42,233 nt of DNA, taken from a virus. Every line of letters begins with the position of its first letter. Positions within the stretch are counted from its first letter, which is position 1. The position numbers and the translations under genes are program-made. The stretch is taken from IMG/VR virus record IMGVR_UViG_3300025138_000090, positions 1 through 42,233 of that record. One strand, written 5' to 3'. The notes beneath the pieces are model-generated. The model was not told where the DNA came from, searched no databases, and was given only the letters and a program-made list of their open reading frames with translations. Of the stretch, positions 1 to 42,233 are shown piece by piece.

Positions 1-849
1 ACCCATATCTGATGGGTCTGAATCTTTTAGTTCAACGATGTGAACATTTACTCCATTGTTCATAAGGGATTCTGCGAATCGGAGTGAATTCTTAAATGCA
101 TCTGAATCTAACGCTAAATACACGCTTTTAACTCCCTTACCTAATATTTTCTTTTGTAGTTCCGATTGTGGTGATTTACCAAACAATGGGATACTATTCA
201 TTCTAACTGCCATTGCATCAAATACTCCTTCACATATTACAATTGGTAAATCCCAATTAATAAACATTTCAAATCCTACTACATCTTTGGATACATCAGG
301 ATTCTTATGTTTGTATGCGGTATCATAAAAACTTCTACCTACGAAATAATTTAACATTCCATTCTCATCATACGATGGAACTATTATTTTGTGTTTATAT
401 ATCCCCTCTTCACAGTATCCGATTTGATACTTTAATATCTCTGAAGGTGATACTTTTCTTCTATCTAAATAAGATAGTGCATGTTTTCGTATAACAGATG
501 TAGATGGTTTCCAAAGAGGAATATATTCTCTTGGTAATTGAACTATTTTAGTAACTTCTAAGGTATCATCTTTCTTATACCTATACTTTCTACTAAATAT
601 TGAATTGTGTTCATCCCATACATCCTTAGATACCTTTAACTTTCTAAAGAGTGAACGTATAGATTTACCTTTCTCATCTGATATCCAACAATGCCAGGGG
701 TTACTACCATCAGAGTTTAACTTTATATTTATCTCTAATTTTGGTTTGTAGTGATTTACAAATGGAGAGAAAAAAGCATAGTTATCACCACTTGTTTTCT
801 TAGCTTTACCTAAGATTGATTCTAGTAAAGAGAGTAGTCTTTCTTCCAT
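1..849 (-). CDS. DnaG-like DNA primase (C-terminus outside window)
   Basis: The first 283 residues of a primase that makes RNA primers at the phage replication fork; the 3' end is cut by the window edge. A TOPRIM fold is visible: the motif ICEGVFDA carries the catalytic Glu (E207), and LALDSDA supplies the DxD pair (D248, D250). The N-terminal zinc-ribbon region is recognisable (SPFV at 28-31, PWHCWIS at 51-57). However, three of the four expected cysteines are replaced (S28, V31 and S57; only C54 remains), so zinc binding is probably lost. The ATG at 849 sits only a few bases after a perfect Bacteroidetes-type -7 box, so the mRNA may be leaderless. It lies directly downstream of the endonuclease I gene, which fits a replication/recombination block. 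Confidence 0.85.
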   Translation of the reverse strand, partial: MEERLLSLLESILGKAKKTSGDNYAFFSPFVNHYKPKLEINIKLNSDGSNPWHCWISDEKGKSIRSLFRKLKVSKDVWDEHNSIFSRKYRYKKDDTLEVTKIVQLPREYIPLWKPSTSVIRKHALSYLDRRKVSPSEILKYQIGYCEEGIYKHKIIVPSYDENGMLNYFVGRSFYDTAYKHKNPDVSKDVVGFEMFINWDLPIVICEGVFDAMAVRMNSIPLFGKSPQSELQKKILGKGVKSVYLALDSDAFKNSLRFAESLMNNGVNVHIVELKDSDPSDMG

Positions 850-856
850 ATTGGTA

Positions 857-888
857 CTAATATACAAAAAATAGTTGGATTATCCAAA
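857..888 (-). promoter_or_regulatory. Promoter of the primase gene
   Basis: On the minus strand TTTG (885-888), 20 bp, then TATATTAG (857-864), the Bacteroidetes -33/-7 pattern found repeatedly in this window. The -33 box is inside the last Phe-Gly codons of the endonuclease I gene. The primase ATG (849) is 8 bp beyond the -7 box, leaving little or no 5' UTR. Confidence 0.75.
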
Positions 889-1305
889 GAATTTCTTAAT
901 TTCTTTTTCATCTATCCATTCTTGTGGGATTTCTTTTTTAGCCCATTTGAATCCGTTCTTATCACACCATTGTGCATATGTGGTTTTAGAACCTTTGTAT
1001 ATTTTACCATTTGGAGATTGTAATACGAATCGTAAATCCACATCTGGATTTTGTTCTTTGATAAGTAAATGTTTTTTTCTATCTTCGGGTAAGAACCATC
1101 CTTTTGATTCTATATAGATATTATTTGGTAATTTGAAATCAGGTTTATAAGTATGATGAGTTGCTGGAATAGTATATCCAAACTCATGTTGCTCATATTC
1201 CCCATCGATACCAATTGATTGAAGTTGTTCATCTATGCGAGTTTCCAACCCACTTTTATGGCCCTTCATCTTTTGGATGTGAGACCAGTTTCCTTTTTTA
1301 TTCAT
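880..1305 (-). CDS. T7-type endonuclease I (Holliday-junction resolvase)
   Basis: A 141-aa protein closely resembling T7 gp3 endonuclease I, which cleaves branched DNA such as Holliday junctions and replication intermediates. The PD-(D/E)xK catalytic set is complete: E21 in SGLET, D56 in YKPDF, and E66 with K68 in IESKG. The family signatures DRKKHLLI, IYKGS and IPQEWI are also present. Length matches the T7 enzyme (149 aa). It is followed by primase, and it probably does the debranching job that gp49 does in T4. In T4-like phages this is a non-homologous replacement. Confidence 0.92.
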   Translation of the reverse strand: MNKKGNWSHIQKMKGHKSGLETRIDEQLQSIGIDGEYEQHEFGYTIPATHHTYKPDFKLPNNIYIESKGWFLPEDRKKHLLIKEQNPDVDLRFVLQSPNGKIYKGSKTTYAQWCDKNGFKWAKKEIPQEWIDEKEIKKFFG

Positions 1306-1316
1306 AACTTTTTATT

Positions 1317-3200
1317 TTAAAAACCTTGTGGATTCCACGTAAAGTTTCCATCGGGTCTTTCTTGTAACTTAATATTATTTTCACTTTCAGGTAGTAAAGA
1401 ACCTGTCATTGGAGTTCCAAACGGCCCATCCATATCTAATCTTACTTTTACAGTAATATCAACATCTTGTCTTACCTGTATTGCTGAAGCGAGTTTACCA
1501 ATTGCAATTAACTCTCTATCTTTGTTATACAATCCGATTGATGTAAAGTATGGTGAAAAATCTGAACCTGTTACGAATGGTTTTAAAAAATATTCTCTTA
1601 TATCATTATTTTTTCTTAATGATACATTTGTACTAATATTAAATTCAGATGAACCAACTTCACACATTACAGAAGTTTCATATAATTTCTTAGTTGATTT
1701 ATACTTAGTTGTAAATCCTAATCTGCTAGAATCATAATTCCAATCACCATTCCCAACTAATACATTTTTATACTTTGGGCGTGGGTCTGAAACTACTACT
1801 ATTCCTTGTTTATAGAAAACCTCACCTACAATATCTTCTTGATATGCAGAACCTGTATTCCAATCATTGGATGATAATCCTTTAATTTCTGTAGATGATA
1901 ACGCTTTTCTGTAGTATCTAAACTCATCTAAAGAACCTGTCATAGTGTTAAATGAAGTTATTTCGGCAACTTTACTTAGTGATTTAGGAGTTCTTCCATA
2001 TCTTTTTAAGTCTGATATGTGTTGAGAACCTAATAGTAAATCATTATCATTCCAAACATCTCCTTTTAAATTAATGGATGATGATGCTTCTTTAGTACCA
2101 TCTACCCATAACTCTAAAAGAGAACCAGTTTTATTAAAAACTATATGATGTTGATTACCATCATTAACCGCGGTTGATGAGGTTACTTCTACATTTCGTA
2201 CACCATTAGATAATGATGCTACTAATTTACCACTATTACCAACTCCACTAGATTGATTATAAACTTTTAAATCATATGGAAATATTGGATTAACTACATT
2301 AAGTTGTCGTCTTAGTAAATCTCCTCGTTTAGATTTGTACTCTATGTTTGATGTTCCATTTTTATTTATAATCCAATTATAATTTGAAGAAACATTTGAT
2401 TGTGATACTGGTAATTCTGTCCAAATAGATAAAGAATAATCATTTTCTTTTACAGGAGAATATCTTGGTTTATAATCTATTTTTAAATAAGAATTCTCAC
2501 CATTAAAACCAATTTTAGTACCTGATGTTATTGATGCGGTGCCTGATGTTTTTATACCTCTACCATAATATACCTCTCTACCAACTGCATGATTCTGATA
2601 ACCACTTCTATCTTCTATCTTATTATCGAATGATGATGAACGAGGAACTAACTCATCGTTAAATCCCCAATATCCCATTAAATCACCAAATGGAGCATAC
2701 GAACTTGTGTTTAATGATGTATCTATTAGATACCCATGCATTTCATCTATTTTTCTATCAATAATATCTACATACTCTACTAAGTCACTTTGGGATTTAT
2801 CTTGGATTATAACAGAGCCCGGTAAAATACCATCACCCAATCTATTCATTGGTATTGAAAATACAGATGCAGATGCAAATAAATCTCTTTCATTATTAGG
2901 TCTATGTTTAAAAAATGTTTGATTTAAACCAGACCATATAACTTTTTGTTCTTTTTTAGCTAAATAAGGTTTGTTGTTTGAGTTTGTATTATCTAATTGA
3001 GAATCATCTGCCACATTTACCATATTTACAGATTGTGAAAGTGGTACTAATTCTTTATATAAAGGAGTTATACCCTTTACGATTGAATACTGAAACAAAT
3101 CATTTCTATAATTTGTATCAGTTACTATCCATCGTTTATGTGCGTTAAATGGGTAGAGTTGTAATCCACCCCCATTTATTGGTTTATATGCTTGTGCCAT
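1317..3200 (-). CDS. LamG-like virion protein, probable tail fibre or adhesin
   Basis: A 627-aa protein with a concanavalin/LamG-type jelly-roll domain at about residues 165-450. Recognisable strands are FNGENSYLKID near 233, the HHIVF and LELWVDG strands, and GSLDEFRYYRKALS near 421. Such domains usually bind glycans, which suggests a host-recognition fibre or decoration. The region at about 547-593 (YFTSIGLYN, then VKVRLD) is shared with the end of the 365-aa protein upstream. It is the last gene of the structural block and has its own leader, preceded by a terminator. The start MAQAYK is supported by its position after the A+T-rich leader. Function is inferred from fold resemblance and position; no T4 gene name is claimed. 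Confidence 0.7.
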   Translation of the reverse strand: MAQAYKPINGGGLQLYPFNAHKRWIVTDTNYRNDLFQYSIVKGITPLYKELVPLSQSVNMVNVADDSQLDNTNSNNKPYLAKKEQKVIWSGLNQTFFKHRPNNERDLFASASVFSIPMNRLGDGILPGSVIIQDKSQSDLVEYVDIIDRKIDEMHGYLIDTSLNTSSYAPFGDLMGYWGFNDELVPRSSSFDNKIEDRSGYQNHAVGREVYYGRGIKTSGTASITSGTKIGFNGENSYLKIDYKPRYSPVKENDYSLSIWTELPVSQSNVSSNYNWIINKNGTSNIEYKSKRGDLLRRQLNVVNPIFPYDLKVYNQSSGVGNSGKLVASLSNGVRNVEVTSSTAVNDGNQHHIVFNKTGSLLELWVDGTKEASSSINLKGDVWNDNDLLLGSQHISDLKRYGRTPKSLSKVAEITSFNTMTGSLDEFRYYRKALSSTEIKGLSSNDWNTGSAYQEDIVGEVFYKQGIVVVSDPRPKYKNVLVGNGDWNYDSSRLGFTTKYKSTKKLYETSVMCEVGSSEFNISTNVSLRKNNDIREYFLKPFVTGSDFSPYFTSIGLYNKDRELIAIGKLASAIQVRQDVDITVKVRLDMDGPFGTPMTGSLLPESENNIKLQERPDGNFTWNPQGF

Positions 3201-3225
3201 TATATTTAATCCCTATATTCTACTA

Positions 3226-3236
3226 CTATAAATATG
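3226..3236. promoter_or_regulatory. TATAAATATG motif, possible late promoter element
   Basis: CTATAAATATG on the plus strand (minus strand CATATTTATAG), 27 bp before the ATG of the LamG gene. The same word lies before two other late genes (5145-5156 and 19130-19139). It resembles the T4 late -10 sequence TATAAATA but in the opposite orientation to the genes, so the assignment is weak. Confidence 0.25.
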
Positions 3237-3271
3237 AATTTATAATTTATTAATAAGATTTGGGTATAAAC

Positions 3272-3306
3272 AAAAAATGCCGTAAGAATATTAAACACTT
3301 ACGGCA
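3272..3306 (-). terminator. Rho-independent terminator after the 365-aa virion gene
   Basis: On the minus strand a perfect 9-bp stem TGCCGTAAG/CTTACGGCA (3278-3306) with an 11-nt A+T-rich loop is followed by a run of six T (3272-3277). It starts 25 bp after the stop codon at 3331. It separates this gene from the LamG gene downstream. Confidence 0.9.
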
Positions 3307-3330
3307 TCTTAAATTACTTATTGTTTGTTA

Positions 3331-4428
3331 TTAAAAGTCTAGTTTAACTTTTACCAACACTTCATTTGAAAATGATTTTAGAATTGGTTTAGATAATTTA
3401 GCTACTGATAATAATTCTTGTGAACTATTGTATAATCCAACAGATGTAATAAATGTTTTAGGATTGTTTGCAAATGAGGATTGTTTAAATGCTCCATTTG
3501 AACCAGTCACATAAGATGGATTGTTTGAGAAGTTGTATTCACCATTCTTAGCTCTTACGAAGTAGAATGTTGATTGTACTTTTTCTTCATTTCTTGCTTG
3601 GAATCCATATAGTGTATTTCCAGCACCTTCAACTATATAAGATGCAGATATTGCTGTAAATAATTTATATGCGTTATCTCCATTTACATTAGAACCCGTT
3701 ACAGTTTGAAAGTTCGTTGCGGCTGTACTATCTAATTTATCAGCATCTAATACAATAACTCCTTGTTCAGGATAAACTCCACCATAATATGTTTTAGGTG
3801 AATAAACACCTTTATTAATAGAACCAGATACTAAGTTATACACTCTACCAACTTGTCCAGCTGATTGTTCTGTATCTCCACTATCATCAATTAAATGAGT
3901 TCTGTTACCTGAAGCTTTAACTGTTACATTTGAACCAGTGTTTGTGTGATTGTATGCACTACCACTTAATTGTGCTAAAGTTAATTGAAAGTTTCCAGGG
4001 TCTAATCTATCTTTTAATCTAGCTCTGTTAAGATTAATTGCGTATATGTGTTGAGTAGCAACATTGTTAAAACTAAAAACTCTTTGGTTTCCAGGTAAAA
4101 GGATTTGTTGATACTGTGAATATATTGCGTTAGATGGAGAATCTTCATTCTGTCCTAACGAACCACTACCAGCGTTATGTCCGTAAGTTACTGAAAACTG
4201 ACTTTCGTTTACTGAGTTTGTTGAGATTCCGTTAAAAACCTCATAGTAATATTGTTTTTGTGTAGCTGATTGAGCTGATGAAGTATGGAATGCTGTTAGT
4301 GTACCTATATTGTTACTCCACAATCCTCTTGTTACTCTTTCAACTCCACCTTCCACAACATCCCCTACTTTGAATGCCGTATATACTCTCTTAGATGTAT
4401 TAAACGAACCTGCTGGTAAAATTGCCAT
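3331..4428 (-). CDS. Virion structural protein with shared C-terminal domain
   Basis: A 365-aa protein rich in Ser, Thr, Asn and Gly with alternating beta-like segments, typical of phage fibre or baseplate proteins. I do not recognise a named family. Residues about 327-365 (FITSVGLYN, then VLVKVKLDF) match the region at about 547-593 of the downstream LamG protein, so both probably end in the same assembly or attachment module. An AAGGAAAT ribosome-binding site lies before the ATG. It is closely linked to the upstream Ig-like gene (24 bp gap) and followed by a strong terminator. Confidence 0.65.
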   Translation of the reverse strand: MAILPAGSFNTSKRVYTAFKVGDVVEGGVERVTRGLWSNNIGTLTAFHTSSAQSATQKQYYYEVFNGISTNSVNESQFSVTYGHNAGSGSLGQNEDSPSNAIYSQYQQILLPGNQRVFSFNNVATQHIYAINLNRARLKDRLDPGNFQLTLAQLSGSAYNHTNTGSNVTVKASGNRTHLIDDSGDTEQSAGQVGRVYNLVSGSINKGVYSPKTYYGGVYPEQGVIVLDADKLDSTAATNFQTVTGSNVNGDNAYKLFTAISASYIVEGAGNTLYGFQARNEEKVQSTFYFVRAKNGEYNFSNNPSYVTGSNGAFKQSSFANNPKTFITSVGLYNSSQELLSVAKLSKPILKSFSNEVLVKVKLDF

Positions 4429-4452
4429 ATCTATTTCCTTTTAAATTCTTTA

Positions 4453-5115
4453 TTAATTTAACCCATCAATAGTGTTACCTACTGTAATATCTGGGTTGTT
4501 TGTTACTGTTAGTGTAATTTCTTCTCTACCACCTGTTTCATTACCAACTACTAAAACTCTAGTTGAAATATCAACGTTATCTGCCAATACTTTAGAAGAT
4601 ATTGTAAATGTAGAGTTAGTACTAATTGTCATACTTCTCTTATCTTCGTTCGGTCCAACAGGGTCGGCGTTGTTTGCTATACCATTACCATCACCAATTA
4701 TACTTGCGGCATCTGAATTGATTAATGTTACTGTATAACCCAAAGTTTCGTTTCCACCATTCTTAGTAGTAAGTGTAATCACTTGCTGATTTCCACCTTC
4801 TTCTAATGTAACCGTTGTAGGGTTAGGAATAATCTTAGGAATACGAATTGTATTCTTTGGTAAAGTTAATAATTTATATTTCAAAGCGTAACTTTCATCA
4901 GTTACTGCTTCTACTATCGGCATATTTTCAATAATGATTCCGTAGAAATCAGAACCGAGTGGATGTGCCGCGTTCCACAATTCATAATCAACTTCATCAT
5001 CTGCAAGTGCAAACTGACTGATTACGAAGAAGTCTCTTCCTTTTGCCAATAACTCTCTACCTTTTTTGGTAAGAATTGCATCTACTGTAATTGACGAATT
5101 ATCTAAATATCCCAT
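4453..5115 (-). CDS. Virion protein with C-terminal Ig-like domain
   Basis: A 220-aa protein. Residues 1-85 (MGYLDNSSITVDAILTKKGR onward, with ELLAKGRDFF and ALADDEVDYELW) resemble a conserved structural family of marine myoviruses. From about residue 95 a beta-rich, Thr/Val/Asn-rich Ig-like section follows (VTLEEGG, VITLTTKNGG, EEITLTVTNN). Such add-on Ig domains often decorate phage surfaces and bind carbohydrates weakly. AAAGGTAA precedes the ATG. The gene starts a small transcription group (this gene plus the 365-aa gene) that ends at the terminator at 3272-3306. The precise role is unknown. Confidence 0.65.
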   Translation of the reverse strand: MGYLDNSSITVDAILTKKGRELLAKGRDFFVISQFALADDEVDYELWNAAHPLGSDFYGIIIENMPIVEAVTDESYALKYKLLTLPKNTIRIPKIIPNPTTVTLEEGGNQQVITLTTKNGGNETLGYTVTLINSDAASIIGDGNGIANNADPVGPNEDKRSMTISTNSTFTISSKVLADNVDISTRVLVVGNETGGREEITLTVTNNPDITVGNTIDGLN

Positions 5116-5260
5116 AATGTGTTACCTTTTTGTATTTTTGTTCTCTTATAAATATGATAAAAAATATATTTACGTTAAATTGACCCTATGTCAAATAATT
5201 TTATATTAACCATTAATAAATATGAGGTTTCTAATAAATATGAAATTTTATTTAAAAAAG
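5116..5260. promoter_or_regulatory. Intergenic leader with repeated ATATTTAT motifs
   Basis: A 145-bp gap that is the largest within the structural block. On the minus strand CATATTTATTA occurs at 5232-5242 and 5214-5224 (18 bp apart), and CATATTTATAAG at 5145-5156. The last lies about 30 bp before the ATG at 5115. No ORF is visible. It is probably the promoter region of the 220-aa gene, but the element that sigma binds is not identified. Confidence 0.35.
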
Positions 5261-6598
5261 TTAATTTTCTCGTGTCTTTCTATAAATTGGTTCTTCAATT
5301 GGCTTAGGTTCTCTGATTTTCTTAATAGCAAAAATCTCTTCCTTCTTAATATCTTTATCCAACTTTCTTCTTATATTAATAAGTTTGTTTAACTTTTTAA
5401 ATTCTTCCATTGTTTCACTAGCCATAGGTATTTTTATTATTGTATCCTCAGATGTTGAATTTGAATTATCATCAAAATCCGATTCTTCACTTTCTATAAT
5501 ATCTCTATGGGGTACTATTTTTCTACCCAACTTCTTCTCATATCTATCTAGCTCTTTACGTTTAATCTGAACTTCACTTTCTCCTTTAATATCAGGATTA
5601 CGTTCTGTCTTTTCTTTTTGTTCTAACAGAATATCTCCTTCAAAAAAAGTTTGTACTTCGCTTTTTCTTAAACGATTTACTTTAAAATCTTGTTCTTCTT
5701 CTTTTCGTTTCTTTTCATTTTTAAGTCGTTCTACTTTTTTAATATTTAGTTTTTTCTTTTCAATTTTAATTTTTTGTTTATCATTTAGAATTTGTTTACG
5801 AGAGTCTACTCTATCAATTTCTAATTGTCTAAGTTCTTCTTCACTACGTTTTTTAGAACCTTTTATATTCTTTCTTCTACTAAATTCAGGATACTTTTCA
5901 TCCATAAGTAAATTAAACTCTTTTGTCATTTGTTCTATCTCAGAGTTAAACAACCCTCTTCTACTATCCTCATCGTTTTTTGCACTGATTCTAGCAACCT
6001 TACGTTCACTTTCTATCTTCCTACGTCTACCCTCTTCTTGCTCTAACCTAATTCTTTTTGCATCATCCAATTCAGATGCTTTAATAATTTTTACAGGTGT
6101 TGGTAATTCTTTTTTTTCTACTTTTTTAGTAAGTTTTTCTATTAAATCATCTTCTGATGTTCTATCTGAATCATCTGCTTTACTGGCACCTTTAACATTG
6201 TTTATGGTATCAACTTCTTTTTCAACTGATTTTATTATATCTTCAATTTCATCTGAATCTGATTTTGGTTTTTCAGGTGAGAATCTAGGAACTTCTGATA
6301 TTGTTTCTTTTAGTTTACCTTTTGTAACCTCACCAATATCATTAACTACCGTATCTTCTTTTGGTGGTAAATCAGGTTTTATAATTTCATTAACTTTTAT
6401 ATCATCAATAAAATCATTTTCTTTTTGTTCAGGTCTAATAGTTTCTTTAATTGTATTTTTAGACACGCCAGTTTTACCCTGCCCCTTTCCTGCAGGTTGA
6501 GGTGATATCTTTGAGATAGGTTTTTCTAATTTGAGTTTAGGTGATTTCTTTTCCATACCTTCAAACAACTCTTCTTTACTTTTTTCTCCTTTAGCCAT
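5261..6598 (-). CDS. Highly charged coiled-coil protein in the structural block
   Basis: A 445-aa protein dominated by Lys, Glu, Arg and Asp with long heptad-like stretches (about residues 185-330) and little hydrophobic core. It is likely an extended or disordered coiled coil. It has no motif I recognise. The ATG at 6598 overlaps the stop of the 1845-aa gene, with a strong AAGGAGAGGTG site just upstream, so the two are translationally coupled and the protein may partner the equally charged C-terminus of that giant protein. A scaffold, chaperone or fibre-assembly role is possible but unproven. Confidence 0.6.
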   Translation of the reverse strand: MAKGEKSKEELFEGMEKKSPKLKLEKPISKISPQPAGKGQGKTGVSKNTIKETIRPEQKENDFIDDIKVNEIIKPDLPPKEDTVVNDIGEVTKGKLKETISEVPRFSPEKPKSDSDEIEDIIKSVEKEVDTINNVKGASKADDSDRTSEDDLIEKLTKKVEKKELPTPVKIIKASELDDAKRIRLEQEEGRRRKIESERKVARISAKNDEDSRRGLFNSEIEQMTKEFNLLMDEKYPEFSRRKNIKGSKKRSEEELRQLEIDRVDSRKQILNDKQKIKIEKKKLNIKKVERLKNEKKRKEEEQDFKVNRLRKSEVQTFFEGDILLEQKEKTERNPDIKGESEVQIKRKELDRYEKKLGRKIVPHRDIIESEESDFDDNSNSTSEDTIIKIPMASETMEEFKKLNKLINIRRKLDKDIKKEEIFAIKKIREPKPIEEPIYRKTREN

Positions 6599-9500
6599 TA
6601 CTCACCTCTCCTTTTAGATTTACGTTTTTCTTCTTTTGGAAGTTTTAATTTTTTAGCCAAAGTTTCCTTAATATCATTCTCTTCAATAAATTGCTCACGT
6701 TCATCTTCACCTAATTTACTTAATTGTTTGATTAATTCAGAATCTTTTTCTACCGTTACATCATTTCTTAATGGAACATTAACTCTTTGTCCATCTATAA
6801 ATGTAACTTGTCTAGCACGTTCTTCTCTTGTGATTAAAGGCTGTGATTCTTTTTCTTCGATTTCTTTTTTAACAACTTCGGGGTCATTTATAACATCATA
6901 TTCAATTTGTCTTGATTCTTCCCTTTTACTGATAGTTTCAGAACCTTCTAATCTTAAATCAAACTCTTCTCTACGTGATTGTTCTATTTCGGTTAATCTT
7001 TGTATTTCTCTTCTAAATACTCTTCTCTCTTTTTGATATTCTAATCTTCTTTGATATATAACTTCTTTAGATATATACAAATCATCAAGATTAAATATAG
7101 CAAATCCAGTAGAAGAATCTACATCTAAATTACCATCATTTGCGTTTAGAGATGTATTAATAAGTACATTAGGGTCTGCTTGAAATACTTCTATAACAGG
7201 TTTACCATCAGGTGTTTGGTCTGAATTGGTTGTTATAGAATCCGAAGTCATTTTACATCCTAAGTATCTTAAATTATTAATAGCTAATGGTAAGAAATCC
7301 GTTTGTACTTCAGCTGGTGCGTATGAGGATGAGTATGATAATCCTAATGATGCGGATAATGATGAGCTGTAGAAGTAGTTTATACTTCTTGCGTATTTAG
7401 CACTTCTTGCAGATACTATGGATGTTCCAATAGGATTATAATTCCAACTACCATTTGAACCTGTGTTCCAACCCTTACCAAATCCTAAATCAGATGATGC
7501 AGATGCAATCAATATAACATACCTATACTTAGAACCTTCATATGGTGTTTTTGCTATTATTCTTCCTTTGTTTTCTAAATCATCTTTTTGTGCAGATATT
7601 GATTGAGATAATATCAATGATGTTTTATTCATATAATAAACACCCGTCACATTACGTTTTCCACTTAGATTTGCGGTTTTTTGTTCAAATCCACCAGACA
7701 TACTTCGTTGAGTATCTATTTTTATATTTGTTTTATGATTTACATACTTACCACTTTGATTTAATGATTCTGTTAAAGATAACGTACTACTATGTTGTGG
7801 ATTTTCCCCAACCAATCCTTTTGATGAACTAATTACTAATTTAGTTTTATGTGTTATATATTCACCACCAGCAGAACCAGAAGCATTTGGTATGTTTAAT
7901 GATTTAAAATTATCATATGTTGGATACTTCATACCAACATTAGGAGCTCCTCCACCACTAATACTCGTATTCAATGGTGTTATAAACATTCCAAGATTAG
8001 GTGAAAGTCCACCACTTATTTCAGTTTCATATGTTGGATATTTCCAATCATTTGGTTTAGGCCCAGCTTGTAATGAAGTAGTCAAAGGTGTTATGAACAT
8101 CTGAGGTTCTTTATCAATCGGATTAATTACAGTTTGATAAAAAGGTTCAGTTTTAGTAACTTTAGCTTTAGATTTAACTTTAGGTCTTTCTAAGATATGT
8201 GGTTCTATTAAGATACCTGAATTATAATCTACCCTTGCTGGAACGGTTTGTCTAATTTGTTCAAATACGGAAAAATCATATCTTGCAAGAATATCAATCG
8301 TACTATTAATTAAATTTTTAGTACTGTATTTCTTAAATACTTGCCTTCTTAAATAATCTAATTCTTCATTTTGTTCTGTAAACCCTTCTCTTAAATCAGG
8401 ACTACCTATATAATCATCAACTTCAAAATAACCTGTATGGTTGTATATATCTTCATTATACATTCGAGTTGCAGATAAATACACACCCAATTGATTTGAA
8501 TCATTTGGTGCGGTATCATATTTAGATTTTTCTTTTCTTTCATCTACATCTAACATTCCCCTTAATCTGTTTGGTTCTAACCTAACTTTATTGTTCATAA
8601 TATTGTTAGCACCAGCAGATGGAACTTTAGTATAATACTCTTCTGTAACACCTCTTAAATCATCTGATTCGAAGTTATATAGGGATGCTGATATTATGTT
8701 TCCATTAAGTAATGTAGATATTTTTTGATTAGGATGTTGAGATGGTTGAGAATCTATAGATTGCACATTCTTTAATCTTGAATCAGGTAAAAATCTAAAC
8801 TTTAAATCAAAATATGAAGAGGATTCAGTATTACCATGATAAGTTTCTCTTGATAATGTATGTTCATCAATAACAATATCTTTTAGTGGGTTTGCCCAAT
8901 ATCTTAATTCTTGTATAGAACCATTTAAATATAATGCAGAACCAGGAAACGCTGATGGTAATGTTTTACCAACTGTTACTGTACCACTTCCCGTCCATGC
9001 CGCGTTGTATGAAGGTTCTGAAGAACCTGTAATGAATATACTTGCAGAATGTGAAACTGTAATATCATCTTTACGACTTCTACGATACATTATTTTGTAT
9101 TCGTTATCTTGTGTAATATCATCAACTGATTTTTCTCTCTGAACTATTAAAGTTCCCATCTCGCTATCAAATATATTAATATTTGAAATAGATGCAGATT
9201 TGTAACCACTACTACCACTTAGATAGAAATGTATATTACCCTTCTTAGATGTTGTTGCTATTGCGTTTATTGGCTCATATCTTACTGCAAACTTTTCATC
9301 TTTATTAAGTATTGCCGTATCTCTATTTACATTCTGTTGGACTTGTAATTCAATAGTATCTATTGGATTTGGGTCTCTGTTGAAATAAGTTATTGGGTCT
9401 ATATCATTTACTTTATCAAATGGAACATCCATATGATTATCACCATCAAATTTTAAGTGGTAAACAAATCTTTCATGTTCCCAAATAGGCCTAACCTCTT

Positions 9501-12135
9501 CTATCATAGGGCCACCATATTCTCTAATAGATAAGAATGTTTGAGGAATTCCATAAGTGGCGATTAATGCTTTAACGGCTCTTGCCGAACCTTTTGTTTT
9601 TAGAAGATATGGAATGTTATTTACAATCCTTCTCCAAATCTCATGTGTATATTGTTCTACAGGTTTTGATGCCAACGAGCCCGATGATACTGGATTACCC
9701 AATTTATCTGTTCCTAATGCATAACTCCAAAGTTCTTCTCTATCTTTTCCATGTGTTAGTTTCCAACCCATAGATTTTGCAACATCATATAATAGATTGT
9801 TTGGCATACCATCATACGGATGTTCTTCTCTACTGTGTATAGATGTTAATTTATTTATATACGACCAGGTAATATCAAAGTGATGTCCTATCATGTCAAT
9901 AAACATAAGATAATCACTATTAAGCGGGTCTTCGCTTAGTGATGCAGGAATTGTTTTTGTTAACCTCGCATCATTTATAGAATCAAAGTAACTTGCAGAT
10001 TCTATTAGATTGTTGTAATAGTGTATTGCGTTTGATGATGTTGCAGATAACAATTGAACTGGTTGAGATTTAACTTTTGGCCAGGGACTAAATGTAAATG
10101 CAGATGAACTGTGGTGTGAGTATAGTGAAGATGATGGTTCGTTATACATCCAACGTTCCCAACCATCCATACCACTTACAACAGTATTTTTTCTTGTGAT
10201 AGATTGTGATATATTTGTTAGTGCCTCTGAACCACTTACCTCTTCTAATGTTTTTATTCTTGCATCATAACTTTCAATTAATTCTGCTTTATATTTAAAA
10301 TTATTTACTCTTTCTACTGCAGATGAATAATGTACAAATTCTGAAAAATCAGAATAGTTAACATTTATATTTGAATCAAAAGAAGAACTAATGTATTTAT
10401 CAACTATCTGTTGTGATGTTTGTAAATTAGTATCTAATAAATCATTCCAACTTTTTAAATCAGTACCAATGGATTTTCCATAAGTACCCATATCAATTTT
10501 AAAGTTTGGTTCTGAAAAGTTATCCTGAGTTACTATTTTATTAAATGGATATACAAGTAATTTTTCAATATAACTTTCTCTAATTACTTTTTCAATACTT
10601 GCAGGTTTATTTGTTAAATCACCTCTAAGTGGTTTGTATAATTTTACGGTAACCGTTTTTAGGTTGCTTTCATTTTTAAAGAAAGGGTCAAAATATTGTA
10701 CTTCACTAGAAACAGGTTTACCATTAAGTAACGTATTATAATCTAACATAGGCTTAAGAGAAAATCCAAATTCATCATCTTTGTTACCATATGTGTAATA
10801 AATTGGTTCACCTGTAATATCTGTTTCTATTTGATATGATAACTTATCTTCATCGTTAAATCCTAAGAAAAACTTAGCACCTCTACCTGTTGTGTGAAAT
10901 CTTCTTTGTTGAGCAAGAGGTTTTGAAAATCCCAACATTCTATCAGTAAATCTATTACTTCTTGTTTCTGATTGAGTACCACCGTTTGATTCAACTGATG
11001 GTGGATTTGGTGTCGAAGGTGATGCGATAACACCTGCATCTATCAAATCTTGTCCAGTAACAATAATATTCTCACCAACAGATGTTTGAATTGATACTTT
11101 TGATTCAGGTACTACCATTGATTGGCTTATTAAGGCCTGTCCTGCGGGACTGGTTAATCCTTGATAGTTAAATTTATATGGTTTATTTGTTTTAGGGTCT
11201 GTTGGGGGCGTTTGTCCACCGTTTTTTGGAGAAATTGGTTTTACTTGTGTAAGACTTCCATCAGTCAATGGATGGTTAGGTGGAAGTGAAACTTCTCCTG
11301 CCGTATCTGGTTTTTGTATAAGAACAGGACTTTCTACTATCACATCACCATCAGGAGTTGCAGATAACTCAGCCGACTCAGCCTCCATGTCCATTACGTC
11401 AATTTCAGTTTCTATGTCGGTATCAGAAATATATACTTCTGCCCAATACCCTTCTTGATTTTCTATAGGATAGAATCTAGTAGGAGCGTTACCACCACTA
11501 ATTGGAAATGGTATTTGTTCTGTTACAAAACCTACTCTTTCATTTAATGTAAAATCAAAATTAGTAATTGTAGCTAATTCATTATCTCCAAAGTTTAAAA
11601 CATATTGTTCATGTTCACTTGTTTGTATTTCTGGATTACCTGTCGCATTACCTAACGAATCTAATAAATATTTTAAACCCTCGTTGGTTTTAACAGTAGG
11701 GTCGTTTTCTACATCTACATTTAATTTTAATTCTGTTCTATCCGCGGATATTTCATCTATTTTTAACTTATCTGTCTTTCTATCTAAGAAATTATAAACT
11801 ATTGAAAAACTTCCTTTAGATATGTTTGACTTTCTTACATTTTTTTCAGGCTGTATTACAATATCGTAATCATATGTATTTGAAGAATCTGACTTTGTAT
11901 TAAGTTCGTAAACTATTCTTGTATCATTTGAATTTAATAAATTTTCACCTGAGTATATGTGGAAATCCATTCTTGTATTAGAGGATGTAGATTCATTTTT
12001 TAAATCTACTTCTGATAATATAACTGGTACAGGTAGTATTCTTTCTAAATCTGTTTCCGCATAAAGTATCGGAGCATCTACTGGTTTTCTAGATGAAAAT
12101 AAATCGGCTGGGTTATTGTATATATCTAAACTCAT
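6598..12135 (-). CDS. Giant baseplate/tail-fibre virion protein (1845 aa)
   Basis: A large multidomain virion protein. Visible sections: an N-terminal beta-rich part (1-260); a Pro/Gly/Thr-rich linker (270-390); an alpha-helical part near 690-880 ending in YLLKTKGSARAVKAL and SIREYGGPM, a signature common in myovirus structural proteins; a LamG/concanavalin-like domain (about 885-1115, with ALYLNGSIQELRYW); repeats of the MFITPL and KYPTY type at about 1345-1408; three (Y/H)xxNKT-like repeats at about 1425-1500; and a charged coiled coil from about 1690 to the end. By order it occupies the T4 gp7-gp10 region, so a baseplate wedge or fibre role is inferred. It overlaps its neighbours at both ends by one base of start/stop. 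Confidence 0.75.
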   Translation of the reverse strand: MSLDIYNNPADLFSSRKPVDAPILYAETDLERILPVPVILSEVDLKNESTSSNTRMDFHIYSGENLLNSNDTRIVYELNTKSDSSNTYDYDIVIQPEKNVRKSNISKGSFSIVYNFLDRKTDKLKIDEISADRTELKLNVDVENDPTVKTNEGLKYLLDSLGNATGNPEIQTSEHEQYVLNFGDNELATITNFDFTLNERVGFVTEQIPFPISGGNAPTRFYPIENQEGYWAEVYISDTDIETEIDVMDMEAESAELSATPDGDVIVESPVLIQKPDTAGEVSLPPNHPLTDGSLTQVKPISPKNGGQTPPTDPKTNKPYKFNYQGLTSPAGQALISQSMVVPESKVSIQTSVGENIIVTGQDLIDAGVIASPSTPNPPSVESNGGTQSETRSNRFTDRMLGFSKPLAQQRRFHTTGRGAKFFLGFNDEDKLSYQIETDITGEPIYYTYGNKDDEFGFSLKPMLDYNTLLNGKPVSSEVQYFDPFFKNESNLKTVTVKLYKPLRGDLTNKPASIEKVIRESYIEKLLVYPFNKIVTQDNFSEPNFKIDMGTYGKSIGTDLKSWNDLLDTNLQTSQQIVDKYISSSFDSNINVNYSDFSEFVHYSSAVERVNNFKYKAELIESYDARIKTLEEVSGSEALTNISQSITRKNTVVSGMDGWERWMYNEPSSSLYSHHSSSAFTFSPWPKVKSQPVQLLSATSSNAIHYYNNLIESASYFDSINDARLTKTIPASLSEDPLNSDYLMFIDMIGHHFDITWSYINKLTSIHSREEHPYDGMPNNLLYDVAKSMGWKLTHGKDREELWSYALGTDKLGNPVSSGSLASKPVEQYTHEIWRRIVNNIPYLLKTKGSARAVKALIATYGIPQTFLSIREYGGPMIEEVRPIWEHERFVYHLKFDGDNHMDVPFDKVNDIDPITYFNRDPNPIDTIELQVQQNVNRDTAILNKDEKFAVRYEPINAIATTSKKGNIHFYLSGSSGYKSASISNINIFDSEMGTLIVQREKSVDDITQDNEYKIMYRRSRKDDITVSHSASIFITGSSEPSYNAAWTGSGTVTVGKTLPSAFPGSALYLNGSIQELRYWANPLKDIVIDEHTLSRETYHGNTESSSYFDLKFRFLPDSRLKNVQSIDSQPSQHPNQKISTLLNGNIISASLYNFESDDLRGVTEEYYTKVPSAGANNIMNNKVRLEPNRLRGMLDVDERKEKSKYDTAPNDSNQLGVYLSATRMYNEDIYNHTGYFEVDDYIGSPDLREGFTEQNEELDYLRRQVFKKYSTKNLINSTIDILARYDFSVFEQIRQTVPARVDYNSGILIEPHILERPKVKSKAKVTKTEPFYQTVINPIDKEPQMFITPLTTSLQAGPKPNDWKYPTYETEISGGLSPNLGMFITPLNTSISGGGAPNVGMKYPTYDNFKSLNIPNASGSAGGEYITHKTKLVISSSKGLVGENPQHSSTLSLTESLNQSGKYVNHKTNIKIDTQRSMSGGFEQKTANLSGKRNVTGVYYMNKTSLILSQSISAQKDDLENKGRIIAKTPYEGSKYRYVILIASASSDLGFGKGWNTGSNGSWNYNPIGTSIVSARSAKYARSINYFYSSSLSASLGLSYSSSYAPAEVQTDFLPLAINNLRYLGCKMTSDSITTNSDQTPDGKPVIEVFQADPNVLINTSLNANDGNLDVDSSTGFAIFNLDDLYISKEVIYQRRLEYQKERRVFRREIQRLTEIEQSRREEFDLRLEGSETISKREESRQIEYDVINDPEVVKKEIEEKESQPLITREERARQVTFIDGQRVNVPLRNDVTVEKDSELIKQLSKLGEDEREQFIEENDIKETLAKKLKLPKEEKRKSKRRGE

Positions 12136-14180
12136 TATTCTATCCTACCGTTTCCACTTCTTATTACGGCTCTTGCCGTATGACCTAATAATCTTAATAA
12201 ATCTCGTTCTTCTCTACCACTAGCACGTTTCTTTATACACTTTTCCCACTCAGATGCATTTCTAATTCTAAGTGCTTTGTTTGCTGCTTTTTCAGTTGAA
12301 TTAACCTTACTCCCACCATAAGTACCTGAACCATCACCCAATTCCCATGCTTGTTTTAAATCTCGTCTACCACCACTTGGGTTTGTTTGTATTAAAGAAT
12401 TCTTATTATTTAATAATTCATAGTTATCTTTTAAATTATCGTAAGAAACAGGACAATCATATGATGTAGGATTTGTAAAGAAATTTAAGTTAACATTAGC
12501 AAATGGATTTCCTTGTAAGTAACCAGTACCACCTTTATTAATATCATCTGCAGTTTGAGTAAGTACATCTAATAGTTTAGTTTCATCTCCACCACTTGAG
12601 CGTTTTCCAATTTTATCAGACCATCTTTGTTTTTTCTTTTTATCTTGATACCCTCTTACTATGTTAAGTTGGGTTAATGTATCTTGTGCAGCTTCCCATA
12701 AATCATCTACTAATTTATCACCACCATTCATTCTACCATCACTACCATAAAGAACGATTAAGTTACCATCCATCATTTGATAATCTATTTTGATTTCATT
12801 AGTTGGTGGTAATGCTGGTGTATAGGTTTCAAAGTAACTACCATTCCATTTGTAAGTGTCACCTTCTACATATAATGGTATTTGATTTTGTTCTGTAGAT
12901 AGTGCTAGTTGCCAACTACCACCACCTGCGTTCGTCCATTTATACAATACTGCACCATATCCAGCTTGTGAGTTCGTAGTCGAACCAATTGTACCATCTG
13001 GAAATGTTATATTAGTAATTCTAACCCCTTCTAAGAATCTCAATTGACCAGCAGAAGTACCTTCTTGATAAAATGGAAACCAACGTGATTCTGTATCTAT
13101 TTCTATTCTCCACACTAAATTACCATCATCATCTGTAAGTTTATCATATGGTATTCTGTATTCATCATATGGTTCATCTTTCCAAGTATATCCAGTTCCT
13201 TTAGATGGATTTAAAAGAACATTTCCACCATTCTTATAAAATAATTTAAAAGCAAATGTGATAGATTTTGGACTATCAAAAAATACACCTACTGTTAAAT
13301 CTTCTTCAGTACTTGTAAAACACTCTCTAATAGGTCTTGATGGAATTCTAAACCAATCAATAGGTGTACAATCTTTTCCTCTTACTATTATTTTTGAAAA
13401 CTTATCTAAAGTTGCTAGATTTTCCCATTTAATATATAATGTTTCTTCTGCAGCAATTCCTAATACTTTTTCTTTTGTTAATTCACCACCATATTGGTTT
13501 GTTTCTAAATATGCAATAGAAGCTCTTGTGTAAGTATTATCATTATATAGTTTATATTGGTTTTGGCCGTTGTCTATTTCTGTTGTACCCCAATATTTGT
13601 ATGCCTCATTTAAATAATCAAATTTATCATTCATTCTGAATGTCATCGGTTTTCCATTTTTTTCAGCAATGATGTTGAGGAGATAACCATGACCTGGTGC
13701 AAATGTGTAAAACTTATTATCTTCAATATAGTAGAATGCATCAGGACCTGAACCTATTCTAACAAGTTCACCGTTAAATTTTAATGGTTCTTCTTGTAAT
13801 ACTGCTTCTATATCTGCAGATGGGAAAAATACAGAGTTTAATTTTTTAGTATCTATATTAAACTCAGTAATTTGTTGTGTAAATTGTTCAATATCATTAT
13901 TTATAACCGATGTATATTGTTTTTTGTTAAGATTGTTTTTAATACCTGGTAAAAACTCTTTACCATATTGTAAAGTTGATGATTTAGGAAGTGTATATGA
14001 AATTATTTGTTCAGATGAATTTCTTCTTATATCTCTAAATTCTTTTTCTATTACATTTTGTACTTGTTCTTTAGTAACACCTATTTGTTTTTCGACATTA
14101 GTAGCTCTTACAACAGCAAGTTGTTTTACTTTTGTTTCTGCTATTACTTTTTTACTTATTTGTTTCGGTGCTTGTGCCAT
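12135..14180 (-). CDS. Baseplate or tail virion protein (681 aa)
   Basis: A 681-aa protein between two other structural genes. The N-terminus (1-60) is basic and helical (VIAETKVKQL, VTKEQVQNVIEKE), the middle is beta-rich and aromatic (VRIGSGPDAFYYIED, ESRWFPFYQEG, VLYKWTNAGGGSWQLAL), and the C-terminus is basic (CIKKRASGREERDLLRLLGH). I recognise no named domain. Its place after the gp6 and DNRLRE genes and before the giant protein suggests a baseplate wedge periphery or fibre connector. Start and stop overlap the flanking genes by one base, implying coupled translation. Confidence 0.6.
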   Translation of the reverse strand: MAQAPKQISKKVIAETKVKQLAVVRATNVEKQIGVTKEQVQNVIEKEFRDIRRNSSEQIISYTLPKSSTLQYGKEFLPGIKNNLNKKQYTSVINNDIEQFTQQITEFNIDTKKLNSVFFPSADIEAVLQEEPLKFNGELVRIGSGPDAFYYIEDNKFYTFAPGHGYLLNIIAEKNGKPMTFRMNDKFDYLNEAYKYWGTTEIDNGQNQYKLYNDNTYTRASIAYLETNQYGGELTKEKVLGIAAEETLYIKWENLATLDKFSKIIVRGKDCTPIDWFRIPSRPIRECFTSTEEDLTVGVFFDSPKSITFAFKLFYKNGGNVLLNPSKGTGYTWKDEPYDEYRIPYDKLTDDDGNLVWRIEIDTESRWFPFYQEGTSAGQLRFLEGVRITNITFPDGTIGSTTNSQAGYGAVLYKWTNAGGGSWQLALSTEQNQIPLYVEGDTYKWNGSYFETYTPALPPTNEIKIDYQMMDGNLIVLYGSDGRMNGGDKLVDDLWEAAQDTLTQLNIVRGYQDKKKKQRWSDKIGKRSSGGDETKLLDVLTQTADDINKGGTGYLQGNPFANVNLNFFTNPTSYDCPVSYDNLKDNYELLNNKNSLIQTNPSGGRRDLKQAWELGDGSGTYGGSKVNSTEKAANKALRIRNASEWEKCIKKRASGREERDLLRLLGHTARAVIRSGNGRIE

Positions 14181-16210
14181 TATCTAACCACTTTAAATAC
14201 GTTTCCATCAAAATATTGTTGTGTTCCACCTCTATCAACTCTGAATTCAAATTGGTAGAATCGTTCAGGTTGTAGTGTATTGAACCAAAAATCAAAATAG
14301 TTTCCAGTCGAATCACAACTTACTTTTGTGTAAGTTGTATCATACGGTATCAATACTAAATTGGTTTCAACATCTCTTACTTGGTAATAAGTATTCTGAG
14401 GAAGATATTTAATCGTAGTATATGGATTAGAATCTGCAAAACTTCTTTGTGGATATCGTTCTCTACCAACAATTCTAATTCTATCCTTAGATTTTTCTTT
14501 ATATTCTGAAGATAAGTTTTTTGGATACACTAAGATATCATCGGCTGTTAATGATGATAGTGAACCTGTATTGAATGTTGAATCTACCCATCTAACTTCT
14601 AATGTTGGAACATATATAGTATGTGTTTCGTTTGAGAAAAATTTAGATGAACCAAATCGTGTAGAACTACTTTCTTGAGTTAGAGGCCTTTTAATTAAAA
14701 ATCCATCATTTACTCTAGAACCATTTAACCAATCGTTAACATAATCAGTAACATTACTATTTAAGTTTGATGTATATTTTGTAAATGATTGACTATATTT
14801 TGTATTATTTATAGATGAGGTGTACCACGTACCACCACCTTTGTTTTTAAAGAACGATGCTTGTATTTGTGGTGGTTCGGATAAAGAACCCGAAAATACT
14901 ATTTTAAAATTATCAATAGAACCTGTCGCCCCAACCGAACCACTTGCAAAATATGAATAGTTAAATCTATACTTACCAGTCGTTGGTGGAGTAAATACTA
15001 ATGATTGAGTTACCGATGATGTGTATTCTGATTGTAATCCTGTAACTTGTGATGGAGTCATTGTCAAATCTAATGGATTGTACAAATCAAACCCAATTGA
15101 AGGATATTTACCTAAATTTAATTCAGATGTAATTGTATATTGTAATTCACTAGATAATTCTTTTATATATTCGGCCGATGCACCACCTATATTATCTGCC
15201 TTTAAACTTAGTTTTGAAGCAGAAGTTTGTAAGATTGGTGAATTACCATTTGAATTAGTTATAACATCTCTCTGAACAAACCCACCTTTATTAACAGAAA
15301 ATGTTTCCCATACTAAAGTGTTACCATCTTTTTCAGTAACAAACAACTCATCAAAAACACCTTCGGTTGATGCAGTAGAACCATCATTATCAAAAAATGT
15401 AAATCTTAATTTATACTCACCAGTCTCAGTAGATGTTAAATCAAATGATTGAGTAGATGCAGTTGTAATATTACCAACCATATCTGTATATGTATCTTGA
15501 TTTTGGATAACGCCCGATGGGGTTTCTACTCTAAACTGTACATCTGTATAATCTTTGGGGTCTATCTGAAACTGAACTCCATACTTTCTACTATTTTCTA
15601 AGTATAACGGAATAACTAAAGTAGTACCTGCAAAGTTTGATGCGGATATAATTAATTGTTCATTTAAAATACTCATAGATGGGGAGTTACCATTTATATC
15701 ATTAATAGATTCTGTTAAAAATAACGAACCTGTTCCATCAGAAAAGTTTTGTAATAAAAGAATACCTTCAGTTGGTGATTGACTTACTTCTACTCCATTA
15801 AATATACTTGCCGAATCTGTGTTCCAAGTTTCAGTGCCACTTGGATACTGCCAACTTACACCATTTGTAGTTACAGGTGTATGTAACCATTTACCAGTTC
15901 CTTCAGACCAACTTTGAGAAACAGGATATATATCCAATTGATATTCCGACTGAATCTCATTTTCTTCAGTAGATGTTAAATTTAGATAGTACTTTATACT
16001 ACCACTAATATCACCTGCGACAATTGATGATGATATTTCTGTTAAATCGAACTTTGTTAATATTCTACTATTACCAATCCAAATACTATCTGTATCTTCA
16101 TCGTAAAATTTAGTAACTTCCAATATCTCATCAGCACCTGTGTTTTGTGCTGTACGACTGGTTTGTTCGTAAATAGTAGCATCTTTTTGTCCGTATATTC
16201 TATAAATCAT
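14180..16210 (-). CDS. Virion protein with N-terminal DNRLRE-like domain
   Basis: A 676-aa protein. The first ~180 residues resemble the DNRLRE family: ATIYEQTSRTAQNTG near the start, RILTKFDLTEI, a YYLNL strand, and IYPVSQSWSEGTGKW. This is a beta-sandwich often linked to polysaccharide binding. The rest is Ser/Thr/Gly-rich beta structure with two similar units (SPILQTSASKLSL and NSPSMSILNEQLIIS regions) that look like repeated carbohydrate-binding-type modules. A strong AAGGAGAG site precedes the ATG. It lies directly after gp6, so it is probably a baseplate-attached fibre or adhesin. Confidence 0.65.
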   Translation of the reverse strand: MIYRIYGQKDATIYEQTSRTAQNTGADEILEVTKFYDEDTDSIWIGNSRILTKFDLTEISSSIVAGDISGSIKYYLNLTSTEENEIQSEYQLDIYPVSQSWSEGTGKWLHTPVTTNGVSWQYPSGTETWNTDSASIFNGVEVSQSPTEGILLLQNFSDGTGSLFLTESINDINGNSPSMSILNEQLIISASNFAGTTLVIPLYLENSRKYGVQFQIDPKDYTDVQFRVETPSGVIQNQDTYTDMVGNITTASTQSFDLTSTETGEYKLRFTFFDNDGSTASTEGVFDELFVTEKDGNTLVWETFSVNKGGFVQRDVITNSNGNSPILQTSASKLSLKADNIGGASAEYIKELSSELQYTITSELNLGKYPSIGFDLYNPLDLTMTPSQVTGLQSEYTSSVTQSLVFTPPTTGKYRFNYSYFASGSVGATGSIDNFKIVFSGSLSEPPQIQASFFKNKGGGTWYTSSINNTKYSQSFTKYTSNLNSNVTDYVNDWLNGSRVNDGFLIKRPLTQESSSTRFGSSKFFSNETHTIYVPTLEVRWVDSTFNTGSLSSLTADDILVYPKNLSSEYKEKSKDRIRIVGRERYPQRSFADSNPYTTIKYLPQNTYYQVRDVETNLVLIPYDTTYTKVSCDSTGNYFDFWFNTLQPERFYQFEFRVDRGGTQQYFDGNVFKVVR

Positions 16211-16221
16211 AGTTTCTCTCC

Positions 16222-18174
16222 TTAGAATGATTGTGTAACAACCTTACCTCTTATATCTACGTTAGGATACTTAACTTCAAATATAGAAGGGTCTTTAGGT
16301 GGGTATATAACACCCAATCTAGTCGCCCTACCCAATGCATATTTGTTTGGTGAGTAATTCCCGTTAAACTTATTTGATATTTGTAATCCACCTTCTCCAT
16401 TAGAATCAGGTCTTGGTACAGTTTGTACACCATCTACTTTGTCTAATAAAACATATACTTGTGATATATTAATTGGTTGATTTATTCTCCAATTATCTAT
16501 ATTAAAATAATCTTTTAATGCCGCTATACATCTAAGAAGAACTTCATTAGAATTATAATCTGGTAAAACAACTATATCAAAGTTAATTGATATGTTAACA
16601 ATGTACGCATCTTTTATATTTACAGCATCTGTTAGGATTCTGTAGTATGAAAGATAATGTTTTAAATTGTTTTTAGTAGCTGGATTTAAGTTAGTTACTT
16701 TTTTGTCTCTATCATATCCTAATGTATATAAATTTAATGCAAGTGGATTTGGTTTTTCTGATGTAGTAGATTGTATTCCCTCATTAGTTTTTTCTAACTT
16801 AGTTTCTATTTGATAATCTTGTACTAAGTATGCTTTCGCTACTGAACCAAATTGTGGTGGGAGTGCGTAACATCTCATAATGTAATCTTCTCTACTTACA
16901 GTTCTGTTTTGAGCCGCAAAGTATGCCATTGCATTGTTACGAATTTCATCTTCAGATTCTTTACTCCTACCACCAACTGCAGGATTTGGATTTGAAACTG
17001 CTATTGAGTTTTGTACAAATCTTAAAGTATCTTGATTTAGATTTATGGTATTATCGTTTTCAAATACTCTACTAATAACAGATGTTAAATCTTTAGCAGG
17101 TATATTATCAACTACACCATTACCAACTAAGTAATCGACTGTAAGTGTTGTATTTGAAGGTGCTACACCATATGTTTTGGTATATAGAAAGTTAGATGGG
17201 TCTAGTCCCTGGTCTAAATCTCCTGTATTCTGATATAGGGATGAACCTACATTATCAGGATTTGGAATAATTTCTTCATCAGCATTTGCAGATACACCCG
17301 CTCCAAATTGTATAACTAAATCTTTTTCTGATTCAAATCTTGTAATAAATCGCTTTGGAGCCCTTTTTAATTCTAATAAGAATGGAGTATCACCACTATA
17401 TTGCATAAGTGCCGTTGAATTATCTTCGTTATTTTCTACTTGTTCAAATACAGTATCTTGTGCTAAGAACGGAACTTCTGTCCATAAATCATTATCTTCA
17501 TCTCTTATAGATTTAATTTTAATTATTTTTTCATCTGTAAGTTTTATCTTATCATAAATTCGTGGAGAATCAAAAGTAAATGTAGATGTTTTAACTTTAC
17601 CACTAGATGCTCTTGCACTTTTCTTTAAAAGATAGTAAATAGGTTCATTGTTAGTTTCATCAATTTGATAAACAGATATATCCGTTGGATTGAATGAAGA
17701 TGAGAATGCAAAATCTATATCAAAGTTGGTTGTAAATTCAACATCTTTATTTGAAGTAGAACCTACAATCATACCACTTGATACTTTTAATGCGTAATCA
17801 AAATCTGGTTTTACATCATCACCACTTCCTTTTGCTGGAACTAATTGAAATACTTCTAATTCTACAGATGCAGGACATACGTTTTTTGGTTTATAACCAT
17901 ATGTTGATGCAAGATTAAATAGATTTACTTTTTCTTCCGCATTACTTAATAAAGATTCTCTAAGTTGAGTATCTGTATAGAATGATAACACATCACCAAC
18001 ATAAGATGCCATTTCAATAAACATCATTCCTGGTGAGGATTCATTAAAATCATTAAAGGTATTTGGAAAATATGTTTTAGAAAAATCAATTAAGTTTTTT
18101 CTTAACTCTCCAAAATCTTTACCTATAAGTTTTACATCCTTTTGGACTAAATCTGATTTGTTTGCTTTTGCCAT
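16222..18174 (-). CDS. 6: Baseplate wedge protein, T4 gp6-like (Baseplate J family)
   Basis: A 650-aa protein that matches the T4 gp6 family, the ring-forming core of the baseplate wedge. The N-terminus shows the typical stretch: FGELRKNLIDFSKTYFPNTF, then FNESSPGMMFIEMASYVGDV, LSFYTDTQLRESLL and LASTYGYKPKNV. The later SREDYIMRCYALPPQFGSVAKAY region is also characteristic of this family. It sits immediately after the gp25 homologue (6-bp gap), the conserved T4 order. An AGGA site precedes the ATG. Confidence 0.92.
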   Translation of the reverse strand: MAKANKSDLVQKDVKLIGKDFGELRKNLIDFSKTYFPNTFNDFNESSPGMMFIEMASYVGDVLSFYTDTQLRESLLSNAEEKVNLFNLASTYGYKPKNVCPASVELEVFQLVPAKGSGDDVKPDFDYALKVSSGMIVGSTSNKDVEFTTNFDIDFAFSSSFNPTDISVYQIDETNNEPIYYLLKKSARASSGKVKTSTFTFDSPRIYDKIKLTDEKIIKIKSIRDEDNDLWTEVPFLAQDTVFEQVENNEDNSTALMQYSGDTPFLLELKRAPKRFITRFESEKDLVIQFGAGVSANADEEIIPNPDNVGSSLYQNTGDLDQGLDPSNFLYTKTYGVAPSNTTLTVDYLVGNGVVDNIPAKDLTSVISRVFENDNTINLNQDTLRFVQNSIAVSNPNPAVGGRSKESEDEIRNNAMAYFAAQNRTVSREDYIMRCYALPPQFGSVAKAYLVQDYQIETKLEKTNEGIQSTTSEKPNPLALNLYTLGYDRDKKVTNLNPATKNNLKHYLSYYRILTDAVNIKDAYIVNISINFDIVVLPDYNSNEVLLRCIAALKDYFNIDNWRINQPINISQVYVLLDKVDGVQTVPRPDSNGEGGLQISNKFNGNYSPNKYALGRATRLGVIYPPKDPSIFEVKYPNVDIRGKVVTQSF

Positions 18175-18180
18175 AAGTTC

Positions 18181-18621
18181 CTATTCTATTGTTGCCGAAC
18201 CTGCAGAATCTACATATAGTATTATCTGATTGTTAGCACCTTGTTCTGTTACTCTAAAATTTAAAGATATACCAACTTGGTTTTTATCTTCCTCAGGAGT
18301 AACTTCTACCTTATCAATAATTATGTAAGGTAACCAGAAATTCACATCTTCTAATATACCTTCTTCTAATTTTTGTTTTAAATCTAAAGTTATTGGTTCA
18401 AATAAGAGAGCATAAATCTGAGAACCAAACGTTGGTTGAAATAATCTTTCACCTTTTCTAGTCAATAATAGATTCTTTAAGTTAGATACTGCCTGTTCTT
18501 CGGTTGAGTATGATAACGTAAATAATCCACTATCTTTAGAGAATGGTAATTTTATTCCTACCGCAACATCTTGTTCAAAATCTATTGGGTTATAAAAATA
18601 TTCTTTTCTCTCTTTAGCCAT
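18181..18621 (-). CDS. 25: Baseplate wedge protein, T4 gp25-like
   Basis: A 146-aa protein of the gp25/GpW-like family, which starts sheath polymerisation and holds the inner baseplate. Typical elements are VAVGIKLPF near 16, the Ser/Thr-rich FTLSYSTEEQAVSNLKNLLL, and TRKGERLFQPTFGSQIYALL, followed by FEPITLDLKQKLEEGI. Length equals that of relatives (about 130-150 aa). AAGGAAG lies before the ATG, and the gene is followed at once by gp6, as in T4-like phages. Confidence 0.92.
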   Translation of the reverse strand: MAKERKEYFYNPIDFEQDVAVGIKLPFSKDSGLFTLSYSTEEQAVSNLKNLLLTRKGERLFQPTFGSQIYALLFEPITLDLKQKLEEGILEDVNFWLPYIIIDKVEVTPEEDKNQVGISLNFRVTEQGANNQIILYVDSAGSATIE

Positions 18622-18625
18622 TTAA

Positions 18626-19114
18626 CTATCTTCCTTTTTTCTTATCAATCGTTTTCATCAATTGAGAATAATCTTTTGTAATAGCACCCATTACGTTTGC
18701 TACTTGCTCATTATTAGTATCGATAGGTCTACCATCTATATCTGTAGTTGGTACTACTGATGTAGATTCCCTACCACTCCAAGCTTGTGCTTGATTAGAA
18801 CCAAACTGAGAATCCATATTTTTCCATTCTCCATCATTTAATGTTTCGTTTAACATTTCGTTTAACATATCATTCTTAACAAATGTTTTTGGTTTAGATA
18901 GAGTTGATACTTTTTCTTCTTTTAAAATTTCAGATAAATCAATATCTAATGGGTCTTTTTGTATTCTGTTTGACGTTCTTTTATTTTTCTTTTTTGTTTC
19001 TTTTAGAAGTGGTTTAGATGCATTTCTAACTTCCGTAATGATAGGTTTTAGTTCTTCTCTAACTACCTTTCTTACGATAACTTCTAATAATTGTGCTAAT
19101 TCTTTTGCCTTCAT
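18626..19114 (-). CDS. Hypothetical virion-region protein (162 aa)
   Basis: Unrecognised protein with an N-terminal basic amphipathic helix (LAQLLEVIVRKVVREELKP), a Lys-rich middle and a polar C-terminus ending MKTIDKKKGR. A longer reading from a TTG at 19171 is possible, but I chose the ATG at 19114. The TTG version would start inside the upstream gene and add an A+T-rich hydrophobic stretch unlike the rest. Relatives in this position (between the spike/hub and gp25) in marine T4-like phages are usually small structural or assembly proteins. A TATAAATATT motif lies 16 bp upstream. Confidence 0.6.
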   Translation of the reverse strand: MKAKELAQLLEVIVRKVVREELKPIITEVRNASKPLLKETKKKNKRTSNRIQKDPLDIDLSEILKEEKVSTLSKPKTFVKNDMLNEMLNETLNDGEWKNMDSQFGSNQAQAWSGRESTSVVPTTDIDGRPIDTNNEQVANVMGAITKDYSQLMKTIDKKKGR

Positions 19115-19129
19115 AATGATTACTTTATA

Positions 19130-19139
19130 TATAAATATT
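19130..19139. promoter_or_regulatory. TATAAATATT motif before the 162-aa late gene
   Basis: On the plus strand, 16 bp from the ATG at 19114, in the short gap after the 204-aa gene. Same word as at 3226-3236 and 5145-5156. Possible late-promoter element, orientation uncertain. Confidence 0.2.
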
Positions 19140-19152
19140 AAAAACTTTCTTT

Positions 19153-19767
19153 TTATACTAACTGAATCCAAGGTATTGGTAACGATGGTATCGGTATTGG
19201 TGATATTGGTGTTCCACCTGTCATTGCCATTGTATGTAAACCCCCTACTGTTGTTAGATGAGTTGTAAATGCTTTTGCTAATTTTGTTGCCATTGGTACT
19301 CCATATGGGATTGTTTGAGGACCGTCTGAAAATGCTGTTAATAAATCACTTTGTAAACCTGGAACAATTCCGCCATTTGTAACAACGTTTGTAATTGGAA
19401 AAACTAAACCTGGTACTCCAGTAGCGGCTGCTAAATGTAATGGGTCTGGTACGATTGCTGAGAATTTAGTTTTTAACCAAAAATTATATACCTCAGTCGC
19501 CCAATCAGAGAAATGAGAAAGTTTAGGTTTACCTTCTGAATCCTTAATATTTATTAAAGTCATTTCAATAGCATTTATCATATTTCTTGTTGATGGTAGT
19601 TTAGATGGTTTATTTATTCCAGCTGGAGCGATTGTCATAGCGGTTGTAACGGCGGTTTTGTATTCTTTTGCTAATTTTTTAGCAGTTTGTTTTTCAGTTT
19701 TACCTTCCTTTGGTGAATCCAAAAATATACCTACGTTTTTAATATATGTGGGCCATAGTGCTGCCAT
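19153..19767 (-). CDS. Hypothetical virion-region protein (204 aa)
   Basis: A 204-aa protein I do not recognise. The N-terminal half is helical and basic (EKQTAKKLAKEYKTAVTTAM), and the C-terminal half is Gly/Pro/Thr-rich and hydrophobic, ending in a proline-rich segment (GGTPISPIPIPSLPIPW). An AAGGAT site precedes the ATG. It sits 9 bp after the spike/hub gene, so a tail or baseplate component or a spike-associated protein is likely. Confidence 0.6.
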   Translation of the reverse strand: MAALWPTYIKNVGIFLDSPKEGKTEKQTAKKLAKEYKTAVTTAMTIAPAGINKPSKLPSTRNMINAIEMTLINIKDSEGKPKLSHFSDWATEVYNFWLKTKFSAIVPDPLHLAAATGVPGLVFPITNVVTNGGIVPGLQSDLLTAFSDGPQTIPYGVPMATKLAKAFTTHLTTVGGLHTMAMTGGTPISPIPIPSLPIPWIQLV

Positions 19768-19776
19768 AACTTATCC

Positions 19777-20763
19777 TTATTGAGCCAATGATTTTATATC
19801 ACTAAGTATCTTAGAGACCTTACTAGCGTTAGTAGCCGGTCCTGTTGGTCCAACTCCTGTAGCATATGTTGCTTTGGCCGATGTTAAATCTGCCAACTCA
19901 CTTGCTAACTTTTCTATCAAAGTAAACATCTTATCCATATCAACTGCCCAATTTTTGGTAGCTACTATAACATCTTTTTTACCTGATAGAACTACATAAT
20001 CTTCTCTTGCGTTTAATAATATTCTATCGGATGTTATTGTTACCGTTGGATTACTATATGAAGAATGTGTACCAGCACTTCCTAAATTAGTTTGAGATGT
20101 TTTAATTTGAAGTGTTTGTGATGATGTTAAATAGATTGATGAAAGGTCATCATCAATATCTTCTATAATAAATTTATTATACTTACCACCACGTTTTCTA
20201 CCATTGGCTAAAATAGTTATTGGGTCATTATCAGTTGAAGAACTCCAAGTTGGTTGTTTAGTTGTATCAGCTCCATTTGGAGTGTATCCGAATCTTAATG
20301 AGTGTCCGAATCTACCTTCTAAAAGAACATCACCTATAAATGGTTGTAAAGAACCTATATCAGTTCTTTCTGTAAATCCTTTTCCTAAATCAGCTTCTTC
20401 ATCACCACCTGATGTGTTTGGGTTTCCTGTCTGTGCACTTTCTGTATCAGTACCACCTTTAGATTTTTTTGTAATTGCACCTTTTGGTAAGGCGTTATTG
20501 TGAACATTTAATTGTACTGCTGTTGGAGCAAAATAATATTGTTTAGCTCTTCTACTACCACCAGAAGCTTCTGGCCCTAATCCTGTAAATACTAAAACAC
20601 TTTCACCAACTAATGGTATTCTCTTTATGTTTGAATCTGCTGGATATACTTTTTCAAATATACCTTGTGAGTTAGATGTTAAAACTTCTATACAATATAG
20701 TTGATTAACATTATCATCTTTTAAAAGTACTCTTTGAACTGTTCCAATTTTAAATGAGCTCAT
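19777..20763 (-). CDS. Baseplate hub/spike protein, gp5/VgrG-like OB-fold
   Basis: A 328-aa protein. The N-terminal ~90 residues (KIGTVQRVLLKDDNVNQLYC, IPLVGESVLVFTGLGPEASG, YYFAPTAVQLN) look like the OB-fold domain of T4 gp5 and similar spike proteins. The region at about 145-270 (GDVLLEGRFGHSLRFGYTPN, SIYLTSSQTLQIKTS, TITSDRILLNAREDYVVLSG) resembles the beta-helical stem, and the last helix is near 280-328. No lysozyme domain is inserted, unlike T4 gp5 (575 aa). It overlaps the upstream gene by one base, with AAGGAGAT before the ATG. Confidence 0.75.
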   Translation of the reverse strand: MSSFKIGTVQRVLLKDDNVNQLYCIEVLTSNSQGIFEKVYPADSNIKRIPLVGESVLVFTGLGPEASGGSRRAKQYYFAPTAVQLNVHNNALPKGAITKKSKGGTDTESAQTGNPNTSGGDEEADLGKGFTERTDIGSLQPFIGDVLLEGRFGHSLRFGYTPNGADTTKQPTWSSSTDNDPITILANGRKRGGKYNKFIIEDIDDDLSSIYLTSSQTLQIKTSQTNLGSAGTHSSYSNPTVTITSDRILLNAREDYVVLSGKKDVIVATKNWAVDMDKMFTLIEKLASELADLTSAKATYATGVGPTGPATNASKVSKILSDIKSLAQ

Positions 20764-21131
20764 TATTCATCTCCTTCAATATTTTCAAGTGTTTCTATTG
20801 ATTTATCTATAGCCTCTGCATTTGATATTAACTGTTTCTTTTCTTCTTCAGTTAATCCAAATCCCCCATCATCACCTGAGTTAGCATCTTTCATCATTCG
20901 TTGTACGATTGCCGCTAACTTAACAATCTGGTCATCGTTTCTTACCGCAACTTCCATATACTCTTTTATTAAAGGAACTATTACAGTAGCATCACTTAGG
21001 TTCTTTACCAACGGCTCTAACTGAGCTATAAGTAATTTAAGTTGTCTATCTTTCTTTTTAGAGTTGTGATAAACATCAGACATGATATCTGAAAATGTTT
21101 TTCCTTTAAATAATTCCGTATCCTTATCCAT
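20763..21131 (-). CDS. Hypothetical acidic helical protein (122 aa)
   Basis: A 122-aa, mostly helical protein (KKKDRQLKLLIAQLEPLVKN, IVKLAAIVQRMMKDAN) with a Gly/Asp hinge (NSGDDGGFG) and an acidic C-terminal helix. No known domain is recognised. It lies between the gp55-like sigma gene (3-bp gap) and the spike/hub gene. An AAAGGGG ribosome-binding site is visible. A small tail-assembly or structural helper is plausible. Confidence 0.6.
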   Translation of the reverse strand: MDKDTELFKGKTFSDIMSDVYHNSKKKDRQLKLLIAQLEPLVKNLSDATVIVPLIKEYMEVAVRNDDQIVKLAAIVQRMMKDANSGDDGGFGLTEEEKKQLISNAEAIDKSIETLENIEGDE

Positions 21132-21133
21132 TA

Positions 21134-21850
21134 CTACCCCTTTAATTTATATTTTATAGAAATATGACCATTGTTATTATACTCTCCGTATAATTCTACA
21201 TAAATACCTTTTAACTTACCTACTACTTTAGTTATGTATTGAGTATGAACACCAGTTCTTTCTCTAATAAGTATGTAAAGAGCTTTCTTATTGTAAGAAT
21301 ATAGGTCATATCTGTTCTTAAATAGTTCATTTATTGAATCTGCGATAGCTCTATCTCTATCCTTTAAAAATAAATCATATAAATGTACATCTATATACTT
21401 TGTAAAGTGGTCTATAAAATCAGATTTAGCTTCTTTGTTATTTTGAGCTACAACTTCATTTGTAATATTTCTTTGTGTATCAATCGCCCCAACCTTTTCT
21501 TTAGATTTCATTCTAGCATAGTTGGCGTTGTTTTCATTAAATAAGTAGTTTCTAGCTACAACTGTAAAGTAAGAAAAGGCCCTACCATTCTCTCCGTTGA
21601 ACTTATGAATCTTTTCATTTAAAAAAGCAACTACGTTTGCTTTCACATCTTCATATGGTACATCGAAGTAATAAGTTTTATAAGTATGAATTACATTCTC
21701 TGCCAATTTATCAAATGGATAATGAATGAATCTATTATAAACTTTATTCTTTGTATGGTTATCATCAGAGTTGTTATATGCATTTATTGCCATCTCTGTG
21801 ATTTTAGTAAAATATCTTTTACTTCTTTTTCTTCTCTTCTTTACGGGCAT
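21134..21850 (-). CDS. 55: Late-transcription sigma factor, T4 gp55-like
   Basis: A 238-aa protein resembling the gp55 sigma family that directs host RNA polymerase to phage late promoters. The core shows RFIHYPFDKLAENVIHTYKT, DVKANVVAFLNEKIHKFNG and NGRAFSYFTVVARNYLFNEN, corresponding to sigma region 2 (core binding and -10 recognition). The C-terminus has a helical DNA-binding-like segment (ALYILIRERTGVHTQYITKV). The N-terminus is strongly basic. It lies just upstream of the virion genes it would switch on. It overlaps the preceding membrane-protein gene by 32 bp. Confidence 0.85.
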   Translation of the reverse strand: MPVKKRRKRSKRYFTKITEMAINAYNNSDDNHTKNKVYNRFIHYPFDKLAENVIHTYKTYYFDVPYEDVKANVVAFLNEKIHKFNGENGRAFSYFTVVARNYLFNENNANYARMKSKEKVGAIDTQRNITNEVVAQNNKEAKSDFIDHFTKYIDVHLYDLFLKDRDRAIADSINELFKNRYDLYSYNKKALYILIRERTGVHTQYITKVVGKLKGIYVELYGEYNNNGHISIKYKLKG

Positions 21851-22121
21851 CTGGGTTTATTTCATTATTTAACTTATCTAATGCAGCTTGTATTTCTTCA
21901 AACACAAATCCACTTTCATCGTCGGCCTCAAATGAACCAATCCTATCCAACTCTTTCATCCTACCCAATGCTTTGGTTATTGATGTTGCAGTTGTTTCGA
22001 TTAATGTATCTGATTCCTCAATACCATCTTCTAATCTTTCTACCTTACGAAGTAAATTCCATACTATGTAAAGTAAAATAAATATTATTAATAATGGTAA
22101 TATATAATTTATTATATTCAT
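21819..22121 (-). CDS. Small membrane-anchored coiled-coil protein (100 aa)
   Basis: One N-terminal membrane segment (ILPLLIIFILLYIVWNLL, residues 7-24) followed by a charged helical tail (KVERLEDGIEESDTLIETTA) and a Lys-rich end. The topology suggests a small inner-membrane protein with a cytoplasmic tail. It begins 4 bp inside the HD-hydrolase stop region and its end overlaps the gp55-like gene by 32 bp, so it is translationally linked to both. Function unknown. Confidence 0.65.
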   Translation of the reverse strand: MNIINYILPLLIIFILLYIVWNLLRKVERLEDGIEESDTLIETTATSITKALGRMKELDRIGSFEADDESGFVFEEIQAALDKLNNEINPDARKEEKKKK

Positions 22122-22897
22122 ACTTTATTCTCAGTAGTATCACCAAATATAGATTTAAAATCAATCTTCTCTGGCATTATTACATTTTCTAATTTCTTTT
22201 TTGTTGTAGGTCTACCACCTACGTTTTTACTTTTAATTTGTTTATCAGAAAAACAACCTACAACTCTATCTCTTTCAAAATTAGCTGCACATAAATCGGC
22301 CTGATGCATTACAAATGGTAATTGAGTTTTGATAACATTATCTTTATTGTAAGTAACATAATACTCTTTATTGTTATCATCATATAGCCCATCTGTTAGT
22401 TTGATTCCAATGTATTCTTCTTCAGTAATAGTAATCCCATAGTGATTCAATAACCACATTGTTCTATCATTCATATTCATCCAATGAATGTTTGGGTTTG
22501 TTTTATAAATCTTTCCTTGATTTTCTATATGCCATTGTGAATCATTTGGTATGTACCAATTCTCTTTATGATTACCTACCTTACCTAAATCATGATGAAG
22601 TGCTGTAAAGATTAGGGTTTGTTTATCGAACCCTAAAGGCATCCCTAACTCTTTATACAAATCATAAATCTTAACGGCGTTGAATGTAACCCTAAGAATA
22701 TGGTCAATGTATCCACCTGCAAATGCGTTGTGGAAATGTTCTGTAGATGAAGCTGGAGTTAAGACAATTCTATCTTCTAATCCATCATACATCTTATTTA
22801 ATTTTTCTAATCTCTCACCTTCAAACGTTTGATTGATTAATTTTCTGAACTTTTCATAGTTCTCTTTTATTTTATTTTCATCTAAAATGTGTATCAT
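22118..22897 (-). CDS. HD-domain phosphohydrolase
   Basis: A 259-aa protein of the HD superfamily (metal-dependent phosphohydrolases, mostly acting on nucleotides). The ligand pattern is visible: H66 in GGYIDHILRV, the H102-D103 doublet in HHDLGKVG, H152 in LLNHYGI, and D201 in HQADLCA. The order agrees with H...HD...H...D. Similar HD proteins occur in many T4-like phages and are thought to trim or recycle nucleotides, but the substrate cannot be read from the sequence. It follows the GroES gene after an 83-bp A+T-rich gap with small palindromes. Confidence 0.8.
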   Translation of the reverse strand: MIHILDENKIKENYEKFRKLINQTFEGERLEKLNKMYDGLEDRIVLTPASSTEHFHNAFAGGYIDHILRVTFNAVKIYDLYKELGMPLGFDKQTLIFTALHHDLGKVGNHKENWYIPNDSQWHIENQGKIYKTNPNIHWMNMNDRTMWLLNHYGITITEEEYIGIKLTDGLYDDNNKEYYVTYNKDNVIKTQLPFVMHQADLCAANFERDRVVGCFSDKQIKSKNVGGRPTTKKKLENVIMPEKIDFKSIFGDTTENKV

Positions 22898-22980
22898 ATT
22901 TTTTATTTTTTATTGTTAACTAATTGATTATCAATGTGTTGTGATGATAGTGATAGTGTAACTGATTGAGTATCAGATAC

Positions 22981-23277
22981 TTACGCTTCATCTAATATAG
23001 ATAAGAATTCACTCTCTCTATAAATGTGATAAGTTTTACCACCATTTTTATGTTTGAACCCAGTTCCTTCTAATAGAACTGTATCTCCTACTTTTGTCAT
23101 CATAGGGATTTTAGAACCCGAATGCGTAAATAACCCACTACCAACGGAAACTACTGTTCCCATCATTGTGGTATCTGAACCTGATGGTTTATATAACCCA
23201 CCTTTGGTTTTTTCATCGTGTCTTTTTACTATCTCTACTACTACTCTGTCGCCTAACGGCCTGTAATTATATTCCAT
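22981..23277 (-). CDS. groES: GroES-like co-chaperonin
   Basis: A 98-aa Cpn10 protein: YRPLGDRVVVEI at 5-16, the mobile loop at about 17-34, GTVVSVGSG, VGDTVLLEGTG and YHIYRESEFLSIL are all in place. It would cap the host GroEL chamber during folding of phage proteins, the role of gp31 in T4. The mobile-loop tripeptide that contacts GroEL, usually hydrophobic (IVL), reads LYK here (KGGLYKPSGS), which may tune GroEL affinity. It is directly after clpP with a 3-bp gap, forming a proteostasis pair. Confidence 0.93.
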   Translation of the reverse strand: MEYNYRPLGDRVVVEIVKRHDEKTKGGLYKPSGSDTTMMGTVVSVGSGLFTHSGSKIPMMTKVGDTVLLEGTGFKHKNGGKTYHIYRESEFLSILDEA

Positions 23278-23280
23278 AAC

Positions 23281-23922
23281 TTAAATTATTTTATCTATTA
23301 TACCTAATTCTAATGCTTCTACTGCTGATAGAAAGTAATCACTTCTTTGACTTTCTTTCCAAAATTCTTTATCTTTATTTGTACATTCCGCCATTATCTC
23401 ATTACAATCATCTTCCAATTGTTCTGCGAACTTAGCGTTTGATTTTACATCTTCTAACTTACCCATATTAAATGTTGAAAGTTGGTGAACCATAATCTTA
23501 GAATGTTTTGATGCCGCTCTAATACCTGTTCCTGCAGTTAGAAGAAGTGCTGCTGCACTCATAGCGGAACCCCTACATATAATGTTTGTAGTGATTCCCT
23601 CGTTATCTTTTAAAGTTCTAATGTAATCTATTAACGCTAATGTTTCTACTACATTACCACCTGGTGAATTCAATAATATGGTTATTGATTTTAAATCTTT
23701 ATTAATCTTTCTAAGTAATCTAACTTTTGATATACAATCAAATACCATACCTTCGCTAATTTCATCCTGTATTAAGATAATGTTTGATTCAATATCTAAT
23801 CCGTAATCAAATTCTCTAAACTCTTGAAAGTGTTTATCTCTCTCAGATTGTTTCGTTACATCATACTTTGGTTCGATATTACCAGCCGTAGATGTTCGTC
23901 CTTCATTGTATAAGTCACTCAT
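23281..23922 (-). CDS. clpP: ClpP-like serine protease
   Basis: A 213-aa ClpP/S14 family protein. The catalytic triad is visible: S122 in GSAMSAAALL, H146 in IMVHQLS and D195 in SDYFLSAVEAL. The NSPGGN motif (85-90) also fits the family. Length is that of bacterial ClpP (about 200 aa), and no transit or fusion part is seen. Phage ClpP may act in prohead maturation or protein turnover, perhaps with host ClpX/ClpA. It has its own perfect promoter upstream and is followed by GroES in the same operon. Confidence 0.92.
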   Translation of the reverse strand: MSDLYNEGRTSTAGNIEPKYDVTKQSERDKHFQEFREFDYGLDIESNIILIQDEISEGMVFDCISKVRLLRKINKDLKSITILLNSPGGNVVETLALIDYIRTLKDNEGITTNIICRGSAMSAAALLLTAGTGIRAASKHSKIMVHQLSTFNMGKLEDVKSNAKFAEQLEDDCNEIMAECTNKDKEFWKESQRSDYFLSAVEALELGIIDKII

Positions 23923-23960
23923 ATGTGTTGTTTTATAACTTTTTTAGTTTTATATTTAAT

Positions 23961-23992
23961 CAAATATACGAAATAAATTTGAGAATACCAAA
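23961..23992 (-). promoter_or_regulatory. Promoter of clpP-groES
   Basis: TTTG (23989-23992), exactly 20 bp, then TATATTTG (23961-23968), a full match to the Bacteroidetes -33/-7 consensus. The ATG of clpP (23922) is about 39 bp beyond. There is no TTAACA direct repeat upstream. The -33 box sits just after the stop of the 363-aa membrane protein gene. Confidence 0.8.
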
Positions 23993-23996
23993 GCTT

Positions 23997-25088
23997 TTAA
24001 TAAGTTTTTATATCATCATTTGATGGTCTATCTTCATTCACCGCAACACCATCAGAGTATCCTTTAGAAAACTGATTATATATTGGTTCTTTCTTTTTTG
24101 GGTTTTCTACTTTTACAGTAGCCAAAATTTCTTCATTCTTTTTTATCAGTTCTTCAGAATCATAATGTATTCCATCGTTTCCATTCTGTCCTATGATATT
24201 CATTCGTTCATCATCTTCTTTGTATGTTGGTGGAATCACAGATTCTTTTTTAACAATAACTTCTTCTTCTCTTCTACCATTACCTAAATATTTGTTTACG
24301 GCAAGTACCATAGCAATTGCCAATGGGTCGAATACACATACAATCATTAGAGTAAACCAATTTACAATTACCCCCATTGGTTTGCCTGTTATATCTGCCA
24401 TATATCTTAGAGGCCCGATTTCTGCAGCAACTTCATTATTAGATTCCATATCCAATACTCTTAAATCCAACTTAGTAATTGAATCTGTAAGTGATTCCAT
24501 CTTAATAGAAACCCTATTACGTTGTTCTTTCATATCGTTTAACTGAGTTGTAAGAACTCTTCGTGTTGAAGAGGATGTAGTTGTTATAACGTTACCTAAA
24601 GTATCTGTATATTGAATTTTATTATTTGATAATCCTTTAGCTAATTCTGAGATATTACTATTCAATTGAGTTTTTTCTAACTTATAATCAACCAATTGTT
24701 CTGAGAATCTATCTCTCTTCATCTCAACTACTAAAACTTGCTTATCAATAATTGTTAATTGGTCTGCAGTAGTTTGATATGCGGATGTTAAGAATCCATA
24801 TATACCGGCTGAGGTTATTATCATTAAGATACCAACACCTAATGTAAGATATGATTTTAAAATCCAACCCAATCTACTCCAATTATTATGTAGATATGAT
24901 GCTACAACTAATTTAGCTAACTCTAATGCAGATGCCATAATTATAACTTCGGTTTTAGCTCCTGCAAATAATGAACTTAATCCAAATACTGAGTAATATG
25001 CGGCAGTTCCAGCTAAAGATAGTGTTGAAAACACCATCAGAAATCCAAATCCTACTTTTTTCGAAAAAAAGTTTTTAACAATATCCAT
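23997..25088 (-). CDS. Four-TM membrane protein with periplasmic or cytoplasmic coiled coil
   Basis: A 363-aa protein. Three hydrophobic segments (about 12-40, 45-65 and 75-102) are followed by a 120-residue helical, coiled-coil-like section (about 108-225) and a fourth membrane segment (about 237-265, VNWFTLMIVCVFDPLAIAMV). A polar tail of about 95 residues ends the protein. Proteins of this layout, with the FDPLA motif in the last membrane helix, occur in marine myoviruses without known function. It might act at the inner membrane (lysis timing, superinfection exclusion or a membrane sensor), but nothing in the sequence decides this. The gap upstream (25089-25256) is A+T-rich with no clear promoter. 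Confidence 0.7.
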   Translation of the reverse strand: MDIVKNFFSKKVGFGFLMVFSTLSLAGTAAYYSVFGLSSLFAGAKTEVIIMASALELAKLVVASYLHNNWSRLGWILKSYLTLGVGILMIITSAGIYGFLTSAYQTTADQLTIIDKQVLVVEMKRDRFSEQLVDYKLEKTQLNSNISELAKGLSNNKIQYTDTLGNVITTTSSSTRRVLTTQLNDMKEQRNRVSIKMESLTDSITKLDLRVLDMESNNEVAAEIGPLRYMADITGKPMGVIVNWFTLMIVCVFDPLAIAMVLAVNKYLGNGRREEEVIVKKESVIPPTYKEDDERMNIIGQNGNDGIHYDSEELIKKNEEILATVKVENPKKKEPIYNQFSKGYSDGVAVNEDRPSNDDIKTY

Positions 25089-25256
25089 ATTTTTTTCCTA
25101 AAATTAGTTTTATTAACTTTGAGTTCTGTATTTATATACAAATCTATTATATTTAAATAAAAGAATTGAGTTGAAAGCAACCCAATAATCTTAATAATAA
25201 GTATTAAAATAATATTTATTAATACTAAAACAAGTCAAACACCCACACTATGCCTT

Positions 25257-26153
25257 CTACTGAAGGTATTCTAAAATGGTTAATTCTTTGGCTTTAGCCT
25301 CTACCATAATATCTACATCTAATCCATAAGTGTTAGGGATTTCTTTAATGTAATCTGAATGAGCTTGAGGTTTTACGTTAAGATTTTCATTTAAAGCTTT
25401 TGATTCTGAATAATGTACAGCTGGAGTTATACCTTCAGGCCAGGTACTTACAGCAAGATTAAGAGCTTCTTCTTCTGATAAATCTCCAGTACAAAATTTA
25501 TGGTGGTGATAATCAAATACAATAGGAATGCCAATTCTTTCATGTATGTACATCAAATCTTTTACTGAGTACATACTAGCCTTATCATCGTTTTCTACCG
25601 TTAGACGGGTTTGTACGGACTCTGGTAACCTCTCAAAGTTCTTACAGAATCTATTCATAGCAGAAATCTTATCTCCATAAACTCCATTACAATGAATGTT
25701 TAGTTTATTATAAGGTGTTCTACTTAATCCCATCATATCAAAAACTTCACCATGTATACTTAAATCTCTGATGGTGTTTTCTACTACATGCTCACGTGGT
25801 GATACTAATACATTGAACGGGCCAGGATGTGATGTGATACGTTGGTTATACTTTTTAGCAAGGTTACCTGCACCTGCCATAAGATTACATATACGATTGT
25901 AATGTGGAAGAGATGATAAAGGATACTCACTAGCCCAAGGAAACAAATCAGAACTCATCCTAAAGAAATTAATTCCGTTCTGATGATTCCATTTGATAAC
26001 TTCCACTAAATCTCTACAATTTTGAATCCCTAACTCAGATGCGTAAGGAATACCTTTTTCTAAAAAGGTTTTTTTAATCATACTACGATTGGTAGTAATT
26101 TTGGGTTTCTGTGAACCCAATGTCATGTTGATACATGCATAGCCTAAATTCAT
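25257..26153 (-). CDS. uvdE: UV DNA damage endonuclease (UvdE)
   Basis: A 298-aa TIM-barrel endonuclease that nicks DNA 5' of UV photoproducts. Family motifs in order: LGYACIN at the N-terminus, FRMSSDLFPW, SHPG, IHCNGVYG, ENDD, FDYHHHKF, VHYSE, AHSDYI and VEAKAKE. Nearly all metal ligands of the family are present. The lysine that usually sits two residues before the His of the VHYSE motif appears to be Ala here (PAVHYS). I use the ATG at 26153, not an upstream TTG at 26162, because UvdE proteins begin with a short stretch before LGY. A promoter built into a terminator lies upstream. Confidence 0.9.
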   Translation of the reverse strand: MNLGYACINMTLGSQKPKITTNRSMIKKTFLEKGIPYASELGIQNCRDLVEVIKWNHQNGINFFRMSSDLFPWASEYPLSSLPHYNRICNLMAGAGNLAKKYNQRITSHPGPFNVLVSPREHVVENTIRDLSIHGEVFDMMGLSRTPYNKLNIHCNGVYGDKISAMNRFCKNFERLPESVQTRLTVENDDKASMYSVKDLMYIHERIGIPIVFDYHHHKFCTGDLSEEEALNLAVSTWPEGITPAVHYSESKALNENLNVKPQAHSDYIKEIPNTYGLDVDIMVEAKAKELTILEYLQ

Positions 26154-26183
26154 ATAGTTCAATTATTAATTATTATTATACTA

Positions 26184-26239
26184 CTAATATAAGAAAAAAA
26201 GGGGACTTATACAAGCCCCCTATGTTAAGAAATTGTTAA
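26184..26239 (-). promoter_or_regulatory. uvdE promoter, TTAACA-direct-repeat class
   Basis: Minus strand: TTAACA (26234-26239), 5 bp, TTAACA (26223-26228), 7 bp, CTTG (26212-26215), 20 bp, TATATTAG (26184-26191). The -33 box CTTG lies inside the stem of the terminator of the preceding hsp20 operon, and the first repeat overlaps the stop codon of the 61-aa gene. The predicted start of transcription is about 20 bp before the ATG at 26153. Confidence 0.8.
26194..26220 (-). terminator. Terminator of the hsp20 operon, overlapping the uvdE promoter
   Basis: On the minus strand GGGGCTTG...AAG-T-CCCC forms a stem (GGGG, CTT paired with AAG, CCCC, one bulge, loop of about 4), followed by a run of seven T (26194-26200). 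It lies right after the 61-aa gene. Confidence 0.85.
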
Positions 26240-26421
26240 ATATTTTCCCACTCTACATCCGTAACTTCCTCACAAAAATAATAGTAAGGTTCTTTTTTAA
26301 ATACTTTGTCGCAGTGGAGATGTTCTTTCCACGTCTGAACAATGGGTCTACTATCAATCCGAATCCTTCGTTTGACAATCCATAGAGTGTTGTTTATATT
26401 TAAAACTTCTTTCCTAAACAC
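26236..26421 (-). CDS. Hypothetical protein (61 aa) after hsp20
   Basis: A small basic protein with an acidic tail and aromatic residues (KKEPYYYFCEEVTDVEWEN). It starts with GTG at 26421, sharing one base with the TAG stop of hsp20, so it depends on translational coupling. No family is recognised. Confidence 0.5.
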   Translation of the reverse strand: MFRKEVLNINNTLWIVKRRIRIDSRPIVQTWKEHLHCDKVFKKEPYYYFCEEVTDVEWENI

Positions 26422-26768
26422 TAACTTATAGTTATATCAATAACTTTAGCTTTCTTTTCTTCTATCTTTGGAATGGATACTTTAAGAACACCATCTTTTA
26501 CTTTAGCTGAAGTTTTGGATGCATCCCAATCTTCACTAATGTTATATCTTTTGTTGAACGTTCTATCATCGTTATCACCTTCAATAAGAAGAATAGAATC
26601 TTCTATTTTGATACTGATATCTTTTTTTGATAGACCTGGTACATCAAACTCCATAGTCAATACATCATCTTCCAATTTCATATTACTATTGGTGGTTGGT
26701 TTTGGATTAAAGTGATTTCTCTTAATGAGTTCATCTACTAAATTCCACGCGTGGTTTGTTAAAATCAT
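26421..26768 (-). CDS. hsp20: Small heat-shock protein, Hsp20/alpha-crystallin
   Basis: A 115-aa sHsp that would hold unfolded proteins in a refoldable state. The alpha-crystallin domain spans about residues 30-115: EDDVLTMEFDVPGLSKKDIS, EDSILLIEGDND, and the DGVLKVSIPK strand with the LxVxIPK signature. The N-terminal arm is short and no I-x-I C-terminal extension is obvious apart from ITIS. T4-like marine phages often carry hsp20. The gene has an AAAGGAAAT site and its upstream region has two TGACA-N3-TGTCA palindromes but no -33 box, suggesting activated or stress-linked control. Confidence 0.9.
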   Translation of the reverse strand: MILTNHAWNLVDELIKRNHFNPKPTTNSNMKLEDDVLTMEFDVPGLSKKDISIKIEDSILLIEGDNDDRTFNKRYNISEDWDASKTSAKVKDGVLKVSIPKIEEKKAKVIDITIS

Positions 26769-26803
26769 AATTTCCTTTTATTTTAGTTAAACAATTCAGT
26801 TTA

Positions 26804-26872
26804 CTATAGTACGAATAATGTACCAAAGGTATTTTACTGACATTTTGTCATATACATACTGACACTTTGTCT
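26804..26872 (-). promoter_or_regulatory. hsp20 promoter with two palindromic operators
   Basis: A -7-like box TACTATAG (26804-26811) within CGTACTATAGTA has no TTG at the proper distance. Instead TGACATTTTGTCA (26838-26850) and TGACACTTTGTCT (26860-26872) lie 22 bp apart centre to centre. The near one is centred 33 bp upstream of the -7 box (roughly -41), a position typical for activators. Confidence 0.6.
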
Positions 26873-27326
26873 AATTTAGAGAGATTGCAGGGCCCTGTCC
26901 TATAAGATTGTATGATAAAATAACATCCCAAGGTTCAAATTTAGTAAATTGGATTTCCCTATCACTTAACATCATACCATTCATTTCTAAATCTCTTGCT
27001 ACTTTTAGTATAACATCCAACGTTGGACCTGTTATTATGAGTTTATCTGTAGATATCTGAACTGTAACTGGGTTTCTTATAGAATCACGATTATCAAAAT
27101 CAGGTTCTAATTCATCATCATCTTCCGTATCACCCATTGATTTTAAAGCATCATTCATTATGTTTAACATATCGTTTTCTGTGCCAAATTCCATTTCACC
27201 TAAATGTTCACCAATACATAAATCATATATGTACATAAGTTTATCATTATCTTCTAATGTTGAGAAAAACTCAAACTCAGATTCATCCCAGTATGTTTCA
27301 AAATCCATTGTATAATCTCCACTCAT
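26871..27326 (-). CDS. Acidic hypothetical protein (151 aa)
   Basis: A very acidic protein (Asp/Glu-rich, with TEDDDELEPDFDNRD near the middle) and no recognised domain. The C-terminal half (VTVQISTDKLIITGPTLDVI) looks like a beta-alpha unit, perhaps a small ferredoxin-like fold. A shorter start at the second Met is possible. It overlaps the upstream 61-aa gene by 4 bp (ATGA). Confidence 0.55.
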   Translation of the reverse strand: MSGDYTMDFETYWDESEFEFFSTLEDNDKLMYIYDLCIGEHLGEMEFGTENDMLNIMNDALKSMGDTEDDDELEPDFDNRDSIRNPVTVQISTDKLIITGPTLDVILKVARDLEMNGMMLSDREIQFTKFEPWDVILSYNLIGQGPAISLN

Positions 27327-27508
27327 TTTTTGAAATCGTTAATAATATCTTTAGTTAACCACGCTGGTTCACTTGTGAAGTGTTTAAAATAAGGTTCACT
27401 AATTAGATATAGTTTAAGTTCCATAAATTTGTTATCATCATCTTTATCGGTTGATAAGATATCGATTACTTTTTGTCTGTATGGTTCTTCTATATAGTGT
27501 ATGCTCAT
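27323..27508 (-). CDS. Hypothetical protein (61 aa)
   Basis: Small helical protein (EPYRQKVIDILSTDKDDDNK) with an aromatic C-terminal part. It overlaps the next gene by ATGA and follows the 136-aa gene after 22 bp. No family recognised; real because of coupling and close packing. Confidence 0.5.
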   Translation of the reverse strand: MSIHYIEEPYRQKVIDILSTDKDDDNKFMELKLYLISEPYFKHFTSEPAWLTKDIINDFKK

Positions 27509-27530
27509 TTGTTATAAATATTGGGTGATA

Positions 27531-27941
27531 TTATTTTCCTTTGTAGATTTGGTTTAAAACTATTAAAGTTTCTTTAGTTAGGGCCCATTTATTTTTTTCT
27601 ACGGTGTTTAGAATTAACTCTAAGAACTTTTGAATATGTAGTTCAAGCTCTCTACCACTTTCAAAAATAGTATCAATACGTTCTACTAAATTAGTAATAT
27701 ACCCTTCACCAATTATCACATCGGATTCTAAGTATCGTTCAGTCATATATCGTTCTGAGAACCATTGGTGTGGTTTGGCATCCATCGTAACTGCTTTTTT
27801 GTAAACAGTATCCAAGTATTCAGATAGGGTTAATACATCGGGTATGGTCTTAGAAAAATGTTTATAATTAACCCACTCTCTAGCGGATTCCATATCCCCA
27901 TCACCTAATCCTAATTCTTTAAATAAATCTTCTGCCTTCAT
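27531..27941 (-). CDS. Hypothetical helical protein (136 aa)
   Basis: A 136-aa, largely helical, slightly acidic protein (MKAEDLFKELGLGDGDMESA at the start; a C-terminal helix with KWALTKETLIVLNQIYKGK). No motif is recognised. It sits in a run of small same-strand genes of the middle region, with short spacers. Confidence 0.55.
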   Translation of the reverse strand: MKAEDLFKELGLGDGDMESAREWVNYKHFSKTIPDVLTLSEYLDTVYKKAVTMDAKPHQWFSERYMTERYLESDVIIGEGYITNLVERIDTIFESGRELELHIQKFLELILNTVEKNKWALTKETLIVLNQIYKGK

Positions 27942-27954
27942 TCATATTGGTTTG

Positions 27955-28251
27955 TTATGAAAACAATCCCAACTGAATTTTTCTATGATGGGTAGATTTC
28001 GCATCTTCTAATGTTGTAATTATTTTATTACATTCGGACCACGTTAACTCAACACGCTTTCCACCTACTACTAAATCACCAATCGGATTACTTCTTTCTT
28101 TATAGTTACTTAAAGTAATTTTATCACTTAATTCAAAATCTATTGAGTTGTAATTCTTACCCATAGATTCAAACTTTTTTCTATCTTTGTGGTGAGTTGC
28201 TCCACCTTGATTTACAGTTCCTCTTGGTTTTCCGTTATATCGTTTCATCAT
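27955..28251 (-). CDS. Basic hypothetical protein (98 aa)
   Basis: A Lys/Arg/His-rich N-terminus (MKRYNGKPRGTVNQGGATHH) suggests nucleic-acid or polyanion contact. The C-terminal half is polar and helical, ending KSTHHRKIQLGLFS. No known domain. The start may be the first or second Met. It follows a 60-bp A+T-rich gap in which only a weak -7-like sequence (TACTTATTAG) is seen. Confidence 0.5.
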   Translation of the reverse strand: MMKRYNGKPRGTVNQGGATHHKDRKKFESMGKNYNSIDFELSDKITLSNYKERSNPIGDLVVGGKRVELTWSECNKIITTLEDAKSTHHRKIQLGLFS

Positions 28252-28311
28252 TTTAAATTTAATTGTTTAACTTATACTAATAAGTATTAAATAAACTTTA
28301 ATGAAACTATA

Positions 28312-28605
28312 TTATTTTTTATTTCTTTTGGAGATTCTAGCGAACTTAGCTTCAAATGATTTTAAGTCCATTCTCTTAGGGTGAGTTCTTTCAATGTTCT
28401 GATTAATTTTCATTGTATCCGCAAACCAAAACCACGCTCCCGCTACAGTTTTTTGATTCGGAATCATATACTCGTTGGTGAGGAAATTACCCTCACCATC
28501 GTGTACATAATACAGTCCACTGGAATCTCTGATAGTTTTAGCTTTTGGATACTTAGCAATTACTTTCTTTTGTAATCTTTTAAATTTAGCTTTATCAATT
28601 TCCAT
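28312..28605 (-). CDS. Basic hypothetical protein (97 aa)
   Basis: A 97-aa basic protein with a helical N-terminus (KAKFKRLQKKVIAKYPKAKT), a short beta section (SGLYYVHDGEGNFL) and a basic end. It resembles small conserved proteins of marine T4-like phages in general shape, but I cannot name a family. The stop lies 60 bp before the next gene. Confidence 0.5.
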   Translation of the reverse strand: MEIDKAKFKRLQKKVIAKYPKAKTIRDSSGLYYVHDGEGNFLTNEYMIPNQKTVAGAWFWFADTMKINQNIERTHPKRMDLKSFEAKFARISKRNKK

Positions 28606-28608
28606 TTC

Positions 28609-28881
28609 TTAATTATTATTTATTATATCAATAGTATCGTTTATAAGTTTGTTGGTCTGTGTCTGTTGGTTCACAAATGATTTTGTTAACCTACTATCTA
28701 TGTAAGTTGTTACAGTTCCTTCATCTACATAAACATTTTCATGTTCTTTACCATCTTCTGTATGGATGAGATATCTATAACCCTTTACAGTTTTAGCCTT
28801 TTCAGTTACACTTCCAACTCTATTTACTCCAAATACATTAACCACTACAGTACTTCCTATAAGATATGTTTCTACTGCCAT
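28609..28881 (-). CDS. Hypothetical protein, SH3-like barrel suspected (90 aa)
   Basis: A beta-rich N-terminal 60 residues (TYLIGSTVVVNVFGVNRVGS, then YRYLIHTEDGKEHENVYV) reminiscent of SH3/KOW-like barrels, with a polar helical tail. The resemblance is only in pattern. The ATG at 28881 overlaps the stop of the DUF4494-like gene by one base, so the two are coupled. Confidence 0.45.
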   Translation of the reverse strand: MAVETYLIGSTVVVNVFGVNRVGSVTEKAKTVKGYRYLIHTEDGKEHENVYVDEGTVTTYIDSRLTKSFVNQQTQTNKLINDTIDIINNN

Positions 28882-29078
28882 TATATTACTTTTATAATTC
28901 TAGTTTCTAATACAGATGTAACTTCAAACTCAACAGAATCATTCTTAAATTCTTCGTGAACTTTAGTTTCTGCATCTGTTACAGATACAGCGTGTACTAA
29001 ATACTCTTCTACGTTTTTCTTTTGTCTACCTTTATCATCTTGTGTGATAACTTTTACTTTTGCTTTGTAATACTTCAT
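28881..29078 (-). CDS. DUF4494-like protein (65 aa)
   Basis: Matches the pattern of the Bacteroidetes family DUF4494: YYKAKVKVITQDDKGRQKK, then EEYLVHAVSVTDAETKVHEE and the FEVTSVLETRIIKVI end. Family members are short (often 100-150 aa); this one is only the core. Function is unknown, but its restricted distribution supports a Bacteroidetes host for the phage. The downstream gene starts on its last base. Confidence 0.6.
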   Translation of the reverse strand: MKYYKAKVKVITQDDKGRQKKNVEEYLVHAVSVTDAETKVHEEFKNDSVEFEVTSVLETRIIKVI

Positions 29079-29091
29079 ATTTACTTTTTTA

Positions 29092-29499
29092 TTAATTATT
29101 AAATGTTAAATTATACTTGTCTAATAGTTCGGTTTCTGATATAAGAGAATACTCTCCATTACATTCACCACCTTCCATATCTTCCACAATTAAGTGAAAC
29201 ATCTGAACAACCTTATCTCCATCATGTTGTCTACCCGCTGGGATAACCATCAATTGAAGTGGAAGGAATTTGTTTTGGTATGATTTCCATACTCTCGGCC
29301 CAATCTCTTCTGGTCCTTTGTCAAATCGTTGTCGTAAGTGTTCGAAATAAGATTCATCCATTTCTTTCCACTCATCGTAGTTTTGATACTCTTGTGAGGC
29401 TTCATCTTGTGCCTTAGTTAGAGCTTCTTTTTCGTTATCTGATAACTCATTCCAAAAATCATCTGGAATCGGATTATCGTTTAGTAAATCTTTACTCAT
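29092..29499 (-). CDS. Acidic hypothetical protein (135 aa)
   Basis: A 135-aa acidic protein. The N-terminal half is helical and rich in Glu, Asp and Gln (DDFWNELSDNEKEALTKAQD); the C-terminal half is more beta-like (LPLQLMVIPAGRQHDGDKVV). No named family. It overlaps the upstream wHTH-like gene by 8 bp. Confidence 0.5.
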   Translation of the reverse strand: MSKDLLNDNPIPDDFWNELSDNEKEALTKAQDEASQEYQNYDEWKEMDESYFEHLRQRFDKGPEEIGPRVWKSYQNKFLPLQLMVIPAGRQHDGDKVVQMFHLIVEDMEGGECNGEYSLISETELLDKYNLTFNN

Positions 29500-29797
29500 T
29501 TTTATTTATATTTAATTTATAAGTTGGTTCATCGGAATCAGAATCTACAGATTCTACTAATCCCTTTTTAATTAAATCACCCATAGTTCTATCTATGTTT
29601 TCTCTAATAACATCTTTGGAAATCTTCTCAGCTAATTCAAATAACATTCCGAATGTAGTTGTATCTTCATCTAACTTAGATACAGCGTTGAGATAGCGGG
29701 GTCTGAACTTATGTTCATCAATCCACTCATTATCGAAGAATCCATCTTCGGTTAGTGTTTCTAATATTGCTTTAGCTCCTACTTGCTTTTTATTCAT
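29492..29797 (-). CDS. Hypothetical protein, winged-helix-like C-terminus (101 aa)
   Basis: I use the ATG at 29797. A longer reading from GTG 29854 would begin upstream of the -7 box and so outside the transcript. The C-terminal 45 residues (IRENIDRTMGDLIKKGLVES, then EPTYKLNI) look like a helix-turn-helix with a wing, so it may be a small DNA-binding regulator, but this is only by pattern. Its promoter lies 15 bp upstream, giving a very short leader. Confidence 0.5.
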   Translation of the reverse strand: MNKKQVGAKAILETLTEDGFFDNEWIDEHKFRPRYLNAVSKLDEDTTTFGMLFELAEKISKDVIRENIDRTMGDLIKKGLVESVDSDSDEPTYKLNINKNE

Positions 29798-29811
29798 AAT
29801 AATTCTTTTTA

Positions 29812-29843
29812 CTAATATACAAAATAATTTCTTAATTTCCAAA
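29812..29843 (-). promoter_or_regulatory. Promoter of the 101-aa gene
   Basis: TTTG (29840-29843), exactly 20 bp, TATATTAG (29812-29819). The ATG is at 29797, so the leader is about 8 nt. It starts just after the hairpin at 29848-29879 that follows the AAA+ gene. Confidence 0.75.
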
Positions 29844-29847
29844 TAAT

Positions 29848-29879
29848 CTCCCACCTATTTGTAATGAGGTCGGTGGGAG
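29848..29879 (-). terminator. Hairpin after the AAA+ gene, terminator-like
   Basis: Perfect 8-bp stem CTCCCACC/GGTGGGAG with a 16-nt loop, 27 bp after the AAA+ stop codon. On the minus strand it is followed by ATTATTTGG rather than a clean T run, so termination may be partial. Confidence 0.5.
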
Positions 29880-29906
29880 TTCTTTGGGAGTAATCAAGAG
29901 TAATTA

Positions 29907-31190
29907 TTAAAATGGGTTTGAGATGTCAACATTTTCAGTTGAACCACCTTCTACGTTAAATAAATCTTCTTCTTCAGTAGAACCAACAAACTTTTGAACG
30001 TATTGTTTAACGTAAGTTCTTTCTGATTGAGCTCCACCAGCTTCTTCAAACAATGGGTAGATAGTAATCTCAGCGGCTTCTGATAAGGTGAAACCATCAT
30101 ACAGTAGAGAACCAATCTCAACTGCCGTTCTAGTCGAAAGTGAATTCGATAGAGTTGGAGTTTCTTTCTTAACATCACCTCTAGTCATTGAAGTAATCTT
30201 AGCAACGTTAGTAAGAACAACTTCATCAACCGAAGGATACATCATCATAAGTAATGAAGTTTCTTCCTCAGAAGTTAGAGTATCCATTTCGATGATTGTA
30301 AATCTATCAACGATTGCTCTATCCAATTGTCTAGTCGATGTGTATTCGTTACCGATGTTAGCGGAAGCGATAAAGGAAACACCTTCAGCAACTTTCACTA
30401 CTGGTGAATCAGCCGCTTCATCTAATCTTAAATATCTTTGTCCAACATCTAATACACTCATTAGAATGTTGTGAGCTTCAGGATGTGCTCTAGTAATCTC
30501 ATCCAATACAATAACTGTATTTGGGGTTTGGATAGCTTTCACAAATGGTGAAGGAGAGAACACAGTACCTTTTTTAGTATCGAACTGAGTGTTACCGATT
30601 AGAGTAGCTCTCGGGTCTTGTGTAGAACCTAAGTTAAAAATCTCCATAGAGTAACCTTCAATGGAATTAGCGGCGGCTTTAGCGGCCATAGTTTTACCAC
30701 AACCAGCGGGACCAGTCATCATAATATTCTTACCTCTCAGAATGTTTCTGATTAGGTACTTCCACTTCAGTTCGTTCATAAACAACATCTGTGGTTTTAA
30801 ATCTTTGGATTCATTGTGGATGAACTTTAGGAAATCTTCTTCCATTGGTTTATCTGCAACTTCCATAGTTGGTTTTTGTTTCATTTGAAATTGTTCCAAC
30901 CCACCATTAGGTTTGTTGAAGTTAGTTACAGGTTCAGAACCATTGAACTTCTCACCTGGAACTCTGTTGAACTCAACAGAACCATCCGTAAGGTTTCCAC
31001 TAATTCTAGCTTTGATACAGAACTTAGTTGGATTGTTAGCGGCGGATATACACCTTTTATAAAGTGAAGAACCCACTTCATTTAATTGTGGAACGAAGAA
31101 CTCAGTTCCATTGGTATCGATAAGGATAATCTCCTTATTCTCATTTTTCTTTGATTGAAGGAAAACACTTCTTTGACTTTTATTACTCAT
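29907..31190 (-). CDS. MoxR/CobS-like AAA+ ATPase
   Basis: A 427-aa AAA+ protein. Walker A is GPAGCGKT (160-167), Walker B is IVLDEI with D230 and E231, sensor 1 is N278 in SANIGNE, and arginine-finger candidates are R291 and R296 in DRAIVDRF. About 125 unrecognised N-terminal residues precede the ATPase core. MoxR/CobS-type ATPases work with VWA-domain partners (CobT, CoxE and others) to remodel proteins or insert metals, and a VWA gene lies just upstream. It has its own TTAACA-class promoter. The target in infection is unknown. No Shine-Dalgarno site is seen. Confidence 0.85.
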   Translation of the reverse strand: MSNKSQRSVFLQSKKNENKEIILIDTNGTEFFVPQLNEVGSSLYKRCISAANNPTKFCIKARISGNLTDGSVEFNRVPGEKFNGSEPVTNFNKPNGGLEQFQMKQKPTMEVADKPMEEDFLKFIHNESKDLKPQMLFMNELKWKYLIRNILRGKNIMMTGPAGCGKTMAAKAAANSIEGYSMEIFNLGSTQDPRATLIGNTQFDTKKGTVFSPSPFVKAIQTPNTVIVLDEITRAHPEAHNILMSVLDVGQRYLRLDEAADSPVVKVAEGVSFIASANIGNEYTSTRQLDRAIVDRFTIIEMDTLTSEEETSLLMMMYPSVDEVVLTNVAKITSMTRGDVKKETPTLSNSLSTRTAVEIGSLLYDGFTLSEAAEITIYPLFEEAGGAQSERTYVKQYVQKFVGSTEEEDLFNVEGGSTENVDISNPF

Positions 31191-31232
31191 ATATTTACTA
31201 TTTAATTATTACTATTAACTCTTATTACTCTA

Positions 31233-31288
31233 CTAAAGTACGACTTATATTTTACAATTCCTAATTTTTAATGTTAACAAATTGTTAA
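31233..31288 (-). promoter_or_regulatory. AAA+ gene promoter, TTAACA-direct-repeat class
   Basis: TTAACA (31283-31288), 5 bp, TTAACA (31272-31277), 7 bp, TTAG (31261-31264), 20 bp, TACTTTAG (31233-31240). The 3' end of the 59-aa gene runs into the repeats. Its leader begins TAGTAGAGTAATAAGAGTTA, nearly identical to the leaders of the 59-aa and VWA genes. Confidence 0.85.
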
Positions 31289-31453
31289 ATCTTTTGATAG
31301 AGAAACTTTCTCTAATGTATTGTAGATGGTATTAAACCCACTAACTGCCTCATTCGGATTAACTTCTTTAGCTCCCACTAACTCACCATTAACCTTAACC
31401 GTTACCATTGAACCTGTCAACTCTAACTCATACTTACCAATCGATTTTTTCAT
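31274..31453 (-). CDS. Small hypothetical protein (59 aa) between VWA and AAA+ genes
   Basis: A 59-aa ORF read directly: it starts MKKSIGKYELELTGSMVTVK and ends LEKVSLSKDLTIC. The first 30 residues form a beta-hairpin-like pattern, followed by a helical segment. It has a dedicated promoter 55 bp upstream and the same leader sequence as its neighbours, which argues that it is a real, co-regulated gene and possibly a third part of the AAA+/VWA module. No family recognised. Confidence 0.65.
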   Translation of the reverse strand: MKKSIGKYELELTGSMVTVKVNGELVGAKEVNPNEAVSGFNTIYNTLEKVSLSKDLTIC

Positions 31454-31507
31454 ATTTTTTATTTTTTAATTTTTAATTCGGTTAAACTCTTAACCCTTAT
31501 TACCCTA

Positions 31508-31571
31508 CTAATGTACGACTTTTTTTTGAATAAACCAAACTTATTTTGATTATTTTCAAAAAGTTATTAAC
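31508..31571 (-). promoter_or_regulatory. Promoter of the 59-aa gene
   Basis: TTTG (31536-31539), 20 bp, TACATTAG (31508-31515). GTTAATAAC (31563-31571) lies 23 bp upstream of the -33 box, exactly as at the VWA promoter. There is no TTAACA pair. Confidence 0.75.
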
Positions 31572-31575
31572 AATT

Positions 31576-33723
31576 TTATTGAAACAATTTGTTTAATGTT
31601 TTAGTTAACGCCATTAGATTCGTACAATCTACTGATGTTGCTGATTTACCATACATTGATTTGAAGTTTTCAATACCACCTTCGTAACCTTCGTACACAA
31701 AGTACGAAAGAACCTTAACACCAGCTTGTTGGATTTTCTTAACTTGAGAGGCTGTATGAGCTACAGCTTCATGTCCACCATAATCAATATCTCTATTAGA
31801 GAAACCTGGCCAACCATCTGAGAAATTAATGAAGTAAGAATCAACACCTTTGTTAGTTTTAACAATCTCATCTAATACAGATTCAAAACATAAACCTTCA
31901 GGAGTAGTTCCACAGGGGTTAAGATATTTGAATGTTTGTTGAATCTTAGAGAACTTATCTTTTCTACTATCGTAAGCGATTAACATAAGTGGTTGACAAG
32001 TTCCGTCATGTTGAATACTTCTGTAAGATATAACCACATCTAAATTAGAAGTCATTGAAGCTGCTTTAGCGATAGCAACTGCGGAAGTTTGTGTTTGTTC
32101 CCATTTTCTACCACCCATCGATGAACTAGCATCTATTGAGATGTGAACTAAAGCGGGATTGTGTTTATTAGTTACTATCTGGTCAAACACATTTGTGTTA
32201 CCCATTCCTAATTCATGTAATAATCTACCTGAGATTTTACCATTTTTCATTCGAGGTGTAATCAAACTTCTTTCTTCATTTCTGAGTTTAAGTTTCTTAC
32301 CTAATACAGTACCCAATGTGATACCCTTCTTAACACATTCTTCGTTTCTTTCGGAACTCCAAGAGTAAGAAGATAACATTGAAATCATATCAGAATCAAC
32401 TAATTGTTTAGAGTAGTTTCTTACAATCATTACAGGAGTTTGTTTTGATTTTCTCCAATAATCAGATTGGTAATCTTTACCAACTAACTTTTCTTCGATA
32501 CCACTTTTAACTAATGTATCTAATTTCTTAGATTCACCTTTGGAAACCATCTTCTTTTTAATATCACCATTCTGAAATTTCTTTTGTTTCTCAATAGCGT
32601 TATCCAATTGTTTCTTTTGTCTATCACTCATCATACCATTACCACTCTTAACATCTGTAATCTGAGAATCCATACCACTACCACCAGCTCCATTCGGGTC
32701 ATAAGAACCACTACCACTTTTAACTTCTTCACCCTCTCCATCACCTTTAGAATCATCGGTATCATTAGAACCATCTTTAGGTTCACCACCATTACCTTCG
32801 GTGTTATCAGTACCATTAGTTTCAGAGTTATCTCCACCACCACCAGAACCACTACCTTCAGATTGTTCCTCATCAGAATCATCACCACTACCACCATTTT
32901 GTGGATTAGGTGATTCAATTGGTTTCTGATTAGCTGGAAGTGAGTTCTCAATCAGTTTGAAAATCTCAGATGCCAACTCCATACATTGGTTAGTATTGGT
33001 TAATCTTTTAATATTTTTTAAATCCATTAGATTCCACACCTTTCTTAACAATGGAAGTGCATCTAAATCTCTATTTGAATTGGTGATATTTATAATACGG
33101 AACATATAAGAATCCCAATCTAAATCTCTATACTCAGAAGATTGTAATCCCTTATCAACCACCTTAGAATGAAAGTACTTCTCATACATTGAGTGGTAGT
33201 AACCTTTGTAACCAGGAGAGGTAGAATAGATGTAGTAATCAATTCTTCTATCTTCGATAATGTTAAGTAAGTTCTTAACGATACCTCTGGTGTAGTTCTC
33301 AGCTTCGTACTCTTTCATAGAATGTTTCTCCATCATCTCTGTAATGAAGGGAACACCAACAACCTCTTCTATATTATTGTTAAGTGTATCTAACGAATTG
33401 AAATCAGTTAACTTAATGTGAGAACCTTCGTGAAGAGCCAACCCAACGGTTGAATCAAAATCTTTATCATCCATCTTAGCTGAAATCACAACTGATTTAC
33501 CATCAGTATAAGAATCACCACCCCTAACATCAAACTTAACTGGAATGTTATCATTAGTAACAATGTTAACAAAGTTACCAATTGATTTCTTATAAGAGGC
33601 TAATGCCATCAGATTAGAATGTTTGGATTCAATTGGATTTAACCCATCATCTACATCATCAAACAAATCATCCTTTAACCAAAAGGAACTATACTTTTTA
33701 CTATCTCTTTGAACTCTATTCAT
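31576..33723 (-). CDS. VWA-domain protein with HExxH zincin-like N-terminus (CobT-like)
   Basis: A 715-aa protein. The N-terminal part has a zincin motif, HEGSH (98-102), in LALHEGSHIKL. A long Ser/Gly/Asp/Glu low-complexity linker covers about 275-360. The C-terminal third is a von Willebrand A domain with a complete MIDAS: D531-x-S533-x-S535 (SIDASSSMGG), T606 (GTTPEG) and D636 (FSDGWP). This layout resembles putative metallopeptidase-plus-VWA proteins and CobT partners of MoxR/CobS ATPases. With the AAA+ neighbour it probably forms a remodelling complex. The target is unknown; metal-dependent protein binding is inferred from MIDAS, and proteolysis is only possible. Confidence 0.8.
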   Translation of the reverse strand: MNRVQRDSKKYSSFWLKDDLFDDVDDGLNPIESKHSNLMALASYKKSIGNFVNIVTNDNIPVKFDVRGGDSYTDGKSVVISAKMDDKDFDSTVGLALHEGSHIKLTDFNSLDTLNNNIEEVVGVPFITEMMEKHSMKEYEAENYTRGIVKNLLNIIEDRRIDYYIYSTSPGYKGYYHSMYEKYFHSKVVDKGLQSSEYRDLDWDSYMFRIINITNSNRDLDALPLLRKVWNLMDLKNIKRLTNTNQCMELASEIFKLIENSLPANQKPIESPNPQNGGSGDDSDEEQSEGSGSGGGGDNSETNGTDNTEGNGGEPKDGSNDTDDSKGDGEGEEVKSGSGSYDPNGAGGSGMDSQITDVKSGNGMMSDRQKKQLDNAIEKQKKFQNGDIKKKMVSKGESKKLDTLVKSGIEEKLVGKDYQSDYWRKSKQTPVMIVRNYSKQLVDSDMISMLSSYSWSSERNEECVKKGITLGTVLGKKLKLRNEERSLITPRMKNGKISGRLLHELGMGNTNVFDQIVTNKHNPALVHISIDASSSMGGRKWEQTQTSAVAIAKAASMTSNLDVVISYRSIQHDGTCQPLMLIAYDSRKDKFSKIQQTFKYLNPCGTTPEGLCFESVLDEIVKTNKGVDSYFINFSDGWPGFSNRDIDYGGHEAVAHTASQVKKIQQAGVKVLSYFVYEGYEGGIENFKSMYGKSATSVDCTNLMALTKTLNKLFQ

Positions 33724-33758
33724 ATATTTTTTATTTATTATTAACCCTTATTACCCTA

Positions 33759-33833
33759 CTAAAGTACGACTTTTTTTCCATTTAAACAAGCTTTTTAACG
33801 TTTATTTTCAAAAGTTATCAACAAGTTATTAAC
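33759..33833 (-). promoter_or_regulatory. Promoter of the VWA gene
   Basis: CTTG (33787-33790), 20 bp, TACTTTAG (33759-33766). Upstream, GTTGATAAC (33814-33822) and GTTAATAAC (33825-33833) form a direct repeat with 11-bp period; the nearer copy is 23 bp from the -33 box. The leader TAGTAGGGTAATAAGGGTTA is shared with the 59-aa gene. Confidence 0.8.
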
Positions 33834-33835
33834 AA

Positions 33836-34033
33836 TTATAGTAAACCTTTTACTAATTTCTTATAATCTAACGATATTAAACCACATATACATAACATTA
33901 AACCCATAATAGTGAAGGCTATTTCGTTTAAAACACCACTAAATGTGATATATTGTTGAATAGTTCCATTAATTGTAAGGAGTGCAACTCCTAATCCTAC
34001 TGCTGCCGTTAAAATTGACTGATAATTTTTCAT
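33836..34033 (-). CDS. Small two-TM membrane protein (65 aa)
   Basis: Two hydrophobic segments (about 8-24 and 38-54: IAFTIMGLMLCICGLISLDY) with a short polar end. The hydrophobicity is that of small inner-membrane proteins such as holin-like or exclusion factors, but no family is evident. It has its own TTAACA-class promoter and lies upstream of the VWA gene, with which it shares the intergenic control region. Confidence 0.55.
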   Translation of the reverse strand: MKNYQSILTAAVGLGVALLTINGTIQQYITFSGVLNEIAFTIMGLMLCICGLISLDYKKLVKGLL

Positions 34034-34061
34034 ATTATATCTCTTATTAATTATTACTATA

Positions 34062-34117
34062 CTAAAGTACGAAAAAATAATGATATATCCTAATTTCTAA
34101 TGTTAAGAAATTGTTAA
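34062..34117 (-). promoter_or_regulatory. Promoter of the 65-aa membrane gene, TTAACA class
   Basis: TTAACA (34112-34117), 5 bp, TTAACA (34101-34106), 7 bp, TTAG (34090-34093), 20 bp, TACTTTAG (34062-34069). Upstream AAAGA precedes the first repeat as at three other promoters. Confidence 0.85.
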
Positions 34118-34167
34118 ATCTTTGGGGGCGGTGATAGTGATTGTGTAAATAACTGACTATCAGTTGA

Positions 34168-34362
34168 TTAAGATTTTTTGTTGAGGTAGTTTTGTATTGT
34201 TCTAATTAGAAATATGGGCCAACCACATATCATAATTAGTCTTTCAAAGTTATTAAACTTTATTCGTTGATAATCTGGAACTTTAGGATTCCATCCATTT
34301 GAAACTGTAATTTCCATTACAAAGGCAAATACTACACCTAATATAAAATACCAACTTATCAT
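34168..34362 (-). CDS. Small membrane protein (64 aa)
   Basis: Hydrophobic N-terminal segment (WYFILGVVFAFVMEITVSNG) and a second near 46-58. Coupled to the thioesterase gene by an overlapping start and stop. A perfect AACTGA/TCAGTT hairpin lies just after the stop. No family recognised. Confidence 0.5.
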   Translation of the reverse strand: MISWYFILGVVFAFVMEITVSNGWNPKVPDYQRIKFNNFERLIMICGWPIFLIRTIQNYLNKKS

Positions 34363-34763
34363 TAATCTAGTATTTTGTTATTCGGTAATTTATCTTTTAC
34401 TCTATCTGAGATTGGAATAGCATCACCCATCTCATCTATCCTAACAAATGTTATGTTTGTTCTTAGGATTAAGTTTTGTTTACCATTGTAAACATTGTGA
34501 GAACGAGCCTCTAATATTAATCTTATAGATGAACCACCTATGGATTCAACATCACCATATATCTTTAAGAGTTGACCTTCTCTTGCAGGTTTATTGAATA
34601 TACATTTATCAATTGCCTTAGTTACCATTCTTGGAGTATCACAAAACTCAGATGCGAATCCAGCGGCCGCGGCATCTAACCATGCTAATAATTTACCACC
34701 GAATAGGTTTCCGTGAAATCCTAAATCAGATTTCTTAATTGGATGTTGTGTTATGTATTTCAA
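34362..34763 (-). CDS. Hot-dog-fold acyl-CoA thioesterase (YciA-like)
   Basis: A 133-aa hot-dog protein. The characteristic helix motif is present: FHGNLFGGKLLAWLD (16-30), with a GG at 22-23 and an Asp (D30) of the WLD type, followed by AAAAGFAS. Later strands (LKIYGDVESIGGSSIRLILE, LRTNITFVRID) complete the fold. It would hydrolyse acyl-CoA; the substrate is not readable. Such enzymes are unusual in phages. The start is TTG at 34763, overlapping the TGA of the upstream 51-aa gene by 2 bp. Confidence 0.8.
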   Translation of the reverse strand: MKYITQHPIKKSDLGFHGNLFGGKLLAWLDAAAAGFASEFCDTPRMVTKAIDKCIFNKPAREGQLLKIYGDVESIGGSSIRLILEARSHNVYNGKQNLILRTNITFVRIDEMGDAIPISDRVKDKLPNNKILD

Positions 34764-34915
34764 ATATATTTGTTTAAGACTTGTTCGTATGCTTGTAATC
34801 TACCCAGTTTAGGATTTAGTACCATTAACTTTATAGCCTCTGCCATAACTTCATTTCGGATACCATGTGCGTGAGCTTCCCAAAGTATCTCTTCTATCTG
34901 TTCTTCGTTTGTCAT
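34760..34915 (-). CDS. Small hypothetical protein (51 aa), paralogue of next upstream gene
   Basis: Starts MTNEEQIEEILWEAHAHGIR and ends LQAYEQVLNKYI. It shares the pattern EEIL.EA...GIR, then NP...R..AY, with the first half of the 103-aa protein upstream (EKILEEASSVGIRS, then NRNPDMDRVSAYN). Short, helical, acidic. It was not long enough for a 60-aa cut-off but is tightly packed between two genes, which supports it. Confidence 0.6.
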   Translation of the reverse strand: MTNEEQIEEILWEAHAHGIRNEVMAEAIKLMVLNPKLGRLQAYEQVLNKYI

Positions 34916-35226
34916 TAACTAATTCCCTCTTCTAATGATTCATCAATATCATCTATACCTTCAAAAAACTTTAATTTAACTTCATCTACTGAGTAATCTA
35001 AATCATCATCTTCGTTATCAACGTATATTGGTTTATCAACAATATCTCGTGCATCAACCTCATCTGTAGTTGATAATAATGTATTGAATGCTAAATTATA
35101 AGCAGATACCCTATCCATATCAGGATTTCTATTCAGTATATTATACGCGGATTCTATAGTTTTACTTCTAATTCCAACTGAAGAAGCTTCCTCAAGTATT
35201 TTTTCTATTTCTTTTAATTCACTCAT
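34915..35226 (-). CDS. Acidic hypothetical protein (103 aa), tandem paralogue
   Basis: N-terminal half is helical and homologous to the 51-aa downstream protein; the C-terminal half is Asp/Glu-rich (VDNEDDDLDYSVDE). The two probably arose by duplication in tandem. It overlaps the upstream gene by 4 bp and the downstream gene by one base of start/stop. Function unknown. Confidence 0.55.
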   Translation of the reverse strand: MSELKEIEKILEEASSVGIRSKTIESAYNILNRNPDMDRVSAYNLAFNTLLSTTDEVDARDIVDKPIYVDNEDDDLDYSVDEVKLKFFEGIDDIDESLEEGIS

Positions 35227-35480
35227 TGTTTTCTTTTTTTAATCCTATTGATTACTTTATCATCTATCTGAGTTTCTATGTGTTTATCCCACAGTTCCCT
35301 CATAAACTTCATATGATGGGGTTTTATATTAAATCCCATCTCACCACTAAAGGTATTGTTAGAACCTGTAATTAAAGCGTTGATAATATACTCATCACCA
35401 TCTTTATAGTTGGTAGAGTTCATCACTATATCTTTCAGATATACGATTTTATCACTTATATTTACTGCTTCCCATTTCAT
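35223..35480 (-). CDS. Hypothetical protein (85 aa) with a near-leaderless promoter
   Basis: Mixed alpha/beta protein (MKWEAVNISDKIVYLKDIVM at the start; NIKPHHMKFMRELWDKHI near the end) with a basic tail (RIKKRKQ). No family recognised. The -7 box lies only 10 bp before the ATG, so the leader is about 3 nt. Confidence 0.55.
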   Translation of the reverse strand: MKWEAVNISDKIVYLKDIVMNSTNYKDGDEYIINALITGSNNTFSGEMGFNIKPHHMKFMRELWDKHIETQIDDKVINRIKKRKQ

Positions 35481-35489
35481 ATTAGAATA

Positions 35490-35533
35490 CTAATATACGA
35501 AAATTATTTGACGTACACAAGCTTTTGTGTTAA
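35490..35533 (-). promoter_or_regulatory. Promoter of the 85-aa gene
   Basis: CTTG (35518-35521), 20 bp, TATATTAG (35490-35497). One TTAACA lies 6 bp upstream of the -33 box (35528-35533) and a degenerate copy TTAAAA 11 bp further, a variant of the TTAACA class. It lies just downstream of the tRNA-Glu gene. Confidence 0.7.
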
Positions 35534-35550
35534 TTAATTTTTAAAGTTTG

Positions 35551-35622
35551 TACTCCGTAGGAGAATCGAACTCCTATTTTATGGATGAAAACCATATGTC
35601 CTAACCGTTAGACGAACGGAGC
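35551..35622 (-). tRNA. tRNA-Glu (anticodon TTC)
   Basis: Complete cloverleaf: acceptor GCTCCGT/ACGGAGT (first pair G-U), anticodon stem ATGG/CCAT with loop TTTTCAT, T-arm AGGAG-TTCGATT-CTCCT. 72 nt with discriminator A. No CCA is encoded. It directly follows tRNA-Ala (3-nt spacer). Confidence 0.93.
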
Positions 35623-35625
35623 AGG

Positions 35626-35702
35626 TGGTGGAGAATATCGGACTCGAACCGATGACCCCTACGGTGCAAGCGTAGTGCTCTAGCCAGCTGAGCTAATTCC
35701 CC
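35626..35702 (-). tRNA. tRNA-Ala (anticodon TGC), CCA encoded
   Basis: Acceptor GGGGAAT/ATTCTCC (one G-U), D-stem GCTC/GAGC, anticodon stem CTACG/CGTAG with loop CTTGCAC, T-arm ATCGG-TTCGAGT-CCGAT. The 3' CCA is encoded, unlike the two neighbouring tRNAs. Confidence 0.95.
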
Positions 35703-35714
35703 ATCCGATTGGAG

Positions 35715-35993
35715 TTACCCTTTAAGTATCTCCTTCCCTTTTTCATCAATTTGAGTCGTTGGTATATTAGCCCCATATTCGTTACCGAAGTTTTTAGAGA
35801 GTGTATCCAACTTACCAGTTGAGGATTCTAACTGACCTAATAGTTTATCTATCTCTTCAGTAAATTGTGGGTGTTCACCTATTGCAACAGGTGATTCGAA
35901 ATAAACAGATAATCGTGCTCTTGCATCTAATATATCTGCGGTGTATCTAGCTTCTAATGCCTGATACAATCTTCTTGAAATCTTATGATTCAT
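35715..35993 (-). CDS. Hypothetical protein (92 aa) between tRNA genes
   Basis: A helical protein (SRRLYQALEARYTADILDAR at the N-terminus; DKLLGQLESSTGKLDTLSKN near the middle). Resembles short conserved proteins of marine myoviruses but is not identified. It stands between tRNA-Arg and tRNA-Ala in one transcription direction. Confidence 0.6.
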   Translation of the reverse strand: MNHKISRRLYQALEARYTADILDARARLSVYFESPVAIGEHPQFTEEIDKLLGQLESSTGKLDTLSKNFGNEYGANIPTTQIDEKGKEILKG

Positions 35994-36042
35994 GTTATTG
36001 GTTTTAATGTTAACTTATTAATAAATATTAAAATATATTTAG

Positions 36043-36116
36043 TGAACCGAGTAGGATTCGAACCTACGACCTACAGATTAGAAGTCTGTTGCTCTATCCA
36101 ACTGAGCTACCGGTCC
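36043..36116 (-). tRNA. tRNA-Arg (anticodon TCT)
   Basis: 74 nt with acceptor GGACCGG/TCGGTTC (two G-U pairs), D-stem GCTC/GAGC, anticodon stem ACAGA/TCTGT with loop CTTCTAA, T-arm GTAGG-TTCGAAT-CCTAC. Reads AGA, a common codon in this A+T-rich genome. No encoded CCA. Confidence 0.94.
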
Positions 36117-36125
36117 TTCGGTTAA

Positions 36126-36683
36126 TTAATTTACGATTCGGATTACCTCATCTTTTGATTTATTCATTAGTGTAGATTTTGATTCATCTAAAGAATCTCT
36201 TACGTTTTCATACCACTCTTCATACTTCTCAGAATCATCCCAATCAGGTTCTTCACCAAAAGAATCTTCTTTTAAATTTCCTTTTAAGTGTTTGAACTTA
36301 CCTCTATATCCTGCACCACCACCATGTGTATTATATATGTTTTCATCTTCAAATTCATAACTCATAATAACATCATTATCTATTTGGTGTAATTGTTTTG
36401 TTAGTTCTTCAAAGGCTTGAATTGGTGGATACCATGCTGATTCTAAATTAATAGAACCATATGATTCAGTTAAATCAGTATCAACCATATAACACCACTT
36501 AGTTCCTATCTTATCTACATAATCAGTTCTATCGTATGGTACATCACCATATAGTTTATTATATAAGAACATAGTTTCAAACATATCCTTATGTTCTATT
36601 CCTTCAAACCATTTAGTTAAGAATTCAAATACCTTTGGGTTATCTGATTCTATTTCTATTCTAGTGTTTATTATATTTGCCAT
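36126..36683 (-). CDS. Hypothetical protein, Api92/DUF1281-like fold suspected (185 aa)
   Basis: A 185-aa acidic protein. The stretch GTKWCYMVDTDLTESYGSIN, then ESAWYPPIQAFEELTKQL, resembles the ferredoxin-like domain of Api92/YubB-type plasmid and phage proteins, where a similar AWxPP motif occurs. The C-terminus is acidic and helical. The role of that family is not established. Its start overlaps the upstream gene by one base. Confidence 0.5.
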   Translation of the reverse strand: MANIINTRIEIESDNPKVFEFLTKWFEGIEHKDMFETMFLYNKLYGDVPYDRTDYVDKIGTKWCYMVDTDLTESYGSINLESAWYPPIQAFEELTKQLHQIDNDVIMSYEFEDENIYNTHGGGAGYRGKFKHLKGNLKEDSFGEEPDWDDSEKYEEWYENVRDSLDESKSTLMNKSKDEVIRIVN

Positions 36684-37051
36684 TAACTAAAATCGTTATT
36701 GTACTTAGCGTTAAACCCATTGTACTTAGTGTACTCTTCATCAATTTTACCAGCTTCCATAGTTATCGTATCACTCTTCATTCGTGAATCAAACATTTCT
36801 TGGGTTGGATATTCGTAAAACGCCTGCCACAACTTATCCTTTAAATCTTCAGAAAAGTTATCTTCGTTATCTCCGATGTATTCTTCAGCTTCCCAATCGG
36901 AAAGGTTATCGTTTATATAATCCCAAAAATCTTCTTCAGTTTCACCTTTATATGGTGGTACTGCGTTTCTGAAATCTTCTGAATCTAATGTGATTGCCTC
37001 TGTTACTTGTGTAAGAGTGTAGGTTGTTCTACTTCTAAAATCTAATTTCAT
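36683..37051 (-). CDS. Acidic hypothetical protein (122 aa)
   Basis: A very acidic protein with helical patches (DWEAEEYIGDNEDNFSEDLK) and aromatic residues. No family recognised. It follows a small membrane-protein gene by 4 bp and shares a one-base overlap with the next gene, so it belongs to the same coupled block. Confidence 0.5.
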   Translation of the reverse strand: MKLDFRSRTTYTLTQVTEAITLDSEDFRNAVPPYKGETEEDFWDYINDNLSDWEAEEYIGDNEDNFSEDLKDKLWQAFYEYPTQEMFDSRMKSDTITMEAGKIDEEYTKYNGFNAKYNNDFS

Positions 37052-37055
37052 AATG

Positions 37056-37166
37056 TTAATAGATAAATAATGAGTACACTATTAACGATATGTATAATCC
37101 TAGTGCACTCATTAGGAATATATCTCCTGTATCTACTTTAGATACAAATCTTTTAATCTTCTTCAT
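37056..37166 (-). CDS. Small single-TM protein (36 aa)
   Basis: Read directly as MKKIKRFVSKVDTGDIFLMS followed by ALGLYISLIVYSLFIY. A basic N-terminus is followed by a hydrophobic C-terminal half, fitting a tail-anchored membrane peptide. Its start overlaps the end of the nucleotidyltransferase gene by 14 bp. Plausible but short. Confidence 0.45.
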   Translation of the reverse strand: MKKIKRFVSKVDTGDIFLMSALGLYISLIVYSLFIY

Positions 37167-37608
37167 TTTTTAATATGTTTGGGTTTTGTTTAACTGTTTG
37201 TATTGTTATTAAATTCTTTAACTTAGTTGTACTCCATCCATGTGACCTGGTGGTGTATATAACTTTCGGTGGGAGGTCATCGCCTGTAAATGATTTACCA
37301 ATGTAATCATCACCTAATATTCTGATATCTGGTTTGAAGAACTCTATTAGTTTATATAGTTCATTTTCGGTTTGGTATGTATATACCTCATCAACATCTT
37401 CTAATGCCATCAAAGTGGTGTGTCTATCATATAAAGGAATGACAGGTTTATACTTAGTATATCTAGTGGCTGAAGGGTCTATTTGTAAGAATACAATAAA
37501 CGTATCACAATGACGTTTAGCTTCTTTAAATGTATGTATATAACCAGGATGTATTAAATCAAAGTTACCAGCAGTGAACCCTAAAGTTCCGTTTCTTTTG
37601 TGTTCCAT
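37153..37608 (-). CDS. Cytidylyltransferase-like nucleotidyltransferase
   Basis: A 151-aa protein of the HIGH/HxGH nucleotidyltransferase superfamily: TAGNFDLIHPGYIHTFKEAK carries the active-site loop, and RSHGWSTTKLKN matches the second motif (ISSTxLRxR-like). The second His of HxGH is Tyr here (H20-P-G-Y23). Members activate alcohol or sugar phosphates with CTP or ATP (for example glycerol-3-phosphate cytidylyltransferase). It may modify cell-surface or phage glycans. The real start is ATG 37608 inside the end of the 54-aa gene. Confidence 0.75.
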   Translation of the reverse strand: MEHKRNGTLGFTAGNFDLIHPGYIHTFKEAKRHCDTFIVFLQIDPSATRYTKYKPVIPLYDRHTTLMALEDVDEVYTYQTENELYKLIEFFKPDIRILGDDYIGKSFTGDDLPPKVIYTTRSHGWSTTKLKNLITIQTVKQNPNILKNEED

Positions 37609-37745
37609 CGTTTTAAAACTTTATATATGTACTTAATACTATCCCCATCACCTATTAACCACTCTTTTTTGTGGTATAATGAATGAATACGCTCATCATC
37701 CATAGCTTTAAGTTGGGCTAAACTGTGTACATAACTCTTATTCAT
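37581..37745 (-). CDS. Small hypothetical protein (54 aa), probably leaderless
   Basis: Read directly: it begins MNKSYVHSLAQLKAMDDERI, ends KRWNTKETEL, and its end overlaps the nucleotidyltransferase gene by 28 bp. Basic-helical, no family recognised. The -7 box at 37750-37757 ends five bases before the ATG, so the mRNA would start at or next to the ATG. Confidence 0.6.
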   Translation of the reverse strand: MNKSYVHSLAQLKAMDDERIHSLYHKKEWLIGDGDSIKYIYKVLKRWNTKETEL

Positions 37746-37749
37746 TTAT

Positions 37750-37781
37750 GTAATATACAAAATTAATTCCATATATCCAAA
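37750..37781 (-). promoter_or_regulatory. Promoter of the 54-aa and nucleotidyltransferase genes
   Basis: TTTG (37778-37781), 20 bp, TATATTAC (37750-37757). The start codon at 37745 is only 5 bp away. There are no TTAACA repeats upstream. Confidence 0.7.
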
Positions 37782-37783
37782 TA

Positions 37784-38146
37784 TTAATGTGTATATTTTA
37801 GTTTGGGTTTTCTAAATATTGATAATGGAATGGTTACAGATAAACTACCCATCATAGTAGCGAGTAAATCTCTTTCATCAAAGTAGTTACCCACTCTCCA
37901 ATTATCAAATGATTCTTTAGCTATACCAGCAGTTAATCCTACTCCCAATCCGATGAAGAATGCTTTCTTCTTATTTCCGTATTTTCGTAGAGCCCATTCG
38001 TATCCAATAGTGGTAACGATTACTCCAGCAGTAAAGTGATATTGTTTATCTTTTTCAGTTAGTATGAATTCTCCGTATTGGTAGAATTGTCCATAAGTTG
38101 ATTGACATGCAACCAACATTATGATTAGTAATTTTATTCGTTTCAC
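37784..38146 (-). CDS. Predicted lipoprotein, YfiM-like (120 aa)
   Basis: The signal peptide MKRIKLLIIMLVACQS has a lipobox-like LVAC, so the mature protein may be lipid-anchored at Cys14. The mature part shows the pattern DKQYHFTAGVIVTTIGYEWA, GLGVGLTAGIAKESFDNWR and DLLATMMGSL seen in YfiM/DUF2279-type phage and bacterial proteins. Probably a periplasmic or outer-membrane protein acting late at the cell envelope (lysis or exclusion). It overlaps the upstream 61-aa gene by 4 bp. Confidence 0.65.
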   Translation of the reverse strand: MKRIKLLIIMLVACQSTYGQFYQYGEFILTEKDKQYHFTAGVIVTTIGYEWALRKYGNKKKAFFIGLGVGLTAGIAKESFDNWRVGNYFDERDLLATMMGSLSVTIPLSIFRKPKLKYTH

Positions 38147-38328
38147 TTAATACTCCCAACTGTATTTGAATGTGTTCTAAATCCTATGATTGGGGTATGA
38201 CCTGTAATCTCATTCTTTCGAATATCAATTAGTTGTTTCGTTAACATTAACGTTTCAACATCTTTTTCATTGTTAACCCAATCTGTAAATAGATAGGTTA
38301 GTACTTTACTTTTTACTTTTTTAAACAT
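38143..38328 (-). CDS. Hypothetical protein (61 aa)
   Basis: Basic N-terminus (MFKKVKSKVLTYLFTDWVNN) and a polar C-terminus (GFRTHSNTVGSIK). No motif recognised. Coupled to the lipoprotein gene by a 4-bp overlap. Confidence 0.45.
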   Translation of the reverse strand: MFKKVKSKVLTYLFTDWVNNEKDVETLMLTKQLIDIRKNEITGHTPIIGFRTHSNTVGSIK

Positions 38329-38333
38329 AATTT

Positions 38334-38522
38334 TTATTTATTAATTTTTACTAATTTACTACACTTCTCATAATCCTCAATACCTTCAAAATGTTTCAAT
38401 AACATTTCGGAATCTTCGTGATTGATAGGTAGGTAGAATTTTGATTGTTCTGCTAACTTATCGTAAGTGGTCTCCCCCACTAATAGTTGATAAGCGTTGT
38501 TGTATGATTCATCTATACTCAT
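38334..38522 (-). CDS. Hypothetical protein (62 aa)
   Basis: Small helical protein (MSIDESYNNAYQLLVGETTY at the start). No family recognised. It is spaced by 3 bp from the zincin gene upstream and 5 bp from the next gene, consistent with a real operon member. Confidence 0.45.
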   Translation of the reverse strand: MSIDESYNNAYQLLVGETTYDKLAEQSKFYLPINHEDSEMLLKHFEGIEDYEKCSKLVKINK

Positions 38523-38525
38523 ATC

Positions 38526-38957
38526 TTAATTAAACATTAACCAATTAGATTCTTCTTTGGTAGCTGCTACTTCGTATGGATGATTACCATAATGGTATCC
38601 CATATCATAATATCGTTTCATCCATATTGGAGATTGTAAATGGTGTTGATATTCGTGAATCAAAGTTTGAATCACATCTTTTCTATCTTTCATCTTAGGA
38701 TGATAAACAACAATAGTGTTTAATTCTCTATCGTATTCAGCGGCGGGGTCGGCTTCTCCGAACTCTTCTACTTCGGTAGGATAATCATCCTCACCCATTT
38801 CTAAATCTTCACCGATGATTCGTAGATAAATGTTGTGATGGAGTTCAGTATAAGGAGTACATTCGTGGAACTTAGAAATTCCATAGTGTTTCTCTATCTT
38901 AGGATAAACCTCATCAACAACATTTTGAACCTCTTCTTTAGTCATTAAGTTTTTCAT
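38526..38957 (-). CDS. Zincin-like metallopeptidase domain protein (143 aa)
   Basis: HEYQH (101-105), in DVIQTLIHEYQHHLQS, is the HExxH zinc-binding motif. A later Glu (E129, HPYEVAA) could be the third ligand, as in gluzincin-type folds. The N-terminal part is helical and polar. This is a small metallopeptidase-like domain; catalytic activity is probable but the substrate is unknown. It lies in the early/middle block together with a nucleotidyltransferase and small lipoproteins. Confidence 0.65.
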   Translation of the reverse strand: MKNLMTKEEVQNVVDEVYPKIEKHYGISKFHECTPYTELHHNIYLRIIGEDLEMGEDDYPTEVEEFGEADPAAEYDRELNTIVVYHPKMKDRKDVIQTLIHEYQHHLQSPIWMKRYYDMGYHYGNHPYEVAATKEESNWLMFN

Positions 38958-38966
38958 ATCTATATT

Positions 38967-39299
38967 TTAGTATCCAACAAAATCAATCTTAACACAATCG
39001 GTAACAGTACCTAACTTAACAAAGTATGGCCATTCTTCGTTCAACCAATAGTTTTGAACACCATCTAATTCATTTAAACAACCTTTGTATAGTTCTTCAA
39101 CGTGATAACCATCTCCGTATTTGATACCACCACACAACTCCATCAGTTCGTTGAGTTTATCCCAATTATCTTTATTCTTTTCTATTTGAATTTCGATTTC
39201 TGTTTTCATTAGTTCGGAAACTTTATCGTTCCAATCGTACATCTCATTAGACCACGGCTTTACTACTTTAGGTTTTTCGGTATTTAACATATTTATCAT
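38967..39299 (-). CDS. Hypothetical protein (110 aa)
   Basis: Acidic, helical, Trp- and Glu-rich (WNDKVSELMKTEIEIQIEKN) with a C-terminal beta-like part (GTVTDCVKIDFVGY). It could start at the fourth residue. Its promoter belongs to the TTAACA class and its leader contains two perfect hairpins. No family recognised. Confidence 0.5.
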   Translation of the reverse strand: MINMLNTEKPKVVKPWSNEMYDWNDKVSELMKTEIEIQIEKNKDNWDKLNELMELCGGIKYGDGYHVEELYKGCLNELDGVQNYWLNEEWPYFVKLGTVTDCVKIDFVGY

Positions 39300-39324
39300 T
39301 TTTTAATTATTACTATTACTACTT

Positions 39325-39358
39325 GGAGATTTATCTCCCTCTTTACTACATAGTAAAG
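39325..39358 (-). other. Two perfect hairpins at the start of the 110-aa gene's transcript
   Basis: On the minus strand CTTTACTATGTAGTAAAG (39341-39358) is a perfect 8-bp palindrome with a 2-nt loop, overlapping the -7 box. GGAGATAAATCTCC (39325-39338) forms a 6-bp stem. Both would lie at the 5' end of the mRNA. Confidence 0.6.
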
Positions 39359-39409
39359 ATACGACTAAATTCGTTAATAAACAAGCTTTCAATGTTAAGA
39401 AATTGTTAA
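39354..39409 (-). promoter_or_regulatory. Promoter of the 110-aa gene, TTAACA class
   Basis: TTAACA (39404-39409), 5 bp, TTAACA (39393-39398), 7 bp, CTTG (39382-39385), 20 bp, TATCTTTA (39354-39361). An AAAGA motif precedes the repeats. Confidence 0.8.
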
Positions 39410-39418
39410 ATCTTTACC

Positions 39419-39434
39419 CCCACCCAAATGTGGG
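39419..39434 (-). other. Small hairpin after the 114-aa gene
   Basis: CCCAC/GTGGG stem with a 6-nt loop, followed on the minus strand by a G-rich run and the TTAACA promoter. No T-tract, so a weak or partial terminator at best. Confidence 0.3.
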
Positions 39435-39470
39435 AAAGTGTGTGAACTTTTAGAAAAATTTTAGGAAAAT

Positions 39471-39815
39471 TTATTCAAACCATTGGGAACGATTAGTCTT
39501 ATGGTTCTTAACCTTTAAATCAGGTTTATCTAAATCCATTTCACTCATCTTATCTATTATAGATTGAGTACGTTTATCATCACCCTCTTTACCTATCTTA
39601 CCTGCCTTCTCTATAAGGTCATTTGTAATATCTTCACCTCTACTTTGAGCATCCATAGCCGCAAATCGTTTAGTGTGATATTGGCCTAATGGTTTGGTGA
39701 ATCCTTTTAAATACTCAGCTTTAGAATCTAAGTATTTTAAGAAGGAATCGAAATCTTCGTTTCCTAACTTATCTAATTCTTCATCCGATAAAGGATTGTT
39801 AGAATCATATATCAT
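39471..39815 (-). CDS. Acidic hypothetical protein (114 aa)
   Basis: Helical, acidic protein (NPLSDEELDKLGNEDFDSFL at the start) with a polar basic patch near the end (VKNHKTNRSQWFE). No family recognised. It overlaps the upstream 68-aa gene by 4 bp, so the pair is coupled. Confidence 0.5.
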   Translation of the reverse strand: MIYDSNNPLSDEELDKLGNEDFDSFLKYLDSKAEYLKGFTKPLGQYHTKRFAAMDAQSRGEDITNDLIEKAGKIGKEGDDKRTQSIIDKMSEMDLDKPDLKVKNHKTNRSQWFE

Positions 39816-40018
39816 AACTTACCCCCATCTAATTTACCACTCTCTATATCCATAATAAGAAACTCAATTCTTTGTTGTGCGATATACGGTGAATCTTCTT
39901 TTAATAATTGATTGATTTGGTTGAGGTTCTTTATTACTAACCTCTTTGAACATAAAGGAGATTGAGCGGGTGTAAACCCATTATCTATCCATCCTTGTAC
40001 TTTATCTCTTAAACTCAT
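39812..40018 (-). CDS. Hypothetical protein (68 aa)
   Basis: Small helical, mildly basic protein (MSLRDKVQGWIDNGFTPAQS at the start) ending in an acidic stretch. No domain recognised. It is first in a two-gene operon driven by a TTAACA-class promoter 26 bp upstream. Confidence 0.5.
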   Translation of the reverse strand: MSLRDKVQGWIDNGFTPAQSPLCSKRLVIKNLNQINQLLKEDSPYIAQQRIEFLIMDIESGKLDGGKL

Positions 40019-40043
40019 AATTTTGATTGTTTATATTAGACTA

Positions 40044-40099
40044 CTAATATACGAATAATAATCCAACTATCCAAATCTAATTTGTTAAATCTTTGTTAA
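40044..40099 (-). promoter_or_regulatory. Promoter of the 68-aa gene, TTAACA class
   Basis: TTAACA (40094-40099), 5 bp, TTAACA (40083-40088), 7 bp, TTTG (40072-40075), 20 bp, TATATTAG (40044-40051). A GTTAATAAC copy lies 25 bp upstream of the -33 box (40101-40109). Confidence 0.85.
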
Positions 40100-40153
40100 A
40101 GTTATTAACACCATAGGTGAATACAATCACTTAAAGTTATAACCATTGGTGAA
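40096..40153. repeat. Imperfect direct repeat upstream of the 68-aa gene promoter
   Basis: Two copies, 35 bp apart: TTAAAGTTATTAACACCATA ending AGGTGAA (40096-40121) and TTAAAGTTATAACCATTGGT ending GAA (40131-40153). Both contain a GTTATNAAC-like core and a CCATAGG/CCATTGG tail. Possibly an extra regulatory site; no ORF here. Confidence 0.45.
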
Positions 40154-40204
40154 GGATAACTAAAAAAAAGTGAGGTAGATTAAAATCAGTAAAGTGCTGA
40201 AGAA

Positions 40205-40444
40205 CTACTTAATACTATCCTTAGTTATAGTAGGGAGTATAATGATAACCCCATCCTTCTTAACTAAATCAAAGTTTACCTTCGTATCTGTAACAGAGGT
40301 ATCCTTTACCCCTGTATGGGAACAACATTCCTTCTGAGGAAGAGAGGAACTCCTACACGAAGAAATAGAACCAAACAACACCAACCCAAAAAGGAGTAAT
40401 CCAATGGCTATTACAGTATCCCAAAAATTTTTATTCTTTTTCAT
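40205..40444 (-). CDS. Predicted small lipoprotein (79 aa)
   Basis: N-terminal hydrophobic stretch (DTVIAIGLLLFGLVLFGSIS) with a lipobox-like ISSC, then a short Ser/Cys/Thr-rich mature part ending near ILPTITKDSIK. The layout is that of small phage lipoproteins such as Rz1-like spanins, but there is no supporting partner identified next to it except the TM protein upstream. A terminator-like TTCAG/CTGA hairpin and T run follow. Confidence 0.5.
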   Translation of the reverse strand: MKKNKNFWDTVIAIGLLLFGLVLFGSISSCRSSSLPQKECCSHTGVKDTSVTDTKVNFDLVKKDGVIIILPTITKDSIK

Positions 40445-40454
40445 CCATTCTCTT

Positions 40455-40688
40455 TTAAAAAGGTAACATAGTCATTCCTACCTTATTCAGTAGAAACTCC
40501 ATAACACAGACAAAGGTTAAACCACCTACTATTTGCCATACCCAATACTTCCAACCAGTCAATCCTTCTTGCCACTTACGGAAAGATGATTTTCTAGCCC
40601 ATTCGTATATACCTAACTTTTGGTTGATTTTATCAGCCCACCATCCTACATCAAATAGGTTACCTATAAACACTAATATTTTTTTCAT
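40455..40688 (-). CDS. Small membrane protein (77 aa)
   Basis: Aromatic N-terminal half (IGNLFDVGWWADKINQKLGI) and a membrane segment near 48-66 (VWQIVGGLTFVCVMEFLL). Function unknown. It starts just after the TGA of the 42-aa gene and precedes the predicted lipoprotein by 10 bp. Confidence 0.5.
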   Translation of the reverse strand: MKKILVFIGNLFDVGWWADKINQKLGIYEWARKSSFRKWQEGLTGWKYWVWQIVGGLTFVCVMEFLLNKVGMTMLPF

Positions 40689-40689
40689 A

Positions 40690-40818
40690 TCAATAAGTAT
40701 CCTTATGTTTAGATTTACGAGTATATACCTTCTTACTCTTCTGAATAGAACCTCTCATAGCCGACCATATCTCTTGCATGGTTAACTTAACCTTTACCAA
40801 TTTTTTATCAGTTCCCAT
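40690..40818 (-). CDS. Small basic protein (42 aa)
   Basis: Read directly: it begins MGTDKKLVKVKLTMQEIWSA and ends TRKSKHKDTY. Lys-rich (about one third basic), possibly nucleic-acid binding. It overlaps the end of the upstream membrane-protein gene by 25 bp and its stop runs into the start of the next gene. Short, but the tight packing supports it. Confidence 0.5.
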   Translation of the reverse strand: MGTDKKLVKVKLTMQEIWSAMRGSIQKSKKVYTRKSKHKDTY

Positions 40819-40991
40819 ATCAAACTCCCTATCAGTAAAATACCCAATGCTAAGAAGGATACAAATGCTCCCATATAGGAAGCTTCCATCTGTTGTGGTG
40901 ATTTACCTTGATTAATAATTTCGTTACCTTCGTTATAATGGTGATTTCCTCCTGAAACCTTACCCATCCAAATCCATTCTTTTTTATTCAT
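40794..40991 (-). CDS. Small membrane protein (65 aa)
   Basis: Polar N-terminus (GGNHHYNEGNEIINQGKSPQ) followed by one membrane segment (about 41-60, AFVSFLALGILLIGSLIWEL). No family recognised. One of several small membrane proteins that cluster in this early block. Confidence 0.5.
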   Translation of the reverse strand: MNKKEWIWMGKVSGGNHHYNEGNEIINQGKSPQQMEASYMGAFVSFLALGILLIGSLIWELIKNW

Positions 40992-41022
40992 ATCTTTACT
41001 ATTTTAATTATACATCATTTTA

Positions 41023-41166
41023 TTATATATACCTATATATCCTTTCAGAGAGGTTTTCTATAGGGAGAAAAGCGAACACCGATACGCAAACCCATAACAC
41101 GCGGTTATAAGTCATTGATTTTCTGAGGATTACGTTTAAATACCCCCACCCCCCTCTCTCAGTCAT
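41023..41166 (-). CDS. Possible small membrane protein (47 aa), TAATG-coupled
   Basis: Its ATG overlaps the TAA stop of the 66-aa gene by one base (TAATG), which suggests reinitiation. It begins MTERGGWGYLNVILRKSMTY and has a hydrophobic segment VLWVCVSVFAFL, then a polar tail ending YRYI. GGG codons at the start are unusual here, so I am not certain it is translated; a start at the second Met (30 aa) is also possible. Confidence 0.35.
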   Translation of the reverse strand: MTERGGWGYLNVILRKSMTYNRVLWVCVSVFAFLPIENLSERIYRYI

Positions 41167-41176
41167 TAGGACTGAG
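41158..41176 (-). other. Hairpin over the stop codon of the 66-aa gene
   Basis: CTCAGTC/GACTGAG stem of 7 bp with a 5-nt loop that contains the TAA/ATG overlap. It is followed on the minus strand by a G-rich run, not by T. It may influence reinitiation. Confidence 0.35.
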
Positions 41177-41366
41177 GTTGAGGATTGGTATCCCACTCTC
41201 TCCCAATAAAGTAATCCAACTTCCTATGAGCTGAATCAACCCCTCTTAGGTTCTTACTGGCGATTGCCTCGTTAAGGATTCCACTCCAATAGGTTATCTT
41301 ATCCCAATACCCATTCTCGTAGCTCTTACCTACTTGTCTTACCCTACCATACTCATTCTTTGTCAT
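41166..41366 (-). CDS. Hypothetical protein (66 aa)
   Basis: Basic, aromatic protein (NEYGRVRQVGKSYENGYWDK near the start). The C-terminus is polar (REWDTNPQPQS). No family recognised. First gene after the right-end control region, so it is probably among the first expressed. It has a long leader (about 165 nt) with several hairpins. Confidence 0.5.
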   Translation of the reverse strand: MTKNEYGRVRQVGKSYENGYWDKITYWSGILNEAIASKNLRGVDSAHRKLDYFIGREWDTNPQPQS

Positions 41367-41538
41367 ATATCTGTTATTTAGTTAATTTTTATTTAGTTCA
41401 CTTTTTTTTGTTACCCAATCGTATCGAGAAGCTACTCCCCCATTGGGTTTGGATATTCGTTTCGTATCATAGGGGAGCTTAATCCCTCAACTACTTTGAA
41501 CCTGTATCAAAATTCTTAAACCTCAACCTTAATACACT
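41367..41538 (-). other. Long, possibly structured 5' leader of the 66-aa gene
   Basis: About 165 nt between the transcription start and the ATG, far more than at the other promoters. ACCCAAT/ATTGGGT stem (41413-41448) encloses an inner GAGTAGCTTCTC element; GATA/TATC and GGGA/TCCC stems lie upstream of it. No ORF and no terminator T run. It may be a regulatory or stabilising leader, but this is only a structural impression. Confidence 0.35.
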
Positions 41539-41603
41539 ACAATATAGTGATAATATTTAACATATACAAGCTTTTAATGTTAAATTTATGTTAAGTTATT
41601 AAC
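41539..41603 (-). promoter_or_regulatory. Promoter of the 66-aa gene, TTAACA class
   Basis: TTAACA (41589-41594), 5 bp, TTAACA (41578-41583), 7 bp, CTTG (41567-41570), 20 bp, TATATTGT (41539-41546). A GTTAATAAC copy (41595-41603) abuts the repeats. Confidence 0.8.
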
Positions 41604-41658
41604 AATTTAGTGTTTATATCCGAATTCAAAAGGACAAGCACCCCTATATACCCCTATA

Positions 41659-42097
41659 TGACACTGTGTCATTACCATTTATGGATTGGTTCATTTTTTT
41701 TTATATATACGCCCCCTCTAATATACGACTTTTTTCTGATATATACAAGCTTTTAACCTAAAAGTTATCAACTGACACTCTGTCATACCCCCCAAATTGT
41801 TAATAACTTTTTCGCTGGGTGACATTGTGTCATATATTTGCTGTTAATAACTTTTTAGTGGGAAATATTGGGTGAATTTGGGGTACATTTATCCCACAAA
41901 GCGAGTGACATAATGTCCGATTTTTGTTTTCTCAGATAATATTTTTTTTTTCGGTCAATGAAAAGGTGAGACTGTACCTCATATCTACTGTATTTTGGGT
42001 AACATACCTTCCCTTCAGCTGAATCACCCACATATGGGAGTTTGTACCCACTTTAACCTACTTTTAGATTAGTTCAGAGCTATGGGACATTATGTCA
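41659..42097. repeat. Five TGACA-N3-TGTCA palindromes in the right-end control region
   Basis: Perfect: 41659-41671 (TGACACTGTGTCA), 41773-41785 (TGACACTCTGTCA), 41820-41832 (TGACATTGTGTCA). One mismatch: 41906-41918 (TGACATAATGTCC) and 42085-42097 (GGACATTATGTCA). The same motif occurs only at hsp20 elsewhere in the window. A dimeric repressor or activator is the likely reader. Confidence 0.8.
41718..41749 (-). promoter_or_regulatory. Minus-strand promoter in the control region
   Basis: CTTG (41746-41749), 20 bp, TATATTAG (41718-41725). A palindrome (41773-41785) is centred 54 bp upstream of its -7 box, the same distance as the far palindrome at hsp20. It would transcribe towards the 66-aa gene; a palindrome (41659-41671) also lies in the transcribed stretch. 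Confidence 0.8.
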
Positions 42098-42233
42098 TAT
42101 ATGGGAAATACTGTTCTGATATCTAATAAGAGTATGGGAATTTAACAGAAAAGTGGGAAAAGGTGGGTAAATGTGTACTTTTTGTACACTTTAGGGATAC
42201 GTTTTAATTACGTTGGGATAAAGACATAAAAAA
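41750..42233. other. Gene-free stretch at the right end
   Basis: No ORF longer than about 20 codons on either strand. It holds four of the palindromes, a repeated TGTTAATAACTTTTT with GGG following (about 41799 and 41842), several GGGA-type words, and a perfect GTGTAC/GTACAC hairpin with a T5 loop (42173-42189). On the plus strand TATATTTG (41833-41840) abuts a palindrome and could be a -7 box for rightward transcription out of the window, though no -33 box fits. Confidence 0.5.

Follow-up and report, generated by a model that had tools for sequence, protein, structure and literature searches.

At T4 middle promoters, the MotA box is located around -30, where it replaces the -35 element, and the half-sites of lambda CII flank -35. 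Pho boxes are formed by two 11-nt direct repeats (PMC4415409). In cyanobacteria the Pho box reads PyTTAAPyPyT/A, and the host PhoB binds cyanophage promoters (PMC10976474), so that the use of host PhoB by cyanophages is already known. The consensus of the WalR box is TGTWAH-N5-TGTWAH (PMC4168254), and sigma-A promoters of Bacteroidota carry the -7 box TAnnTTTG (PMC9723704). Knowledge of how Bacteroidota phages time their transcription seems to be scant. In the literature searched, we found no report of TTAACA in Bacteroidota promoters and nothing on the repeat-type promoter class described below.

The window, i.e. the whole stretch of 42,233 nucleotides analysed here, derives from a marine Bacteroidota phage the size of T4, of which it covers 42 kb. 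It contains exactly six units of the form TTAACA-N5-TTAACA-N7-(-33)-N20-(-7), all on the minus strand (Table 1). They agree in every element with a preliminary description of this DNA: an exact TTAACA-N5-TTAACA pair, exactly 7 bp, CTTG, TTTG or TTAG, exactly 20 bp and a -7 box of TAnnTT type. Four of the six -7 boxes are exact TAnnTTnG, and those at 39354 (TATCTTTA) and 41539 (TATATTGT) are close variants. The core is that of Bacteroidota sigma-A promoters: a TTG-like -33 box is separated by about 20 bp from a TAnnTTTG-like -7 box, and the promoters precede genes on the coding strand. Other promoters had been listed as sharing the -33/-7 spacing without the repeats. This is indeed the case, with the refinement that the one at 37750 ends in TATATTAC and not in TTnG. 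The list omits one promoter (core 35490-35521), which carries a degenerate pair and is probably a seventh member; its ortholog (L019:4232) has a perfect pair. Among the downstream genes, the product of uvsE matches TIGR00629 (E 5e-71). The PHROG matches of the 715-aa protein include a cobalamin-biosynthesis family, and we take this protein to be vWA/CobT-like.

Table 1. Repeat-type and non-repeat promoters in the window
Feature	Position (strand)	Pair	-33 box, spacer and -7 box	Downstream
Repeat-type promoter 1	26184..26239 (-)	26223-26239	CTTG; TATATTAG	UvsE (25257-26162)
Repeat-type promoter 2	31233..31288 (-)	31272-31288	TTAG; TACTTTAG	AAA+ ATPase (29907-31190)
Repeat-type promoter 3	34062..34117 (-)	34101-34117	TTAG; TACTTTAG	65-aa membrane protein, then 715-aa protein
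Repeat-type promoter 4	39354..39409 (-)	39393-39409	CTTG; TATCTTTA	ORF 38967-39299
Repeat-type promoter 5	40044..40099 (-)	40083-40099	TTTG; TATATTAG	ORFs 39812-40018, 39471-39815
Repeat-type promoter 6	41539..41594 (-)	41578-41594	CTTG; TATATTGT	ORF 41166-41366
Probable degenerate seventh member	35490..35544 (-)	TTAAAA-N5-TTAACA, then 6 bp	CTTG-N20-TATATTAG	
Non-repeat promoter	23961..23992 (-)		TTTG-N20-TATATTTG	head-maturation-protease-like gene and structural block
Non-repeat promoter	33759..33790 (-)		CTTG-N20-TACTTTAG	directly before 715-aa gene
Non-repeat promoter	31508..31539 (-)		TTTG-N20-TACATTAG	
Non-repeat promoter	29812..29843 (-)		TTTG-N20-TATATTAG	
Non-repeat promoter	41718..41749 (-)		CTTG-N20-TATATTAG	
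Non-repeat promoter	857..888 (-)		TTTG-N20-TATATTAG	

Chance occurrence in simple A+T-rich sequence was ruled out by two approaches. In 1000 dinucleotide shuffles of the window, TTAACA-N5-TTAACA pairs occurred with a mean of 0.046, compared to 6 observed, and the complete unit never occurred; the spacing is thus commoner than in shuffled sequence, as the preliminary description had supposed. A weight-matrix scan, of the kind that it proposed for the complete genome and relatives, gave the same answer: when 72 sites of other phages, the window excluded, served as the training set, exactly the six units scored in the window, with 37.6 to 56.2 bits, and nothing exceeded 0 in 20 window shuffles. 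The position of the repeats relative to the core is equally constrained. They are located at about -60 to -44, with the -33 box present downstream, and 77 of about 86 repeat-to-box pairings share one geometry. The distance from the pair to the -33 box is kept even where the -33/-7 spacer shifts from 20 to 21 bp. The pair-to-box distance is thus nearly invariant. The earlier proposal of two promoter classes, one of them served by a factor bound upstream, has good support.

On balance, we favour the reading that the repeats are a Pho-box-like operator for a regulator of the OmpR/PhoB family beside a sigma-A promoter, most likely the host's PhoB-type regulator in the window's lineage. The upstream factor had been presented as unknown. 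There is no need to invoke an unknown phage protein; a PhoB-type regulator of the host, or one derived from the host, is more plausible because of the OmpR/PhoB box layout, the conserved sites in host chromosomes and a PhoB-type protein encoded by one phage, all documented below.

The layout recurs in three groups of phages: the T4-like clade of the window, crAss-like phages and a distant T4-like jumbo phage, G042. Relatives of the window carry up to 28 units each, nearly all on the coding strand, and reversed-pattern controls gave 0. The crAss-like phages G031 and G284 have 11 and 10 sites, and the reversed control was again 0 in both and in G042. Motif-free phages also exist (IMM, MEL, G260 and G254), and G262 has at most one site. 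The phage collection searched contains no cultured member of the window's clade, and phage immuto is without the motif. None of the seven candidate phage proteins tested is common to all motif carriers.

The main alternative to the favoured reading is nevertheless a phage protein. A helix-turn-helix (HTH) protein of 67-77 aa, encoded beside the DNA polymerase (G014 63496-63714), might bind the repeats as tandem monomers and act as a MotA-like middle-gene switch. Sixty-six protein families are common to four motif phages. Only 7 of these are unmatched in two motif-free relatives; the HTH family is among them and, judging from HTH matches, is the only one that resembles a DNA-binding regulator. 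The 72-aa protein is the best conserved between G014 and the jumbo phage G022 (70%), and its gene in G014 has its own promoter, free of repeats. It is present in all eight large motif phages of the window's clade, and absent from the four motif-free phages and from G262. G272, which has the HTH gene and one full site by strict pattern in 168 kb, was left out; it was not used as a counter-example because a large part of the region that carries the motif in G274 appears to be missing from the contig. This co-occurrence could, however, merely mark one clade, and the gene is missing from some phages that have the promoter class: its absence from G042, G031 and G284, all with the same layout, weakens the HTH protein as sole explanation. 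Moreover, its closest phage matches are parts of HNH endonucleases, and conserved TTAACA-N5-TTAACA sites exist in host chromosomes whereas the HTH protein belongs to phages. We regard this activator as rather unlikely.

A different candidate is found in G042. This phage encodes a receiver-less Trans_reg_C protein of 136 aa (159801-160211, E 1e-20), whose best NCBIfam match is the Bacteroides-type PhoB (E 6e-23). It is 41% identical over 87 aa to the PhoB-type regulator of Bizionia, whereas the other two PF00486 proteins reach 33% and 28%. The recognition-helix region reads RTIDVHIRRIR in G042, RTIDVHIRKLR in the Bizionia regulator and RTVDVHIRRLR in Escherichia coli PhoB. The gene falls within a cluster (141-166 kb) of some 25 promoters of the repeat type and is itself under one, TTAACA-N5-TTATGA-N7-TTTG-N21-TATATTTG at 159732. 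Against the favoured reading, only one phage of the G042 type with a PhoB-like gene was found; five contigs carry the identical protein. No PF00486 domain turned up in G014, G028, G024, G022, G027, G031 or G284, and a profile search for divergent OmpR-type proteins in these other phages gave insignificant matches only. No relative tested encodes such a domain, and the window's lineage therefore probably relies on the host's own PhoB-type regulator as activator.

Host chromosomes do carry the pair. In 60 Flavobacteriaceae genomes, TTAACA-N5-TTAACA was found 296 times versus 144 for the reversed pattern; with N7 spacing the numbers were 96 versus 112. The surplus sites precede the same gene families across many genera: rpsF, DUF4442, DUF4331, CoA-binding and a membrane protein of about 185 aa, before which the -7 box mostly follows at 31 bp, matching the phages. 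The complete architecture is rare (4 matches in 199 Flavobacteriaceae genomes), which counts against the favoured reading and led us to reject a host regulon with this exact architecture in the family; the bare N5 pair is nonetheless enriched. The full layout was found at one Bacteroidales PHO4 phosphate transporter. Among the approximately 60 host sites read, most adjoin genes other than phosphate genes and sites near pst/pho genes are essentially absent, which again counts against the favoured reading; judged from these sites, the host regulon is unlikely to be a classic phosphate regulon. Such a mixed, mostly non-phosphate set would favour another conserved host regulator, one not belonging to the OmpR/PhoB family, with the rpsF, DUF4442 and CoA-binding promoters also under its control. 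We hold this to be improbable, since it leaves unexplained both the 11-bp hexamer-N5-hexamer layout and the PhoB-type gene within the G042 promoter cluster.

The repeats might also be read as an UP element contacted by the alpha C-terminal domains of RNA polymerase, with no dedicated factor. A/T tracts, located near -52 and -41, make up the spacer and the N7, and in Mel-JY01 promoters the -33 box is preceded by A tracts, TTAACA being absent. However, the strict 5-bp spacing, the host footprints and the C of TTAACA, invariant in 79 of 79 aligned sites (the search pattern required that C), point to sequence-specific recognition and make this very improbable. A repression operator is hardly tenable: at some host DUF4442 sites no -7 box can be recognised where one would be expected, but a pair upstream of the polymerase core footprint and at fixed distance from the -33 box is typical of activators.

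For the favoured PhoB-type regulator, we infer the following scheme from sequence. The two half-sites, 11 bp apart, would accommodate a pair of winged-helix domains, arranged head to tail along the same face of the helix. The centre of the pair would lie at about -52 if TAnnTTTG occupies -12 to -5, the nearer half-site ending 7 bp upstream of the -33 box. A dimer at this position might touch region 4 of sigma-A, the alpha C-terminal domain or both, and so bring in host RNA polymerase to switch on a distinct class of phage genes. The promoters would thus depend on an activator, and presumably answer to a particular signal or time. G042 would supply its own receiver-less PhoB-type protein.

As the site resembles that of a PhoB-type regulator, probably the host's, these phages seem to tie many genes to a bacterial regulator. 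More tentatively, T4-like, distant T4-like jumbo and crAss-like phages of Bacteroidota, which are unrelated groups, may each have come independently to base a large gene class on one PhoB-type operator. Most would borrow the host regulator, and one would have captured a receiver-less PhoB effector as a phosphorylation-independent, autoregulated master switch. If the favoured reading is right, phage genes under a host two-component regulator can be recognised by a short DNA signature, phage gene expression is tied to host physiology in marine bacteria, and hijacking of host PhoB, known for a few genes of cyanophages, widens to entire gene classes in several groups of phages.

Compared to known systems, the window units share with sigma-A promoters of Bacteroidota the same -33/-7 core and spacing, and add a tandem repeat at fixed distance. 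The MotA/AsiA-dependent middle promoters of T4, invoked in the preliminary description, are comparable in that a T4-type phage has a second class of promoters, marked by an additional element upstream. The analogy is functional and goes no further: no element near -30 replaces the -35 box here, the tandem repeat being upstream of an intact -33 box. With lambda CII (TTGC-N6-TTGC) the units share direct repeats one helical turn apart beside a promoter, but the sequence differs and the repeats lie upstream of the -33 box. The reverse complement of the phage pair, TGTTAA-N5-TGTTAA, fits the WalR/VicR consensus exactly; WalR/VicR is a regulator of Firmicutes, whereas the host here belongs to the Bacteroidota. 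As in Pho box/PhoB promoters, the units have two direct repeats with an 11-bp period, and their TTAA core is that of the cyanobacterial box. This likeness is one of sequence layout, with at most a putative link to phosphate, and unlike in those promoters a -33 box is retained 7 bp downstream. As with cyanophage promoters bound by host PhoB, T4-like phages are here proposed to use a host regulator, and a PhoB-type protein occurs in G042; the boxes differ from the cyanophage case in marking many promoters rather than those of a few metabolic genes, in other phages and another host phylum.

All six repeat promoters that the preliminary description had proposed, with the layout TTAACA-N5-TTAACA-N7-(-33 box)-N20-(-7 box), were found in the window exactly as described. 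TTAACA pairs at an 11-bp period occur six times on the minus strand, compared to a shuffle mean of 0.046, and the complete unit appeared in 0 of 1000 shuffles of the window. A weight matrix trained on 72 sites from other phages matched these six and no others; a degenerate seventh member is listed in the table. The -33 box of the UvsE promoter lies within an intrinsic-terminator-like hairpin, GGGGGCTTGTATAAGTCCCC followed by a T run (-13.7 kcal/mol, z -3.9), an overlap kept in relatives and also present in the crAss-like phage G031.

The window's record is a 42-kb fragment whose genes are syntenic with records of 167-180 kb (G014, G028, G024) and 266 kb (G022). These carry the T4-type genes terminase and clamp loader; a sliding clamp and a family-B polymerase were assigned by our own reading. 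Among isolates, Flavobacterium phage immuto and phage Mel-JY01 are closest by terminase (58% each). One contig of a Schleiferiaceae MAG (L031, L067) is a phage of the window's lineage, possibly a host hint or a binning artefact.

The scan of relatives suggested in the preliminary description returned the layout in 14 of the 14 found via the 715-aa protein encoded in the window. Up to 28 copies were counted per whole record, nearly all of them on a single strand, and the reversed pattern gave no match in 44 records. Among eight T4-like sequences, gap and distance to the -33 box were identical in 77 of about 86 pairings. In G042, a distant T4-like jumbo phage (terminase identity 26-28%), the 7 bp between repeat and -33 box are constant while the -33/-7 spacer is either 20 or 21 bp; the repeats are therefore tied to the -33 box. 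When TAnnTTTG is set at -12 to -5 (PMC9723704), the -33 box occupies -36 to -33 and the half-sites -49 to -44 and -60 to -55.

The full pattern was present in at least 120 IMG/VR stretches and, among 257 Gb of bacterial and archaeal genomes, in 74 stretches, nearly all from Bacteroidota. G031 (11 copies) and G284 (10) we take to be crAss-like from their giant proteins (2000 aa), which are encoded on the opposite strand. No site was found in the motif-free relatives immuto, Mel-JY01, G260 and G254, and at most one in G262. 'Microcystis' phage Mel-JY01 (PP395634.1; L373-L376) is rich in promoters of the Bacteroidota type, TTG-N20-TAnnTTTG, and is similar to the lineage of Bacteroidota phages to which the window belongs; Microcystis may be an incorrect host assignment. 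The sigma-A-like promoters of immuto (NC_055915.1; L369-L372) show no coding-strand excess (29 versus 30), and this phage may therefore use another transcription system.

Coordinates of features bearing on the repeat promoters
Feature	Sequence	Position	Description
Degenerate seventh member	window	35490-35544	ortholog in stretch L019 perfect
UvsE promoter hairpin	window	26188-26224 (-)	
72-aa HTH gene	L236 = G014	3496-3711 = 63496-63714	
Repeat promoter run	G042 (L603, L604)	141-166 kb	
PhoB-type gene	G042	159801-160211	136 aa, without receiver domain; best match Bacteroides-type PhoB

A search for the OmpR/PhoB-type effector domain (PF00486) was positive in G042, and found none in G014, G028, G024, G022, G027, G031, G284, immuto or Mel-JY01. 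The G042 protein is close to solved PhoB domains; in the recognition-helix region it is nearly identical to a Bizionia PhoB-type regulator and less like Bizionia's other two PF00486 proteins. Its gene sits within a run of about 25 near-identical repeat promoters in 25 kb, all on one strand, and is itself preceded by a member of the class. From gene position and sequence we infer that the factor belongs to the OmpR/PhoB family, the G042 gene being the strongest pointer.

For the window's clade, the main alternative is that a phage 72-aa HTH protein is the factor that binds the repeats. It is common to the large motif phages of this clade and missing from motif-free relatives; the promoter of its gene in G014 is repeat-free. 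Phages G042, G031 and G284 lack this protein, and it would leave the host TTAACA sites unexplained. As a stand-alone protein it shows 80-99% identity over most of 80 phage contigs, and it is related to parts of HNH endonucleases.

Across 60 Flavobacteriaceae genomes we counted 296 sites of TTAACA-N5-TTAACA versus 144 of the reversed sequence, and 96 versus 112 for the N7-spaced pair. Many surplus N5 sites precede the same gene families across many genera: rpsF, DUF4442, DUF4331, CoA_binding_2, and the genes for a secreted lipoprotein and for a membrane protein of ~185 aa. When a -7 box was required 29-33 bp downstream of the pair, 38 matches were obtained, most from the membrane protein, where the distance is usually 31 bp, as in the phages; a control window covering 30 other spacings gave about 65, fewer per spacing. 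Together, these host sites make it probable that the repeat is read by a host factor. In the promoter of the membrane protein, itself uncharacterised (L407, L412, L416, L427-L456), a TTAACA pair 31 bp from TACATTTG is deeply conserved, and a clear -33 box is missing. Complete units of the phage type are rare among the Flavobacteriaceae genomes examined; they occur at several HU-HIG genes per Prevotella genome (L036, L048, L058, L062, L072, L076, L091, L092).

The layout matches known boxes of the OmpR/PhoB family. The reverse complement of the repeat, TGTTAA-N5-TGTTAA, fits the WalR consensus TGTWAH-N5-TGTWAH (PMC4168254), Pho boxes consist of two 11-nt repeats (PMC4415409), and the cyanobacterial box is PyTTAAPyPyT/A (PMC10976474). 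For B. fragilis, PMC3547664 describes binding of PhoB to the pstC promoter but does not give the box. Control of phage promoters by host PhoB is established in cyanophages (PMC10976474); what is new here is a whole class of promoters in phages of Bacteroidota, spread over three phage groups, and a PhoB-type protein without receiver domain that a phage encodes inside what appears to be the regulon of these promoters.
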